This document shows, piece after piece, positions 1-45,778 of a stretch of DNA of 45,778 nucleotides. The stretch is from a virus: positions 1 to 45,778 of the IMG/VR virus record IMGVR_UViG_3300021478_000050. One strand, given 5' to 3'. Both the position numbers and the translations under genes were made by a program. Numbering within the stretch: the stretch's first letter is position 1; the number at the start of each line of letters is the position of its first letter. The notes under the pieces were generated by a model that was not told the DNA's origin, made no database searches, and was given only the letters and a program-made list of their open reading frames with translations.

Positions 1-478
1 CCTCTGGGAATAAGCCATGCATAAACGCTTGCCGCGCCGACTCACCCGCAGCGGTCCCTAGCCCTCCGCCTGCAACCGTTCCAAACACAGGCACCGCACT
101 GCCGGTAGCTGCGCCTGCGATCCCTCCAGCCACAGGAAGCGCGTAGCTGATATCCTTGACGACTCCCTTCGCTGTCGCAGCCTTGGCGCGCTCCTGCCGC
201 TCGTGTTGCGTGCCTTCTGGACCGTAGTGGACTAGATTCAGGAACTTCGCTTGCTCCTTCGGGTCCATCCCCTTATAGTGAGGGTCCATCACCAGCACTT
301 TATGCTTCTCGTTCAGGGGGAGCTTCTTAAAGTAATCGTCATCGACAAGCTCCGAAGCATCTATCGTCGGAGTTCCACTCGTCGCCTTGATTCGCTCGTT
401 AGGGTCCGGACCTGGCGTGAGCGAGACCGTCTCGCCCGGAGTCATCTGATCGTTACGGGGCGGTGGTGTTGGAGGCAT
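1..478 (-). CDS. Large internal virion / ejection-type protein, N-terminal part only
   Basis: The frame is open from an ATG at 478 to the left edge (159 codons visible), so the C-terminus is missing. It starts 26 bases inside the end of the upstream gene. The N-terminus is Pro-rich and polar; residues 41-95 are charged and helical in character (ASELVDDDYFKKLP, then PHYKGMDPKEQAKFLNLVHY). Residues about 115-145 are a Gly/Ala-rich hydrophobic stretch (PVAGGIAGAATGSAVPVFGT), as in phage internal-core, ejection or tape-measure-like proteins that meet membranes. Its place after the hub and spikes and next to two Gln/Ala-rich proteins fits the ejection-protein slot of short-tailed phages. The family is inferred from context only; a lytic transglycosylase or other enzyme domain could lie outside the window. 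Confidence 0.6.
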   Translation of the reverse strand, partial: MPPTPPPRNDQMTPGETVSLTPGPDPNERIKATSGTPTIDASELVDDDYFKKLPLNEKHKVLVMDPHYKGMDPKEQAKFLNLVHYGPEGTQHERQERAKAATAKGVVKDISYALPVAGGIAGAATGSAVPVFGTVAGGGLGTAAGESARQAFMHGLFPE

Positions 479-1949
479 TCGCGGCCTTCTTATTCCTCAA
501 ATATTCTAAATATCCAGGAGCATCGCGTGGCGGCGCTCCGGGAGCGGTTGGTGGAGGATTACTCTTGAAATTCCCACCGCCGGTGAGTCCCCCGAGAGAC
601 GGTATGCCTTTCCGCAACTGACTCAATTCCGCTTGGAACAACTTCATCTGCCTCTGCGCCCACGCACGGGTAGGTGTCGCTCCACTGGGCAACATTGCGC
701 TAATCGTAGCCCGCAGCTTATCCGATCCACGCTGTCCGATACCCTGAATAGATGTCATCGCCTGAGCGGACTCAGTCATCGAGACCAGCGCGGTAATATA
801 ATTCATCTGTGCTTCAGATAGACTCTTGGACGCTTCCGACTTAAAGAATGTATCCATAGCCGAACGAGGATCGGGCGACCGTAGCACGTAAGCGACCTGT
901 GCGAGGCTCTCGTTGTCCCACGCAGTATCCGGCAATTTGTCGATCGCGTCGTTCAAGAAGTCCACAGTCTGCTGAATCTCTCCGGTGCGTGCGTTAGCTT
1001 GAAGCGCCTGGTCGCCTTGGGGCGGATTGGCAAATAAATCGCCATGTTGAGCAGCCACATCTCGCGGGGCGAACCCTAACTCACCAGCTTGTAGGTCGTG
1101 CGTTACACCTTTCATTCCCATAGCCCTAGCATCGCTAGCGGATACGGGCCGCTTGAGCAGCACGCCCTGTGGGAGACTGCCGAAGTACGATTGGCGTTTC
1201 GCGGACAGGGCAGCCTTGTCCTTCTGACCCTTCTCATAAGCATCATTGGCCGACTTAAACAACGCCTTGTCGTCGTCGGTCATCTCGGGAGACCCCGCCA
1301 CCAGAGTCTTCCCGTCGCGGGAGATCGACACCGGCACGCCCTGATCGTAGTTCACCTTGGGAGCTGCGGATGCTTTAGGCGGCGGCGTTGGCTTATTCTG
1401 TTCCTCGGCAATCTTAGCGTTCTTTTCAGCCTCAGCCTTCGCTTGCTCCTTACGAATATCCTGCCCCACGTCGAACGACTTCTGCGTCTCGTACTCGGAT
1501 TCCTTCGTGGCTGGCGAGGGGAACGCCTGCGACGCTATCGAGGAGAATGACGGTGGCGGCGGTATCGGACTAGTGGCAGTCTTTGCAGTGGGTGCAGTCT
1601 CGTCGCCTTCTACCGGACCTGCCGACGGCGGCGGACCTACGCTGCCCATCTGTTGCTGTCCCTGTGGTTGCTGTCCATGTCCATGTAGCGCGTGTACAAT
1701 CTGTCCGAACCTCTGGAACAAACTCTTCGAGTCGCTCGGCCCTCCCGCGCCGCCCTTCTGTCCCTTGCCCTTGGTCCCGAGCAGCTTCTCGACCTGCTGA
1801 TTGGCGTAGTCCAGCGCTTCTGGATTCCCTGCGAGTCTTCCGGACTTGATCGCCTCTAGGTACACCTGCGCCTGCGTCTCGTTGAGCTTGTCCTGCTTCG
1901 CTCGGTTGGCACGGGAGCGGTCCAGTAACCACTCAGTAAGTAGACCCAT
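453..1949 (-). CDS. Putative internal virion protein, Pro/Gln-rich (498 aa)
   Basis: I do not recognise a family. The protein starts with a charged amphipathic helix (LLDRSRANRAKQDKLNETQA). Then comes a low-complexity Gly/Gln/Pro/Ser region, roughly residues 60-200, with lysine/glutamate-rich helix (AKAEAEKNAKIAEEQNK), and then a more globular helical C-terminal half (about 250-460), ending in a Pro-rich tail. There are no cysteines, no signal peptide and no membrane segment. The start ATG overlaps the upstream stop as TAATG. The composition (disordered linkers between helices) and position beside the partial gene at the left edge suggest an internal core or ejection protein; a tail-tip protein is an alternative. 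Confidence 0.6.
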   Translation of the reverse strand: MGLLTEWLLDRSRANRAKQDKLNETQAQVYLEAIKSGRLAGNPEALDYANQQVEKLLGTKGKGQKGGAGGPSDSKSLFQRFGQIVHALHGHGQQPQGQQQMGSVGPPPSAGPVEGDETAPTAKTATSPIPPPPSFSSIASQAFPSPATKESEYETQKSFDVGQDIRKEQAKAEAEKNAKIAEEQNKPTPPPKASAAPKVNYDQGVPVSISRDGKTLVAGSPEMTDDDKALFKSANDAYEKGQKDKAALSAKRQSYFGSLPQGVLLKRPVSASDARAMGMKGVTHDLQAGELGFAPRDVAAQHGDLFANPPQGDQALQANARTGEIQQTVDFLNDAIDKLPDTAWDNESLAQVAYVLRSPDPRSAMDTFFKSEASKSLSEAQMNYITALVSMTESAQAMTSIQGIGQRGSDKLRATISAMLPSGATPTRAWAQRQMKLFQAELSQLRKGIPSLGGLTGGGNFKSNPPPTAPGAPPRDAPGYLEYLRNKKAANASNTTAP

Positions 1950-2548
1950 TAGATCAGCGCCCTCACAGCGTTATTGAATACATCGGTGCCCATCTGTTCC
2001 TTGTTCAGCGCTGCGCTGGTCGTCGCGCCGCCAGCCTGTGTTCCAATCCCGAGCGCTGCGAGTGCCTGCTGCAACTGCTGATTACCAATCTGCGCCGTGT
2101 CCAGCCCAATGTCCGCCTGAGTCTTCCCAATATCAGCAGTCTGCTTCGCTGCCTCCGGCCTCACGCCGAAAAGTAGATTGTCGATCTGTGCGTTCAAATC
2201 CGTCTGCCGCTGCTGGCTCGTCCCCGCCGTCCCGCCGCCCCGCGCTGTCCCGGTCGCAGCGGTCTGCCGAGCCGTTGCATCCGACGCGGACCTCGCGGCA
2301 TTCGCCTCTGGAGCCACCGCTTGGTTCATCGCCGCGCGGTTGCCGCTCATCAGCTTCTGCCAATATGCTAAGGGTCCGCCGAGCGTGCTCAGCCCGGCCT
2401 TGGTCGTGTCGAGTCCAGACGCGGTAGTCTTCTGCCCCGCGCCGGACTGCTGCTGCGCTAGCGGGAGGGCGAAGTTGAAGACATTCGAGAGTTGGCCCAT
2501 GCCCTGCTTCTCGCCCTTCGACTGGCCGATCCCGAGGAATCCTCCCAC
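1949..2548 (-). CDS. Small Ala/Gln-rich putative internal virion protein (199 aa)
   Basis: The start is taken as the GTG at 2548, preceded by GGAGGGGTAGCC, a good Shine-Dalgarno. An upstream in-frame extension to 2614 would run deep into the acetyltransferase gene and is rejected. The N-terminus is Gly-rich (VGGFLGIGQSKGEKQGMG), followed by Ala/Gln/Thr-rich helix with short repeats such as ADIGKTQADIGLDTAQIG at about residues 140-157. No cysteine, signal peptide or recognisable domain is present. Proteins of this size and composition often sit beside ejection proteins in short-tailed phages, so an internal virion role is inferred. It ends in a TAATG overlap with the next gene. Confidence 0.6.
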   Translation of the reverse strand: MGGFLGIGQSKGEKQGMGQLSNVFNFALPLAQQQSGAGQKTTASGLDTTKAGLSTLGGPLAYWQKLMSGNRAAMNQAVAPEANAARSASDATARQTAATGTARGGGTAGTSQQRQTDLNAQIDNLLFGVRPEAAKQTADIGKTQADIGLDTAQIGNQQLQQALAALGIGTQAGGATTSAALNKEQMGTDVFNNAVRALI

Positions 2549-2550
2549 GG

Positions 2551-2937
2551 CTACCCCTCCCCGCCCATCACGAATACCGGCGACTTGAGTTCCGTCATGC
2601 CTCGCTCCCGGCATAGCTTAGCACTGTGAGGACTGTCCGCGATAACCAAGAATCCACGTACTTGTGCCTCTTTGAGAAAGTCAAGCATATCATCAGCTAG
2701 TTTCTCTGCCACACCTTTGCCGCGCGCGGATGGCCTAAGCCACAAGGGTCCGGTGTAAGGCAGTAATTGGAAGCAGTGTATACCGACGATACCTTCATCA
2801 TCCTCTGCTAGAAGAATTCGCGAGGTGACTCGATTTAGGCTCCAATATCCACGTACTTCTAGGATGCTTTCAATCATTTCCCAATCGGACTCTTCACATG
2901 CAATTCCGTCTATCCAGCGATATCGCACCTCGCTCAC
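2551..2937 (-). CDS. GNAT-family N-acetyltransferase (128 aa)
   Basis: The protein matches the GCN5-related N-acetyltransferase fold in length and order. Strands at about residues 40-60 (RILLAEDDEGIVGIHCF) are followed by the acetyl-CoA pyrophosphate-binding motif LRPSARGKGVAEKLADDML (about 70-88, core R-G-K-G-V then a helix). A late strand FLVIADSP follows, then an SAKLCRERGMTEL helix typical of the C-terminal GNAT motif. GNAT enzymes transfer acetyl from acetyl-CoA to an amine; the substrate here cannot be told. The gene overlaps the stop of the 1495-residue spike gene as ATGA and lies among virion genes, so a virion protein, a sugar, or a host protein are all possible targets. The family call is good; the role is unknown. 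Confidence 0.75.
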   Translation of the reverse strand: MSEVRYRWIDGIACEESDWEMIESILEVRGYWSLNRVTSRILLAEDDEGIVGIHCFQLLPYTGPLWLRPSARGKGVAEKLADDMLDFLKEAQVRGFLVIADSPHSAKLCRERGMTELKSPVFVMGGEG

Positions 2938-5900
2938 GGCAGCTTCCCACTCGGCGCACCCGGCGCTCCTCCGCCTATCGGACCCAGCATCAGAATCGCG
3001 CCCTCGCTGCCTCGCAACTGAATCGTCGAGACTCCCGCGCTGGTGGTGCCGTCTGCGAGCAAGGGATAATAGATTCCACCGAGGGCAATCGGCTGCGAAT
3101 ACGTGTCCAGCTCCACGTTCTTCGTCGGGAATTTCTTGTCGCGGTACAGGATGATCGCCTTCGTATAGTCGCGGCGATGCAGATTCGCGCAGCGCCCGGC
3201 GAAGTCACCCGTCTCTGACACGTTGTCGCAATCGCTGTGAGCCAGCCCTGAGATATAATCGGGAGTGCCGCCTGTCTTCCACGGCATCACCCGCGCCCCA
3301 CTGCTCAACCCGCCTGTATTAGGGATGCCCACGTCCACCGCCATCGCGGGGAACCATGTCGCCCAGAGGAACACGCTGGCCACCGAGGGCGTAGCGCCTT
3401 GGGCCTGATGCATTGATTGTACACAGTGAGCTTCGTTGCCGGACGAATAGGAGTTCGCCGCAGTGGTGGTGGTGGTGAATGTAGTCCCGCTGATCGTGCC
3501 GTAGAACGTATCCCCCGTAGAAGTGGTTCCTACTCGCAGATAGCCGAAAGTGTTGTAGTCGAATGGGGTGCAACCGGCGGCGCTCGCTATCGTGATCGTG
3601 CCTGGGGCCATGCCCTGAGTGATATTCGACGTGATTGTGGTCGCCGGTCCATAGACGTAGACTTCATCGGTCAGATCGTAAATGAACGATCCCTGATTAT
3701 GGTAGGCGAACCCCGTGTTTGGATTCCCCGCGAGATAATGCTGCGCGAGGCAGGTCATCGGTCCGCGCTGCCCGCGATCCCAGTAGTGAGTTCCGGTGTT
3801 GTAGACTCCAGTGTTTCCAAGACTGCCGACATAACTGTTGCTTCCACTGTTCGGCCAGTCGTAGCACATCTCCGAAGCCGGGATGTTCGTCGCATTATTC
3901 GCCGTGAGCATCGCGTCGTAAGTAGTAGAGCCGTTTACGGTATAGTCAAAGCTGTTCGGCTCCTCCTGCTGCGGCGCGTATGACGTGTACAGAGTGCTCT
4001 CCGCGTAGCACCAATCTAGCACGTAGCACACCGCGACGTGTGTCTGCGCGTTTCCGCCTACCAGGAAGTGAACGCCAAACATGCTGTGCCAGTCGCCCGC
4101 GATTCTTGTAAAGACGGCGTTCTTGTTAGTGACCCAGTTCGCGTCGGTCGAAATCTCGATCATGTTGGCGAGCCGGTCGTCGGTGGGCCAGTTCGGCGCG
4201 TCGTCGAACATCACGCCCTCGGGAGTGCCGGTCAGGAACGTCTCCAGCCACGGTGCCATTGTTCTGACGCCGAGCTGGATGTCGCTCGGGTTCATCAGGG
4301 TGTAGCTATTGTTGAAATTGGCCGAGCGGCCCTGCTGTAGGAAGCGCGCGGTCTGCCCTGCTGGCGGATTCGCGTTGTAGAGTAGCCGCCCGGCATTGAT
4401 GAAGCACGAAGTTCCGTTCGGCGCGTTGCCGGGGCAAGCGGACTGCGCCACAGCCCAGCCTCGATTGAGCCCTCCGGTGAGTTGCGTGTCTCCCTTAACC
4501 GTCGTATAGATTGGACTGGTCGATTGGCCGCTCACCACGGCGCGGACCCAGAATTTTGTCTTGGAATTGTTCACCGAGGTCTGTGCCCAATCGGATGGGG
4601 GGTAGAAATAGGCTTGGCCTGTTGCTGTGAGGCCGGAGGTCCCGTCCGTGTGTAGTGTCAGCGTGGACCATGCCGACCCATTCCAGTATTGCCATGTGAC
4701 CGAGCCGCCTACGCGCGCCGTGGCGATCACGAAATTCATCTGATCGAACGGCTCCATGTAGCCTACGTACAGCGTATCTGAAATGGCCGTCGATCCCCCG
4801 GAATAGCTGTTGGTCGTCACGTCGGTGAACACTCCGCTGACTGAAGTAAAAACCCCGCTCCCGTTGTCGAACACGTCGAACTTATCCCGCTGAGTCCAGA
4901 TGTTGTGATTATAGTCTTGGCTCTGATGGATGAGCATTTGCTCCATCACGAAGCCGTTCGCGACGGCAAACTCCTGAAGGTTGTAGAAATCCGCGATATG
5001 GTTAGCCACGTTGGGATTCGCAGTGACATCGGAACCTTCGATGTAGAGCACGATATAGACTTTACCGTTTATATTCTCGCAAAAAGCCCCACCGTTGGCA
5101 TTGTAGGACACCAGATAGTCAAAGAGATTGCTTCCCCAATTACAAATCCCGGCTCGGTTGCCGACCAGCTCCAAACTCACCGCTCCGTACCATGCACTCA
5201 TATCCGAGATGTGCGGGTAGTGGGGCGTGTGCGCGGGAACCGGAACGCTGTAGCACGTGTTCGCATTGAAGGCTTTTACAAAATTCGCAAACACCTGCCC
5301 GCTCGATTCATTCCCTAGCCCGGCGGTGGCGGTGAAGGTAATCGTCGATCCCGACACCGTGGCTATCTGCCACAGCCTGTTGTATCCCGCCACGGTCGAA
5401 CCGCTGATCCAGAAAGACCCATATTGAACGAACGCCGCCGGAGCCGCTCCGCTTAGAGTTATTGTCGCTGTCGTGCCGCTCTCGGTAATCGAATTGATGC
5501 CTTGGAAGCTGGCATAGTTCAGGTCAGCGCCGATATTCTTGAAGCACGCCTGTGCCGGGTTCACATTGACGTGATTACCCGGACCAGACCCGCTCACGTC
5601 CGGCCCGATCGCCGGGAAGGGAATCGTCGTGTGTCCTATCCCATCGTTGTACCAGAAGGGCTTCGATGAATAATAAAACGATGTTGGGAGCGTGGTGTTC
5701 GCTGGGACGGTCTGAGCGAAAGATGATAGCCCGGTGGGGACTTCGGAGGTGCTGGCGCAAGTCGTAGACCATCCAGGATCGCTCGAATTGCCGCACCATC
5801 TGATAGCGGCGGTCACCGTGTCGTAGTTTCCCCAAAAATACATCGTGGGCGCAGTGTTCAGGTCGTTGTAAACAGTGCTGAAGTTACAGGCTTGGCTACC

Positions 5901-7421
5901 CGCCCATCCCAGAGCGTAGATGGAAAGCGGCCCGGTGGACCCACATCCCGTGTTATCCACATTCGAGGAGGGAATATCCTTGTAAGTCGTATGGTAACCA
6001 GTCTCGCCGAGCACGTTGCCGATCAGATTGTAATAGCGATTCCCCGCCTCGATATCCGCGACCATCGTGCTTTGAGTCTTAAACGGCCCATCCCTGCCAG
6101 CCCAGTAATTGCGAAATCCGGTGGTCATCCAGCCCGTGCCGTGGATATCGTCACCAGCGAGCTTCGCTCCGACATTCCCCTCGAATAGGTTAAAGTACGA
6201 CCCATCCTGGTGATCCGCGTAAGAGTCCGATTGCTCCCAGGCGGGCGCGGTGTTGTTGGCGGTATAGAAATTGTCAGTCGCGAAGTTATAGATGAACACG
6301 TTCCCAGCGCCGCCTGTTATCATCTCAGGCGATGCAGTATGCTGGAATATGTTGTTGGCCACCAAAACGTCGAAGGACGGCCATCCTACCTCGATACCAT
6401 AACTGGCGCTTGTTCCATTCGACCCGTAGATGTAGTTATTCTGGAAGGTGAGATGGGCTGTCTGGTAAGTCCAGATGCTGTTCTGGTACGATGGAGCGCC
6501 TTGGTTGATGGTTCTGACTCCAGTGACCCAGCAGTTCTCAGCCCAAGCGAAAAATATCAGCGTGCCTCCGGGGCCATCCGTCGTCAGGCTGGCATCGAGC
6601 GTCAGATTCTCAATGCCGTCGTCAACTATGGGAAGATGGCTTACCCAGCCCGCTTGCGGCGTGGACGCAGCCGACCAGATAGGAGAATATAGTCCAGGAG
6701 CAATCCCTACCGCTCCACCCGCCCCGCCGCCGGGAATCGAAGTCACCGTCACGATTTGAACTTGGCTATTCCCGACTGGGCCGCTCAGACCGCCTTGCTG
6801 TGAGCAGTCGCCGAGGACTCCGTGATTCTGGCAATTCCATATCGCCTGTCCGGGATCGCTTCCGGGGTCGGCTTGCCATACAGCCAACAGGGAGCCTACC
6901 TGGAGGTTCGTCGTGCTGGAGAGGGTAATCGAAGTTGCGCCCTTCGCGTAGCCCGCCGTCCAGTTCGCCGTGTTCGGCAAGCCGTCGTGCATTTCAAAGT
7001 TATCTCCATTGAAGATGCAGATTCCTCCGCCAAGTCCAAAACAACCTCCCGACCCAGGTCCGGCAGTGAATCGAATGATAGTCTGATCCGCCCCGTCGCC
7101 GCGCAGGACGCAGTTGGAGTTCCCCGCGAAGTCTATCCTCGTGTTCAGGACAAATGTTCCGGTTAGGTGTACGTAATGATTGGTGCCGCACGCGGCGATG
7201 GCGGTGTTTATAGTCGCCGCCGATGCCGGTGTTCCGACTGTTCCGTAGCCGGTGATTGTCGAACCGGATTGCGTCCAGGTTGCATCGGGAATGCCGCCGA
7301 CGACTCCCGCACCGGCCCAGTCGATCGCGCGGCTGGGGGAGATTACCCCGGACCAGTTCTGGGCCATCGCGGGGACGCAGGAGATTATAAACAGCGACAG
7401 AATCGAGCCTAATCGCCTCAT
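2934..7421 (-). CDS. Exported beta-helix plus glycoside-hydrolase-like spike (1495 aa)
   Basis: The start is the ATG at 7421, overlapping the previous stop as ATGA; the frame is open further upstream but that would overlap the preceding gene. Residues 1-21 form a Sec signal peptide (MRRLGSILSLFIISCVPAMA, cut before QNWSG). Residues about 30-640 look like a right-handed parallel beta-helix of the pectate-lyase type (LRGDGADQTIIRF, then repeated N-x-I/F-Y rungs such as LTFQNNYIYGSN). Residues about 730-1495 resemble a TIM-barrel glycoside hydrolase with acidic EGVMFDDAP near 1070 and a C-terminal beta-sandwich ending IQLRGSEGAILML. A beta domain with the motif YWNGSAWSTL is inserted at about 885-965. 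About 25 cysteines are present in the mature protein. Likely role: binding and cleaving a surface or soil polysaccharide. Substrate and exact family are unknown. Confidence 0.75.
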   Translation of the reverse strand: MRRLGSILSLFIISCVPAMAQNWSGVISPSRAIDWAGAGVVGGIPDATWTQSGSTITGYGTVGTPASAATINTAIAACGTNHYVHLTGTFVLNTRIDFAGNSNCVLRGDGADQTIIRFTAGPGSGGCFGLGGGICIFNGDNFEMHDGLPNTANWTAGYAKGATSITLSSTTNLQVGSLLAVWQADPGSDPGQAIWNCQNHGVLGDCSQQGGLSGPVGNSQVQIVTVTSIPGGGAGGAVGIAPGLYSPIWSAASTPQAGWVSHLPIVDDGIENLTLDASLTTDGPGGTLIFFAWAENCWVTGVRTINQGAPSYQNSIWTYQTAHLTFQNNYIYGSNGTSASYGIEVGWPSFDVLVANNIFQHTASPEMITGGAGNVFIYNFATDNFYTANNTAPAWEQSDSYADHQDGSYFNLFEGNVGAKLAGDDIHGTGWMTTGFRNYWAGRDGPFKTQSTMVADIEAGNRYYNLIGNVLGETGYHTTYKDIPSSNVDNTGCGSTGPLSIYALGWAGSQACNFSTVYNDLNTAPTMYFWGNYDTVTAAIRWCGNSSDPGWSTTCASTSEVPTGLSSFAQTVPANTTLPTSFYYSSKPFWYNDGIGHTTIPFPAIGPDVSGSGPGNHVNVNPAQACFKNIGADLNYASFQGINSITESGTTATITLSGAAPAAFVQYGSFWISGSTVAGYNRLWQIATVSGSTITFTATAGLGNESSGQVFANFVKAFNANTCYSVPVPAHTPHYPHISDMSAWYGAVSLELVGNRAGICNWGSNLFDYLVSYNANGGAFCENINGKVYIVLYIEGSDVTANPNVANHIADFYNLQEFAVANGFVMEQMLIHQSQDYNHNIWTQRDKFDVFDNGSGVFTSVSGVFTDVTTNSYSGGSTAISDTLYVGYMEPFDQMNFVIATARVGGSVTWQYWNGSAWSTLTLHTDGTSGLTATGQAYFYPPSDWAQTSVNNSKTKFWVRAVVSGQSTSPIYTTVKGDTQLTGGLNRGWAVAQSACPGNAPNGTSCFINAGRLLYNANPPAGQTARFLQQGRSANFNNSYTLMNPSDIQLGVRTMAPWLETFLTGTPEGVMFDDAPNWPTDDRLANMIEISTDANWVTNKNAVFTRIAGDWHSMFGVHFLVGGNAQTHVAVCYVLDWCYAESTLYTSYAPQQEEPNSFDYTVNGSTTYDAMLTANNATNIPASEMCYDWPNSGSNSYVGSLGNTGVYNTGTHYWDRGQRGPMTCLAQHYLAGNPNTGFAYHNQGSFIYDLTDEVYVYGPATTITSNITQGMAPGTITIASAAGCTPFDYNTFGYLRVGTTSTGDTFYGTISGTTFTTTTTAANSYSSGNEAHCVQSMHQAQGATPSVASVFLWATWFPAMAVDVGIPNTGGLSSGARVMPWKTGGTPDYISGLAHSDCDNVSETGDFAGRCANLHRRDYTKAIILYRDKKFPTKNVELDTYSQPIALGGIYYPLLADGTTSAGVSTIQLRGSEGAILMLGPIGGGAPGAPSGKLP

Positions 7422-9418
7422 GGGAATCTTGTCAGGCCGGTAGCGACAAAGGAGAACAGGTCCACGTTCAGGAACGAGTTTGACGCCGTGACATCGTTCC
7501 CTTCCGTGATGAATGGATACACCTGAGTGCTGGTCGCGACGTTGGTAGTCAGCGTCTGCGGCGCGTTGGCATCCAGAGTGAATGTGATCTGTCCCGAGAC
7601 GAGGCACGTAATCGACAGCAGGTGCCAGTTCGTATCGACGGTGTAGGTCGTGCCGCCTGTCGTGCAGGTGCTCGCGGCGCACGTGACAACCTTGAAGGCC
7701 GCGTCGGCTATCCCAGCGTTCGTGTCGTACCGCAGATAGAAGCCATTGGCGATCTGCGAGACGCCATTCGCTGCATCCGAAGTACCTATATAGGTACGGT
7801 TATTCGTAGTCTGACCGAGCTTGAAAATGAAGGTCATCGTCCAGCCGGTATTTCCGCCGACAGCGCCGATCGAGCCGATATTCGCCGCCGAGGAAAGCCG
7901 GATGTCTATCAAGCTCGACGCCGTCGCGCCGCTGGCCAACTGGTTGATCCCGACGTGAGGGTACACGCCCGCGATCTGTGCGTTGGTCGCGCTTCCGGAC
8001 GCGCCTAGATTCCATCCAAGGTCGCCCACTTCGCCCGTCGTATTCGGAAGATGGGCTATGAACTCGTCCCTGAGCTGGATGGTGGTTCCCGCTGTGTCCA
8101 GCCCGACTCCGGTGTTGCAGGTGAATGCTCCCGTAGCGGAATTAAACTGAAGCGCGCTGGTTGTAGAGCTACAGCTCGGGAACGCCGCGATGTCCGGGAG
8201 CGTCACCGCGCGATAATTCACGTTGTCACTATAGATATAGCTAAGCCAGTGATTCGGCACGATCTGCGTGGCGTTCCCGTTGATCGTCGAGGTTGTCGGA
8301 GTGATCGTCACGAGCCCGGTGTTGATATTCGCCAGCGCGAAGTTGAAATTGTTGGTGAATCCCGCCGACCCGGCCTGCGGCAGCGTGACCGAAACCGCGC
8401 CTGAATTGCTCATGGTATCCACATTCTCGCGGTCTACATTCAGCACCGTATAACTCGCTGCGGTCTGTGCGTTGATTGGAACGCCCGGCTCGCACCATGC
8501 TGGCGCGGTAGCAACGCCCCCGCTGGGAGTGGAGCACCACAGGAATGGGACACTTGGCGTGGTTGGCGCGGCGATTCCGCTAAGCGTGTTCGTGGTCCCC
8601 GCCGCTGAATAATACACGCCACTATACTGAGCTGAACTATTGATCGTCCCCGAGCCGACGGTGATTGTCTGACAGCCGAACGAGTGCGTTCCGGTGGAGT
8701 AGCTGAGCGCTTGATTTCCACTGCCGCAGTTGTTTACTGCGAGCCACACGGGGACGGCTGCGTTCGCGCCTTGCAACAGGAAGTCCTGCCCGCCTGCGGA
8801 GGCGATCCGTGCGAGCGCTCCGCCGGTCACCGAGAGCAGATCTCCGTTGGTAGTCAGCGCTGTTTGTCCAAGCGCGATTGTCCCCAACAGATCGCTGAAC
8901 GATGGCTGTACGCACACTGGGATCAGCCCTGCAAGCAATCCTGTGGCGTAGAAGTGCGTGGAGCAAGTGGTCCCGGCAGGGACATCCCCCGCTACCATCA
9001 GACGGCACGTGGGAATGCCTCCGATGCCGTTCGGCGCGGCGATGAAACAGTTCGCGGACTGCGTCGAGAAGTTCACCTGCTCGTTGCCGCCGGAAGGGTT
9101 AGTCCAACTGAACACACCGGAATTCTGGAAGTTGAGCGTGGTCTGAGTGACGTTGGTGACTCCGTTGGTCTGAACAATAGGCCCGCCACCGCCGCCGCCC
9201 CCGCCTGCCAGGATGCTCCACGAGTTCGTCCCCGAGCAGAATTTGAACGACGCGGCGGTAATATCCCACACGAGAGGCATCTGTATGTTGGGACCACCGG
9301 GGGTGCAGTTGGGTAATGGCTCAGACTCGGAGACGATCAGCGAGAAGCGGCGCTGCTGCGCTGAGGCTGAGACGCTCGTGAGCGCCGACAATGCGATTAA
9401 TAGCGGCAGTTTACGCAT
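7418..9418 (-). CDS. Exported tail-fibre-like protein with C-terminal lectin-like domain (666 aa)
   Basis: Residues 1-20 are a textbook signal peptide (MRKLPLLIALSALTSVSASA, cut before QQRRF). A Gly-rich hinge (GGGGGGGG) lies near residue 75. The middle carries fibre-like beta repeats and stretches such as VTLPQAGSAGFTNNFNFALANI, as seen in phage fibre shafts. From about residue 450 (DEFIAHLPNTTGEVGDLGWN) a concanavalin-A-like jelly-roll domain is likely. It is built of alternating strands (WTMTFIFKLG, FYLRYDTNAG, WHLLSITCL), which is the usual receptor-binding C-terminus. Fifteen cysteines are present, unusual for a cytoplasmic virion protein. The stop overlaps the next start as ATGA. Presumed to bind a glycan; the call to an exact family is not made. 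Confidence 0.75.
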   Translation of the reverse strand: MRKLPLLIALSALTSVSASAQQRRFSLIVSESEPLPNCTPGGPNIQMPLVWDITAASFKFCSGTNSWSILAGGGGGGGGPIVQTNGVTNVTQTTLNFQNSGVFSWTNPSGGNEQVNFSTQSANCFIAAPNGIGGIPTCRLMVAGDVPAGTTCSTHFYATGLLAGLIPVCVQPSFSDLLGTIALGQTALTTNGDLLSVTGGALARIASAGGQDFLLQGANAAVPVWLAVNNCGSGNQALSYSTGTHSFGCQTITVGSGTINSSAQYSGVYYSAAGTTNTLSGIAAPTTPSVPFLWCSTPSGGVATAPAWCEPGVPINAQTAASYTVLNVDRENVDTMSNSGAVSVTLPQAGSAGFTNNFNFALANINTGLVTITPTTSTINGNATQIVPNHWLSYIYSDNVNYRAVTLPDIAAFPSCSSTTSALQFNSATGAFTCNTGVGLDTAGTTIQLRDEFIAHLPNTTGEVGDLGWNLGASGSATNAQIAGVYPHVGINQLASGATASSLIDIRLSSAANIGSIGAVGGNTGWTMTFIFKLGQTTNNRTYIGTSDAANGVSQIANGFYLRYDTNAGIADAAFKVVTCAASTCTTGGTTYTVDTNWHLLSITCLVSGQITFTLDANAPQTLTTNVATSTQVYPFITEGNDVTASNSFLNVDLFSFVATGLTRFP

Positions 9419-9421
9419 ATT

Positions 9422-9832
9422 CTATGTCCCCGTGAACTCCCACCAGTTTGCCGAATCCGGGACGAAGATCGCCGTCTGGAGATAGTTGTCTATCGTATAG
9501 TTCGCTCCGCCTTCGATCTGCCCGGATGCCGGGACGAACGTCGCTGAGCCAATCCCCAAGTCGATCTTCTTGGCCAGTACGATGCGTGATTGCCCTGCGA
9601 GCGGGGAGGGAAGGGTGATAGTCACTCCAAGTGCGCCGGTGGTGATGATTAAAATGGTCAACGGGCGGACTAGGCTCAGGATTGTGTTGGAGTTGATGAC
9701 TTGGACATCCGCCGAGCCGAGCAACTTGTCGATCAGCGCGAGGTCGGCGTTCAGCTCTGCGCCCCATTGGTTGATGTCGGAGCCTACTGTGGGAGGTGTC
9801 AGTCCGATCGTCGGCGTGGGATTATTCGGCAT
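9422..9832 (-). CDS. Small fibre-associated beta-strand protein (136 aa)
   Basis: The start ATG at 9832 overlaps the upstream stop as TGATG; longer in-frame starts lie inside the upstream gene. The N-terminal 40 residues contain a short helix (DINQWGAELNADLALIDKLL) common at the base of phage fibre and baseplate-attached proteins. Residues 55-136 are beta-rich (GVTITLPSPLAGQSRIVLAK, then ATFVPASGQIEGG and a final NWWEFTG), a pattern repeated at the C-termini of many phage fibre and head-fibre proteins. There is no signal peptide, in contrast to both flanking genes. It could be an adaptor or a short fibre. No enzyme motif is visible. Confidence 0.65.
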   Translation of the reverse strand: MPNNPTPTIGLTPPTVGSDINQWGAELNADLALIDKLLGSADVQVINSNTILSLVRPLTILIITTGALGVTITLPSPLAGQSRIVLAKKIDLGIGSATFVPASGQIEGGANYTIDNYLQTAIFVPDSANWWEFTGT

Positions 9833-12609
9833 CAGTTGTAATTCCCAAACACCGCACTCTGCACCGGAATTCCGAACTGACTCACGAACACACTCACCGG
9901 CCCCGTGGTCACTGTTCCCGATGCCGCTGGCGTCGTACACGTGATGCTGGTTGAGCTTACGACCGAAACGGAGGTACAGGCATTGCCGGGAGTGACTCGG
10001 TTTGCTGTTCCTCCCGACCAAGATTGTGTACCCACTCCAGTATCGGTGTAGGTAAAGTGAGTCGTATCCGTGACCGACGCCACAGCAAATTGGCCTTGAT
10101 TATTGAATGCTCCTGCGGCGTCAGGGATGCTGACTGTGTCGTTCACTTGAAGTGAAATCGGCGTGCTCATCACGACCGTGCAAGTGTTCACGGTGCAGGT
10201 TACTGTGCTGATCGTAGAAGTTGGACCTGCTCCGCCAAAGATGACGCCCAGGCCGCTCTCGCCAGTTCCGCCATTCACGACGAAATTACTTCCTGTTATC
10301 GTTACAGAGGTGCCACCTGTGTGCGTGAAAGTTGAGGGGCTGACATTCGTGACCGTGTGAACATTTGCAAGGGTCTGTACGACATTGGCGGTGACCGCCA
10401 GCGTGTTCGTCACATTTGCGCCCATGTCCAAGCCATCCGAGCCCGCAAGATGACATGCACTACTAGCAGCCACGTGATAGTCGCTGCCGGGGGCCACAAA
10501 TACTCCGCTCAGGCCGCTTAGGATAAGCTGCTTCCCAGTGAATGCCGCGTTGTTATAGGTCTCGCCCTGATTGTTGGCTCCGTAGATACAATCGTTGTTT
10601 GCTATTAAACCAGGAGCATAAGCCGCAACTACTGGGTCTCCGGGGCTGACGCTGACACCCGTAAAGGCACCATTAAAACCACGAGGGATGATCGAATTGG
10701 AGGACTGTAGTCCGTAGTGATAGTCAACATTCGGAACATTGGCGTACGTGATGCCCGCAGACTCTGAATTAGAGGTCTGGGCTGCGGTCGTTTCTGCAAA
10801 GGTTTCATGGTTCTGCGAGATATCCGACATGGCGAAAATCGTACCAGCAGCTTTCCCGCCTATCAGGATTGACTCTTTGCAGCATGATAAGTTGGACCCC
10901 CATGCATAACCGTCCAGGTTGTACCAAAGATTATTAGAGAAGCTAAGCCTGTGATTGTTCTGATAGAGAGTGTCGCCGATCGCACCGAAAGCCAGGGCGA
11001 ACGCACCATTGCGTATGACGTTGCTCGTAACCGTCACATCCTGCAAGTAACCCTGTGGATCAATGCCGCCAGCCGACCCTGAATTTATTAAGAAGAGTGT
11101 CCCGTCCTGATTGGCTGACCAAGCGTACTCAAGGACGTTTCTGGAAACCAAGATGCGGCAGCCCTCTTTAAGTTCAAAGGCGTTCTTGTGGTTCCAATTT
11201 ATACCGGCATAGGTGGGGCTGAGCGGTCGCCACGATAGAGGTTTCCACGAATGATTGCCGGTGAAAGTGACATCGCAAGTTTGAACGGGCAGAAGTGGCT
11301 GGGCACCGCCTAGAAGGAAATTTTCTGTGGCTCCCTCCAGAAAGTTATTATTTACATAAATCGGTCCGGTTCCATCCCAGCCAACGATTGCATTGGAGTC
11401 TATGCCAACGTAGTGAAATTCAGCGAGATAGCTATCTACGATACTTTCGGTCGCACCGTTAAGAGCTAGGCCGCGCTTGATATTGAGCGTGGGTTGCCCG
11501 TGGACGTAATCTCCCCACCAAGCGAAGTCATGTGAAAGATTAGCTTGCGTCTGGTTATCAAGATCGTTTATCCCGAACACGTCCTGAGCGTTGTTGGTCG
11601 TCTCGGTAACGTCTAGGCCCGCGAATCCCCAGCAGCTTGATCCGTTCGCGTTTGCCGTGAAGGTGCTATTCGCGTCGCTGCTCGATAAGTGGGGAAACTG
11701 AGCGTACTGCGCTGACGGGTCTACCCGGACACCGGGCGTGTAGTTCGCTTCAAACTGATCGCCCTGAATGATCCTGTACTTCGTCGGATCGGTATGGCAC
11801 GCACACGCATTGCTTCCCACATCGAGGGCTGGGAGGGTCCAAGGAGTTGCCGTGGTAAAGGTGCCGTTGTGGGCTAGATTCAATTTCGTACCACAGGCAG
11901 CGTTCGCAATCGCGGTTTGCAGGTTTGCGGCACTCGTTACTGGAGTGAGCGTGTAGCCGGTATCTGGCGGGTAGGCCACATTCGGCGTCAGTGCTGGCAG
12001 CATTGGAGCGCTGATGAACTGACCGCCACTTCCAGTCGCACTCCTATCCTGTCCAGTCCAAGGAGTAAGAGAAGAACCGCCATTGTTGTATTCAGCTATT
12101 CCGATGCTGCCGGAGGAATATGTGGGATCTGTGGTCGATAAGACAAGCGATCCGTTATCGTAGCAAGAGAGCGTCGTACCTATTATGCGCAATTCCAAAG
12201 TATGACCGACTGCCGAAGTAGCTCCGGTAGAAAGAGTTGTTGCCGCGCCGCTAACAATTTTCTGGATAAATGTGTTACCGCTCAGATCAGATATGCAGAC
12301 GTATCCGCTTCCTGAACCAGACTGCAAACGAACCGCTGGACCTATATAGGTACCAGCCACTAAGGCGGTAAGTGTGACCATTGCTGATTGGTCATTCGAT
12401 ACTGTGTTAGTAGCCCAATAGGCCAAATTGTAGGTGGTAGGCGTATTCGCTTGGGCCGTATTACTGACAATCAGCCAGCTACCGTTCGTTACGGTCCAAT
12501 TCGATCCGAGCGTTCCATTCGCTCTTTGAAAGTTATCGAAGTACACATTGGCTTGGGCCGTACAGCACAAGCAGCTCATAAAAAGCGCGAGCCTTAGTAC
12601 GCGGTACAC
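9832..12609 (-). CDS. Exported lectin-like, beta-helix and IPT/TIG protein (925 aa)
   Basis: It starts at GTG 12609, 16 bases inside the previous gene, with a G-rich ribosome site just upstream. Residues 1-20 form a signal peptide (VYRVLRLALFMSCLCCTAQA, GTG-encoded first residue, cut before NVYFDN). Residues about 21-170 resemble a concanavalin-A-like domain (NFQRANGTLGSNWTV; AVRLQSGSGSGYVCI; LELRIIGTTLSCYDNGSL). A right-handed beta-helix with NNFLEG, SRNVLEY and SNNLWYN rungs follows, to roughly residue 700. From about 760 there is an IPT/TIG immunoglobulin-like fold (VSPSTFTHTGGTSVTITGSN). It is split by a small beta domain (LQVNDTVSIPDAAG; FAVASVTDTTHFTYT) and resumes at VSVVSSTSITCTTPA. 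Base composition is more AT-rich than in the hub gene. A glycan-binding spike or exported adhesin is inferred. Confidence 0.75.
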   Translation of the reverse strand: MYRVLRLALFMSCLCCTAQANVYFDNFQRANGTLGSNWTVTNGSWLIVSNTAQANTPTTYNLAYWATNTVSNDQSAMVTLTALVAGTYIGPAVRLQSGSGSGYVCISDLSGNTFIQKIVSGAATTLSTGATSAVGHTLELRIIGTTLSCYDNGSLVLSTTDPTYSSGSIGIAEYNNGGSSLTPWTGQDRSATGSGGQFISAPMLPALTPNVAYPPDTGYTLTPVTSAANLQTAIANAACGTKLNLAHNGTFTTATPWTLPALDVGSNACACHTDPTKYRIIQGDQFEANYTPGVRVDPSAQYAQFPHLSSSDANSTFTANANGSSCWGFAGLDVTETTNNAQDVFGINDLDNQTQANLSHDFAWWGDYVHGQPTLNIKRGLALNGATESIVDSYLAEFHYVGIDSNAIVGWDGTGPIYVNNNFLEGATENFLLGGAQPLLPVQTCDVTFTGNHSWKPLSWRPLSPTYAGINWNHKNAFELKEGCRILVSRNVLEYAWSANQDGTLFLINSGSAGGIDPQGYLQDVTVTSNVIRNGAFALAFGAIGDTLYQNNHRLSFSNNLWYNLDGYAWGSNLSCCKESILIGGKAAGTIFAMSDISQNHETFAETTAAQTSNSESAGITYANVPNVDYHYGLQSSNSIIPRGFNGAFTGVSVSPGDPVVAAYAPGLIANNDCIYGANNQGETYNNAAFTGKQLILSGLSGVFVAPGSDYHVAASSACHLAGSDGLDMGANVTNTLAVTANVVQTLANVHTVTNVSPSTFTHTGGTSVTITGSNFVVNGGTGESGLGVIFGGAGPTSTISTVTCTVNTCTVVMSTPISLQVNDTVSIPDAAGAFNNQGQFAVASVTDTTHFTYTDTGVGTQSWSGGTANRVTPGNACTSVSVVSSTSITCTTPAASGTVTTGPVSVFVSQFGIPVQSAVFGNYN

Positions 12610-13715
12610 GTTGACCCCCGATAGATCGTCACGAGATCAGCTACGGTCGGCGCAACCAGTTGAATGTTGACTACCGTGCCCGACGCCGAAGCGCCTTCCA
12701 CTGTCGCCCAGATGTGAAAGGGCATCTTCGTGCCCGTGCTTCCGAGTGTCCAAGTCGGGCCAATAACCTGCGTCGTCGTAGTCGAGGCTACGTCAGTTGT
12801 CGCGCCGCCCGTCATAGCGGTTGCTGCCGTGTTCATCGAATAGCTGGCGGTCAAGTTAGTCGCTCCGTTCGTGGCCGTTTGAATGTTCCAAGAGTTCGCG
12901 GTTGCGCCTGTGGCCTGCCCCACGACTCCGTTACAGTCTATCGTCCAGCTTCTCGCGAGAAGGGGCAGAGTAAAGGTCAGCGTGCTAATTGTTTGCGCGG
13001 TCGTGCAGGATGTGTTGGTGCCGCCTGTACCACAGGTCCAATCAGCGTTTATGATGCGAGCGGGGTCGGGATTAAAGAATACGTGCTGAGCAGCATCACT
13101 AACCATGGCACCATAAGCAGTGGGAGCATCTAAAGGAGGCATTAACCATTGAAGCGACGCAGCTAGGGAGGGCTGTGCTAGCCAGCCTTCGAAGTTCCCC
13201 GTACAAGATGGCGGCGGTCCATTCGTGCATCCGTTGGATACATAGAGATTCAGCGCTTGCGCTGCCGTTCCATAGTTCGTGGTCGAGGTCAATGCTCCGA
13301 TCCCTGCTTGGGGATTCTGTAATTGGAACTCGGTGCCATCGTAGGTAGCGCAAGCGGTGGCCCCGAGAAAGATGTCGTTAGCAACTAAAGCTAGAACGCC
13401 GCTAGGTCCTTTGGTGATTGTCTTGGCACCTAAACCGCTGATGTTTAGAGTCGCTCCGGGTCCGCTGTTAGATACGGCGGGCTGCCAACAATAGATGACA
13501 CTACCTCCAGTTACAAGGCTGGTGATTGCCGGAGACGGCGTTAAGATCTGCGTTTGAGCCGTTCCTCCTCCCGTGCCACCTACAATAGTTCCGGCACCGC
13601 CTGGGGTGATGCTACCACCGCTACTGCCAGACGGGTTAGGGCTAATATTCGATTGGGCATTAGAAATTGATGCACAGAAGAGAATCACTGTGGCTAGAAT
13701 AAATAACTTTCGCAT
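12594..13715 (-). CDS. Exported fibre-like protein (373 aa)
   Basis: Residues 1-20 are a Sec signal peptide (MRKLFILATVILFCASISNA, cut before QSNIS). A cysteine is in the hydrophobic core, but the bases around it do not give a lipobox. The mature N-terminus is a Gly/Ser linker (NPSGSSGGSITPGGAGTIVGG). The rest is beta-rich with Thr/Ala/Asn-rich repeats and no helical domain. The sequence DPARIINADWTCGTGG near residue 225 begins a C-terminal jelly-roll-like module. No catalytic motif is seen. It sits between a 147-residue surface-type protein and the 925-residue spike, with which it overlaps by 16 bases, so a trimeric fibre or exported surface protein is the best inference. Confidence 0.65.
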   Translation of the reverse strand: MRKLFILATVILFCASISNAQSNISPNPSGSSGGSITPGGAGTIVGGTGGGTAQTQILTPSPAITSLVTGGSVIYCWQPAVSNSGPGATLNISGLGAKTITKGPSGVLALVANDIFLGATACATYDGTEFQLQNPQAGIGALTSTTNYGTAAQALNLYVSNGCTNGPPPSCTGNFEGWLAQPSLAASLQWLMPPLDAPTAYGAMVSDAAQHVFFNPDPARIINADWTCGTGGTNTSCTTAQTISTLTFTLPLLARSWTIDCNGVVGQATGATANSWNIQTATNGATNLTASYSMNTAATAMTGGATTDVASTTTTQVIGPTWTLGSTGTKMPFHIWATVEGASASGTVVNIQLVAPTVADLVTIYRGSTCTAY

Positions 13716-13722
13716 CGTGGCC

Positions 13723-14166
13723 TCACTGGATAATCAGAGTCACCAAAGCTCCGTCCCCGGCATTGTCGGCGTCAATCGAATAGCGATAGGGGCTGAACAC
13801 GTTGCGATTTAGCGGAGCGCTGGCAAGGAACAAGGTAGCTCCAGGCACCAAAACGAATACCATAGCTCCGGTGTCATCCCGATTGCCGGTACCAGAGCCT
13901 ACGCCGTCGCGCATTATATAAACATTACCGCCGTTGTTCTGCATTCCATGCGTCGCGCCGGGCTTGAACCCTTGGAAACATATCTGTTGTGCCCGGACAG
14001 TGTATTCGTCGCCACCGCCGGAGCTGAGAGTCTCGGGCTCGTTTGGCTCAGGAGACGTGGCTTCTATGTTGGACATGACTTCCACGGGGGTCCCCGGCGT
14101 GACGACTTTAATAAAGCCAAGCGGCCAGTCTGGCCCCTGCTTGTCGAGATGAACTGAGTTTGGCAC
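13723..14166 (-). CDS. Putative tail/fibre structural protein (147 aa)
   Basis: The frame begins at GTG 14166 directly after a perfect AGGAGG. There is no signal peptide. The protein is beta-rich: FIKVVTPGTPVEVMSNIEA, a polar loop with NEPETLSSGGGDE, EYTVRAQQICFQGFKPG, AMVFVLVPGATLFLASAPL, and a terminal YSIDADNAGDGALVTLIIQ. The ending DADNAGDGALVTLI is a recurring C-terminal strand pattern in small phage structural proteins. I infer a head-decoration or tail-associated beta-sandwich, but the family is not named. Seven bases separate it from the next gene. Confidence 0.6.
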   Translation of the reverse strand: MPNSVHLDKQGPDWPLGFIKVVTPGTPVEVMSNIEATSPEPNEPETLSSGGGDEYTVRAQQICFQGFKPGATHGMQNNGGNVYIMRDGVGSGTGNRDDTGAMVFVLVPGATLFLASAPLNRNVFSPYRYSIDADNAGDGALVTLIIQ

Positions 14167-14174
14167 CGATCCTC

Positions 14175-14483
14175 CTAACTAAACTGGAAATTTCCGCTCG
14201 CTTTGACGTATTTGAGCGTCGCGCCATTCGCCAGAGTTGACGTGTCTGCCGGACCTACATGCAATCCCAGCAGAAGAGTATCCGTCGGACCCGACCCTGC
14301 CGGGAACGGCCCACGCTCGCCGGACTCCCCCATCGAGTTTACCCTAGCCAGCAGTGCGTCGTGTTTATCTTGGAGCGCGTAGTGCTGATTGAGCAACTGG
14401 CGGAACGAGCGCTCCAGCGACTCAGGGTCTTTAAGTTGGGAATGCGAGGGGAACCAACGTGAGTTTTTAGATTGATCTGACAT
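14175..14483 (-). CDS. Short coiled-coil fibre or adaptor protein (102 aa)
   Basis: The start overlaps the hub stop as TAATG. Residues about 18-50 form a predicted coiled coil (ESLERSFRQLLNQHYALQDK then HDALLARVNSMG). A short collagen-like Gly/Pro segment (GERGPFPAGSGPTD) follows, then a beta-rich C-terminus ending in YVKASGNFQFS. Coiled coil plus Gly-Pro linker plus small beta head is the usual plan of a short trimeric fibre or of an anchor that links a longer fibre to the hub. There is no signal peptide and no cysteine. Confidence 0.6.
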   Translation of the reverse strand: MSDQSKNSRWFPSHSQLKDPESLERSFRQLLNQHYALQDKHDALLARVNSMGESGERGPFPAGSGPTDTLLLGLHVGPADTSTLANGATLKYVKASGNFQFS

Positions 14484-17400
14484 TAGATTGGACCTCCATC
14501 CTGCTCGCCCAAGTTGTGAAAGATGCTGTATGGGCCTGATCTGGACCAGGAGCCAATATGAAGTTCGCTGTCGTCGAGGAAAATCTGGAATTTCGCAGTG
14601 GAGACCGCTTGGAAATTATACAGCAGCCCCTTGTTCGCACTCAGCATGAACAAAGCTTTGCGATACTGCCCGCCGCTGGACGGGATCGTGATTGGCGCTG
14701 GGTCCTGTCCGTCGAAGGTGGTAATTGTAAGCGTAATCGGCGCTAGACTCGACCATGCGAGCAGGATGCGTGGCAGGTGTTTAAATCCGTCGAGCCCGAA
14801 CGATGTCCCGAAGGTGTAGAAAGTCTGCGTGTACGCGGGCTGGATGACAAACGACGGATGCCAGATGTGGAGCTGCGTCGGCGCGGACTGTACGGTGAAG
14901 TCGTCGGTCCACGAGAACGCAAGGCCCATGAAGTCTGAGACGACGATGCCACCGGCGCTCAGGGGGAGACGGGTCCGTGCTGCTCCGGCAGGCACGGCAA
15001 TCGGCGCAATCACCTGCGCTCCGAGAGACACGCCGGTTACGGTCAGCACTGCGGAGTTCGGCGTCGAGTCGAGGAAGATGTCGCCCCATTGCTTCGGCGC
15101 GCGGGAGTCGCCGCCGTCGAACTCGGCAGTGTCCAGAGTGCAGATGATCGGTCCGCCGAGGTCGTTCGTGTTATCGGTCTGGACCGCAACGCGGCCATCG
15201 ACAGTTCCCATGATGAGTTCGTCGTAGCGCAGCGTGTTCGTCAGCAGGGTTCCGGCGGGCTGCTGGGGGTGCAGGAAGGCGCTCACTACTGGAGTGTAAG
15301 CATCCCCGCACCATGCACCGCGACGGGTATCGAGGACTAGCTGGCGGTAGGTTCCAGATGAATCCTGATAAGTGGCGTACAAGTAGTAGTTAGAGTAAGT
15401 AAGTCGGAAGCTCCCAGCACGCGAATAGTCGGGAGGATTAACGGTCTGTCCCATGTAGGTGACTGACTTACCCAATACACCCTCATGGGGGAAAATATTA
15501 TAGAGGTCTCCATCAGTCAGCGATCCTTTCGACGACGATTGAATCCCGTCCTTGGCCCACCAGTAGATAGACACTCCATCGGTACAATGTCCGTACGGCG
15601 CGGCGAGCCCTCTCGGGAGCGGCTGCTGCACGTATGCATACCGCTGCGACGGATTATCCGGCTGCGGATACAACGCCCACCAGCGCTCCGGCGACGCGAC
15701 GAATGCGAGCCCATCGACGACTTCCCCTCCGAGCAGTGGCTCGCTCGGCGGGACGATCTCCTCGTTGTAAGTATCCGGCGCGGAATCCGGAGCGTAGTTC
15801 TTGGCGAAGTACAGATTCCCAGCGCGCAGCGGGTCTCCGCAGGCGAATACCGTTCCGTTAACGTCCGGTCCGAACATATATGGGAGATGCTGGTTAGCTA
15901 TCGCAGGTTCGTAGATCGCAGCGGTGACGCTCGCCTGCGTCCCGGCGTTTTCCTCGAACTCGAAGCGATAGGTAGTCCCGGAGATCAGCACCGGGCGTTT
16001 GTAAAGCGTATATACGTTTAGCCCGGCGAGCTGGACCAGGTTCCCCGGCAGGAAGCGCAGGATGTTCGTCGGCGATGGGACTGTCACGAGCGCGGTCGTG
16101 CCGACGACACTTGCTCCGGTTACGCTAAATGGCACGTCCACCGACGGCCACGGCTCGAAGTTGTCGAAGTCCAGCACGTCGCCTGCACCGACCGCATTGT
16201 CGTCGAAGTTGTCGATGAAGGTGGCGTTGGACGACGGCGTGGAGCCGACGTAGCGGTACGATGTCACCGATCCGCCATAGCGCTCGATGTCCCACGTGTC
16301 GATCTGCGCATCGTAGGCGGAGGATGGCAGGTACACCGTCACTTGCTCCCGCCGGGGGCTTATTCCATAACGTGTCGCTGGCGATGGATTCCCTCTCGCG
16401 CCGGTCACACTCGACCGAGGCCGCACACGGTACAGGTACGGCGCTCCGATATCCCCGACATCCGCAGCATACCCGCCGAATATATTCACTGCGTTGTCGT
16501 GGGCGACGTTGATCGTCCCGGAGGCGTTCCATAGGAACTGAATCTTGGTGACATTCTGGAGGGATTTGGTGATATCGCTGCCGACACGGGTGAGTTCCGC
16601 GATGCTGAAGACGATCTGCGCCCACTGCGACGCCCCCGGAGGAGTCATGGCGCTAGATGAAGAGTGGAGTTGATTACCACTCGCGGCGGTGGCTTCTTCG
16701 TCGATGGTTGCACGCTGGTCGATGGTCTGCGCGGCAGCGAGTTGGGTGGACGTGTTGGCCACGGCTGCGGTGATGTCGGACGGGCGCACGGTGTAGTAAT
16801 AGAAATTCTGCGTGAATGAGCCATCGCCGATGTCGAATAGTATCTTCAGCTCCGTCAGATTCGCCAAGTTGTCCACGAGGATGCCGAAGGAGATGAGATC
16901 GTCCGGACGAAAGGGATTCCCGCCAGTCACGAAGGGATTTGTGATCGTCGCGGTCTGCGTCCCGATACCGACGGTTACAGCGTAGGTGAAATCCGTCTCG
17001 GCGATGGCCTGTCCCGCGAATATCTTCCCGAGCGTCTGGATTGTCGGCAGGGAGGTCATGGTATCGGCGGTCGTGTGATTTACAGTAGTGGAGGTCTCGA
17101 TCGACACGGAGCCATCGGGGCCGACGCTGACACTCCAGACAATGCACACTTCGGAGCCGATCTTGATGAGCGCGCCACGACGCAGCGTGGACAACACATT
17201 GTCTGCGTAGATGGAGTTGGCTACTCCGGAGCCCGACGCGAGTGTGTTAGGTACGATGATGCAATGCCCGATGGTCCCTGAGAAATAGTATATAGATGCG
17301 ATCGCGAGGGCTGTCGGGAGCGCAGGGAACACGTCACGGACCATCGTTGCGCTGCCGGAGACGCCGCCGGAGAGATAGTAGACCGTGATGCGTGCGGAGG

Positions 17401-18541
17401 TCACGAAGGCCGTGACGCTGCCGACTGTCTGGAGGTCTCTGCACTGTACAGCCACTCCGAAATTGGCATTGGCATTGATGTCCGGCTGGGTAAAGTAGGT
17501 TGACCAAGTGTCTCCATTGCCGCCATAGACGGCATACTGGTCCGAACCCGGCCAGAATCCTCCAAGCGCGTGATTATTTCCCTGAGCGACGCCTCCTTTG
17601 ACAATCAGAATCTGCGTATCCGCAATGGAAGACGCAAACGCATGTCGTAGGACTTCCGCTTTGATTCCAGTGATCGTCGCGCCGACGGGGATAGTTGAGA
17701 AGCTGAAGTTGGTTATTAAAAGTAGATGCGAAGAGTGGTTGTAGGTGAGCGCGCACTGCCCGCCGCCGGAGCCTGTGGCTGTCCATGCGGTGTTGCCAAG
17801 GGGGCCATCGGCGGAGGATGCTCCGGTTAGTGGACCCTGTGACCCGGCGGTCCCGCCCGCGCCGGTGAGTGCAATGGACATCCAGCGCTGGTAGGATACC
17901 GTCGCTCCGACTTGCGCGCTGAGCAGCATTGCATTCGCGGGGTCGGGGAGCACTGTTCCAGCGGTGTCAGCGGCGATACGATTCCCCGAGACTGGCGCTC
18001 CGGCGGTTCCGCCTTGAGCCCACGAGAGGCTTGATAGAGTTGCTTGCCGCATCGCGGACGGCGCGGCGTCGGGAGCGAACTGTGGCTCGGCGATGCCAAC
18101 TTTCGACTGGGTCACATTGTTACTGCCGTCCGGCGCGGAGAACTTCTGGTAGTCAGCACCGTTCGCGATGTATTGATATGGATTTACCGACTGCGCGGGG
18201 CGGAAGGGAATCAGCACTGAGCCCGGTCCGCCGGGAGCCAGCACGCCAACTTGGGTTCCATTATCGAGCCATATCATGTCGTTCGAGTCGCGTGCCAGAT
18301 AGCGCGGATTAGCGTCGGTAGAGAGGCCGACGTATGCTCCGAGGTCGGTGATGGGATTTCCGCCGGTAGCGAATTTCTGCACCTGTCCAGGGCGCGTCTG
18401 GACGGACGAGTCGAGTATCGACCTAACATTAACGGCCATTGCAAACTTCTCTGGAGAGAGTGTGTCGGGAGAGCTATTCAGCTTCATCCCTCCGAAGCGA
18501 AATCGGAAGCCTTCTTGCGGCCTGAAGAACGATGGAGGCAT
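14483..18541 (-). CDS. Tail hub / nozzle-type structural protein (1352 aa)
   Basis: This large beta-rich protein has no signal peptide. Its N-terminus (FRFRFGGMKLNSSPDTLSPE, then MAVNVRSILDSSVQTRPG) matches the opening pattern of short-tailed-phage hub or DNA-stabilisation proteins related to P22 gp10. Those begin with a G-G-x-n-x-s-P-x-x-L-x-p-x-x-a-x-x-x-x-N-V element and a 'tRPG' strand, then form beta-propeller and nozzle domains. Middle and C-terminal parts show propeller-like blades (GVSIYWWAKDGIQSSSKG; GRVAVQTDNTNDLGGPIICT; LDTRRGAWCGDAYTPVVSAF). Only eight cysteines are present in 1352 residues. The start overlaps the upstream stop as TAATG, coupling it with the connector gene. The family assignment rests on pattern and position, so it is moderate. 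Confidence 0.65.
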   Translation of the reverse strand: MPPSFFRPQEGFRFRFGGMKLNSSPDTLSPEKFAMAVNVRSILDSSVQTRPGQVQKFATGGNPITDLGAYVGLSTDANPRYLARDSNDMIWLDNGTQVGVLAPGGPGSVLIPFRPAQSVNPYQYIANGADYQKFSAPDGSNNVTQSKVGIAEPQFAPDAAPSAMRQATLSSLSWAQGGTAGAPVSGNRIAADTAGTVLPDPANAMLLSAQVGATVSYQRWMSIALTGAGGTAGSQGPLTGASSADGPLGNTAWTATGSGGGQCALTYNHSSHLLLITNFSFSTIPVGATITGIKAEVLRHAFASSIADTQILIVKGGVAQGNNHALGGFWPGSDQYAVYGGNGDTWSTYFTQPDINANANFGVAVQCRDLQTVGSVTAFVTSARITVYYLSGGVSGSATMVRDVFPALPTALAIASIYYFSGTIGHCIIVPNTLASGSGVANSIYADNVLSTLRRGALIKIGSEVCIVWSVSVGPDGSVSIETSTTVNHTTADTMTSLPTIQTLGKIFAGQAIAETDFTYAVTVGIGTQTATITNPFVTGGNPFRPDDLISFGILVDNLANLTELKILFDIGDGSFTQNFYYYTVRPSDITAAVANTSTQLAAAQTIDQRATIDEEATAASGNQLHSSSSAMTPPGASQWAQIVFSIAELTRVGSDITKSLQNVTKIQFLWNASGTINVAHDNAVNIFGGYAADVGDIGAPYLYRVRPRSSVTGARGNPSPATRYGISPRREQVTVYLPSSAYDAQIDTWDIERYGGSVTSYRYVGSTPSSNATFIDNFDDNAVGAGDVLDFDNFEPWPSVDVPFSVTGASVVGTTALVTVPSPTNILRFLPGNLVQLAGLNVYTLYKRPVLISGTTYRFEFEENAGTQASVTAAIYEPAIANQHLPYMFGPDVNGTVFACGDPLRAGNLYFAKNYAPDSAPDTYNEEIVPPSEPLLGGEVVDGLAFVASPERWWALYPQPDNPSQRYAYVQQPLPRGLAAPYGHCTDGVSIYWWAKDGIQSSSKGSLTDGDLYNIFPHEGVLGKSVTYMGQTVNPPDYSRAGSFRLTYSNYYLYATYQDSSGTYRQLVLDTRRGAWCGDAYTPVVSAFLHPQQPAGTLLTNTLRYDELIMGTVDGRVAVQTDNTNDLGGPIICTLDTAEFDGGDSRAPKQWGDIFLDSTPNSAVLTVTGVSLGAQVIAPIAVPAGAARTRLPLSAGGIVVSDFMGLAFSWTDDFTVQSAPTQLHIWHPSFVIQPAYTQTFYTFGTSFGLDGFKHLPRILLAWSSLAPITLTITTFDGQDPAPITIPSSGGQYRKALFMLSANKGLLYNFQAVSTAKFQIFLDDSELHIGSWSRSGPYSIFHNLGEQDGGPI

Positions 18542-19950
18542 TACTGTGTCGCTCCTGACAGCGCTGGCGTCGCAATCGGATTCATATGCGCCTCGCGCTG
18601 CGAGAGTTCTAAGATCGCTGTCGTGTACTCCCCTAGTTCCGCTAGCTTCGAGTTATAGACCATCGCTTGCTTCATAAATCGCTGGAACAACGGCACCGTG
18701 GACAGGAACTCCTCGCCTCCTTGCTTCCAGCTTGCGACATGCTGTGCATAATCAAGCACCGCGTCGAGTTCGTCGCGACCGCATTGCACGAGATCAGTCC
18801 CGGCGACTGGCATTGGCGCGTTCTCGACCACCGTCGCGGTCATGGAGTGTACGATTCCGGGGATCGGCGCAAGCGCAAGCATATTCAGCCCCGCGTGCAG
18901 AGCCACAGATGGCTTGTTCTGCGCTGCCGCTTGCCAGCCGGTGTTGTAGAGGTCGGCGGAATGCACTGAGTCGATCTGCAAGGCTACATCGGCGATACGC
19001 ATAGCTAAGAGTGCGGGTGCATCAAGCAACATTTTCAGTCCCATGCGATAGCGTTGCTCGCAGTACGCCGCGCGGGTAGGGTCTCGGGACAGCGACTCTC
19101 GCGAGAGCAGGTCCGCGAGCGCGCCCCATTTGATAACGTGTGTCCAGTCGTCGGGGATCGCGAGGGTCGTCGGCGTCGTCACGCTCAGCGTCGGTCCTGC
19201 TTCGACGGTCAGGAGTTCGTAATTCCCAGCCCCGCCCGGAGGACGGTCCGTGTCGAAGCTGATCGGCGGCTGCGTGGACATCAGATACGTCTGCGGCGTC
19301 CCGGCGGGAGTGATTGTGTAGTTGCGATTGTAGGACTGCTCTGCCCACGTGTCGTCTGGCCACACGGTCGATGCACTCACGCCGCCGTAGAGACTGAATC
19401 CGTACGGCCCCATGCCGTAAGGGCCGACTCCGTAGGGGATACCAATGAGCGCCTGCGGGAGGTAGGCCATGCGGCGCACGTCCAGCACTGTATCGGGCAG
19501 CGCGATCCGTCCCGCGACTGCGGGGATCAGGCGACGAGTAATCGTGCAGCCAGTGATCGAGAGGATCTCGTCGCGCCGCCGCTGGATCGCGTTCAGCAGA
19601 TCGTCGGCGGTGAATTGAGTAGACGCTCCGGTCCAAGGGTTCCAAGCGATCGGCTCCAACAGGTGATATTGGAGCTGCGTGTATAGGTCGGTGTCATGCA
19701 GAGTCAGAGGGCGCAACGTGTTCGGAAGATTCGTCGCGTCGGTAAGATCGTAAAACGCCACTCCCGGCTGGGAATTGAACAGGAAATCTCCGCGCCAGTA
19801 GGCTGTGAAGGCGTTCCACGTGCGCAGGGATTCCTGAATCAGCGCGGTAAGTTCCGCCGAGGACCAAAAGACCATCGAGCCGTCGTAGAGACGGTTCGCC
19901 AGCTCTTGTCGGCAGAACGACAGTGTCGCGTAACTGTACGGATTCGGCAT
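18541..19950 (-). CDS. Head-tail connector / tail structural protein (469 aa)
   Basis: The N-terminal helical segment (LSFCRQELANRLYDGSMVFW, then SSAELTALIQESLRTWNAFT) resembles the start of adaptor-type head-tail connectors of short-tailed phages. A beta region around residues 55-90 and a second helical block around 100-125 (ADDLLNAIQRRRDEIL) follow. A Gly-Tyr repeat, GIPYGVGPYGMGPYGFSLYG, at about residues 170-189 is encoded at roughly 19385-19445 and probably forms an exposed loop. The C-terminal third is helical (WGALADLLSRESLSRDPTRA). The shared plan with the protein at 29248-30252 suggests two successive connector rings. It starts one base after the small lysine-rich gene ends. Confidence 0.6.
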   Translation of the reverse strand: MPNPYSYATLSFCRQELANRLYDGSMVFWSSAELTALIQESLRTWNAFTAYWRGDFLFNSQPGVAFYDLTDATNLPNTLRPLTLHDTDLYTQLQYHLLEPIAWNPWTGASTQFTADDLLNAIQRRRDEILSITGCTITRRLIPAVAGRIALPDTVLDVRRMAYLPQALIGIPYGVGPYGMGPYGFSLYGGVSASTVWPDDTWAEQSYNRNYTITPAGTPQTYLMSTQPPISFDTDRPPGGAGNYELLTVEAGPTLSVTTPTTLAIPDDWTHVIKWGALADLLSRESLSRDPTRAAYCEQRYRMGLKMLLDAPALLAMRIADVALQIDSVHSADLYNTGWQAAAQNKPSVALHAGLNMLALAPIPGIVHSMTATVVENAPMPVAGTDLVQCGRDELDAVLDYAQHVASWKQGGEEFLSTVPLFQRFMKQAMVYNSKLAELGEYTTAILELSQREAHMNPIATPALSGATQ

Positions 19951-20106
19951 CTATTTGCTGGAGCGCTTCTTACTCTTTTTCTCACTCTTGCGCTTGTTCT
20001 CGGTAGCGTAAAACACCCGCTTGGCCGTCTCGGGGTCCTTATAAGTCTTCTTCATCGAGGCCATGACCTCGTCGCCATGGCCTTCGTAATGTTTGCCGAT
20101 CGGCAC
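19951..20106 (-). CDS. Lys-rich small protein (51 aa)
   Basis: It is read from GTG 20106, preceded by AAAGGTAACCC. The sequence opens with PIGKHYEGHGDEVMASMKK and ends in a strongly basic tail (NKRKSEKKSKKRSSK). A short amphipathic helix is likely in residues 10-40, followed by a disordered nucleic-acid-binding-type tail. It is one of several tiny basic proteins scattered through the late operon. Function is unknown; a DNA-condensing or capsid-internal role is possible. The next gene begins immediately after its stop. Confidence 0.6.
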   Translation of the reverse strand: MPIGKHYEGHGDEVMASMKKTYKDPETAKRVFYATENKRKSEKKSKKRSSK

Positions 20107-20109
20107 GGG

Positions 20110-20331
20110 TTACCTTTCGCCGGTGCCATGCCCAGCGCGTAGCCGACGATTGAACTCCGCGACGCGGTCGTCGGACTGGCTTCCGGACTCGACGGTCTCG
20201 ACGGGCTCGTCGGGTTCACAGTGGATGCGAGTCGTGAGCTTGGGCCGCGCTCCCGCGACTCCCGACGGATATGTCCGGTCTATATACGTGTTGGTATGTT
20301 CCCATGGATCAGGATTGAACTCTTTAGCCAT
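20110..20331 (-). CDS. Hypothetical small late protein (73 aa)
   Basis: A good ribosome site (AAGGAGACTGACA) precedes the ATG at 20331. The protein is hydrophilic and mixed in charge: MAKEFNPDPWEHTNTYIDRT, then KLTTRIHCEPDEPVETVESG, then a basic end EFNRRLRAGHGTGER. It contains one cysteine, no membrane segment and no domain I recognise. Three bases separate it from the lysine-rich gene downstream, so both are in the late transcript between the fibre and the connector. Confidence 0.55.
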   Translation of the reverse strand: MAKEFNPDPWEHTNTYIDRTYPSGVAGARPKLTTRIHCEPDEPVETVESGSQSDDRVAEFNRRLRAGHGTGER

Positions 20332-20345
20332 TGTCAGTCTCCTTT

Positions 20346-22817
20346 TTATGGATCATGCATTGCAGTACATTCGAGAGTTCCGCTCGTAGCCCCACCCGTG
20401 GCTCCGTTGGTAATTCCGGCGATAATTTGGGAAGTGGACTTAGTTAGATTCAGAACGGTCATTGTGTTCACGTTCCCGCCGGTTATTGCACAGGTGGGAG
20501 AATAGCTCGTGTCGGGCCACGGGTAATTCCATGTGAGAGTTGTGTTGCATGTAGCGCCCGCTCCAGCGCCGGTCGCACAAGCGGCTCCACGGATACTCTG
20601 GACCAGCTTGGGAGCTACAAATGTCCCCCCGGCGACACCGTTAGATTGCGTAGAGAAGGTGACGTTGCAGAACACGTTGTTCGTGTCGTTAGAGCCCCAG
20701 CCGATGTCCGTCGTGTTGTAGAGCGACGTTCCGTTGCAAATCTTGTTATCCGTCTGAGCCGTGGTGTCGCCACCGACTATGAATCCGCCGCCACCGACGC
20801 CTCCGGTGGCTGTCGTGTTCCAGTTGGTGAAGTTATTGCGCCGCGAGTTGCCGTCCAGGAGAATGGCTATAAAGGTGGAACCGGCAGAATGCACTTGGAT
20901 GTTGGTGAAGTTGTTCCAACTGGAGTGCTGTAACTTCATGCCGCGATCAGCTCCCTTGACGGAGGTGATATCGCTGATGTTGGAGCCGTTGTCGAAGTAG
21001 AAGCCGGGGCCGAATGTGCCGGATTCGGTGCTGAACCATCGTTCGGCCTGCATCCCGGTCTGTATCGCCGCGTAAAGATCGTTGAATCCCGTGGTGGAGC
21101 CGATCTTGCTGGAGCGCAGGTCGGTGAAGCGGTTCTTATAGCCATAGCTGGCATTCATTCCGAAGGCGGTGGTTTGTACTCCCACGAAGTCCAAGTTGCG
21201 AACTTCGGAGTTAATGGCAAATTCCAGCAGCAGAGCGTTCGTGGTGGCTCCGGTCTGGCCGGTGAGATCCAAGGTGAATCCACCGATTCTGACGTTCAGC
21301 AACGGGGCGGTGTACTTCTGAACCTTGGCTGTGTTCGCCGTGAGAAAGCTCTCGTACATCGGGTCCGCCGTGGTGATGGTGTCGCCTACGAGGTTATCTA
21401 CCCGCGTAGTCTCGTAAGTGGTTATCGCCAGAGCGTCCGATATAAGAATGTAGTCTCCGATGCTCAATCCGAGAGCTGCGGCTCCTCCGCCGACCAGCGC
21501 CACCGTGTTGCTACCCTCGCTGGAGTTGGAGGTCAGGTTCGATGTTGTGCCTCCCAGCGTACCTACGAAGGAGAGGCAGTTGAACGACGAGCTTCCCGTG
21601 CAGGTGATGATGGATGTAGATCCGGAGCCTTGCAGGCAGGCGTTCGAGGAGTTCCAAGAGACGCTGCTGCTGATGGAAATGGTCGTAGCTGGAGGGATGT
21701 TCACGCAGGTCCCAGCGGAAGTGGCGGCGGTGATAGCGTTGGTCAGGCCCGTCTGCGTCTTGGGATATTGCGAACCGTCGAGGTTTATTGCACCGTTCAG
21801 CGTACCGACTGTATCGGTCCCCGTGAGAGTCACATTACCACTGTCGGTGCGTGTTCCGGTGACGGTGCCGGTGATGACTGGAGAGGTCAGCGTAGGCCCA
21901 GTGTAGGACGCGCCCCCGGCAACAGTGCCGGTGATGGAAGGGGAGGTTAGGCTTTTATTCGTAAGTGTCTCAGTGCCGGTGTCTGTGCCGGTTGTCGTCG
22001 GCGAGGTGATCGTCGGCGTGTTGATCGTCGGAGAGGTCTGAAGGATAACCGTACCGCCGGTGCCGGACACTGCTGTTAGCCCATTGCCGTTTATCCGTAG
22101 CACGTTCCCGTTTACAGAGGTATCGAAGACCTGAGATTCGCCCACGCCGAGCGAGTGCCAGTTGCCATCAGCCTCCAGTACGAATTCAAATTGCTCGGAC
22201 TTCCCGGCGGTAGGAGTCAGAAGCGGAGGGTTGATGAAGTTCGCGGGCCATGCGAAAGTCCACGGTCCACCCGCACCTTGGGTCAAGGTGACGGCGATAA
22301 GCTGCCCGGTCGTGGCTCCTGTGACGACGCTGGAAGTGACATTACCGGTTAGAGTCATGGAGAACAGGGAGCAGGAGTTGGCGGTGAAGGTTGGAGTCGC
22401 GTTGAAAGCGATAATGCACTGCGTCAGGGACTGCTGGACTGGATCGTTTAGGATGATGTCAGGGTAGGTCACTGGAGTCGGCATCCCCGCGCCGGAGGTA
22501 ATTACATCGTAGTGGCCATTCGCACTGTAAAATTGAAATTGTCCTCCCGTTTGGGCCACAAAAGGGTTTGCCAATGGAGTCAGCGCATTATCGGCATAGA
22601 TCGTCGCGAGCCCGCCGCCATGAATATTCACAGTTACAAGACACTGCGGAAACGATCCTTGAACTTGATTATTACTTTGTAGTCCTGATGTTACGACCAG
22701 CGTTGCGCCAGCTTCACACCACCCTGACGCGCTCTGATTAGCAAGTAGCGAACTAGGCCAAAGAAACACGGCCAGCGCGAGAAGGCTCCATAGTGCGATG
22801 TGATTTAGACGACGCAT
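20346..22817 (-). CDS. Exported tail fibre with beta repeats and beta-helix (823 aa)
   Basis: The start is the ATG at 22817 with GGAG eight bases upstream; it overlaps the glycosyltransferase stop by 13 bases. Residues 1-27 form a signal peptide (MRRLNHIALWSLLALAVFLW, then PSSLLAN). After a beta-rich N-terminal domain, residues about 265-345 hold fibre-shaft repeats of the type T-N-K-S-L-T-S-P-S-I-T-G and T-L-T-S-P-V-I-T-G-T-V, common in phage fibres. From about residue 355 (TGLTNAITAATSAGTCVNIP) the pattern is that of a right-handed beta-helix (LNVRIGGFTLDLTGQTG; NFTNIQVHSAGSTFIAILLD). A small terminal domain from about 740 ends in LECTAMHDP. Fourteen cysteines are present. Likely receptor binding; no catalytic residues identified. 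Confidence 0.75.
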   Translation of the reverse strand: MRRLNHIALWSLLALAVFLWPSSLLANQSASGWCEAGATLVVTSGLQSNNQVQGSFPQCLVTVNIHGGGLATIYADNALTPLANPFVAQTGGQFQFYSANGHYDVITSGAGMPTPVTYPDIILNDPVQQSLTQCIIAFNATPTFTANSCSLFSMTLTGNVTSSVVTGATTGQLIAVTLTQGAGGPWTFAWPANFINPPLLTPTAGKSEQFEFVLEADGNWHSLGVGESQVFDTSVNGNVLRINGNGLTAVSGTGGTVILQTSPTINTPTITSPTTTGTDTGTETLTNKSLTSPSITGTVAGGASYTGPTLTSPVITGTVTGTRTDSGNVTLTGTDTVGTLNGAINLDGSQYPKTQTGLTNAITAATSAGTCVNIPPATTISISSSVSWNSSNACLQGSGSTSIITCTGSSSFNCLSFVGTLGGTTSNLTSNSSEGSNTVALVGGGAAALGLSIGDYILISDALAITTYETTRVDNLVGDTITTADPMYESFLTANTAKVQKYTAPLLNVRIGGFTLDLTGQTGATTNALLLEFAINSEVRNLDFVGVQTTAFGMNASYGYKNRFTDLRSSKIGSTTGFNDLYAAIQTGMQAERWFSTESGTFGPGFYFDNGSNISDITSVKGADRGMKLQHSSWNNFTNIQVHSAGSTFIAILLDGNSRRNNFTNWNTTATGGVGGGGFIVGGDTTAQTDNKICNGTSLYNTTDIGWGSNDTNNVFCNVTFSTQSNGVAGGTFVAPKLVQSIRGAACATGAGAGATCNTTLTWNYPWPDTSYSPTCAITGGNVNTMTVLNLTKSTSQIIAGITNGATGGATSGTLECTAMHDP

Positions 22818-23755
22818 CGTGCCCACTCCATTATCTCATCGACTCCGTCGCGCTTGTAAATCATCGGGAAGTATTGTCGGGATTGGAGCATCGCAGGCGA
22901 CGCCCACGCGGATGCCATTCGCTCGTCGAAGGAGAGATATTTACTAGGTGATATCGAATCTCCCCTTCCCCGCCACCATATCGCTGTGGGGGTTCCTAAG
23001 TACGCGGAGACGATGCCAACACCGGACTGGTAAGAAACGACGAAACGTGCGTTCTGTGTGATCGAGTAGAGTTGGCCGATGGATGTCTGTCCAATCAGGT
23101 TGGTCCAATATGGCGAGTCGCCATTAAGTTGCGGCCCCACAAGATTCTGGAAGTAAGCCACGTCATAGGGTGCGCCAACCGCGACAATACGTAGCCCGAA
23201 CTCGTCGTGAACACGCCTTCCAAGGTTGATCCAATCTTCAGGCTTCCACAATGGCCCCCGATTATGGCCGTCGGTAGTGTTTCCAGTGAGTGGTCCAAGG
23301 TAAAAGACAGCATAATCCCTAGGTATCAGGCTAGTCGTAAGGTGATCTAATTCGTCAATGATGAAATCCTTCCAGATATCCCAGTTGATCTCGTACTGCG
23401 GCAACCAGTTCTCCAAGCGTATCCCGCGCTCCAGTGGACCGTTCGGCATCAGCGCGCAGACACGCTCCATCTTCCAGCCGGTTTTATCCGGGAAGTTGTA
23501 CATGCCGTCTTCGATGTAGTTGTAATAGCCCTCGGGCGACACGGCGACCTTCGGATGGACGCTGTACGGTCGCATCTCAGCGGAGTCCACGAAGCTGAAT
23601 CGGCGCACGAAATCGAGCGCGCGGGTTTCGATCTGGTGGCCACCGCCGGACAGAAGCACGTCGATGCGGCCATCGCCTATCTTCGTGGAGATGGATTGGA
23701 TTTTGTGCAGCGCCCAAACGCTGTCGCCGATTCCTTGCGGGAGTAAGAAGCGCAT
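22805..23755 (-). CDS. Glycosyltransferase family 9-like protein (316 aa)
   Basis: The ATG at 23755 overlaps the HNH gene stop as TGATG. The protein opens with RFLLPQGIGDSVWALHKIQS, which fits the G-x-G-D-x-x-x-x-x-P/K loop of ADP-heptose:LPS heptosyltransferases (GT9, GT-B fold). The C-terminal half has the nucleotide-sugar-site pattern ARFVVSYQSGVGIVSAYLGT, where most GT9 members have a D-S-G-x-x-H-x-A core; the usual histidine is replaced (QSGVGIVSA), so activity is not certain. It has no membrane segment. It would transfer a sugar from a nucleotide-sugar donor; donor and acceptor are unknown. It ends the sugar-modification cassette and overlaps the fibre gene. Confidence 0.65.
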   Translation of the reverse strand: MRFLLPQGIGDSVWALHKIQSISTKIGDGRIDVLLSGGGHQIETRALDFVRRFSFVDSAEMRPYSVHPKVAVSPEGYYNYIEDGMYNFPDKTGWKMERVCALMPNGPLERGIRLENWLPQYEINWDIWKDFIIDELDHLTTSLIPRDYAVFYLGPLTGNTTDGHNRGPLWKPEDWINLGRRVHDEFGLRIVAVGAPYDVAYFQNLVGPQLNGDSPYWTNLIGQTSIGQLYSITQNARFVVSYQSGVGIVSAYLGTPTAIWWRGRGDSISPSKYLSFDERMASAWASPAMLQSRQYFPMIYKRDGVDEIMEWARCVV

Positions 23756-24219
23756 CAATTAACCTCTGTTTTATTTCGTGCACGAAACTCCGAATCACGA
23801 ATGCGAAGACAAGCTCTACACTTCCTTTTTCCTTGGTAATGATACAAATTACTCTCATCTAATAAGGAATGGCCTCTTGAACACACATTCAAGCGAGCGT
23901 TTCTATGTCGCTTTTTGCTGGCTGAATCCAACTGGTTTTTACTATTGGTTCCCGCGAAAATGTGGGACCAACGAACACAACTGGGATTGTCGCAATGATG
24001 ACACGCCTGCATACCAACAGGAAAAGAAGTGCCATGATGCAACTCCCAAGCTACTTGGGAAGCCTTCCTTATTCTACAACCATCCCAAAAATCTCCATAT
24101 CCTTTAGGATGTCTTGAGCCCATCCAAAGCCAGCACATTCCCAACTCTGGCCTAGAATAAACAAAACTTCTGTTGTTAACACGACTCCAGAATCTTTCTT
24201 CCATAGAAAGAGATTTCAC
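23755..24219 (-). CDS. HNH homing-type endonuclease (154 aa)
   Basis: The protein has the bba-metal HNH core of phage homing endonucleases. A loop CWLWMGSRHPKGYGDFWDG at residues 29-47 is followed by CHHCDNPSCVRWSHIFAGTN at 73-92, with catalytic-type His and zinc-type Cys, and then N95. A second zinc knuckle follows (CSRGH at 103-107 with CRAC at 124-127). It starts at GTG 24219 (GTGA overlap with the methyltransferase stop) or at an ATG five codons later. It ends as TGATG with the glycosyltransferase. Local sequence is much more AT-rich than its surroundings (21 of 60 bases are G or C at 23821-23880), a sign of insertion. Neighbouring genes are intact. Confidence 0.85.
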   Translation of the reverse strand: MKSLSMEERFWSRVNNRSFVYSRPELGMCWLWMGSRHPKGYGDFWDGCRIRKASQVAWELHHGTSFPVGMQACHHCDNPSCVRWSHIFAGTNSKNQLDSASKKRHRNARLNVCSRGHSLLDESNLYHYQGKRKCRACLRIRDSEFRARNKTEVN

Positions 24220-24881
24220 TGAGACTCCTTCTGATGGTCAGTCCTAATTAAGATATCCCCAGACCAAGTGTCGCCGAAATACGCCCAGTCAACACTGCCA
24301 CGGTCGAGGCCCACCTGTAGCGCACGGAATATCCCCGCCCCCACCGCCGGATCGCAGGCGTCGTCGCACAGAATCCACTTCGCGCCGGAGTTCCACGCGG
24401 ACAACAGATCGTGGTAGACCGCCTCGGAGGAGTGGTTCCCGTCGATGTGGACGAGATCGCACTCCGGCATCGTGTCTATTAACTGCGAGTCGCCTTCTAG
24501 AATCTCGAAGTCGAACTGGAGCGCGGAGAGCTTGGCGCGGACGGTTTCGAGGAAGGGTTTCCCGAGACGCGCCGACCACTCGCCGGTGTCGAGGCCAATG
24601 TAACGAGCAGTCGGACGAGCATGTAGAAACGCGAGGGCCGAGACTCCGGAGCCCACGCCGATTTCGACGATGGTTCGCGGGCGTAGGACTTTCGCGACTG
24701 CGTACTTGAAGCAGGCATAACGCCTACGATAGTCGTCTGTGTTCTTCGCGGAGAAGGATTCGTCGAAGGGGTCTAGGTACGGGCGATGGTCGTATACCAA
24801 TCTATCCCAGACGCTATCTATACACACGACAGCCTCGCGGCAGTTGTCGATGTCGCGGACGAGCGTCGGACTAATGACCAT
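24216..24881 (-). CDS. Class I SAM-dependent methyltransferase (221 aa)
   Basis: The Rossmann motif I is VEIGVGSG at residues 72-79, with the acidic motif II LDTGEW near 97 and a post-motif strand DLVHIDGNHSSEA at 142-154. The HIDGNH element is typical of the Methyltransf_24-type class I enzymes found in sugar and natural-product clusters, where an Asp and His lie near the metal/acceptor site. The N-terminus (about 1-65) is a helical cap. It overlaps the preceding methyltransferase by 11 bases and is followed by the HNH gene. The acceptor is probably a sugar hydroxyl or related small molecule; this is inferred from the cassette. Confidence 0.75.
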   Translation of the reverse strand: MVISPTLVRDIDNCREAVVCIDSVWDRLVYDHRPYLDPFDESFSAKNTDDYRRRYACFKYAVAKVLRPRTIVEIGVGSGVSALAFLHARPTARYIGLDTGEWSARLGKPFLETVRAKLSALQFDFEILEGDSQLIDTMPECDLVHIDGNHSSEAVYHDLLSAWNSGAKWILCDDACDPAVGAGIFRALQVGLDRGSVDWAYFGDTWSGDILIRTDHQKESQ

Positions 24882-25416
24882 AAATCACCACCAGTCGCGA
24901 ATATGGGTCCCGCCCAATCTCGAACTCGTGTGTCCAGCACACGTAAGGAATCTGGGAGATAACTTCTTTAGGATACGGCACGTCTTCGATGACATAGACG
25001 CCGCTGGGCTTAAGCAGCGGCATAAGTTCCATCGCTGAGACGACCTGATGCCCGGACACGTGCGAACCGTCGTCCACGATGAAGTCGAAGTCGCCGCCGA
25101 TGAGCTGAGCAGTGTCGCGCAGAGCTTCGACGTTGCTCTGGTCGCACTGGTAGGAGCGAATTCGTCCATCGTGGATGAGTCTCGCTGGGTCGGCGTCGAT
25201 GGCGTAGATGATCGCGTTGGGGAAGTATTCCTCCCACATGCGCAGGGACGCGCCCACGTCGATGCCGATTTCGAGGACTTTCTTGATTGAATTACGGCGG
25301 TAGCCGAACAGCGAGTCGTAGAAGTGAGTATACCCGTGGCCCTTCGGCTCGGGGCGCTTGTCGGTGCCGTATTTTTCTGAGAGGGCGCAGAGTTCGGTGT
25401 AGGGGACGGTTTTCAC
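24871..25416 (-). CDS. TylE-like class I methyltransferase (181 aa)
   Basis: It starts at GTG 25416 in a GTGA overlap with the previous stop. The order of elements, L-x-x-x-Y-G-T-D-K near residues 11-20, then HFYDSLFG, LEIGIDVGASLRMWEEYFPN at 48-67, YAIDADPAR, and DFIVDDGSH at 111-119, is the signature of macrocin/demethylmacrocin O-methyltransferase relatives (TylE/TylF type). Those methylate sugar hydroxyls on natural products. The protein is shorter than most antibiotic-cluster homologues. No membrane segment is present. In this position it would methylate a sugar added by the cassette's glycosyltransferases. Confidence 0.75.
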   Translation of the reverse strand: MKTVPYTELCALSEKYGTDKRPEPKGHGYTHFYDSLFGYRRNSIKKVLEIGIDVGASLRMWEEYFPNAIIYAIDADPARLIHDGRIRSYQCDQSNVEALRDTAQLIGGDFDFIVDDGSHVSGHQVVSAMELMPLLKPSGVYVIEDVPYPKEVISQIPYVCWTHEFEIGRDPYSRLVVIYGH

Positions 25417-25952
25417 TTGAATATCACTCCGATCCCCCCGCCGGATAATATCCCGTCCTGCGGCGCGCCGGGTCCCTGCCACGCGAGCGCGGAGGCGCGG
25501 TCGCAGCCGATGATCTTCGCGGACGGATGCTCCAGCGCGATCTGCGGCCAGATTCGCTTGGCGATGTTCGGGATGAGGATATCGTGGAATCCCACGAGCT
25601 TCTGCGCTGTCGAGTACCAGAGGTCGAAGTCCAAGCGTGGCGCGTCGTTGTCGTGGTCCGCGTCGATGAACACAGCGTCGGGGAGATCGCCGAGCAGATG
25701 CAGGACACGGTCGAGCGTACGGCGGTCGTGGGAGTCGCCACGGACATATTGCACGCCATTCTCATTGACGTGGCCATCCGGATTATTTATATCCACAGCG
25801 ACTACTCTCATGCCCATCTGGGCCATGTAGTCCGCGTGCCCGGTGCCGAGTTCGACGTAGGACTTGCAGTCGTAGGCGCGAAGGAGCGCGGCCCAAGCCA
25901 TGAACTCTGGCTCGCGCTGGCCGCAGGGAGCTTGCATGAATGTCGGCAGCAT
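25413..25952 (-). CDS. Class I SAM-dependent methyltransferase (179 aa)
   Basis: The start ATG at 25952 overlaps the glycosyltransferase stop as TAATG; longer in-frame starts lie inside that gene and translate into unlike sequence. Motif I is VELGTG at 33-38, with VVAVDINNP near 50 and FIDADHDND at 95-103, again the Asp-His pattern of small-molecule methyltransferases. The C-terminus is Gly-rich and ends GIGVIFK. It is the first of three small methyltransferases in a row, each coupled to the next, which suggests that the cassette places several methyl groups on one glycan or works on several positions. Confidence 0.7.
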   Translation of the reverse strand: MLPTFMQAPCGQREPEFMAWAALLRAYDCKSYVELGTGHADYMAQMGMRVVAVDINNPDGHVNENGVQYVRGDSHDRRTLDRVLHLLGDLPDAVFIDADHDNDAPRLDFDLWYSTAQKLVGFHDILIPNIAKRIWPQIALEHPSAKIIGCDRASALAWQGPGAPQDGILSGGGIGVIFK

Positions 25953-26848
25953 TAGTAGCCCGCTCGATTTGGCTGGTCTTGGATCACAGCGCCGGGGTCT
26001 TTGCCATACTTCGCCACGAAGGACTGGTAGTCGTGCTCCCAGATGCCGATGGCGGGGTCGCCGATCGTGGACTGGCAGTGGATGTGAAGGAACGGAGTGT
26101 TGGGAATTACTTTCACCGGCGGGAGTCCGCGTAGCGCACAGAGGATCGGGTACTCCATGTCGTAGAAGATTCCATTGGACTCGTCGAAGCCGCCGATCTG
26201 CTCCCAAGTTGCGATGGGAATGATGAAGCCAGACGGACCAAGGCGAGACATCGTGGTGACGCGCTCAGTTACGAAGTATTTCACGAACCAGTCGGACAGG
26301 TGGACGCCTTCGGATGCGCCTTCGGAGCCGAAGTACATTGCGCTGCGTCCGTTGGGGCATAGCTTCTGCCACAATTCTGCTGACTCCAGATCGTGGGAGT
26401 CCCAGAACTCGGGCGGGCGGTGCCAGTAGCCGGAGTTCTCAGGTGGCGGCTGGACGAGGGCTTCCATGAAACTAAGCGTCAGAGCCGACGAGTAGCCAAT
26501 CTCGGGCATCCTGTGCATAGATAGCCAGTTACGATTCTCCGGTAGCGGAGAGAACACCGTGTCGTCGTGCAGGCAGCACGCATACCCGTAGCCTAGTTCT
26601 CGCATCCATTTGATCGCTTCGTTAAAATATCCATTGATATAGCCGTTGCTACTTGTGTGACGGACCAGCACTCCCGGCTGCTTCTCGAATTCGCTAGACG
26701 GGACCGCTGCGTTGTTGTTGTCCCACACGCGGCTCCCGGTCCCGAGCGCAATGTACACCGGCAGCGTCGGCTCGCCGCGACGGAACGACCGCAGCGCGCG
26801 CATCATCTTGATCCCGCCGGTGGACACAAATACGACGCCTGCCTTCAT
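25952..26848 (-). CDS. GT-A-type glycosyltransferase (298 aa)
   Basis: The N-terminus (AGVVFVSTGGIKMMRALRSF) and the segment NEAIKWMRELGYGYACCLHD followed by DT form the donor-binding half of a family 2-like GT-A fold. CCLHDDT at about residues 91-97 takes the place of the metal-binding D-x-D. The C-terminal half has RLGPSGFIIPIATWEQIGGF followed by DESNGIFYDMEYPILCALRG, the acceptor-side W-x-x-x-G-G-F-D and D-x-E-y elements seen in GT2 proteins. There is no membrane anchor, so it acts in the cytoplasm on a soluble or protein acceptor. It starts ATGA over the methyltransferase stop. The sugar is unknown. Confidence 0.7.
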   Translation of the reverse strand: MKAGVVFVSTGGIKMMRALRSFRRGEPTLPVYIALGTGSRVWDNNNAAVPSSEFEKQPGVLVRHTSSNGYINGYFNEAIKWMRELGYGYACCLHDDTVFSPLPENRNWLSMHRMPEIGYSSALTLSFMEALVQPPPENSGYWHRPPEFWDSHDLESAELWQKLCPNGRSAMYFGSEGASEGVHLSDWFVKYFVTERVTTMSRLGPSGFIIPIATWEQIGGFDESNGIFYDMEYPILCALRGLPPVKVIPNTPFLHIHCQSTIGDPAIGIWEHDYQSFVAKYGKDPGAVIQDQPNRAGY

Positions 26849-28008
26849 GCGGAGACTCCGATCTCAGGGAGCGCGTAGGGAGTAAAGAATTGTCCTTTGT
26901 ACTCGGGATAGCGGGCGCGGATGGCGTCCTCGTAGTTCCACGCGAAGATGCAGGTGTAGTCGGGCGCAGCGTCGAGCCAGTCCTGCGAGGTCTGGATTTG
27001 GATGCCCGTGCCGGGGATATACTTGCCGATCTTTGCTGGAGTGGTGTCGGCGATAGCGGCGATCTGCGTCTGGTCGATACCACAGTAGTTCAGCATGATC
27101 GTGGCTTTCGCTGCGGCACCGTAGCCCCACACGCTGCGCTGGTGGTGGCGTGCCCAAGCGAGGAAGCCTTGGAAATCGACGCGAGTGGACTTCACGCGGG
27201 AGTGCATCGCGGAGAAGTCGAATCGCTCGTCGGGGACTTCCATCACTGTTTTATGTATGAAGTCTTTGCCGAAGAACAATCGCAGGGAGCCACCGTGCGC
27301 GGGGATACGCTCCAGCCTCTTTAGAGGCATTCCGTAGCGATAGAATAGATGAACTACTGCGTAGATAGAGAAGTAATAACTGTGCTCGTGATACAGCGTA
27401 TCAAATAGGCATTTCTCTACCATATCGCCGAGGTACGGCACTTCCACCACACAGACTCCGTCAGGCTTAAGCATCTCGGCGATCCCAGCGACGAAATCGT
27501 TCAGGTCGGGCACGTGCGCGAGGACGTTGTGGGCGTGGATCACGTCGGCTTTGGGCAGCGTGCGAGCAAGGCGCAGCGTGAAGAAGTCTTGCACCGTGGG
27601 GATGCCTTTGAGCGCGGCGGCGTTAGCGGGTCCGGAGGCGGGGTCGATGCCGAGCACCGACACGCCTAACTCTTTATATCTGGATAGCAGGTAACCGTCA
27701 TTGCTGCCAATTTCTACCGCTAGCTCCACATTTCTTTCGTCCGAATTAAAGACCATCTGACTCGCCAGCCTGTGCGCCGACTCCACCGTCGGACCCGACA
27801 CGCTCGAATAGTACGGATAATCATTGAACATCAGCACCGGCTGGACCACGTCGGCGAGCTGGCCGAGCTTGCACGACGGGCAGAACATCAGGTCGAGAGG
27901 ATAGCGCTCGGAGTGCCATTGGGGACTGGTTAGCAGCGAGTTGGCGAGGGGGAGATCGCCTAGGGACAGCACCAGAGTTGTCTCAGCGCCACAGGATCTA
28001 CACTGCAT
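26845..28008 (-). CDS. Zinc-domain sugar C-methyltransferase (387 aa)
   Basis: The N-terminal zinc domain has CRSCG at residues 3-7 and FCPSCKLGQL near 41-50, as in the Methyltransf_13 family. The central SAM domain carries VEIGSNDGYLLSRYKELG (about 93-110). It is followed by HAHNVLAHVPDLNDFVAGIA and VVEVPYLGDM, with the metal/base residues of the YHEHSYYFS segment typical of NovU/TylC3/EvaC-type sugar C-methyltransferases. The C-terminal Methyltransf_14-like domain (WGYGAAAKATIMLNYCGIDQ) completes the usual architecture and length of about 400 residues. Such enzymes add a methyl to C-3 or C-5 of a keto-deoxysugar nucleotide. This is the clearest sign that an unusual branched sugar is being made. 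Confidence 0.85.
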   Translation of the reverse strand: MQCRSCGAETTLVLSLGDLPLANSLLTSPQWHSERYPLDLMFCPSCKLGQLADVVQPVLMFNDYPYYSSVSGPTVESAHRLASQMVFNSDERNVELAVEIGSNDGYLLSRYKELGVSVLGIDPASGPANAAALKGIPTVQDFFTLRLARTLPKADVIHAHNVLAHVPDLNDFVAGIAEMLKPDGVCVVEVPYLGDMVEKCLFDTLYHEHSYYFSIYAVVHLFYRYGMPLKRLERIPAHGGSLRLFFGKDFIHKTVMEVPDERFDFSAMHSRVKSTRVDFQGFLAWARHHQRSVWGYGAAAKATIMLNYCGIDQTQIAAIADTTPAKIGKYIPGTGIQIQTSQDWLDAAPDYTCIFAWNYEDAIRARYPEYKGQFFTPYALPEIGVSA

Positions 28009-29251
28009 GTCGTAACTCCTTTGTCAGCTCGACCACAGCAGAGTCGATCAGCGGGGAATTGCTGCGGAACGCCTGCATCGACGGGTAGGCGAACTTATAA
28101 GCGTCGCCGAGTCCGTAGCACCACGCGGACGCGCCGGGGAGGGCTACGAAGACTCGCTTGCCGAGGGCTCCGGCGAGGTGCGCGACGCCTGTGTCCACAG
28201 AGACGATGAGATCGCAGGAGTCCACGAGGCGGGTTGTGTCGGCCCAGTTGTGAATCTCGTGGTTGGTGTCTGCCACGAGGTCGATCCATTCGACGCTCGG
28301 CAGCGTGGCCTTGATGCGGTCTACCTGCTTCCGGTTCAGAGTACGATGCGCTCGGGAGAACAGCTTCTCCCCGGCCTTCCAGCAGAGGCCGACGCGCGGG
28401 CGAGTGCCACTACGCCGCCCCCACCAGCGGGATTTCGGCGCGGAGATGTACGGTCCCGGCCAGATGGAGGCGTCCAGTTCCGGCATCACGCACGCGGCGA
28501 GGGAGGTCGTGGAGATGCGAAAGTCGAAGTCGTTGAGATTGATGTGTTGTCCGGAGACGCCTGCGTGCGAGCGCGGGCCGTTCGTGTACCACAGGATCGA
28601 CTTGTTATCGTGCGGCTCCGGGAGGAGTTCGTCGATCCACGGGTGGCCTTCGAGCATCGACAGCAGCGTCGCTGGGCCTTTCATGGTGATGTGGCATCCG
28701 GCGGCGCGGAAGTGACGCAGCCAGCGCAGGTGGTAGATGTTATCGCCTACCCCTGCGGTACAGATCACGAGGATGCGACGGTTCGCTATTTCATCGAGGC
28801 GGCTGACTTGGCGAGTGGTTAGATGGGAGTGGTACAGGGCATAGTATGGCCAGCCCACGTCCCAGCGCCCGAGACGGATAAGCGCGTCTCCGTAGGCTCC
28901 GCCAGCTAAGATGCTGCCAGGGTCGGCGCGGTTCGCTTCGGCGAAGAGAAGCAGCGCGTCTACGAAGCGGCCATAGCCTTCGAGGATCAGCCCGAGGTTG
29001 AATAGTTCGGTGGAATTGCGATTCAGGGAGACCGCGTGCTCGGCGGCGGTGAGAGCCTCGGCGTCGCGGTCGAAGACGTACAGAGCGGAGGCGTAGTTGG
29101 TCCATTCGAGGGAGTCGTCGCGCTGGGGGCCGAGCGGGAACGCCGCGATGATATCACTCGCCTGCTGCCGGGACATCGGCTGCTGGAGGAGGTCTCCGGG
29201 AGACTCGTGAGGGTCGAGTTTGTAGGGTACGAGGACGTGGTCGGCGCTCAT
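27998..29251 (-). CDS. TPR plus GT9/GT41-like glycosyltransferase (417 aa)
   Basis: Residues about 45-130 contain tetratricopeptide helices (ASALYVFDRDAEALTAAEHA, then FNLGLILEGYGRFVDALLLF). Residues about 160-417 form a GT-B glycosyltransferase half: RILVICTAGVGDNIYHLRWL (donor loop G-x-G-D), VGLCWKAGEKLFSRAHRTL, and the C-terminal donor site SVDTGVAHLAGALGKRVFVA followed by LPGASAWCYGLGD. TPR plus this catalytic part is the plan of O-linked protein glycosyltransferase relatives, so the acceptor may be a protein. No membrane segment is present. The start overlaps the adaptor stop as ATGA and its end overlaps the methyltransferase start by 11 bases. Confidence 0.8.
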   Translation of the reverse strand: MSADHVLVPYKLDPHESPGDLLQQPMSRQQASDIIAAFPLGPQRDDSLEWTNYASALYVFDRDAEALTAAEHAVSLNRNSTELFNLGLILEGYGRFVDALLLFAEANRADPGSILAGGAYGDALIRLGRWDVGWPYYALYHSHLTTRQVSRLDEIANRRILVICTAGVGDNIYHLRWLRHFRAAGCHITMKGPATLLSMLEGHPWIDELLPEPHDNKSILWYTNGPRSHAGVSGQHINLNDFDFRISTTSLAACVMPELDASIWPGPYISAPKSRWWGRRSGTRPRVGLCWKAGEKLFSRAHRTLNRKQVDRIKATLPSVEWIDLVADTNHEIHNWADTTRLVDSCDLIVSVDTGVAHLAGALGKRVFVALPGASAWCYGLGDAYKFAYPSMQAFRSNSPLIDSAVVELTKELRHAV

Positions 29252-30252
29252 GGCGAATACGGACCTGCCGTGCCTCCCTGCGTATTGTAATAGCTGTGAC
29301 GGAACAGACTATAGTCCAGATTGTGAATGTGAAAGTAACTGTCCACAAGTTCTTTATCCTGCTTGCGGTATTTCGTCAATAGTTTCTTGTACTCGTCCTC
29401 GGTCTTGCCGATGAGAAAGCGGAAGTCGGGTCCGGTGGAGCGCGGGGACATGTCTTTATTGGCTTCGGCCCACTCGTAGGCGTAACTGCGTGCCTTCGCG
29501 AGCACGAGGTCGTCGGCGATCTGGATGGGCAGAGTGTCGCCGGGGTTGACGAGGTCCACGCCGCGACGGATTCCGTAGCAGGTGTAAGTGAAATTGTTCG
29601 TCGGCTGGCCCCAGAGTTCAAACATTGGGTAGCCGAGAGTCGCGGAGGCGTTGGCGGTGCCCGCGCCGCGTTGGTCGATTCCGTAGGGAATCACGTGCGT
29701 CGGGAAGAGATAGAAAGAGCGCTGCGGGTCGCGGGAGTCCAGCCAGCCACGATCGTGGTAGAGGTTTAGGTTTAGGAACATCTGCATATTGCGGACGGAG
29801 ATCCACGTGAGGAAGTCGAGCATCGGCGGGGTGTAGTAGAGCTGGTAAATCTGGTAGGAGAGGCCAGTCCCGCCGGGCTCCGCGAGCGGGCGATCAAAGG
29901 TCATCTGTCCGGAGACTTGGTTAAAGGCGACGATGTTGTAGATTCCGCCGATGCTGGCGGGCGCGCCGGGGCGAAATTGGCGCTGGGTAACTAGAGAGTA
30001 AGGAGTCGATGCTGCGTTAAGAGTTGCAATCCCAGTCGCGTCGAAGGTCGCAGTGTTAAGTCCCTGCGTGTAGGAGACCGTACCGGTGGTTAGTAGCGGT
30101 GGAGTGATCCATGCGGACTCGAAGAGGTTGAACGACCACAGATTCGCCTCACGAATTTCACGATAGGCTCTGTTTATGAGGGTTCTACAATACGAAAAGG
30201 GGACCTTGGGGACTGCTCCCCGGAGTTCTGCGACTAGATCTGCGAGAGCGAT
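29248..30252 (-). CDS. Head-tail adaptor protein with apparent ATC start (334 aa)
   Basis: The frame is open and protein-like from 30252 down to 29248, but it holds no ATG until 29904, which would remove 116 residues. The upstream part reads ALADLVAELRGAVPKVP, then CRTLINRAYREIREANLWSF and a beta domain (ESAWITPPLLTTGTVSYTQG). That is the helical N-terminus and beta insertion typical of phage adaptor proteins, and it runs smoothly into NIVAFNQVSGQMTFDRPLAE. No GTG or TTG lies in frame. The most likely start is ATC at 30252, with GAGG eight bases upstream, giving I/M-ALADL. The in-frame TAG six codons before it ends the 56-residue gene, so stop readthrough is an alternative. The sequence is followed by the TPR glycosyltransferase. 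Confidence 0.7.
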   Translation of the reverse strand: MALADLVAELRGAVPKVPFSYCRTLINRAYREIREANLWSFNLFESAWITPPLLTTGTVSYTQGLNTATFDATGIATLNAASTPYSLVTQRQFRPGAPASIGGIYNIVAFNQVSGQMTFDRPLAEPGGTGLSYQIYQLYYTPPMLDFLTWISVRNMQMFLNLNLYHDRGWLDSRDPQRSFYLFPTHVIPYGIDQRGAGTANASATLGYPMFELWGQPTNNFTYTCYGIRRGVDLVNPGDTLPIQIADDLVLAKARSYAYEWAEANKDMSPRSTGPDFRFLIGKTEDEYKKLLTKYRKQDKELVDSYFHIHNLDYSLFRHSYYNTQGGTAGPYSP

Positions 30253-30270
30253 ATCGCACCCCTCGCCCCG

Positions 30271-30441
30271 CTACTTGCCGCGCATGAGCTTGCGAGCGTG
30301 CTTCGGGCGTGCTGAGTGGCTGTGCAGGATCGGCATCTTGCCGCCGACGCGGGGGCCATGCGGCTGCGTGGGCTCGGCTTCGTGACCCTGGTGGTGACCG
30401 GCTACTTTTTTGTGGCTTGTTTGCGCCTTGATTGACGACAT
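30271..30441 (-). CDS. His/Lys-rich small protein (56 aa)
   Basis: AAGGAGACTCTCG precedes the ATG at 30441. The protein is strongly basic and rich in His, Lys and Arg (SSIKAQTSHKKVAGHHQGHE, and the end SARPKHARKLMRGK). No hydrophobic core or domain is visible, so it is probably disordered and may bind nucleic acid or metal. Its TAG stop is in the same frame as the adaptor gene that follows six codons later, which leaves a readthrough fusion possible. It lies between the paralogue pair and the adaptor. Confidence 0.65.
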   Translation of the reverse strand: MSSIKAQTSHKKVAGHHQGHEAEPTQPHGPRVGGKMPILHSHSARPKHARKLMRGK

Positions 30442-30452
30442 CGAGAGTCTCC

Positions 30453-30860
30453 TTAGATGAATGTAATGCGCAGCCGGACTGATTTCGCGCTTAGATTCGT
30501 ACCGTTACTGGCTTCCGAAGGATTCGAGCCGACGCCTCGGATGGCGTTGTACCAGTGCAGCACTGCGGTGGTTTCGACGGGCGCGGATTGCCCTGCCGGA
30601 GGCGACGGGGATAGCCCAGTTGCACCTGCGGTGGTAGCTCCGAGCACCACGAGGACTTCGTTGATACCGTCGCTGGAAAGCGCGGGGATGTCCACGATCT
30701 CGAACGCCCCCATGCCGAAGTCAATGGCGTTGATCTGCTGGCCGGAGGTGTTGAAAGTGCCTGTGTTGGCATAGCTGGCAGGACCGTCAACGTCGCCGAT
30801 CCAGTCGTAGCCGCCTTTTTCATTTGGGCATGGATAGCCGGGTAATGGTCTGATCGCCAA
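30453..30860 (-). CDS. Virion protein, paralogue 2 of a tandem pair (135 aa)
   Basis: The sequence is a clear paralogue of the protein just upstream. Shared elements in order are GPASYANTGTFNTSGQ, INAIDFGMGAFEIVDIPALS, SDGINEVLVVL, a central TTAVLHWYNA segment, and NGTNLSAKSVRLRI at the C-terminus. It is beta-rich, without signal peptide, and begins IRPLPGYPCPNEKG. The position between the head genes and the neck suggests a capsid decoration, head-fibre or tail-completion protein; no family name is given. It starts one base after the paralogue stop. Confidence 0.65.
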   Translation of the reverse strand: MAIRPLPGYPCPNEKGGYDWIGDVDGPASYANTGTFNTSGQQINAIDFGMGAFEIVDIPALSSDGINEVLVVLGATTAGATGLSPSPPAGQSAPVETTAVLHWYNAIRGVGSNPSEASNGTNLSAKSVRLRITFI

Positions 30861-30861
30861 G

Positions 30862-31233
30862 CTAGACTCCCCTGATCTTAAGCCGGATAGACTTCGTTGA
30901 TAAGTTCACACCGTTCGCTACTTCAGTGTTGGTGGCGAATACAAACCAGTGGATCGTCATATTAGGGACTGCGTTGGCACCAACACCTTGCGGGGTATTG
31001 CTGTTAGATTGATTGGTCAGCACCGCGTAAGCGATGTTTAAGCCATCGGAGGAGAGTGCGTCTATCTCTACCAGCTCGAAGCCTCCAATGCCGAAGTCTG
31101 CGGCGTTGAGGGTCTCGCCAGAGGTCGCAAACGTGCCGGTGTTGACGTAGGAGGCCGGACCATCGTGATCGACGATGATCTCGATCTTCTCGCTGAGATC
31201 CAGCTTGTACCCCGGCATTATGCGGTTGGGCAT
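30862..31233 (-). CDS. Virion protein, paralogue 1 of a tandem pair (123 aa)
   Basis: It shares the pattern of the next gene: GPASYVNTGTFATSGETLNA, ADFGIGGFELVEIDALSSDG, TIHWFVFATN and NGVNLSTKSIRLKI. The N-terminus differs (PNRIMPGYKLDLSEKIEIIV). No cysteine and no signal peptide are seen. The N-terminal and C-terminal blocks align without large gaps, while the middle varies in length, as expected of an old gene duplication with an exposed variable loop. A capsid-surface or neck role is inferred from position only. Confidence 0.65.
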   Translation of the reverse strand: MPNRIMPGYKLDLSEKIEIIVDHDGPASYVNTGTFATSGETLNAADFGIGGFELVEIDALSSDGLNIAYAVLTNQSNSNTPQGVGANAVPNMTIHWFVFATNTEVANGVNLSTKSIRLKIRGV

Positions 31234-31242
31234 TGCTCCTCG

Positions 31243-31995
31243 TTAGATTCGTCCACAGAAGTTGCCGCGAGTCAGCATCACGGAACTCATCGTCGAAGTC
31301 ACGGGAAGCCCGACCGCGACGCCGAGCAGCGCGGCGAGAGTCACGGGCGACGCGACGGACACGCCCACGTCAGCGGACCCGGCGGTGGTCGGGCCGACTT
31401 TCGCGGTTACGACGTTGCCAGCGGCAGCGGCGGTCAGCGCGGACTCGAACAGGACCTGCGCAAGACCAGCGACTTGAATCCAGCCCCAGTTGCCTTTGGT
31501 GATGTTGTTGATGAACACGCCTGCGATGTACGTTGGAACAGAGCTGATCGGCTGTACGTCGGCGGTGACCTGGTAGATCGAGGTCGTCGGGTTGGCCTGG
31601 TTGCCAACGTCCGCCGCGCGGAAGAACGCCACGCAGCCGATCTGCGGGTTCGCCGTCGAGGAGGCGAGCGTGCCGTAGTACATGTACACGCCGCCGTTCA
31701 GCCTGCCGATGACGGTGTCCGAGAGCGCGAACGCGGCGGCGTCGTCTAGGCAGATGCGGTCGCCGGGCTGCGTCGCGGAGGCTTGTGGACTCTGCACGCC
31801 AGCAGGGAGCGAGACGATTGCTCCGCCGGAGACAGTGTCGTTTACGTCGTTGAGGAATCGCGCGGTGAGCTGGTCCGCTTGCTTGGTCAACATTCCGCCA
31901 GCAGCCAACTCGACTGGACCTTCGTACTGAAAGGAGTCCTCGAAGAGAATTTCGGAAGACTCGATGTCAATTACCAGCTTGTTGTAAATCTTCAT
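31243..31995 (-). CDS. Head decoration / head-fibre-like protein (250 aa)
   Basis: The start is ATG 31995 after AAAAGGAGAACTCGG; a longer frame would overlap the capsid gene. The protein is Ala/Thr/Gly-rich with alternating strands (YNKLVIDIESSEILFEDSFQ; IYQVTADVQPISSVPTYIAG; GNVVTAKVGPTTAGSADVGV) and an ending VMLTRGNFCGRI. Small proteins of this style directly behind the major capsid gene are commonly decoration or head-fibre proteins. It has one clear helical segment (GGMLTKQADQLTARFLNDVN). The exact family is not recognised. Confidence 0.65.
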   Translation of the reverse strand: MKIYNKLVIDIESSEILFEDSFQYEGPVELAAGGMLTKQADQLTARFLNDVNDTVSGGAIVSLPAGVQSPQASATQPGDRICLDDAAAFALSDTVIGRLNGGVYMYYGTLASSTANPQIGCVAFFRAADVGNQANPTTSIYQVTADVQPISSVPTYIAGVFINNITKGNWGWIQVAGLAQVLFESALTAAAAGNVVTAKVGPTTAGSADVGVSVASPVTLAALLGVAVGLPVTSTMSSVMLTRGNFCGRI

Positions 31996-32008
31996 CCGAG
32001 TTCTCCTT

Positions 32009-33151
32009 TTAGAATCCTGCTCCAATTACCTGTGAGTTGTCGCGAGGCGATGTACAATAAATGTTGAGCGCCGCCTTCAAAAACATAACTATAAGGTCCG
32101 GATTCGTCTGCGACCGGATCGGCGGCGTGAAATTGAAATTGTACTCCGGGTCGGCGGAGGGGCGGATCTTCCAGCCCTTGACTCGCAGCCAGAAGAACGG
32201 CTCGCCGGGGTTTACGCTGGTCGCCGACGGGAAGTTGCTGATCTTGCGCTGCGCGGTGGTCAGGGTCGGCGTGGTGAACGCAGCAGGTGCTATCGAGGTC
32301 GTCTGCGACAGGCCAGATGGCAGCAGCGATCCGTACTTGGTCGATGGGCAGAGCTTGTCCTCGAAGATCATCGCGTCGAGGAGTTTCAACCCGGACATGC
32401 CGATGGACACGTCTTGCTGGGTCTCGAAGCGCTGCTTGGGCTCCTGGCGTTCGAGTAGATAGGCGTAGAGAGCTTTGTTGCAGAGTCCAATGTCCGGGCG
32501 CTGCACGCAATTCAAGTACGCTTCGACGATCACCTTGTAGGTGATTTGTCCGGTGTTGCCAGCTTGGTCCCCGCACCAGATCGGCACCGCGTTCAGGGTC
32601 ACGGTCACGGCACCGTTGCGGTTCTGCCCGCCGTAAGTGGTGAATACATTGCCGTCCCACGACGGGTTGATTCCGTCGTTGATCGCTTCGGTGAGGCCGT
32701 TGATGAAGATGGTGCGGTTCGAGCCGGAGATATTCTGCCCGTGGCGGTAGAAGTCGATGGCGATGTCCGTGTTGAGCGCTTGGACCGCGTTCGCCATGTA
32801 GGTGTCCACGAGCTTGACTTTCACGGCGGGTCCGGAGCCTTGGATCACGTTGGTCTGGAACAGGTTCAGCGGGACTTGTTCCACGTATTCCTTTGGCACA
32901 AATGCAGTCGCCGCGATGATCTGCTTCTGGACCACCGCGAGGTCCGAGCCGGGGGCGATCGCGCCGCCGTTCACACGGTCGTACATGAAGGGCGTTTGCA
33001 TGATGGTGCCGCCGAGGAACTCGTCGAGAGCGCCGGAGACGCGCATCTTGCGCTGCCAAGCGGTGTCAACAAAAAAATTGTCGTATAATATGTCGTCGCG
33101 AAGGTCGGCTAACGTCGTAGCACTTATTTGATCGAAAGTCGGATCACTCAC
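32009..33151 (-). CDS. Major capsid protein (380 aa)
   Basis: It starts at GTG 33151 with AAGGA eight bases upstream. Length, position (after the scaffold, before the decoration-type gene) and sequence plan fit an HK97-fold major capsid protein. There is an N-terminal helical arm (TLADLRDDILYDNFFVDTAW), a PFMYDRVNGGAIAPGSDLAV E-loop-like segment, and an AVQALNTDIAIDFYRHGQN spine-helix region (about residues 125-143). An A-domain follows (ITYKVIVEAYLNCVQRPDIG), and the end is DLIVMFLKAALNIYCTSPRD. No protease gene or cleavable delta domain is visible. The LAGLIDADG gene lies between this and the scaffold, but the reading frame is intact. Confidence 0.8.
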   Translation of the reverse strand: MSDPTFDQISATTLADLRDDILYDNFFVDTAWQRKMRVSGALDEFLGGTIMQTPFMYDRVNGGAIAPGSDLAVVQKQIIAATAFVPKEYVEQVPLNLFQTNVIQGSGPAVKVKLVDTYMANAVQALNTDIAIDFYRHGQNISGSNRTIFINGLTEAINDGINPSWDGNVFTTYGGQNRNGAVTVTLNAVPIWCGDQAGNTGQITYKVIVEAYLNCVQRPDIGLCNKALYAYLLERQEPKQRFETQQDVSIGMSGLKLLDAMIFEDKLCPSTKYGSLLPSGLSQTTSIAPAAFTTPTLTTAQRKISNFPSATSVNPGEPFFWLRVKGWKIRPSADPEYNFNFTPPIRSQTNPDLIVMFLKAALNIYCTSPRDNSQVIGAGF

Positions 33152-33172
33152 AAGTCACTTCCTTTCAACACT

Positions 33173-33706
33173 TTAGCTAACCTTTGCCGTGGGTCCAGAG
33201 GGGACTGGAATACCTCTAATCCCCTTGGACTTCAACGTCAGCAATCGTTGCTTCAGTGCTGCGCGTTCGTTCCAAACCTTCTCGGAATGCCCAAGCAGTC
33301 CAGGAGTACCCAGACTCAAACTATCTTGGAGTTGAATGCCTATCTCTGCCTGCTCACCCTTAATTACAAAATAAGGCAAGCAGTTATAGAGAAGCCAGGC
33401 AGCTCTTGTGGAAGATGCTCCCCAGTGATAGGCACGCTTCCAGTTCTTACCTTCATAATATTTGGCGGTGTTCGCGTCCTTGAAAGTTCCGCCAAATCTC
33501 TCTTTGAGCCACACCATCAGACGTACGTCTGTGTTGGCCACAGTTACACGTAGGTAGAATCCCCTGCGATTTTTCCACTTCTGGGTGTTCATCAGAATGC
33601 TTCCCTCGCCGTCAATGAAGGAAGCAAGCTGAGCCCAGTCAATAGCTGTTGGGCATAGACCGTCGAAGGTTGGTTGACGCCAATCGTGTTTTGCTTTTCC
33701 GCTCAT
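33173..33706 (-). CDS. LAGLIDADG homing endonuclease, free-standing (177 aa)
   Basis: The core motif LASFIDGEGS lies at residues 27-36, with the E in the usual catalytic acidic position. It is followed by the beta sheet that contacts DNA (RRGFYLRVTVANTDVRLMVW; KNWKRAYHWGASSTRAAWLL). One copy of the motif means it would act as a homodimer. Such enzymes cut intron-less or alternative alleles and spread by copying. The gene lies in a nine-base gap after the scaffold, and local GC is lower than in its neighbours (25 of 60 at 33361-33420 against 39 of 60 at 34021-34080), consistent with late insertion. No intron is evident. Confidence 0.85.
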   Translation of the reverse strand: MSGKAKHDWRQPTFDGLCPTAIDWAQLASFIDGEGSILMNTQKWKNRRGFYLRVTVANTDVRLMVWLKERFGGTFKDANTAKYYEGKNWKRAYHWGASSTRAAWLLYNCLPYFVIKGEQAEIGIQLQDSLSLGTPGLLGHSEKVWNERAALKQRLLTLKSKGIRGIPVPSGPTAKVS

Positions 33707-33715
33707 GCGCTCATT

Positions 33716-34585
33716 CTACGCAGTCTTCTGCGCGATTTCCACAACGTGTTTAGTCGCCCGCGTCACGCGATCTCGCTCCAGATTCGACTCGCCCGCTTCC
33801 CACGGCTGCTTGTCGCGGCCTGTCTCCTTGCGGACTGCGAAGGGGGAGGTCGAGGGCTGGAGTGGCCGGGCGTCTGGGTTGCCGTACTGTGAGACGAGCT
33901 TTTCGCGCTCCGCTGCGGCTCCCTGTGCGATGAGCGCGTCGTCGTGGGCTTTCTGCCGAGCGGTCGCTGCGGCTTCGCGGGCGGCGGTGACGCCGAAGGT
34001 CTCCATCCAGTATTGTTCGACGGGCTTCTTCGCGGCCACGGCGGCCTTGCGCATCTCGCGGAAGTTCAAAGGTTTGTCCGGGAAGAGTTGCCGGTGCTCG
34101 AAAGCGATGTCGGAGGCGATGGCGATCGCGTCGCCCTCGCGCTCGGCGACCTGGAGGAGAGTTTCGGTCGTGACGTATTTACTGGCTTCGAAGCCGTCGG
34201 GGACGGTCTTCTTATCGGGCAGTGCGGTGGTTCCATCCACGGGATATCCCATTTCCTTCGCGATAGCCTTCAAACCTTCGTCCTGAGAGGCTTTGATCGC
34301 GGCGACGATGCGCGCCTCGTTGGCTTTCGCGAGGGTGGACTCGCGTTCCATCTTTTGGTACTCGGGGATCGCTTGCTCGTTCCACCATTTGTCGGCTTTC
34401 TCTTGGTAGGCGACTGCATCGGCTTTGGCTTTCACAGCGGCGGCGGTTTCGGCTGCAATTCTCGTCTGAGCCACATCGAATGACTTGATCGCAGTGGCGG
34501 CGAAACTACCTTCTGTCAGCGCCTTGATGTCGTCTTCGCTCGCACCATTGGCGCGCAAATGCTCGATATATTCTACTTTCGGCAT
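33716..34585 (-). CDS. Capsid scaffold-type protein (289 aa)
   Basis: The protein is rich in Ala, Glu and Lys and mostly helical. Long heptad-like segments occur at about residues 25-65 (AATAIKSFDVAQTRIAAETA; AVKAKADAVAYQEKADKWWN) and 200-235 (AAREAAATARQKAHDDALIA). The C-terminus is basic (ERDRVTRATKHVVEIAQKTA), the usual capsid-binding tail of scaffolds. It begins TAATG after the gene upstream and precedes the capsid gene, interrupted only by the LAGLIDADG gene. Scaffold function is inferred from composition and order; no protease domain is visible. Confidence 0.7.
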   Translation of the reverse strand: MPKVEYIEHLRANGASEDDIKALTEGSFAATAIKSFDVAQTRIAAETAAAVKAKADAVAYQEKADKWWNEQAIPEYQKMERESTLAKANEARIVAAIKASQDEGLKAIAKEMGYPVDGTTALPDKKTVPDGFEASKYVTTETLLQVAEREGDAIAIASDIAFEHRQLFPDKPLNFREMRKAAVAAKKPVEQYWMETFGVTAAREAAATARQKAHDDALIAQGAAAEREKLVSQYGNPDARPLQPSTSPFAVRKETGRDKQPWEAGESNLERDRVTRATKHVVEIAQKTA

Positions 34586-34881
34586 TACTGTCCTCCCTGC
34601 GGCGGCGCGGCGGGTTCACCCGTCTGCTGGCTCGCCATCATTTTCGACATCACTCCGCGCATTAAATCGTTGATCTGTGCAATATCCGGCGCTGTGGCCG
34701 GGAACGCTTTTGCTATTGCTCGCAAGCCCTGCACGACTCCAATCACCATCTGAGTCCCACCCTGCATCCCTTGCGCGGGCTCCGGAGGCGCGGGGGAGAC
34801 TGCTGCGGGCGACGTGGGAGACTGTTGGTCCTGATCGCCCATCCCCGGCGGGGGAGTCAGCGAGCTGGAGGCGGTGGCCAT
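34585..34881 (-). CDS. Hypothetical Pro/Gln-rich protein (98 aa)
   Basis: The ATG at 34881 overlaps the upstream stop as TGATG. A Pro/Ser/Gln-rich disordered N-terminus (SSSLTPPPGMGDQDQQSPTS) leads to one helix, roughly residues 50-78 (QMVIGVVQGLRAIAKAFPAT; INDLMRGVMSKMM), and a Pro/Gly tail. Small proteins of this design next to a scaffold are common in phages. They may assist head assembly, but I cannot name a family. Confidence 0.6.
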   Translation of the reverse strand: MATASSSLTPPPGMGDQDQQSPTSPAAVSPAPPEPAQGMQGGTQMVIGVVQGLRAIAKAFPATAPDIAQINDLMRGVMSKMMASQQTGEPAAPPQGGQ

Positions 34882-35045
34882 CAAACTTTCTTATGCGGGC
34901 CTGATTTGTGAGCTTTCTTAAAATTCGAGTGGACTAGATTCTCCTCGCGCACGTCGGTCTTCAGCGCGAGCTTGCGGCGAGGTCCGCCCAGCTTGGCCAT
35001 GTTCTGGATTCGGCCTGCGCCCTTGCCTCGTGTTCCGTATGCCAT
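34881..35045 (-). CDS. Lys/Arg-rich small protein (54 aa)
   Basis: The start is ATG 35045 (AAGGAGCAACCG upstream). A longer in-frame start at 35114 lies inside a hairpin and has no ribosome site. The sequence is very basic (AYGTRGKGAGRIQNMAKLGG; FKKAHKSGPHKKV) with no hydrophobic core. It may bind DNA or act as a minor head component. Its stop overlaps the next start. Confidence 0.6.
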   Translation of the reverse strand: MAYGTRGKGAGRIQNMAKLGGPRRKLALKTDVREENLVHSNFKKAHKSGPHKKV

Positions 35046-35081
35046 CGGTTGCTCCTTGATACAAAGGCGCTGGGTTGGAAA

Positions 35082-35111
35082 GGGACGATGTAGCGCCAAC
35101 CGCATCGTCCC
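35082..35111. other. Perfect inverted repeat in the late intergenic region
   Basis: GGGACGATG at 35082-35090 and CATCGTCCC at 35103-35111 form a perfect nine-pair stem with a 12-base loop. No T-tract follows on either strand, so it is not a typical terminator. It is 37 bases upstream of the lysine-rich gene start, so it could act as a leader structure or processing site. A weaker pairing, GTCAG/CTGAC, lies in the adjoining 35120-35150 stretch. Confidence 0.6.
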
Positions 35112-35194
35112 CAATTCCGGTCAGACCCTTTTGTCGGGGACCGTCCTGACAGCCACCCAGCGGTGAGGACGCTCATTCCCGGCTCAGGGACGGA

Positions 35195-35251
35195 CTATTT
35201 CTTGTGTTTCTTTCTGCGATCTGCGACAGGTTGCCGTTCGCCCTTCAACAT
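35195..35251 (-). CDS. Eighteen-residue basic peptide
   Basis: ATG at 35251 follows AAAGGAGGACACGAGC, one of the best ribosome sites in the window. It encodes MLKGERQPVADRRKKHKK and then TAG. It lies just downstream of the strong terminator, so it is the first reading frame of the capsid-side transcript if transcription passes the terminator. It may be a real peptide or a leader peptide. Such a short frame can arise by chance; the ribosome site is the main support. Confidence 0.4.
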   Translation of the reverse strand: MLKGERQPVADRRKKHKK

Positions 35252-35272
35252 GCTCGTGTCCTCCTTTCCCGC

Positions 35273-35315
35273 AAAATAAAAAGCCCGCGTCAGCGGTGAG
35301 CCAACGCGGGCCTTT
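35273..35315 (-). terminator. Rho-independent terminator
   Basis: On the minus strand GCCCGCGT and ACGCGGGC (35311-35304 and 35290-35283) pair over a 13-base loop, followed by TTTTTATTTT. It follows the 68-residue gene and separates the packaging block from the capsid block. The reverse orientation has only a short T-run (CTTTT), so activity there would be weak. Confidence 0.85.
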
Positions 35316-35319
35316 TGAT

Positions 35320-35346
35320 ATTCAAGCGACTGAGGGACGCTTGAAT
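35320..35346 (-). other. Perfect hairpin just before the terminator
   Basis: ATTCAAGCG at 35320-35328 and CGCTTGAAT at 35338-35346 form a perfect nine-pair stem with a nine-base loop. It lies four bases before the terminator stem in the direction of late transcription. Two stacked hairpins suggest an attenuator or antiterminator pair; no alternative pairing between them is obvious. Confidence 0.6.
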
Positions 35347-35369
35347 CTCCAGAATCCCCTATCGCTGCG

Positions 35370-35400
35370 AGATTACGCTAAGTTAGTAGATAGTTGTCAA
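35370..35400 (-). promoter_or_regulatory. Possible weak promoter after the packaging block
   Basis: A perfect TTGACA is at 35400-35395, overlapping the 68-residue gene's stop. A TAATCT lies 19 bases downstream at 35375-35370, matching only three of six -10 positions. It would feed RNA into the terminator that follows. The spacing and -10 are poor, so this is tentative. Confidence 0.25.
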
Positions 35401-35603
35401 GGGGAATCTTTAGGGAATGTTACTTTCTGCTCCTCGACGACGCGAATGTTGCAGACGCCACCCTGCGCGCAGTCGAGCATGATCGTGCCGGTGAGGCGGG
35501 ATTCGCTGACCATCATCATGACGCGCTCGAACTCGGAGGGCGGGAAGACGCGCTCGCGGACGACGTGGTTTTTTTCTTGGATGTGGGTGGCGATGGTGCT
35601 CAT
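35397..35603 (-). CDS. Hypothetical small late protein (68 aa)
   Basis: The start overlaps the portal stop as ATGA. The protein is a mixed helix-strand sequence (STIATHIQEKNHVVRERVFP; EFERVMMMVSESRLTGTIML) with a final strand VCNIRVVEEQKVTF and two cysteines. No family is recognised. It is the last gene of the packaging block; the hairpin and terminator follow. Confidence 0.6.
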   Translation of the reverse strand: MSTIATHIQEKNHVVRERVFPPSEFERVMMMVSESRLTGTIMLDCAQGGVCNIRVVEEQKVTFPKDSP

Positions 35604-37672
35604 CGGCTCTCAGAAATTGTCGATCGCGTTCCGTTGTCCTTGGACTTCAACTGCGGAGCGGCTTGGCCAGTCGGCGGTCGGCCTTCTGGAGATTTCCCCG
35701 GCGCGGCACCGCCCGGAGGAGTCAGCCCGAGCCCGGCAGCTTCGTCTTTTAATTTCGCTGCCATCCTCAACTGCATTTCTTGTTCCTCCTGGTAGCGTTC
35801 GATAACTGTATTTCCCGGAATGCTGCCATACTCAGGAACTTGCCAAGCCTCTGCGATTGTCTGTGAGTCGATCATCACTCCGGCCTTCTTCAGTTGGATC
35901 AATCCCAGCTTCATTTGCATCTGCGTCAGCTCGTGCATGGAGTTCGGCAAGATGAAGAAGTGCAGGTTGTCGGCGAAGATACGCGCCCGCTTGGCCGCGT
36001 TGGTCGGCGAGGGACTATCGACATTCTCTCCTGGAATGTGCGACGGGACCAGACTCGCAGGGTCGTAGTCGAATATTTCTTGGGATACGTTGTCCGCGCC
36101 AACGTATTGCATCACTCGCGTCGTGGTGAAGTATTGGAGTACGTCATATTTAATCATTACGCCTAGATCACGCATGGGAGGCTCCATCGAGCGCGACATG
36201 TCCTCGACGATTGGACCCATCATCTCGGCGATTTTCTCAATGTCGTCCATCGAGCCGACCGCGCGCATCTTCGCCAGAGCCATGACTTCGTTGAGCGCCT
36301 GCTGTGCCGACAACTTCTGCTCCAGCGCTTCCGCGAATGCGATCGTCTCAGCGTCGATCTTCAGGACTTCCGGAGGGACCACCGGCTGGAAGGGCTGACC
36401 TTCGAGGGCTTGGCCGTCGTAGCCGATGCGACCGCGAGGCTGCATGGGGTCGAATGCTTTGGCTTCGCGCGAGGAGACTGCGTTCGTGTCGAATGCGAGT
36501 GACATGTCCAGCATCGCGGCGGCTTTGTCCATGTTGCCACGGTAGAGTTGCTTGATGGCTTCGTTGATTTCGTAGCCGTCGTGTACGAGGGAGAAGCCGA
36601 GCGGCTCCCAGGGCCACTCGTCTAGGCAGAACGAGACGCCGGGGAATTTCCCGTGCCAGTCGAAGGCCGGGCCGTCATAGAGGCAGACGGTGTCGGTGGA
36701 GATTATGAGGCGGCGGTACGGGTAGAGGCGTGCGTCGGTTTCGTTCGCGGGTTCGTAGCGGAGTTGTCCGGTGGAGGGATCGTTGCCCTTCGCGATACGC
36801 TGTCCGACGTAGGGGACCGTGTAGGACCAGGATGCGCCAGGCTCGCCCATCGGGATCTGCTGGCCGGTCTTATTTATCGTGAGGTCGATGATGTAGGTGT
36901 AGCGGATTGGAATCAAGAGGTCGGACATAAGCTGCGAGTCCGAGCGCGTCTGGCCACGACCGAAGATGCGCTGGAGGATGTTGCCTTGCGAGGCGCGGCG
37001 GACGCCGTCGTTCATATACCAGTAGCGGGAGTTCGTCGGGCGCAGACGGTCCTGGAAGGATGGGAACATCCCGTGGGCCATGAAGATCGGCATCTCTTTC
37101 ATTATGGTGACGGCGTAGGCTTTCTGGAAGTTGCCGGAGGCGGGGAGCTGGACGGGCAGCACGGACTCGGAGCCATACGATTCAAGTAAGATATTTCCTT
37201 CACCCGTGCCAACTAAGTCTCGCGAGTACACTGGCACCACCCATCCGCGATTCGTCGCCGCAGCCCAGCACAGCGCTTCTTTGATCGAGCGGTCCGCCAT
37301 CACTTCGAGATACCACGCGCGAGTGACTTTGTTCATCATCTCGGCGGAGGCGGCGTAGGCTTTGTTGTCGGAGTGGTATCCCCAGAACGGGCGGAGTTTC
37401 GCGAGCGTGCCGACGATCTCGCGGATATTGCGCTTGAGAGGGTTCGGGTTCAGCTTGGAGCGGTACTCAGCGGGAGCGCGGCCACCGTCGCGACCGGAGA
37501 GGACATCGAGGGATTTGCGGAAATCACTATACCCCCGCTGACTTTTCAGCCAGGCCATGCCCTCTTGAGTAGATTCGTTCAACCATCCAGTCTTTATATC
37601 TTCTCGCGCTGCCGCTGGAGGACATTGCCACTCGCGGTACAGCGGAGGACTGTAATCACCGTCGTTTGGCAT
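35600..37672 (-). CDS. Portal protein (690 aa)
   Basis: The gene follows the large terminase and one small gene, the usual packaging order. The N-terminal third has KLNPNPLKRNIREIVGTLAK and EMMNKVTRAWYLEVMADRSI, the clip/wing-type helices of large portals. The middle has HGKFPGVSFCLDEWPWEPLG and a long helical stem around 400-470 (ETIAFAEALEQKLSAQQALN). The C-terminus is helical (ERYQEEQEMQLRMAAKLKDE) and then Pro/Gly-rich. Length is typical of portals of short-tailed phages. It forms the twelve-subunit ring at the head vertex that DNA passes through. It begins TAATG after the gene upstream. Confidence 0.8.
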   Translation of the reverse strand: MPNDGDYSPPLYREWQCPPAAAREDIKTGWLNESTQEGMAWLKSQRGYSDFRKSLDVLSGRDGGRAPAEYRSKLNPNPLKRNIREIVGTLAKLRPFWGYHSDNKAYAASAEMMNKVTRAWYLEVMADRSIKEALCWAAATNRGWVVPVYSRDLVGTGEGNILLESYGSESVLPVQLPASGNFQKAYAVTIMKEMPIFMAHGMFPSFQDRLRPTNSRYWYMNDGVRRASQGNILQRIFGRGQTRSDSQLMSDLLIPIRYTYIIDLTINKTGQQIPMGEPGASWSYTVPYVGQRIAKGNDPSTGQLRYEPANETDARLYPYRRLIISTDTVCLYDGPAFDWHGKFPGVSFCLDEWPWEPLGFSLVHDGYEINEAIKQLYRGNMDKAAAMLDMSLAFDTNAVSSREAKAFDPMQPRGRIGYDGQALEGQPFQPVVPPEVLKIDAETIAFAEALEQKLSAQQALNEVMALAKMRAVGSMDDIEKIAEMMGPIVEDMSRSMEPPMRDLGVMIKYDVLQYFTTTRVMQYVGADNVSQEIFDYDPASLVPSHIPGENVDSPSPTNAAKRARIFADNLHFFILPNSMHELTQMQMKLGLIQLKKAGVMIDSQTIAEAWQVPEYGSIPGNTVIERYQEEQEMQLRMAAKLKDEAAGLGLTPPGGAAPGKSPEGRPPTGQAAPQLKSKDNGTRSTISESR

Positions 37673-38139
37673 TATCCAATACGATCCACGTTGAAGGTTT
37701 CTTCATCAGCGGCGCGGCCCTTGGGAATGTCGTTCTCTCGCGCGGAGAGGTAGCACTGTCGTTCTAGCCAGCGTTGCCGTGCGATCTCGCGCTTCTCCGG
37801 GCGGATCACCTGGAGGTACGCCTTGATGAAATCTTTCTCGTATTCGCTCGTCGCAGAGCTTGTCATGCGAGCGTAGAGGCGGTCGCCGACCTCTTGATAC
37901 TTTCTACCCGTCAACCATTGGTCGTACAGGTAATCGCGCTCGTTCGCGGTGGCTTCTTGGTACATGAGTTGCTTCTGGAGTTTGTCTACCTCCGCGAGAG
38001 TGTCGGCTTCGTGGCGCGAGTAGCCTTCAGGGGTCGGATAGGACGTGTAAGGCGCGAGCATGATATAGCCGTCCGGGTGCGCGGGGTCTTTGTGATTGAT
38101 GAAGTAGATTACAGGTTCGAGTGTTCCCAATTTTCTCAT
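37672..38139 (-). CDS. Hypothetical protein between terminase and portal (155 aa)
   Basis: It starts TGATG over the terminase stop and ends TAATG into the portal. The N-terminus is beta-like (VIYFINHKDPAHPDGYIMLA; PYTSYPTPEGYSRHEADTLA), and the rest is helical (EVDKLQKQLMYQEATANERD; FIKAYLQVIRPEKREIARQR). It is charged and soluble, with one cysteine. A packaging accessory or portal partner is possible from position; no family is recognised. Confidence 0.6.
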   Translation of the reverse strand: MRKLGTLEPVIYFINHKDPAHPDGYIMLAPYTSYPTPEGYSRHEADTLAEVDKLQKQLMYQEATANERDYLYDQWLTGRKYQEVGDRLYARMTSSATSEYEKDFIKAYLQVIRPEKREIARQRWLERQCYLSARENDIPKGRAADEETFNVDRIG

Positions 38140-40358
38140 CAGCGCCGCCTGTCGGAATATAGCAGATCGTCGATGGAATCAACAGTATTCCCGCGATGCT
38201 CGGACGCAAGGATTACGTTGCCTCGGTAGGGGGAGAGGTCGAGCTGCGGGAGGGATGCGGTTTCTACCGCGCGGTGCTTGGAGCGTTCAGCAAGCACATC
38301 CATGTCGTGCGGGCAGAAGATCGCCTCGGCGGAGGAGAAGATGCGGTCGTCGTGCATATCCTCTTCGTGTTCGAGCTTTTCCTTGCCGGACTTGGTGATG
38401 TGGACCTCGAAATGTTTCATCTCGTCGATCAGCCACGGAGAGTTGATCTCCGCCCAGCCGGATTGCGCGGAGTGGACGAAGTTGCCGATGAGAAGCGCGC
38501 GGGACCAGCCGTAGGTGTACCAGCCCATTTTGTTCGCGCGGTTCTTGCGGATGCGCTTGGAGTCGTAGCGCACGAAGCGGTGGAAGTTCGAGTAGCCCAT
38601 CTTGCGCATCTGGAGCTGCGCAGTGTCGCCGACGGCTTGGACCTGCTCGATGGAGACGTAGGGTTCTTTCCAGCGCGTCACTCCCTGTTCCATATACTTA
38701 CCGTAGTAGGCTGCGATCGCGAGGATAAACGCGAAGGCTTCCACGTGGTTCACGTAGGGCGAGGCGTACTCGGCGACTTGTACGTCGGGTCGTCCTTTGT
38801 CGCCGAGAGCCCACACGTTGATCGCGGTCGAGTCCTGTCCCTTGCCCTCGGATGTGTCTACGCCGATTGAGTAGGACACGCCGGGTCGTGGCTGGTGGAA
38901 TACCAGCAGGATGCGATCCACGTCCATCGGGTTGTCGAAGCGCAGGCGTTCTTCTTTCAGCGGGATAAGTTCCCAGCGGTACACGTCGCCGTGGTTGCGG
39001 GAAGCGTAGCGAATCGGGATGCGCTCGCGGGTGTAGTCGAAATATTCCGGCTGGACTTCGTGGGTGGATTCGATGGACTGGCCGGAGAGGCAGTAGCAGT
39101 CGAACTTTTTCACGCGGCGAGTTTCGATCTCCGCCATCGCCTGATGACCAAATACAGACTCGATGCTGTGTTGCAATGCTTCGTCGTCGTCGCCTGCGTA
39201 CTCTTGTAGGAAGGACGACTCAACGCCTTTAGATTTCGCCTCCTCGTGGCCGATCTCCCACCACCACTGCTGGTCCACGGGCATACGCCAGCGGGCGTCG
39301 CGGGTCGGAGCAATGCCGCGTCGCTGCTGCTCGGCGAGTAGGTGTTTGTGCAGCAGGGGATTCGACTGGACGAAGAGTTCTGACTTAGCGACGTGCGCGC
39401 GGGTGTCGTGATTCGGTCGCCAGTCGGGAGGGATTGGGCGGATACGGAGGAACGTCGGCTTCGGGTACATGTCGGTGCCGCAGTACCACGGGAGGAACAT
39501 CGGGTACATGCGGCAGCGCGGCCAGTTGGCTTTGGAGTAGTACCAGGTGTCCGCCCACCATCCCTTATTTGATCGACCTGTCGATTCGAGGACGCCGAAG
39601 ACATTCGTCGAGGGGTGGACGGCTTTCCATAGCCCTTCGTCGATGAGTTCGACGGAGCGATCACCGTAGAGTGCAACTTCCGACAGATGGTACACCGTAA
39701 CCGTCGAGCCCGTCGCGATGCCGAATTTCTGCGAGCCGTGCTGGAACGACGTACCAGAAGCCATGTGACCGAATAGTAAATGTCCACGGTCGGATTGTAT
39801 ACGAGATGTGTATTGCGGGCGCAGCCATACGGGAAGCATGTCGTAGCACATGATTAACATGCGGGACATCTCGGAGGTCTTGGACTGGTCTGCGGAGCCA
39901 ATGACGGAGGTGACGCCGTAGGAGAAGATGGACCGCTGGGCGATCAGGAGTTCGCTGAAGATGCTGATTCCCAACTGCCGGGCTTTCAGAGCTAGTATCT
40001 CTATCGCCGCGCCGCGCTCCTCCAGGTCGCAGATGATGTCGAAGTAGATGCGCTGCGGGACGCGGAAGCGGAAGCGCATCACCACGCCTTCCTCGTCGCG
40101 GAGGAAGCAGTAGCGGGTGAGGAAGTATGCGCTGTCACACTGTACCAAGGCTTGTTCGTTCAGAATCCAGTGCGCTTCTTCGGCGGACAGGTTCTGCGTG
40201 CCATTCGGGGTCCCGGTGGCGTCGAAGGTGTATTTATTCTCCTTGCGCAGGCGAGCGTCGAACTCGATTACTTCATCGACGGTCTTGTAGTCTATTTGGA
40301 ACCCGAGTTCGCGCTCGGCGATGGCGAGACGTTTGTCCACGCAGGATTGTGCATACAT
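38139..40358 (-). CDS. terL: Terminase large subunit
   Basis: It is the DNA-packaging motor with ATPase and nuclease parts. The Walker A variant is ILALKARQLGISIFSELLIA at residues 121-140 (K-A-R-Q-L-G-I-S, as in other large terminases). The Walker B strand with its catalytic acid is TVYHLSEVALYGD near 221-233. The nuclease begins SIGVDTSEGKGQDSTAINVW at about 497-516 with D501, and a later acidic element is SIEQVQAVGDTAQ. Length 739 is large for the family. The start ATG follows directly on the stop of the probable small subunit. It lies in the usual order before the portal. The overall call is firm. Confidence 0.9.
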   Translation of the reverse strand: MYAQSCVDKRLAIAERELGFQIDYKTVDEVIEFDARLRKENKYTFDATGTPNGTQNLSAEEAHWILNEQALVQCDSAYFLTRYCFLRDEEGVVMRFRFRVPQRIYFDIICDLEERGAAIEILALKARQLGISIFSELLIAQRSIFSYGVTSVIGSADQSKTSEMSRMLIMCYDMLPVWLRPQYTSRIQSDRGHLLFGHMASGTSFQHGSQKFGIATGSTVTVYHLSEVALYGDRSVELIDEGLWKAVHPSTNVFGVLESTGRSNKGWWADTWYYSKANWPRCRMYPMFLPWYCGTDMYPKPTFLRIRPIPPDWRPNHDTRAHVAKSELFVQSNPLLHKHLLAEQQRRGIAPTRDARWRMPVDQQWWWEIGHEEAKSKGVESSFLQEYAGDDDEALQHSIESVFGHQAMAEIETRRVKKFDCYCLSGQSIESTHEVQPEYFDYTRERIPIRYASRNHGDVYRWELIPLKEERLRFDNPMDVDRILLVFHQPRPGVSYSIGVDTSEGKGQDSTAINVWALGDKGRPDVQVAEYASPYVNHVEAFAFILAIAAYYGKYMEQGVTRWKEPYVSIEQVQAVGDTAQLQMRKMGYSNFHRFVRYDSKRIRKNRANKMGWYTYGWSRALLIGNFVHSAQSGWAEINSPWLIDEMKHFEVHITKSGKEKLEHEEDMHDDRIFSSAEAIFCPHDMDVLAERSKHRAVETASLPQLDLSPYRGNVILASEHRGNTVDSIDDLLYSDRRR

Positions 40359-41066
40359 CTATTGATCCTCTTCGGACTCGACGAACTCTTCGCGGGAGGG
40401 CATTGGGATTACGTTCTCGGGAGTAGCCTCCGGCAGCGCGGCGGGCTGCGCCTCGGGTAGTCTTCTGTTTTCATTGAACCGATCTACCAGCCTACGAATC
40501 GTCTGCTCCGGTGGCGGCGCAACGACAGCCTGTGCGGTGGCGGTCGCGTTCGTCTGGGCGTTCTGGGTCACTTGGATGGAGGTCCGCGCTGCGGCGGGGA
40601 GCGGAATCACTCCGTTGATCTTGTGGAGTACCGTCTGCGCGGCGAGTTGGACGGACTCATCGGCGGCACCTGTCGCGAGCGCGATGGTCTTGTCCATGAT
40701 CTCCGGCCCGTGCGCTGCGGATTTCAGTTGCGCTTGCTGCTTGAACAGGCGCTGATAGACCTGGATAATGATCTCCTCGATGCGCACCGGCGGGACGTGC
40801 GCGGCGACACAGAAGGCTTCGAGGGGGAGCGAGCGGCGCAGCGGCTTGGCGAGCGAGTAGTAGCGGTCGAGAAATCCGCGCGCGAAGGGGGAGTCCGAGG
40901 CGTTCAGGTAGTAGATCGGGTCGGCGGGGAGGTTCGCCGGGCCGGAGCGCGAGACGGATGCGAAGTGGATGCGCAGGTTGGGAGTGATCTGCTGGACTTT
41001 CAACACGGCAGCGGGATCTATACCTAATTCTTTATAGGCCCGAGCGCGCGTCTCTGTAATTCTCAC
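40359..41066 (-). CDS. Probable terminase small subunit (235 aa)
   Basis: The start is the GTG at 41066 in a GTGA overlap with the upstream stop; longer readings run through other genes. The N-terminus is helical (TETRARAYKELGIDPAAVLK), the middle has FCVAAHVPPVRIEEIIIQVY (near residues 82-101, a helix-turn-helix-like element), and a long helical part follows. The C-terminus is Pro/Ala-rich and acidic (EEFVESEEDQ). Position directly before terL and the helix-turn-helix-like segment fit a small terminase, which recognises the packaging site. The sequence itself is not diagnostic. Confidence 0.55.
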   Translation of the reverse strand: MRITETRARAYKELGIDPAAVLKVQQITPNLRIHFASVSRSGPANLPADPIYYLNASDSPFARGFLDRYYSLAKPLRRSLPLEAFCVAAHVPPVRIEEIIIQVYQRLFKQQAQLKSAAHGPEIMDKTIALATGAADESVQLAAQTVLHKINGVIPLPAAARTSIQVTQNAQTNATATAQAVVAPPPEQTIRRLVDRFNENRRLPEAQPAALPEATPENVIPMPSREEFVESEEDQ

Positions 41067-41293
41067 GCCTGCAAGTCCTCTTCGATGCGCTGTCGGTAGC
41101 GGCGATTGATCTCGTCCTGGTCCATCGTGCCGATCTCCACCGGCTTCTTCGACACGGGGCGCGGGCCGTGTTGCGCCGCCCACTCGGAGACGTAGACTTC
41201 GCGGATCGCAGCGATGTCGTCGGCAGCTCGTTCCAGCGCGATGGCAATTCGCTTCAGGTAGACAATCGGTCGTCCGATTGCGAAAATGCTCAC
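41063..41293 (-). CDS. Hypothetical helical protein (76 aa)
   Basis: The GTG at 41293 overlaps the upstream stop as GTGA. An alternative start further upstream would translate the opposite-phase sequence of the previous gene and is rejected. The protein is helical and charged (PIVYLKRIAIALERAADDIA; DQDEINRRYRQRIEEDLQ). No family is recognised. It lies in a tight run of small genes before the terminase pair. Confidence 0.55.
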   Translation of the reverse strand: MSIFAIGRPIVYLKRIAIALERAADDIAAIREVYVSEWAAQHGPRPVSKKPVEIGTMDQDEINRRYRQRIEEDLQA

Positions 41294-41466
41294 GTCTGAT
41301 CCGCCGACGGCAACTCGGCCATCACCTGCCGCTGCAGGATGTCGGCGCAGTGGACGCAGCCGTCGCGCTTCGGCGAGCGGGCCATGTGGATAAGGCACCG
41401 GCCACAGTGTCGGCATAGTTCGCACTCGCCGGGCCGAGTCGTCGTCGCGTGGATGCACTCAGCCAC
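41290..41466 (-). CDS. Small zinc-binding protein (58 aa)
   Basis: The start is taken as GTG 41466, giving an eight-base overlap with the upstream gene; GTG 41502 is an alternative. Cysteines are spaced as C-x2-C-x2-C-x2-C (ECELCRHCGRC) followed by CVHC, giving a zinc-ribbon-like fold. The family is not recognised. It may be a small regulator or packaging cofactor. Confidence 0.5.
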   Translation of the reverse strand: MAECIHATTTRPGECELCRHCGRCLIHMARSPKRDGCVHCADILQRQVMAELPSADQT

Positions 41467-42112
41467 GTGGCGCGGGTACTCTACCGCCGAAGAACACGTC
41501 ACGCTTGTCGGGTGGGTTCACCGGCCATTGTTGCGGGTCGGCGGGTTCCGAGTCCGGAGTGTCCGCGTCGATCCACTGGGAGCCACAGACGGTGCATAGC
41601 CCGGAGAGGGCCATATTGTGGTCGCTGTGGCCGCATTTTCCCATCCGCACGACTGGTGGCGGCTCCGGAGGCGCGGTCCGCTTATCGCTCGGGTTGACGT
41701 ACTCTATAGTCAGATTCCCGTCGCCGAGTTCCGGCTGCGGCGGGTACTTCACCTGCTCAGTCGTGAGCGTGCCGTCCTGCTGCTTCACCTCCACCGGGAC
41801 CGCGAGGCCCATGCGCAGGCGCTCGGCGTTCGGGGAGTCTATCGTGCGAGACGCGCGGTCCTCGGCGGTGACTAGTTCCGGCGAGGGGTCGGTGATCGTC
41901 GTAGGCACCGATGCGACGTGCGATTCGGACTCCGGGTTGAATGGATTATCCAAGTGGAGCTTTAGCACGATATCATACGCAATTCTCCCGTGAGCTAGAT
42001 AGTCACTTAGGATGCCCTCGTTACTGAGTAGTCTATCGAAGTCGGCGCGGATAATGCCCTTGAGTTCCGCCCCCGACAGCGGCTTGTTCGCTACTTTCTC
42101 TCGTCCTGTCAT
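41459..42112 (-). CDS. Hypothetical protein with C-terminal zinc knuckle (217 aa)
   Basis: The ATG at 42112 overlaps the upstream stop as ATGA. The first 60 residues are helical (ELKGIIRADFDRLLSNEGIL; YDIVLKLHLDNPF). The middle is Pro/Glu-rich and disordered. A zinc knuckle, MGKCGHSDHNMALSGLCTVC, lies at about residues 160-180. Pro-rich ends follow. A nucleic-acid or protein-binding role is plausible, but no family is recognised. Confidence 0.6.
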   Translation of the reverse strand: MTGREKVANKPLSGAELKGIIRADFDRLLSNEGILSDYLAHGRIAYDIVLKLHLDNPFNPESESHVASVPTTITDPSPELVTAEDRASRTIDSPNAERLRMGLAVPVEVKQQDGTLTTEQVKYPPQPELGDGNLTIEYVNPSDKRTAPPEPPPVVRMGKCGHSDHNMALSGLCTVCGSQWIDADTPDSEPADPQQWPVNPPDKRDVFFGGRVPAPRG

Positions 42113-42399
42113 GCGACCACCTTTCGTTTGTCAGAATCCCACTTGGCCCGAGGGCGGGCGGGTTTCATTTTCACCGCCCACTCTAACATGGTTGTGAAGT
42201 GTACGTCGTCATGGCGCGGGTCGTCTAGGTCGTAGCGCACGATTGCTGGCCAACCCACACGCGCTGCTAATATCCGTGTGATCCGCTGCTTGTGCAGGGC
42301 GCGATACTCCACGTCTGATCCGCGATTCCCTTGGAGTTGATGGCGTCGGACCCACGGCAGCCAGCGGAGCCAGCGCGAGTCGAGTCGGCTAGGTCTCAT
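42109..42399 (-). CDS. Small basic protein (96 aa)
   Basis: It begins 11 bases inside the previous gene. The sequence is rich in Arg and Trp (RLDSRWLRWLPWVRRHQLQG) and then has a helical core (ALHKQRITRILAARVGWPAI) and a charged end. It could bind DNA, but no motif identifies it. It is coupled by ATGA to the next gene. Confidence 0.55.
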   Translation of the reverse strand: MRPSRLDSRWLRWLPWVRRHQLQGNRGSDVEYRALHKQRITRILAARVGWPAIVRYDLDDPRHDDVHFTTMLEWAVKMKPARPRAKWDSDKRKVVA

Positions 42400-42928
42400 T
42401 AGACTCTCCGAATCGTGGCGGCGGTGGAATCGTCGATCGCTCGCGCCGAGCCCAGTACGCGTCCGCCTCCGGATCCCGTGGCTTAGCCTCCACCGCTCGC
42501 TCGTTCTTCTTAGTCTTATTGCGAGGAATCCAACTCGGGCGCGCCGGGTCTTCTGGAGTCCGCTGCCGACGGTCGTCCGGATTTGGCGGGCGATTCCAGC
42601 GCAGCGAGTGACACCGTGGGCACTGGTTCGGCTCGGTGATCTGATAACTCTTCCAGTGGTGTCCGCAGCGCAGGCACTCGAAATTACAGAATTCCTTAAA
42701 GCGCTTGTGAAGTTCCATTAGTTCCCGGTCGATGCGTGCACGCTCGAAGGTGAGAGTCTGGAAGCGCGAGAGGGCCGCGAGATAGTCATCCTCGGATGGC
42801 TCTGGCTCCGGTAGCGTGTAGCCCTCCGGCCATATTCCATGCGGCGGCACCGTTACTATAAGCGTAGCTGGCTGCGACACTTCGGTAGGCGCGGCGGACT
42901 CGGCTGTCGGTGTCGTATCGTCGTCCAC
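42389..42928 (-). CDS. Zinc-ribbon protein, first gene of the packaging operon (179 aa)
   Basis: The start is GTG 42928, six bases after a -10 box, so the mRNA is probably leaderless. After an acidic Pro/Thr-rich N-terminus, residues about 60-95 are helical (LTFERARIDRELMELHKRFK). A zinc ribbon follows, CLRCGHHWKSYQITEPNQCP then RCHSLRW (C-x2-C and C-x2-C). The C-terminus is basic and Pro-rich. It is probably a nucleic-acid-binding or regulatory protein; no close family is recognised. Confidence 0.6.
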   Translation of the reverse strand: MDDDTTPTAESAAPTEVSQPATLIVTVPPHGIWPEGYTLPEPEPSEDDYLAALSRFQTLTFERARIDRELMELHKRFKEFCNFECLRCGHHWKSYQITEPNQCPRCHSLRWNRPPNPDDRRQRTPEDPARPSWIPRNKTKKNERAVEAKPRDPEADAYWARRERSTIPPPPRFGESNET

Positions 42929-42934
42929 ATCCTT

Positions 42935-42963
42935 ATAATACCCGCCGAAGCCTTACTTGTCAA
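42935..42963 (-). promoter_or_regulatory. Strong sigma70-type promoter of the late/packaging operon
   Basis: A perfect TTGACA (42963-42958) and TATTAT (42940-42935) are separated by 17 bases. An AT-rich stretch, about 42965-43012, lies upstream in the direction of transcription and could act as an UP element. The predicted start of the RNA falls on or beside the GTG at 42928. Only one -10 position differs from consensus. Confidence 0.8.
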
Positions 42964-43106
42964 GGGATTATATAGAATCATCTAAGTTATTGAAAATAAA
43001 ATAAAATTAAGCGTGCTAGGAGGAGCAGTCACGGCCCCGCCGCCGCGTCACCGCAGGTCGGACAACTCGCGCGCGTAGACAAGCGCGACTGTACGGACAG
43101 CTCGAA

Positions 43107-43358
43107 CTATCGCCAGCCTAGCTCACGATGGCGAGCATGATGATGCGGCTGGCATAGCCACCTTACTTCCAGTGGGCGGGAGTAATCATCGTGGTGGGCC
43201 TCCGTGTAGTCGGACCTACCACAGACTTCGCAAGGACAATGGCTAGGGAATAGTCCTTGGCGTCGTAGTTTGTTGATCAGCCCTCGCGTCGCATAGATCA
43301 TCTCCGGCGGGAAGGGATTCACGTCTAGATGCTTCAGAGTAGTTCTGTTGCTTGACAT
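43107..43358 (-). CDS. HNH-like endonuclease / zinc protein (83 aa)
   Basis: The start is ATG 43358, six bases after a perfect -10 box; a GTG-led extension to 43466 runs through the control repeats and is rejected. Residues 41-83 give CPCEVCGRSDYTEAHHDDYS then RPLEVRWLCQPHHHARH, the bba-metal fold with C-x2-C zinc ligands, the paired His (HHDDY), and C-x2-H-H. Stand-alone HNH proteins near terminase genes assist cos cleavage in HK97-type phages; this may do that or act as a homing or regulatory protein. It is transcribed from its own promoter. Confidence 0.7.
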   Translation of the reverse strand: MSSNRTTLKHLDVNPFPPEMIYATRGLINKLRRQGLFPSHCPCEVCGRSDYTEAHHDDYSRPLEVRWLCQPHHHARHRELGWR

Positions 43359-43364
43359 GGCCAG

Positions 43365-43393
43365 ATTATAGCGCCGCCGAAATACCGGCACAA
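43365..43393 (-). promoter_or_regulatory. Promoter of the HNH gene
   Basis: TATAAT at 43370-43365 is a perfect -10, and TTGTGC at 43393-43388 lies 17 bases upstream. A consensus TTGACA is at 43402-43397, but with a 26-base gap to the -10. Six bases separate the -10 from the ATG, so the transcript is predicted to be leaderless. Confidence 0.65.
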
Positions 43394-43395
43394 GT

Positions 43396-43477
43396 GTGTC
43401 AATTTTACAACATTCGCACGTCTCGACTCGTCGCGACTGTGTCCATTCGACCACAAAAGTGTCCACTTTCTACCACA
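43396..43477. repeat. Three iteron-like repeats in the divergent control region
   Basis: Copies with the pattern GTGTC-x-A-x-TT then AC-x-ACA are at 43396-43412, 43439-43455 and 43459-43477. The third has two extra bases. A reversed half-site, GACAC, lies at 43511-43515. They overlap or lie just upstream of the -35 region of the HNH promoter and face the early promoter, so they could bind a repressor, or be origin iterons. They are read from sequence; the binding protein is unknown. Confidence 0.5.
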
Positions 43478-43545
43478 CTCTGCGGCGTAGTGCAATCTGG
43501 TTGCCATACCGACACATTTATTTACATATTATTCCTTTACTGGGC

Positions 43546-43574
43546 TTGACAGAGTAAAGCAATTTTGCTAGAGT
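43546..43574 (+). promoter_or_regulatory. Early promoter (rightward)
   Basis: TTGACA at 43546-43551 and TAGAGT at 43569-43574 have 17 bases between them. Transcription would start near 43581, leaving about 30 bases before the ATG at 43612 with its ribosome site. It is divergent to the HNH promoter. Confidence 0.75.
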
Positions 43575-43593
43575 GTGGGGTGTAGGGCGCGCC

Positions 43594-43601
43594 ATCGGGA
43601 G
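43594..43601 (+). promoter_or_regulatory. Extended ribosome-binding motif ATCGGGAG (copy 1)
   Basis: The eight-base motif is ten bases before the ATG at 43612. Identical motifs precede the genes at 44189, 44706 and 45128 at similar distances, which points to a phage-specific or host-typical extended Shine-Dalgarno. Confidence 0.6.
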
Positions 43602-43611
43602 GGCGCAAAAG

Positions 43612-43884
43612 ATGGAAACACTCACAGTGGGATGCAAGGCGTACTTTGACTCGTTTGTGGATCTTATTCCAGCACGAGTCGCGAAGATACGCACGGAGTA
43701 TGGTGTCACTGAAGTCACGCTTATCCTCACAGCAACTCGCGGTGCCAATCTCAAGGGAGATTATGCCGCGTATCAGCGAGGACAGGCGGTAACAACCACT
43801 ACGTTGCACGCGGTCCCTCGTAAGTCTGTGTACGTTCGCAATGGGCAATATCGGATTCGATGCTATCGCGTGGAGGTACTCTAA
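43612..43884 (+). CDS. Hypothetical early protein (90 aa)
   Basis: The start is ATG 43612; an earlier in-frame GTG lies inside the -10 box. The protein begins ETLTVGCKAYFDSFVDLIPA, contains VAKIRTEYGVTEVTLILTAT, and ends with a strand-rich part (SVYVRNGQYRIRCYRVEVL). It looks like a small beta-barrel or RNA-binding-like fold (about 90 residues, basic). No family is recognised. It is the first gene after the early promoter and overlaps the next start as TAATG. Confidence 0.65.
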   Translation: METLTVGCKAYFDSFVDLIPARVAKIRTEYGVTEVTLILTATRGANLKGDYAAYQRGQAVTTTTLHAVPRKSVYVRNGQYRIRCYRVEVL

Positions 43885-43955
43885 TGCGAATCATTCACCT
43901 GATCGCGCTCGGGGGGATTATCGGCTTGTTGGTCGCAATCGCGGTGGTGCTGTGA
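43884..43955 (+). CDS. Single-span membrane peptide (23 aa)
   Basis: It starts TAATG over the previous stop and ends TGATG into the next gene. After MRIIH the whole chain is hydrophobic (LIALGGIIGLLVAIAVVL), a single membrane segment with one positive charge at the N-terminus. Placement in a coupled chain of three early genes argues that it is translated. Superinfection exclusion or membrane signalling is possible; no function is claimed. Confidence 0.5.
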   Translation: MRIIHLIALGGIIGLLVAIAVVL

Positions 43956-44146
43956 TGCGCGCGCTGATAGAGATGCTGTACGCGGTTGAGGATGTCAAGA
44001 CGCTGGCACCATACAAGTGGCAGACTTGCGACGTAATCTGGCTGGAGATGCAGATTCAGGACAAGGCGAAGACGGTGCGGGAACGTGTGTATCGTTACGC
44101 GTTCGTACAATTAGCTGGGCATCAAGGTCCGCTTGCAAGAGCGTAG
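43955..44146 (+). CDS. Hypothetical early protein (63 aa)
   Basis: Read from ATG 43955, overlapping the previous stop. The protein is helical with aromatic residues (ALIEMLYAVEDVKTLAPYKW; QTCDVIWLEMQIQDKAKTVR) and a basic end. It may be a small inhibitor-type early protein; no family is recognised. Confidence 0.6.
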   Translation: MRALIEMLYAVEDVKTLAPYKWQTCDVIWLEMQIQDKAKTVRERVYRYAFVQLAGHQGPLARA

Positions 44147-44173
44147 CGCCGACGCGGAACTGGCGCGGATTGA

Positions 44174-44181
44174 ATCGGGAG
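44174..44181 (+). promoter_or_regulatory. Extended ribosome-binding motif ATCGGGAG (copy 2)
   Basis: It lies seven bases before the ATG at 44189. It is identical to the motif before three other early genes. Confidence 0.6.
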
Positions 44182-44188
44182 ATGAGCG

Positions 44189-44578
44189 ATGCCAAGACAA
44201 ATAGAAATGTTCGATTACACATTTCCAGAGGGAGCAATCCACGCGGAGCATAAGGTCATAGTCAAGGCGTACCGTAGCGTCGCGCCGGGGCTAATCGTGA
44301 CACCGTACGAACCTTGCATGGTGGACGAAGAGGGACATTCTGTAACACCAGCCGCGAACGCGAAAGATTGGGTTATCACGCATGAGGGAACGGGAGCGAA
44401 GCTAATACCGTCTGGTGTCGCTTTGACTCGGCGCGTCGCGTTGCTGGCTTGTGGCGCGTTAGGTGGACTGTACGACTGGACCACGATTAAGAGCAAAGAG
44501 ATGAACGCGCTCGCAGACGTGAGCAAGGTACTCCGCGAGGCGAACATGTACCACTGGTTGCGTAGCACGCTGAGCTAG
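44189..44578 (+). CDS. Hypothetical early protein (129 aa)
   Basis: The protein starts PRQIEMFDYTFPEGAIHAEH and has a small beta domain (HKVIVKAYRSVAPGLIVTPY; DWVITHEGTGAKLIPSGVAL) followed by a helical C-terminal part (ALTRRVALLACGALGGLYDW; NALADVSKVLREANMYHWLR). No catalytic motif is visible. It follows the ATCGGGAG site and is not coupled to the preceding gene (42 bases between). Confidence 0.6.
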   Translation: MPRQIEMFDYTFPEGAIHAEHKVIVKAYRSVAPGLIVTPYEPCMVDEEGHSVTPAANAKDWVITHEGTGAKLIPSGVALTRRVALLACGALGGLYDWTTIKSKEMNALADVSKVLREANMYHWLRSTLS

Positions 44579-44636
44579 CGGAGTGCCTCGCGTCGCGTCC
44601 CTTCGACGGCTCAGCGCAGTGAGGGGATGCGGCGAG

Positions 44637-44664
44637 GGGGCATTCGGCGGTGCGGCGGTGCCCC
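44637..44664 (+). other. Hairpin in the untranslated stretch before the 83-residue gene
   Basis: GGGGCA at 44637-44642 pairs with TGCCCC at 44659-44664 over a 16-base GC-rich loop. A larger imperfect pairing (CCTCGC... with ...GCGAGG) lies just upstream. No T-tract follows, so it is more likely a structured mRNA leader than a terminator. The 127 bases between genes (44579-44705) otherwise hold only the ribosome motif. Confidence 0.5.
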
Positions 44665-44688
44665 TCGGGAGTCGAATCTAAATTGAGA

Positions 44689-44696
44689 ATCGGGAG
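44689..44696 (+). promoter_or_regulatory. Extended ribosome-binding motif ATCGGGAG (copy 3)
   Basis: It is nine bases upstream of the ATG at 44706 and is the third identical copy. Confidence 0.6.
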
Positions 44697-44705
44697 CGTG
44701 ACAAG

Positions 44706-44957
44706 ATGAGCGCAAGAAACGTGGTCGTGCCGGAAGGAATACCGCTGTACATCGCAACGTGGTCGCCGGGCGATGGCGTCACGCGCTATCGCTTCTTCAC
44801 CAAGCCAAACACGCCACGCGGTGCGGATTATAACGCGGGTGGACAGATTCACACGGTACTGGGATACAAAAACGCGGAACTATTTGTCGAGGCGTTCACT
44901 GCCGGGTACGTGGCTCATGAATCGGGAGTCACACTGGCAGACTTTGCAGAGATGTAG
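44706..44957 (+). CDS. Hypothetical early protein (83 aa)
   Basis: It begins SARNVVVPEGIPLYIATWSP, contains GDGVTRYRFFTKPNTPRGAD, and ends in a helical part (AELFVEAFTAGYVAHESGVT). This is a compact mixed alpha-beta protein with no cysteines. The length and phage-early position are typical of host-takeover genes, but I do not recognise the family. Confidence 0.6.
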   Translation: MSARNVVVPEGIPLYIATWSPGDGVTRYRFFTKPNTPRGADYNAGGQIHTVLGYKNAELFVEAFTAGYVAHESGVTLADFAEM

Positions 44958-45041
44958 ACGGAATCCCCTCGTGGCGCTTTCTCCCGATTACGCTGCGGGG
45001 GGCTAGGGTGGCGCATAAAACCTCGCGTCCGATCACGCTCC

Positions 45042-45065
45042 GCCGGTAGCGGACCCGAAACCGGC
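45042..45065 (+). other. Hairpin in the untranslated stretch before the zinc-knuckle gene
   Basis: GCCGGT and ACCGGC form a perfect six-pair stem with a 12-base loop. It lies in a 170-base gene-free stretch (44958-45127) that also has a second ATCGGGAG (45069-45076) not followed by a suitable start codon. A structured leader is suggested. Confidence 0.4.
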
Positions 45066-45111
45066 ATCATCGGGAGCGGGCCGTGTAGAAGCGAAATTCA
45101 AATCTTGCGAG

Positions 45112-45119
45112 ATCGGGAG
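45112..45119 (+). promoter_or_regulatory. Extended ribosome-binding motif ATCGGGAG (copy 4)
   Basis: It lies eight bases before the ATG at 45128. Another identical copy sits at 45069 without an adjoining reading frame. Confidence 0.6.
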
Positions 45120-45127
45120 AGTGTGAG

Positions 45128-45307
45128 ATGGTGAAAGCGGCAAAGAGAGATTGGAGCAAAGTAGCGGATGAGATGTGCGAGTGTGGACACCTGAAAACTG
45201 GCCATGCTGGAGTTATTGGCCATGGCGCGTGTATGAACGCCAAATGTCCTTGTGGGAAGTTCACGTGGGCTTACTTCGTGGATGAGAATAACAAGAAGGT
45301 GGCCTGA
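45128..45307 (+). CDS. Zinc-knuckle protein (59 aa)
   Basis: The sequence VADEMCECGHLKTGHAG, then GACMNAKCPCGKFTW, gives C-x-C-G-H and C-x4-C-x-C ligands, a pattern recurring in small phage proteins. The N-terminus is basic (VKAAKRDWSK). It probably binds zinc and perhaps nucleic acid. It is separated by two bases from the next gene, in the same transcript. Confidence 0.65.
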   Translation: MVKAAKRDWSKVADEMCECGHLKTGHAGVIGHGACMNAKCPCGKFTWAYFVDENNKKVA

Positions 45308-45309
45308 CC

Positions 45310-45778
45310 ATGAACAAGCCCAGAGCGAAAGATACTTACTACAAAGTTTTGAATGTGGACGGCACCTGCTACCACGGAGGACATGGGCGATGGCATCTCC
45401 CACAGGGCGACAAGCCGGGGAAGTGGATGCCGCCTATCAAGGGCAAGCTGCGACTGTGTGCGAATGGATATCACATCCTCAAGCGCGAACACTTGATCGA
45501 GTGGATTGCTCCGGTGGCCGTGTTCCAAGTGGAAGTCAAAGGCACCGTCAAGTGGGATGAGAACAAGGGAGTAGTCGGACAGGCTCGATTAGTCAGGCGA
45601 ATAGAAGCCTGGACAGAACAGACTGCCAGACTGTTCGCGTGCGACTGTGCGGAACACTATCGGCAGGAATTACAGGCCAGCGAAAACGATGACTTCGACA
45701 AGTGCATTTTGACGATCAGAAGATATGCATTCGGATGGGCAACCGATGAAGAATTAGAAGGGGCGGGGGCGCGGACGG
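45310..45778 (+). CDS. DUF7666-like early protein, C-terminus cut by the window edge
   Basis: It runs from ATG 45310 to the right edge (156 codons). The segment LCANGYHILKREHLIEWIAP, followed by VAVFQVEVKGTVKWDENKG, has the plan of the phage DUF7666-type domain (a cysteine-led C-x-N-G-y-H followed by a charged strand with E-V). The rest is helical with CDCAEHYRQELQ. The family call is by pattern and is tentative; function is unknown. Confidence 0.5.
   Translation, partial: MNKPRAKDTYYKVLNVDGTCYHGGHGRWHLPQGDKPGKWMPPIKGKLRLCANGYHILKREHLIEWIAPVAVFQVEVKGTVKWDENKGVVGQARLVRRIEAWTEQTARLFACDCAEHYRQELQASENDDFDKCILTIRRYAFGWATDEELEGAGART

Follow-up and report, generated by a model that had tools for sequence, protein, structure and literature searches.

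Candidate Sec-exported spikes and fibres encoded in the tail module of a virus related to Acidobacteriota podoviruses

Five large, cysteine-rich proteins encoded in the tail module of a soil phage, an IMG/VR virus record, begin with Sec-type signal peptides. The record is 45.8 kb long and was analysed as a whole (hereafter, the window). We propose, with a probability of about 0.6, that the five proteins are receptor-binding spikes and fibres, some of them perhaps companion glycan enzymes, which are exported by the Sec pathway and dock on virions at lysis. Judged from the sequence, Sec export of the set is very probable and disulfide formation in it highly probable, and at least some of its members probably join the virion. 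The proposal draws on the signal peptides, an apparent selection for even cysteine numbers, the co-variation of signal peptide and cysteine pair in one domain, the place of the genes in the tail module and the recurrence of the arrangement in unrelated phages, all of which were read from sequence data.

Five signal peptides in the tail module

The window encodes a major head protein (32009-33151, phrog_9953), a portal (35600-37672) and a terminase (38139-40358) whose nearest isolates are the Acidobacteriota podoviruses Tunturi_1 and Tunturi_2 (32% identity). The five genes to which an earlier note had ascribed signal peptides are all present where it had placed them, on the minus strand, each with a signal peptide. 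We scanned the window with a rule-based scorer (basic n-region, h-region, A-x-A-type site) from each ATG, GTG or TTG in six frames, requiring at least 160 open codons. Sec-type signal peptides were found on exactly these five long frames and on no sixth. In all five, a hydrophobic core comes after the basic n-region, and Q or N is the first residue past an A-x-A-type site. OmpA and LamB were called by the same scorer, MalE and Bla lay at or just under the strict cut-off and PhoA was missed; the scorer is therefore conservative.

Protein 1 (20346..22817, 823 aa) is tailspike-like. It starts with MRRLNHIALWSLLALAVFLWPSSLLA^NQ, in which the signal peptide (residues 1-26, LLA^NQ, 22740..22817) precedes a head-binding-like domain, D2 (residues 27-125, 22443..22739), that contains Cys34 and Cys59; a putative beta-helix body follows. 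D2 defines a family in the relatives that includes Tunturi_1 gp12. Protein 2 (12594..13715, 373 aa, 8 mature cysteines) starts with MRKLFILATVILFCASISNA^QS (signal peptide 13656..13715, SNA^QS). Protein 3 (9832..12609, 925 aa, 16 mature cysteines) has a GTG start and the N-terminus VYRVLRLALFMSCLCCTAQA^NV (12550..12609, AQA^NV), and contains a TIG domain close to its C-terminus (Pfam, E=2.8e-7). Protein 4 (7418..9418, 666 aa, 15 mature cysteines) starts with MRKLPLLIALSALTSVSASA^QQ (9359..9418, ASA^QQ) and has exported relatives in contigs L002, L027 and L021 too. Protein 5 (2934..7421, 1495 aa, 25 mature cysteines) starts with MRRLGSILSLFIISCVPAMA^QN (7362..7421, AMA^QN). The cysteine counts previously given also proved correct, with 15 in the 666-residue protein, 14 in the 823-residue protein, 26 in the 1495-residue protein (25 when mature, for a claimed number of about 25) and 8 in the hub.

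An artefact of gene calling was ruled out, as no Shine-Dalgarno-like start lies past any of the signal peptides and the signal peptides are kept in relatives. Between signal peptide and body, no start codon with a Shine-Dalgarno-like sequence was found in any of the five genes; the sole alternative start of this kind lies within the signal peptide of 9832-12609. The lipobox [LVI][ASTVI][GAS]C is absent from the site in four of the five, and a weak lipobox-like IISC occurs inside the signal peptide of 2934-7421. A protein of the cassette in one relative (L006:19077-21482) has a canonical lipobox (VLSGC), so that some exported members may be lipoproteins.

Within the virion operon, the set belongs to the tail module, where it flanks the hub and tail genes, all on the minus strand. 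These comprise a conserved hub/nozzle-like protein without signal peptide (14483..18541), which served as query for finding relatives, and a conserved tail protein (18541..19950) that adjoins the D2 gene and by which the syntenic slot of D2 proteins, exported or not, can be recognised. The smaller neighbours are a family-conserved, non-exported 147-aa protein (13723..14166) and, directly upstream of protein 4, an adaptor-like protein of 136 aa, also non-exported, that contains the motif PTIGLTPPTVGSDINQWGAELNADLALID (9422..9832). The earlier statement that the neighbours lack signal peptides was borne out for 14483-18541, 13723-14166 and 9422-9832, and 14175-14483 has none either. An adaptor-like gene followed by an exported gene is an order common to the window, to L002, L005 and L006, and to gp112-gp113 of the siphovirus Tunturi_4.

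Other genes surround the cassette. Directly after it lies a GNAT acetyltransferase gene (2551-2937), whose place is kept in many relatives and in Tunturi_1 (gp34). The virion-type protein at 453-2614 and its homologues in relatives have no cysteine at all, in contrast to the cysteine-rich exported set. On the other side, the segment 22805-29251 encodes two GT9-like proteins, a Methyltransf_24, an FtsJ-like protein and a C-methyltransferase (Methyltransf_13/14), with an HNH endonuclease gene (HNH_3, 23755-24219) in their midst. Similar sugar- and methyl-modification genes were found in several relatives, and a role in the modification of surface or fibre glycans is possible.

Exported proteins in relatives and in other phages

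Among open reading frames of at least 350 aa, signal peptides were found on 5 of 13 in the window and on 3 of 234 in 13 control phages (T7, T4, lambda, P1, P22, N4, phiKMV, phi38:1, crAss001, RM378, 11b, Mx8 and phi1422; Fisher 9e-6). Two of the three control hits are themselves fibre-like exported proteins, so that exported fibres may be general among the phages of some diderm phyla. The first, p64 of Myxococcus phage Mx8 (NC_003085, 36781-37854), has a clear signal peptide and 2 cysteines. Its Mx9 homologue (OQ709411) is annotated as a putative tail fiber protein, and an N-terminal motif akin to that of p64 begins non-exported proteins of Stenotrophomonas phage BUCT555 and Bradyrhizobium phage ppBjS10J-1. 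The second, gp68 of Bdellovibrio phage phi1422 (NC_019525, 40429-42273; 614 aa, 8 cysteines), is encoded directly downstream of the tail fiber gene gp67.

The hub protein and its profile retrieved 27 related IMG/VR contigs. Most of them encode one to six large exported proteins each, in matching positions next to the tail protein/hub pair and ahead of the GNAT gene and the cysteine-free virion genes. Beyond the cassette, the parts of these contigs that were sampled encode almost no large exported proteins. Three relatives (L032, L033 and L036) have no detected exported fibre-like protein and offer a natural counterpart to the exporters as regards the hosts or life styles that may accompany export.

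Isolated phages of Acidobacteriota harbour similar sets. In the podovirus Tunturi_1, signal peptides are present on gp12, gp13, gp14 (tail spike), gp16 and gp17 (virion structural), and no obvious large fibre-like protein without an export signal was found. In Tunturi_4, they are present on gp113 (tail protein) and gp114 (virion structural). These two genes are directly preceded by gp112, which encodes a non-exported protein of 146 aa with the motif PNYGLTxPDVGxxxWGxxxNxNFxxID, of the same kind as in the 9422-9832 protein of the window. The jumbo myovirus Tunturi_5 has signal peptides on gp337, gp341 and gp342 (tail fiber) and on gp338 (virion structural). In gp337 and gp341, a fibre N-terminal motif stands immediately after the signal peptide, and slightly further on DPTxxMQAATKQYVD matches Streptomyces phage tailspikes. 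The podovirus Tunturi_3 yielded no such signal-peptide-bearing set. Product names are as deposited in the records and do not derive from proteomics; the paper describing the Tunturi phages reports no virion proteomics and does not mention signal peptides (PMC11924767).

Members of the exported set contain beta-helix, chitobiase-C, Ig-like, TIG, Big_2, GDSL and laminin-G domains, types that would be expected of proteins in contact with receptors or glycans. Pfam reports a pectate-lyase-like domain in the D2 homologue of L032, and Beta_helix falls below the cut-off in Tunturi_1 gp17. No lytic Pfam or PHROG match was obtained in a search of the exported set for peptidoglycan-lytic domains. AlphaFold2 models of proteins 1 and 4 were of too low confidence for use (pLDDT 39 and 38). 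Proteins 2, 3 and 5 have no detectable homologues among the 27 relatives and are placed by context alone. Proteins 3, 4 and 5 gave no tblastn match in phage records, nor did proteins 3 and 5 in plasmids (tblastn) or IMG/VR scans. The hub profile and protein 3, searched against genome contigs (GTDB genomes for protein 3), revealed no prophage or host homologue at the sensitivity used.

Cysteine parity and the two states of the D2 domain

Proteins that form disulfides tend to carry cysteines in even numbers. Once near-duplicates had been removed at 50% identity, the count was even in 49 of 55 mature exported proteins with at least two cysteines (p=9e-10), and in 31 of 51 conserved proteins without export signal encoded on these contigs (Fisher 7e-4); these p-values should be read with the caveat that the rows of the parity and D2 comparisons are not fully independent. 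With de-duplication at 80%, the figures were 54 of 62 and 58 of 113 (Fisher 1e-6). Cysteine content is 2.0% in exported and 0.9% in non-exported proteins. In the window by itself, the mature count is even in three of five, the odd ones being 15 (7418-9418) and 25 (2934-7421).

The D2 domain occurs both with and without a signal peptide. In exported D2 proteins, the cysteines of the motifs GWCE and FPxC are both present (10 of 10), whereas none of seven non-exported D2 proteins has both and two retain the second only (p=5e-5, with the same dependence among rows). The non-exported proteins begin at the domain itself, mostly with MQ..QGW, and are encoded next to the tail protein and the hub, in the slot that exported ones also occupy. 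In L037, an exported and a non-exported D2 protein are tandem paralogues. On the hub tree, non-exporters are found beside exporters in at least three places (L036 with Tunturi_1, L033 with L037, and L023 and L025 inside the main group). Because of this mixed placement, the split between exported and non-exported D2 proteins is not a single inherited difference. Furthermore, a Pseudoalteromonas siphophage has a non-exported D2 relative just past its tail genes. Together, the parity of cysteines and their co-variation with the signal peptide point to passage through an oxidising compartment.

A D2 profile compared with all PDB chains gave seven matches, of which five are tail spikes or tailspike head-binding domains and one is a tail fibre. 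These matches are marginal, with E values of 0.007 for 9vyg (the best), 0.056 for 9vyh and 0.18 for 7eeq. It was the only informative PDB search: single proteins gave noise, and a profile of the adaptor motif gave no match of value. A particle-binding-like domain was thus found in protein 1 only, marginally, and none in proteins 2-5.

Attachment to virions and relation to known systems

In our proposal, the proteins would be made as Sec precursors and cross the inner membrane via the host Sec machinery, with removal of the signal peptide, and would then form disulfide bonds as they fold in the periplasm, an oxidising compartment. On lysis, the mature proteins would encounter the released virions and dock on them, either by an N-terminal attachment domain (D2) or by way of small adaptors made in the cytoplasm (9422-9832 type). 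Cleavage, disulfide formation and docking after release are the parts that we infer. Since assembly takes place in the cytoplasm in known tailed phages, attachment after lysis must be assumed; for P22 and T4, it is established that completed tailed particles can take up spikes or fibres in vitro.

The earlier note had hesitated between extracellular adhesins and glycan enzymes made before lysis and fibres that acquire disulfides as they mature in the periplasm and are added to the particle when it is released. Cysteine parity and the co-variation of signal peptide and cysteine pair strengthen the part common to both, export, and the maturation with disulfides. Joining on release is favoured by three observations: D2 in one exported protein matches tailspike head-binding domains, non-exported D2 versions occupy the same tail-gene slot, and fibre N-terminal motifs stand right after the signal peptide in Tunturi_5. 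An extracellular-only role may still apply to 12594-13715, 9832-12609 and 2934-7421.

A divided set is a real though lesser prospect, and would be a sub-case compatible with our proposal: D2-type and fibre-motif proteins would be in the virion, and the enzyme-like products of 2934-7421 and 9832-12609 would be free. The particle-binding-like domain of protein 1 alone fits such a division, as does the multidomain appearance of proteins 3 and 5, which lack homologues; the operon region, cysteine richness and type of signal peptide, common to all five, argue against it. The main rival reading, itself rather unlikely, is that none of the set ever becomes part of the virion. The proteins would instead be produced ahead of lysis as adhesins, secreted or held at the surface, and as enzymes that degrade glycans, and would clear extracellular polysaccharide for the progeny or block superinfection. 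Signal peptides and cysteine parity would suit any secreted protein, and up to five highly variable proteins per genome with lectin-, TIG-, Big_2-, GDSL-, laminin-G- and beta-helix-type domains in exported members would fit this role. However, the likeness of D2 to tailspike head-binding domains and its non-exported occurrence in the same tail-gene slot speak against it, as do the motifs after the signal peptides of Tunturi_5 and the fact that the large fibre-like proteins of Tunturi_1 are all exported, which leaves that phage few other receptor-binding candidates.

Hydrophobic N-terminal helices alone do not prove cleavage, and the segments could be uncleaved membrane anchors or membrane-active segments of virion proteins, but in all five a short basic n-region is combined with an A-x-A-type site and a subsequent Q or N, which, together with cysteine parity and co-variation that point to an oxidising compartment, makes this very improbable. 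Equally improbable is that the signal peptides are functionless relics of recently captured host secreted genes: the domain types are host-like and the signal-peptide style (AQ around the site) is one that we take to be similar to that of Acidobacteriota secreted proteins, but podo-, sipho- and myoviruses alike retain the signal peptides in numerous diverged families, the cysteine pair tracks them, searches of GTDB genomes with protein 3 and of plasmids with proteins 3 and 5 yielded no homologue at the sensitivity applied, and the predicted decay of signal peptides with intact body and paired cysteines was not seen in relatives.

Returning to export followed by docking, there is about an even chance that Sec-exported, periplasm-oxidised spikes or fibres, attached only after lysis, are a feature of tailed phages whose hosts belong to several diderm phyla outside the usual models (Acidobacteriota and perhaps also Myxococcota and Bdellovibrionota). 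Tailed-phage assembly is taught as entirely cytoplasmic, and such proteins, if confirmed, would add an extracytoplasmic step to it. They would also reveal a route by which soil phages obtain oxidised, rugged receptor-binding proteins, and pipelines that file signal-peptide-bearing phage genes as host contaminants or morons would miss such proteins. Isolated phage-host pairs (Tunturi_1, Tunturi_4, Tunturi_5, Mx8 and phi1422) make the idea directly testable.

No earlier report of Sec signals on tailed-phage spikes or fibres was found in the open-licence literature searched. Exported endolysins (fOg44 Lys44, SAR endolysins) are likewise encoded by tailed phages and make use of host Sec (PMC6116005), but they are lysis enzymes, whereas the proteins of the window are fibre-like and without lytic domain. 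Lysogenic conversion proteins of the lambda Lom/Bor type are also phage-encoded, Sec-exported envelope proteins, and Lom adjoins tail genes; unlike the window set, they are small outer-membrane proteins rather than large, cysteine-rich and fibre-like. Mx8 p64 and phi1422 gp68 share with the set a fibre-like character and a signal peptide at the start, but are lone genes with 2 and 8 cysteines and no detected sequence relation to it. A like arrangement is seen in the Tunturiibacter phages Tunturi_1, Tunturi_4 and Tunturi_5 (PP887698, PP885687 and PP885688), where large proteins with signal peptides and mostly even cysteine counts are clustered, their records naming them tail fibre, tail spike, tail or virion structural proteins; unlike the window phage, Tunturi_4 and Tunturi_5 are unrelated phages of Tunturi_1's host genus with other morphologies.

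No signal peptide is known on P22-like or cyanophage Pam1-like tailspikes. Like D2 proteins, these combine a conserved N-terminal domain with a variable body and are encoded in the tail module, and their head-binding domain (9vyg, 9vyh, 7eeq) aligns, marginally, with the D2 domain of the window; here, in contrast, a signal peptide stands ahead of the domain and a cysteine pair lies inside it. Beside the exported endolysins and lambda Lom already known, the new element would be tail spikes and fibres that mature outside the cytoplasm.

Follow-up and report, generated by a model that had tools for sequence, protein, structure and literature searches.

A variable sugar-modification cassette among the virion genes of podovirus-like phages, a candidate module for glycosylation of virion proteins

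A cassette of seven sugar-type genes and one HNH gene (22805-29251, minus strand) lies among the virion genes of the window, the whole 45,778-nucleotide stretch of viral DNA analysed here (IMG/VR record IMGVR_UViG_3300021478_000050). The cassette is proposed to be a mobile module for writing glycans, open to remodelling and placed in the late (virion) operon, through which the phage would build a short methylated glycan on a candidate virion-protein acceptor late in infection, drawing on host sugar nucleotides; a probability of about 0.6 is assigned to this reading. The window is part of a phage genome whose podovirus-like family yielded 36 relatives, and it looks to come from a lytic soil podovirus. 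The closest isolates to this family infect the acidobacterium Tunturiibacter, and the hosts of the cassette-bearing phages are presumably Acidobacteriota.

The cassette is bordered by a conserved tail/neck gene (29248-29904, minus strand; matched in 33 of 36 relatives found through the major head protein, MCP) and by a fibre-like gene (20346-22826, minus strand), whose N-terminal domain is conserved in the relatives and in gp12 of the isolate Tunturi_1. The single-strand, overlapping arrangement from neck to fibre given in the preliminary description was recovered at these coordinates, with internal overlaps of 11, 4, 1, 4, 11, 4 and 4 bases from first to last gene and a 4-base overlap between the first gene and the neck gene. 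The joins of 1-13 bases described earlier hold as 1-11 bases within the cassette, and the join to the fibre is 13 bases with an ATG start or 22 with a GTG start. The label 'neck adaptor' was borne out less well: the bordering gene had no family match in profile searches, but a 34% homologue lies inside Tunturi_1 gp11, annotated 'tail protein'. As also claimed earlier, no cassette protein has a membrane segment in 19-residue hydropathy windows (maximum 1.43 against the usual threshold of 1.6). The N-terminus of the fibre is signal-peptide-like, reaching 1.98 in the same window. By eye, fibre length and the cassette show a trade-off trend among relatives. All seven sugar-type genes are under purifying selection (pN/pS 0.20-0.36 against the nearest relative), and their order is collinear in relatives; the cassette is therefore more than a chance assembly.

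The interval between the neck and fibre genes acts as a variable slot. It holds a version of the cassette in 17 of the 32 readable family members, a number that includes near-copies (L004, L005, L006 and L008 share one MCP), and none in the other 15; the isolate Tunturi_1 has no cassette either. Cassette content varies strongly among relatives; for one gene of unknown family in the relatives, a PDB search gave no informative match (best E 1.7).

The lead enzyme is encoded by the first gene of the cassette (27998-29251, minus strand; 417 aa), which combines a TPR domain with a GT9-type glycosyltransferase domain scoring 25.6 bits against Pfam GT9 (PF01075; cut-off 22). Its AF2 model (pLDDT 76.7) places helices at residues 47-141, followed by a GT-B fold, thereby showing the FlmG/OGT-type layout of a TPR region fused to a GT-B catalytic domain. 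The model aligns with WaaC over 228 residues (VIA Z 16.1, rmsd 3.3) and with TibC (VIA Z 13.7), while its top Foldseek matches are OGT and SPINDLY. The resemblance to protein glycosyltransferases noticed from the sequence is thereby upheld; that to TibC and OGT is a likeness of fold and not of membership. Distant relatives of this enzyme are common in bacterial chromosomes (the best 80 of 556 were considered), and a flagellin gene lies within 3 kb of them in at least nine of 40 genomes, which were taken from those best 80 and not at random, where a simple random-placement estimate gives 1.2.

The second enzyme (26845-28008, minus strand; 387 aa) had been described as a C-methyltransferase of the type that makes branched deoxysugars, and the domain evidence supports this. 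It carries the PF08421 zinc domain, a class-I methyltransferase domain (PF13489/PF08242) and the PF08484 C-terminal domain, all over cut-offs, and its nearest solved chains (5t64, 4rv9 and 3ndi, TcaB9) align over residues 2-371 or 2-381 (E 4e-61 to 8e-60), nearly its full length. The alignment to solved members includes the Y-x-E-H motif (YHEH), which we take to be catalytic. On these grounds the protein is assigned to the sugar 3-C-methyltransferase family.

When a domain search was run, the remaining enzyme labels stood in part. Pfam cut-offs were passed by the small class-I methyltransferases at 24871-25416 (minus strand, 181 aa; FtsJ, PF01728; also phrog_21658 methyltransferase, 1.4e-19) and 24216-24881 (minus strand, 221 aa; Methyltransf_24, PF13578, 39.5 bits), and by the HNH endonuclease gene (23755-24219, minus strand, 154 aa; HNH_3; phrog_826, 9e-32). 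The third small class-I methyltransferase (25413-25952, minus strand, 179 aa) fell below the PF13578 cut-off (17 against 26.3). The last gene before the fibre (22805-23758, minus strand, 317 aa) scored 20.1 bits against PF01075, under the cut-off of 22, and is therefore named GT9-like only; TIGR02195 gave a weak match (7e-7). The product of 25952-26848 (minus strand, 298 aa) matched nothing in profile searches of Pfam, PHROG, NCBIfam and the PDB, and its AF2 model is poor (pLDDT 48, from eight sequences), so that 'GT-A-like' is an inferred label. Its relatives were found in 11 viral contigs, with none confirmed among the bacterial and archaeal genome contigs searched, and the family was seen only within such cassettes. 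For the case of the cassette as a surface-polysaccharide locus of a host, these searches give a partial answer: no bacterial or archaeal contig searched had a confirmed relative of the GT-A-like gene, while the TPR transferase has its distant relatives in bacterial chromosomes. The HNH gene, missing from the corresponding place in one relative (L049), is likely a passenger and may help the slot turn over.

Related enzymes, 31-56% identical, occur inside the virion operon of an unrelated phage lineage (lineage B), one to three genes after the MCP in all five contigs. The methyltransferases at 25413-25952 and 24216-24881 have relatives in both lineages (the former within the cassettes of each), and the last GT9-like protein has relatives 38-56% identical in other phage lineages. 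In L162 and L164, a GT9-like gene and two methyltransferase genes lie upstream of the portal gene; in L163, a relative of the last GT9-like gene adjoins a DnaB helicase gene and not virion genes, which counts against a virion role. No TPR domain was detected in the GT9 enzymes of the lineage-B cassettes, so docking through such a domain would not be universal.

The proposed sequence of events is drawn from enzyme families and gene layout. Host metabolism would supply the nucleotide sugars, among them one of keto-deoxy type, which the C-methyltransferase would branch at carbon 3. In the cytoplasm, the soluble TPR-GT9 enzyme would dock on a virion protein through its TPR domain and start the chain with a first sugar. 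Extension would fall to the GT-A-like enzyme and the second GT9-like one, and capping to the three small methyltransferases. The resulting glycan would likely mask or alter the particle surface or the fibre.

The search for an acceptor gave two weak leads. One is the fibre, which looks exported; the other is a C-terminal tag that comes and goes with the cassette. The tag, of RGxF[CM]GRI type, lies on the protein encoded after the MCP (31243-32025, minus strand; the MCP gene itself is at 32009-33151, minus strand, phrog_9953, 1.9e-9) and was noticed post hoc in 17/17 cassette-bearing and 0/15 cassette-free relatives. The later-found contig L266, cassette-free and without the tag, agrees with this pattern; L264 and L265, also found later, stop too early to be scored for it. 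The tag separates all 32 rows; in the full alignment (13 and 6 rows), a single column of this protein does so, and one such column, unconserved, is likewise present in each of the terminase and the portal protein. The tag is treated as a lead only, because on branches with support the pattern comes down to one to three independent pairs, and because it emerged from inspection. In comparisons restricted to one clade, the protein at 31243 was the only one with Ser/Thr columns for the cassette alone. Such columns ran in both directions in the small protein at 30862 and only in the opposite direction in the portal protein and the small protein at 30453, and there were none in the MCP, the neck protein, the protein at 33716 or the fibre N-terminus. 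Enrichment of Ser/Thr in the fibre was considered as a sign of an acceptor and set aside, since fibre content is alike whether or not the cassette is present (p 0.83 for the comparison with cassette-free members of the same clade, 0.64 for that with all); this counts against the virion-protein reading. It is conceivable, if rather unlikely, that the TPR-GT9 enzyme uses the tag as its recognition and attachment site for a branched, methylated glycan, with phages gaining and losing tag and cassette jointly and swapping the middle enzymes to alter the glycan, as bacteria vary their O-antigens.

The preliminary description favoured glycosylation of the phage's own capsid or tail proteins, with a putative role as shield or decoy, and named modification of host surface glycan as the alternative. 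The former is now the better-supported reading, because two unrelated lineages carry the enzymes within their virion operons, the lead enzyme joins TPR and GT-B domains, all the enzymes look soluble and neither a gtr membrane partner nor a tyrosine integrase was detected; the glycan and its acceptor remain predicted. Both GT9 enzymes and sugar C- and O-methyltransferases are typical of LPS and its ends, which counts against a virion role and is in keeping with late alteration of host LPS or exopolysaccharide, such that progeny or rival phages avoid doomed cells or debris. The cassette also borders a fibre gene, and glycosyltransferases next to pelagimyophage fibres have been read as O-antigen modifiers in the available part of one account (PMC7029224). 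This alternative is weakened to an unlikely, though serious, one by the operon position in both lineages, the TPR fusion typical of protein glycosyltransferases and the lack of membrane segments, of GtrA (PF04138; 0/30 records) and of tyrosine integrase (PF00589; 0/36 records, a set that includes fragments).

Cargo genes commonly sit in late operons, a point against the virion-protein reading, and the strong content variation and the 15 of 32 relatives without a cassette would suit an island in a permissive gap whose function is not tied to the virion, such as a small-molecule or host-metabolism set. This is nonetheless improbable given purifying selection on all seven genes, their overlapping frames and collinear order, and the recurrence at a similar place in an unrelated lineage. 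Glycosylation or hypermodification of phage DNA against restriction, which some phage glycosyltransferases are reported to perform (PMC12619734), is very improbable here, since the cassette lies inside the virion operon and the TPR layout suggests that the acceptor is a protein. To our knowledge, neither GT9 nor 3-C-methyltransferase types serve in DNA modification.

Virion-protein glycosylation by this cassette would have partial parallels in several known systems. The gtr clusters of O-antigen conversion are likewise phage-borne and contain glycosyltransferases; they were given low weight, as the GtrA profile matched in 7/14 controls and in none of the 30 records, the seven enzymes here look soluble, and no tyrosine integrase was detected in the 36 records. 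TcaB9/MtmC-type enzymes make antibiotic sugars. The window's C-methyltransferase shares their three domains and Y-x-E-H motif over nearly full length, but sits in a phage in which no sugar nucleotidylyltransferase of NTP_transferase type was detected. TibC/Aah autotransporter heptosyltransferases modify serines of an exported adhesin, as reported in part of PMC4358343; the TPR-GT9 enzyme shares their GT9-like fold, and the window's fibre is also exported-looking, whereas TibC is a dodecamer with no TPR fusion noted in that part of the source, and structural-match identity is about 10%. A likeness of layout is shown by FlmG, the soluble flagellin O-glycosyltransferase of Caulobacter, whose N-terminal TPR domain is described as binding the acceptor and whose C-terminal GT-B domain is described as needed for cytoplasmic modification (PMC7591256, in the part available); the window's enzyme differs in being phage-encoded, with a GT9-type catalytic domain and no flagellin. 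The GT-A-like and last GT9-like proteins matched nothing in 50,697 phage records, and it is with these two queries only that the search bears on the Che8 gp110 and Corndog gp38 enzymes. Phage virion glycosylation appears, from sources available in part, to have been shown in few groups, apparently mostly mycobacteriophages. In Che8, Corndog and Myrna, phage-encoded glycosyltransferases are reported to glycosylate capsid and tail-tube proteins, with glycans described at C-termini (Freeman 2023, via citing papers). Cassette-bearing and cassette-free relatives of the window exist and the cassette-free Tunturi_1 grows in the laboratory, so a direct functional test is feasible. Compared with the mycobacteriophages, the window would bring a TPR-GT9 enzyme, sugar C- and O-methyltransferases, a variable slot in the virion operon and presumably acidobacterial hosts; if the reading is true, unrelated phages would, like bacteria, vary the glycans on their surfaces, through multi-enzyme cassettes with sugar C-methylation carried in the virion operon.

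On the minus strand, eight overlapping genes run from 29251 down to 22805, encoding in order a TPR-GT9 transferase (27998-29251), a sugar C-methyltransferase (26845-28008), a GT-A-like protein (25952-26848), three small methyltransferases, an HNH protein and a GT9-like transferase (22805-23758). Since the first gene shares a 4-base overlap with a conserved tail/neck gene (29248-29904) and there is likewise overlap between the last gene and a fibre-like gene (20346-22826), the cassette appears to be part of the virion operon. The preliminary description of a sugar-type cassette inside this operon is confirmed. Of the seven genes, six have a sugar-enzyme label backed by family scans, two of these six below the Pfam cut-off, and the scans returned no match for the GT-A-like protein. 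All seven sugar-type genes are under purifying selection (pN/pS 0.20-0.36 against the nearest relative, L049).

Searches with the head protein (32009-33151) recovered 36 relatives from viral contigs, many of them 61-67 kb long. The window (45,778 bases) spans the whole virus record and is shorter than its relatives, so it is probably a fragment of a phage genome. PHROG matches with weak to moderate E-values identify its terminase, portal, major head protein and a second HNH gene, and no tyrosine integrase was found in the 36 records searched, some of which are fragments. The nearest isolates, with 32% (terminase) and about 30% (head protein) identity, are Tunturi_1 and Tunturi_2, reported as podoviruses of the acidobacterium Tunturiibacter (PMC11924767), and this kinship makes an acidobacterial host likely. 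The late region of the window also carries an acetyltransferase-like gene (2551-2937; phrog_1249, 1.7e-6), and gp34 of Tunturi_1 is likewise annotated as an acetyltransferase.

The interval between neck and fibre is a variable slot. Genes called from the neck gene up to the next conserved virion gene show it in three states: a full cassette in identical gene order (the window and, with an additional methyltransferase-type gene, L003/L049, L012/L050 and L036/L053), a cassette that is shorter or remodelled, or no cassette. Sixteen of the 36 relatives carry a cassette, 15 lack one and five end before the state can be read, giving 17 of 32 readable members with the window included. In Tunturi_1 the homologues of neck and fibre directly adjoin, and contig L025 has a different gene of 615 residues in place of the cassette. 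In every cassette-bearing member the sugar genes start with TPR-GT9; in most they end with the GT9-like gene, immediately before the fibre. Minimal cassettes (L009, L031/L056) consist of TPR-GT9 and one methyltransferase, and remodelled ones have gained an NAD epimerase/dehydratase, a cupin or more methyltransferases. Cassette state requires six changes on the head-protein tree, many branches of which are weak, and four to six on trees of four virion proteins. HNH genes occur within the window's cassette (23755-24219) and at 33173-33706; in L013 (5176-5562), L014 (7667-8065) and L016 (6043-6396) one lies between the neck gene and its neighbour, on the opposite strand. They may help slot turnover.

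Glycosylation of a virion protein best explains the cassette (probability about 0.6). Its main rival, modification of the host surface, is considered less likely here; pelagimyophage glycosyltransferases that adjoin fibres were interpreted as modifying the host O-antigen (PMC7029224). In the model of the lead enzyme, TPR-GT9 (pLDDT 76.7), residues from about 26-144 form a helical TPR part and those from about 145-417 a GT-B part, a layout common to OGT and SPINDLY, which rank highest in Foldseek. PDB profile searches match the TPR part to designed TPR proteins and OGT, and the GT part to heptosyltransferase II; in structural comparison WaaC is the closest match to the GT part (Z 16.1, rmsd 3.3, 228 residues), and a good match is also seen with TibC (Z 13.7, rmsd 3.5, 228 residues), which is reported to add heptose to adhesin serines (PMC4358343). 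In Caulobacter FlmG, the TPR domain reportedly binds flagellin, and cytoplasmic modification requires both domains (PMC7591256). Distant cellular TPR-GT9 relatives share 24-31% identity among the best 80 of 556 matches; in 40 genomes drawn non-randomly from these 80, a flagellin gene lies within 3 kb of the relative in at least nine, against 1.2 expected from a simple estimate of random placement.

Solved sugar 3-C-methyltransferases align with the C-methyltransferase along almost all of its length, with E-values of 4e-61 to 8e-60 for the nearest three families of entries. Of 30 records searched, 29 gave no match to a sugar nucleotidylyltransferase (PF00483) and 25 none to an epimerase (PF01370), so the activated sugar would, on gene content, have to come from the host in most of these phages. 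GtrA is absent from all 30.

For virion glycosylation, two proteins are candidate leads as acceptors: the fibre, whose gene directly follows the cassette, and the product of the next gene after that of the head protein (31243-32025). The fibre has a conserved N-terminal domain with two cysteines and, in most relatives (L009, L011, L014, L049-L056, L065-L067) as in the window and Tunturi_1 gp12 (L048), a signal-peptide-like start with basic residues, a hydrophobic run and A-x-A. This start occurs with or without a cassette, and would not be expected of a virion protein that assembles in the cytoplasm. The second candidate ends in RGxF[CM]GRI or a close form, with [CM]GRI at the extreme C-terminus. 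This tag tracks the cassette in all 32 readable members (17/17 cassette-bearing versus 0/15 cassette-free), a post hoc association at one site that amounts to one to three independent pairs on supported branches. It is of interest because capsid and tail-tube proteins of mycobacteriophages are reported to carry glycans at their C-termini (PMC12619734). Nearby, the small adjacent proteins 30453-30860 and 30862-31233, neither with a Pfam match, resemble paralogues, since both match the same gene in many relatives.

Related gene sets recur in other phage lineages. The GT9-like gene matched 19 loci and the GT-A-like gene 11. In three contigs outside the family (L152, L159, L160), the GT-A-like, GT9-like and methyltransferase genes are 31-56% identical to those of the window, whose virion genes have no detectable counterpart in these contigs; their head proteins are mutually 75-82% identical and belong to another PHROG (phrog_371). 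In all five contigs collected through a phrog_371-type head protein, the cassette begins one to three genes after the head protein. L162 and L164 have a GT9-like gene and two methyltransferases directly upstream of the portal gene, and the L161 locus lies close to a weak portal match; L163, neighbouring a DnaB helicase, is the exception. Among GTDB genome contigs, 56 pattern stretches yielded no confirmed GT-A-like relative. The cassette NAD epimerase/dehydratase (L051 5338-6351, L159 6332-7330, L160 7012-8004) is 63-67% identical between two unrelated lineages, higher than the other shared genes, which suggests recent exchange of this gene.

Virion glycosylation as such is already known, being reported from mycobacteriophages (PMC11256854, PMC12363180, PMC12619734) and suggested for Rhodococcus phages that have both a glycosyltransferase and a methyltransferase (PMC13313380). 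Searches confined largely to the open-access literature listed no description of a phage virion operon that holds a cassette of TPR-GT9 and sugar methyltransferases. New here are the set of enzymes, the exchangeable nature of the slot and the return of related sets in unrelated phages.
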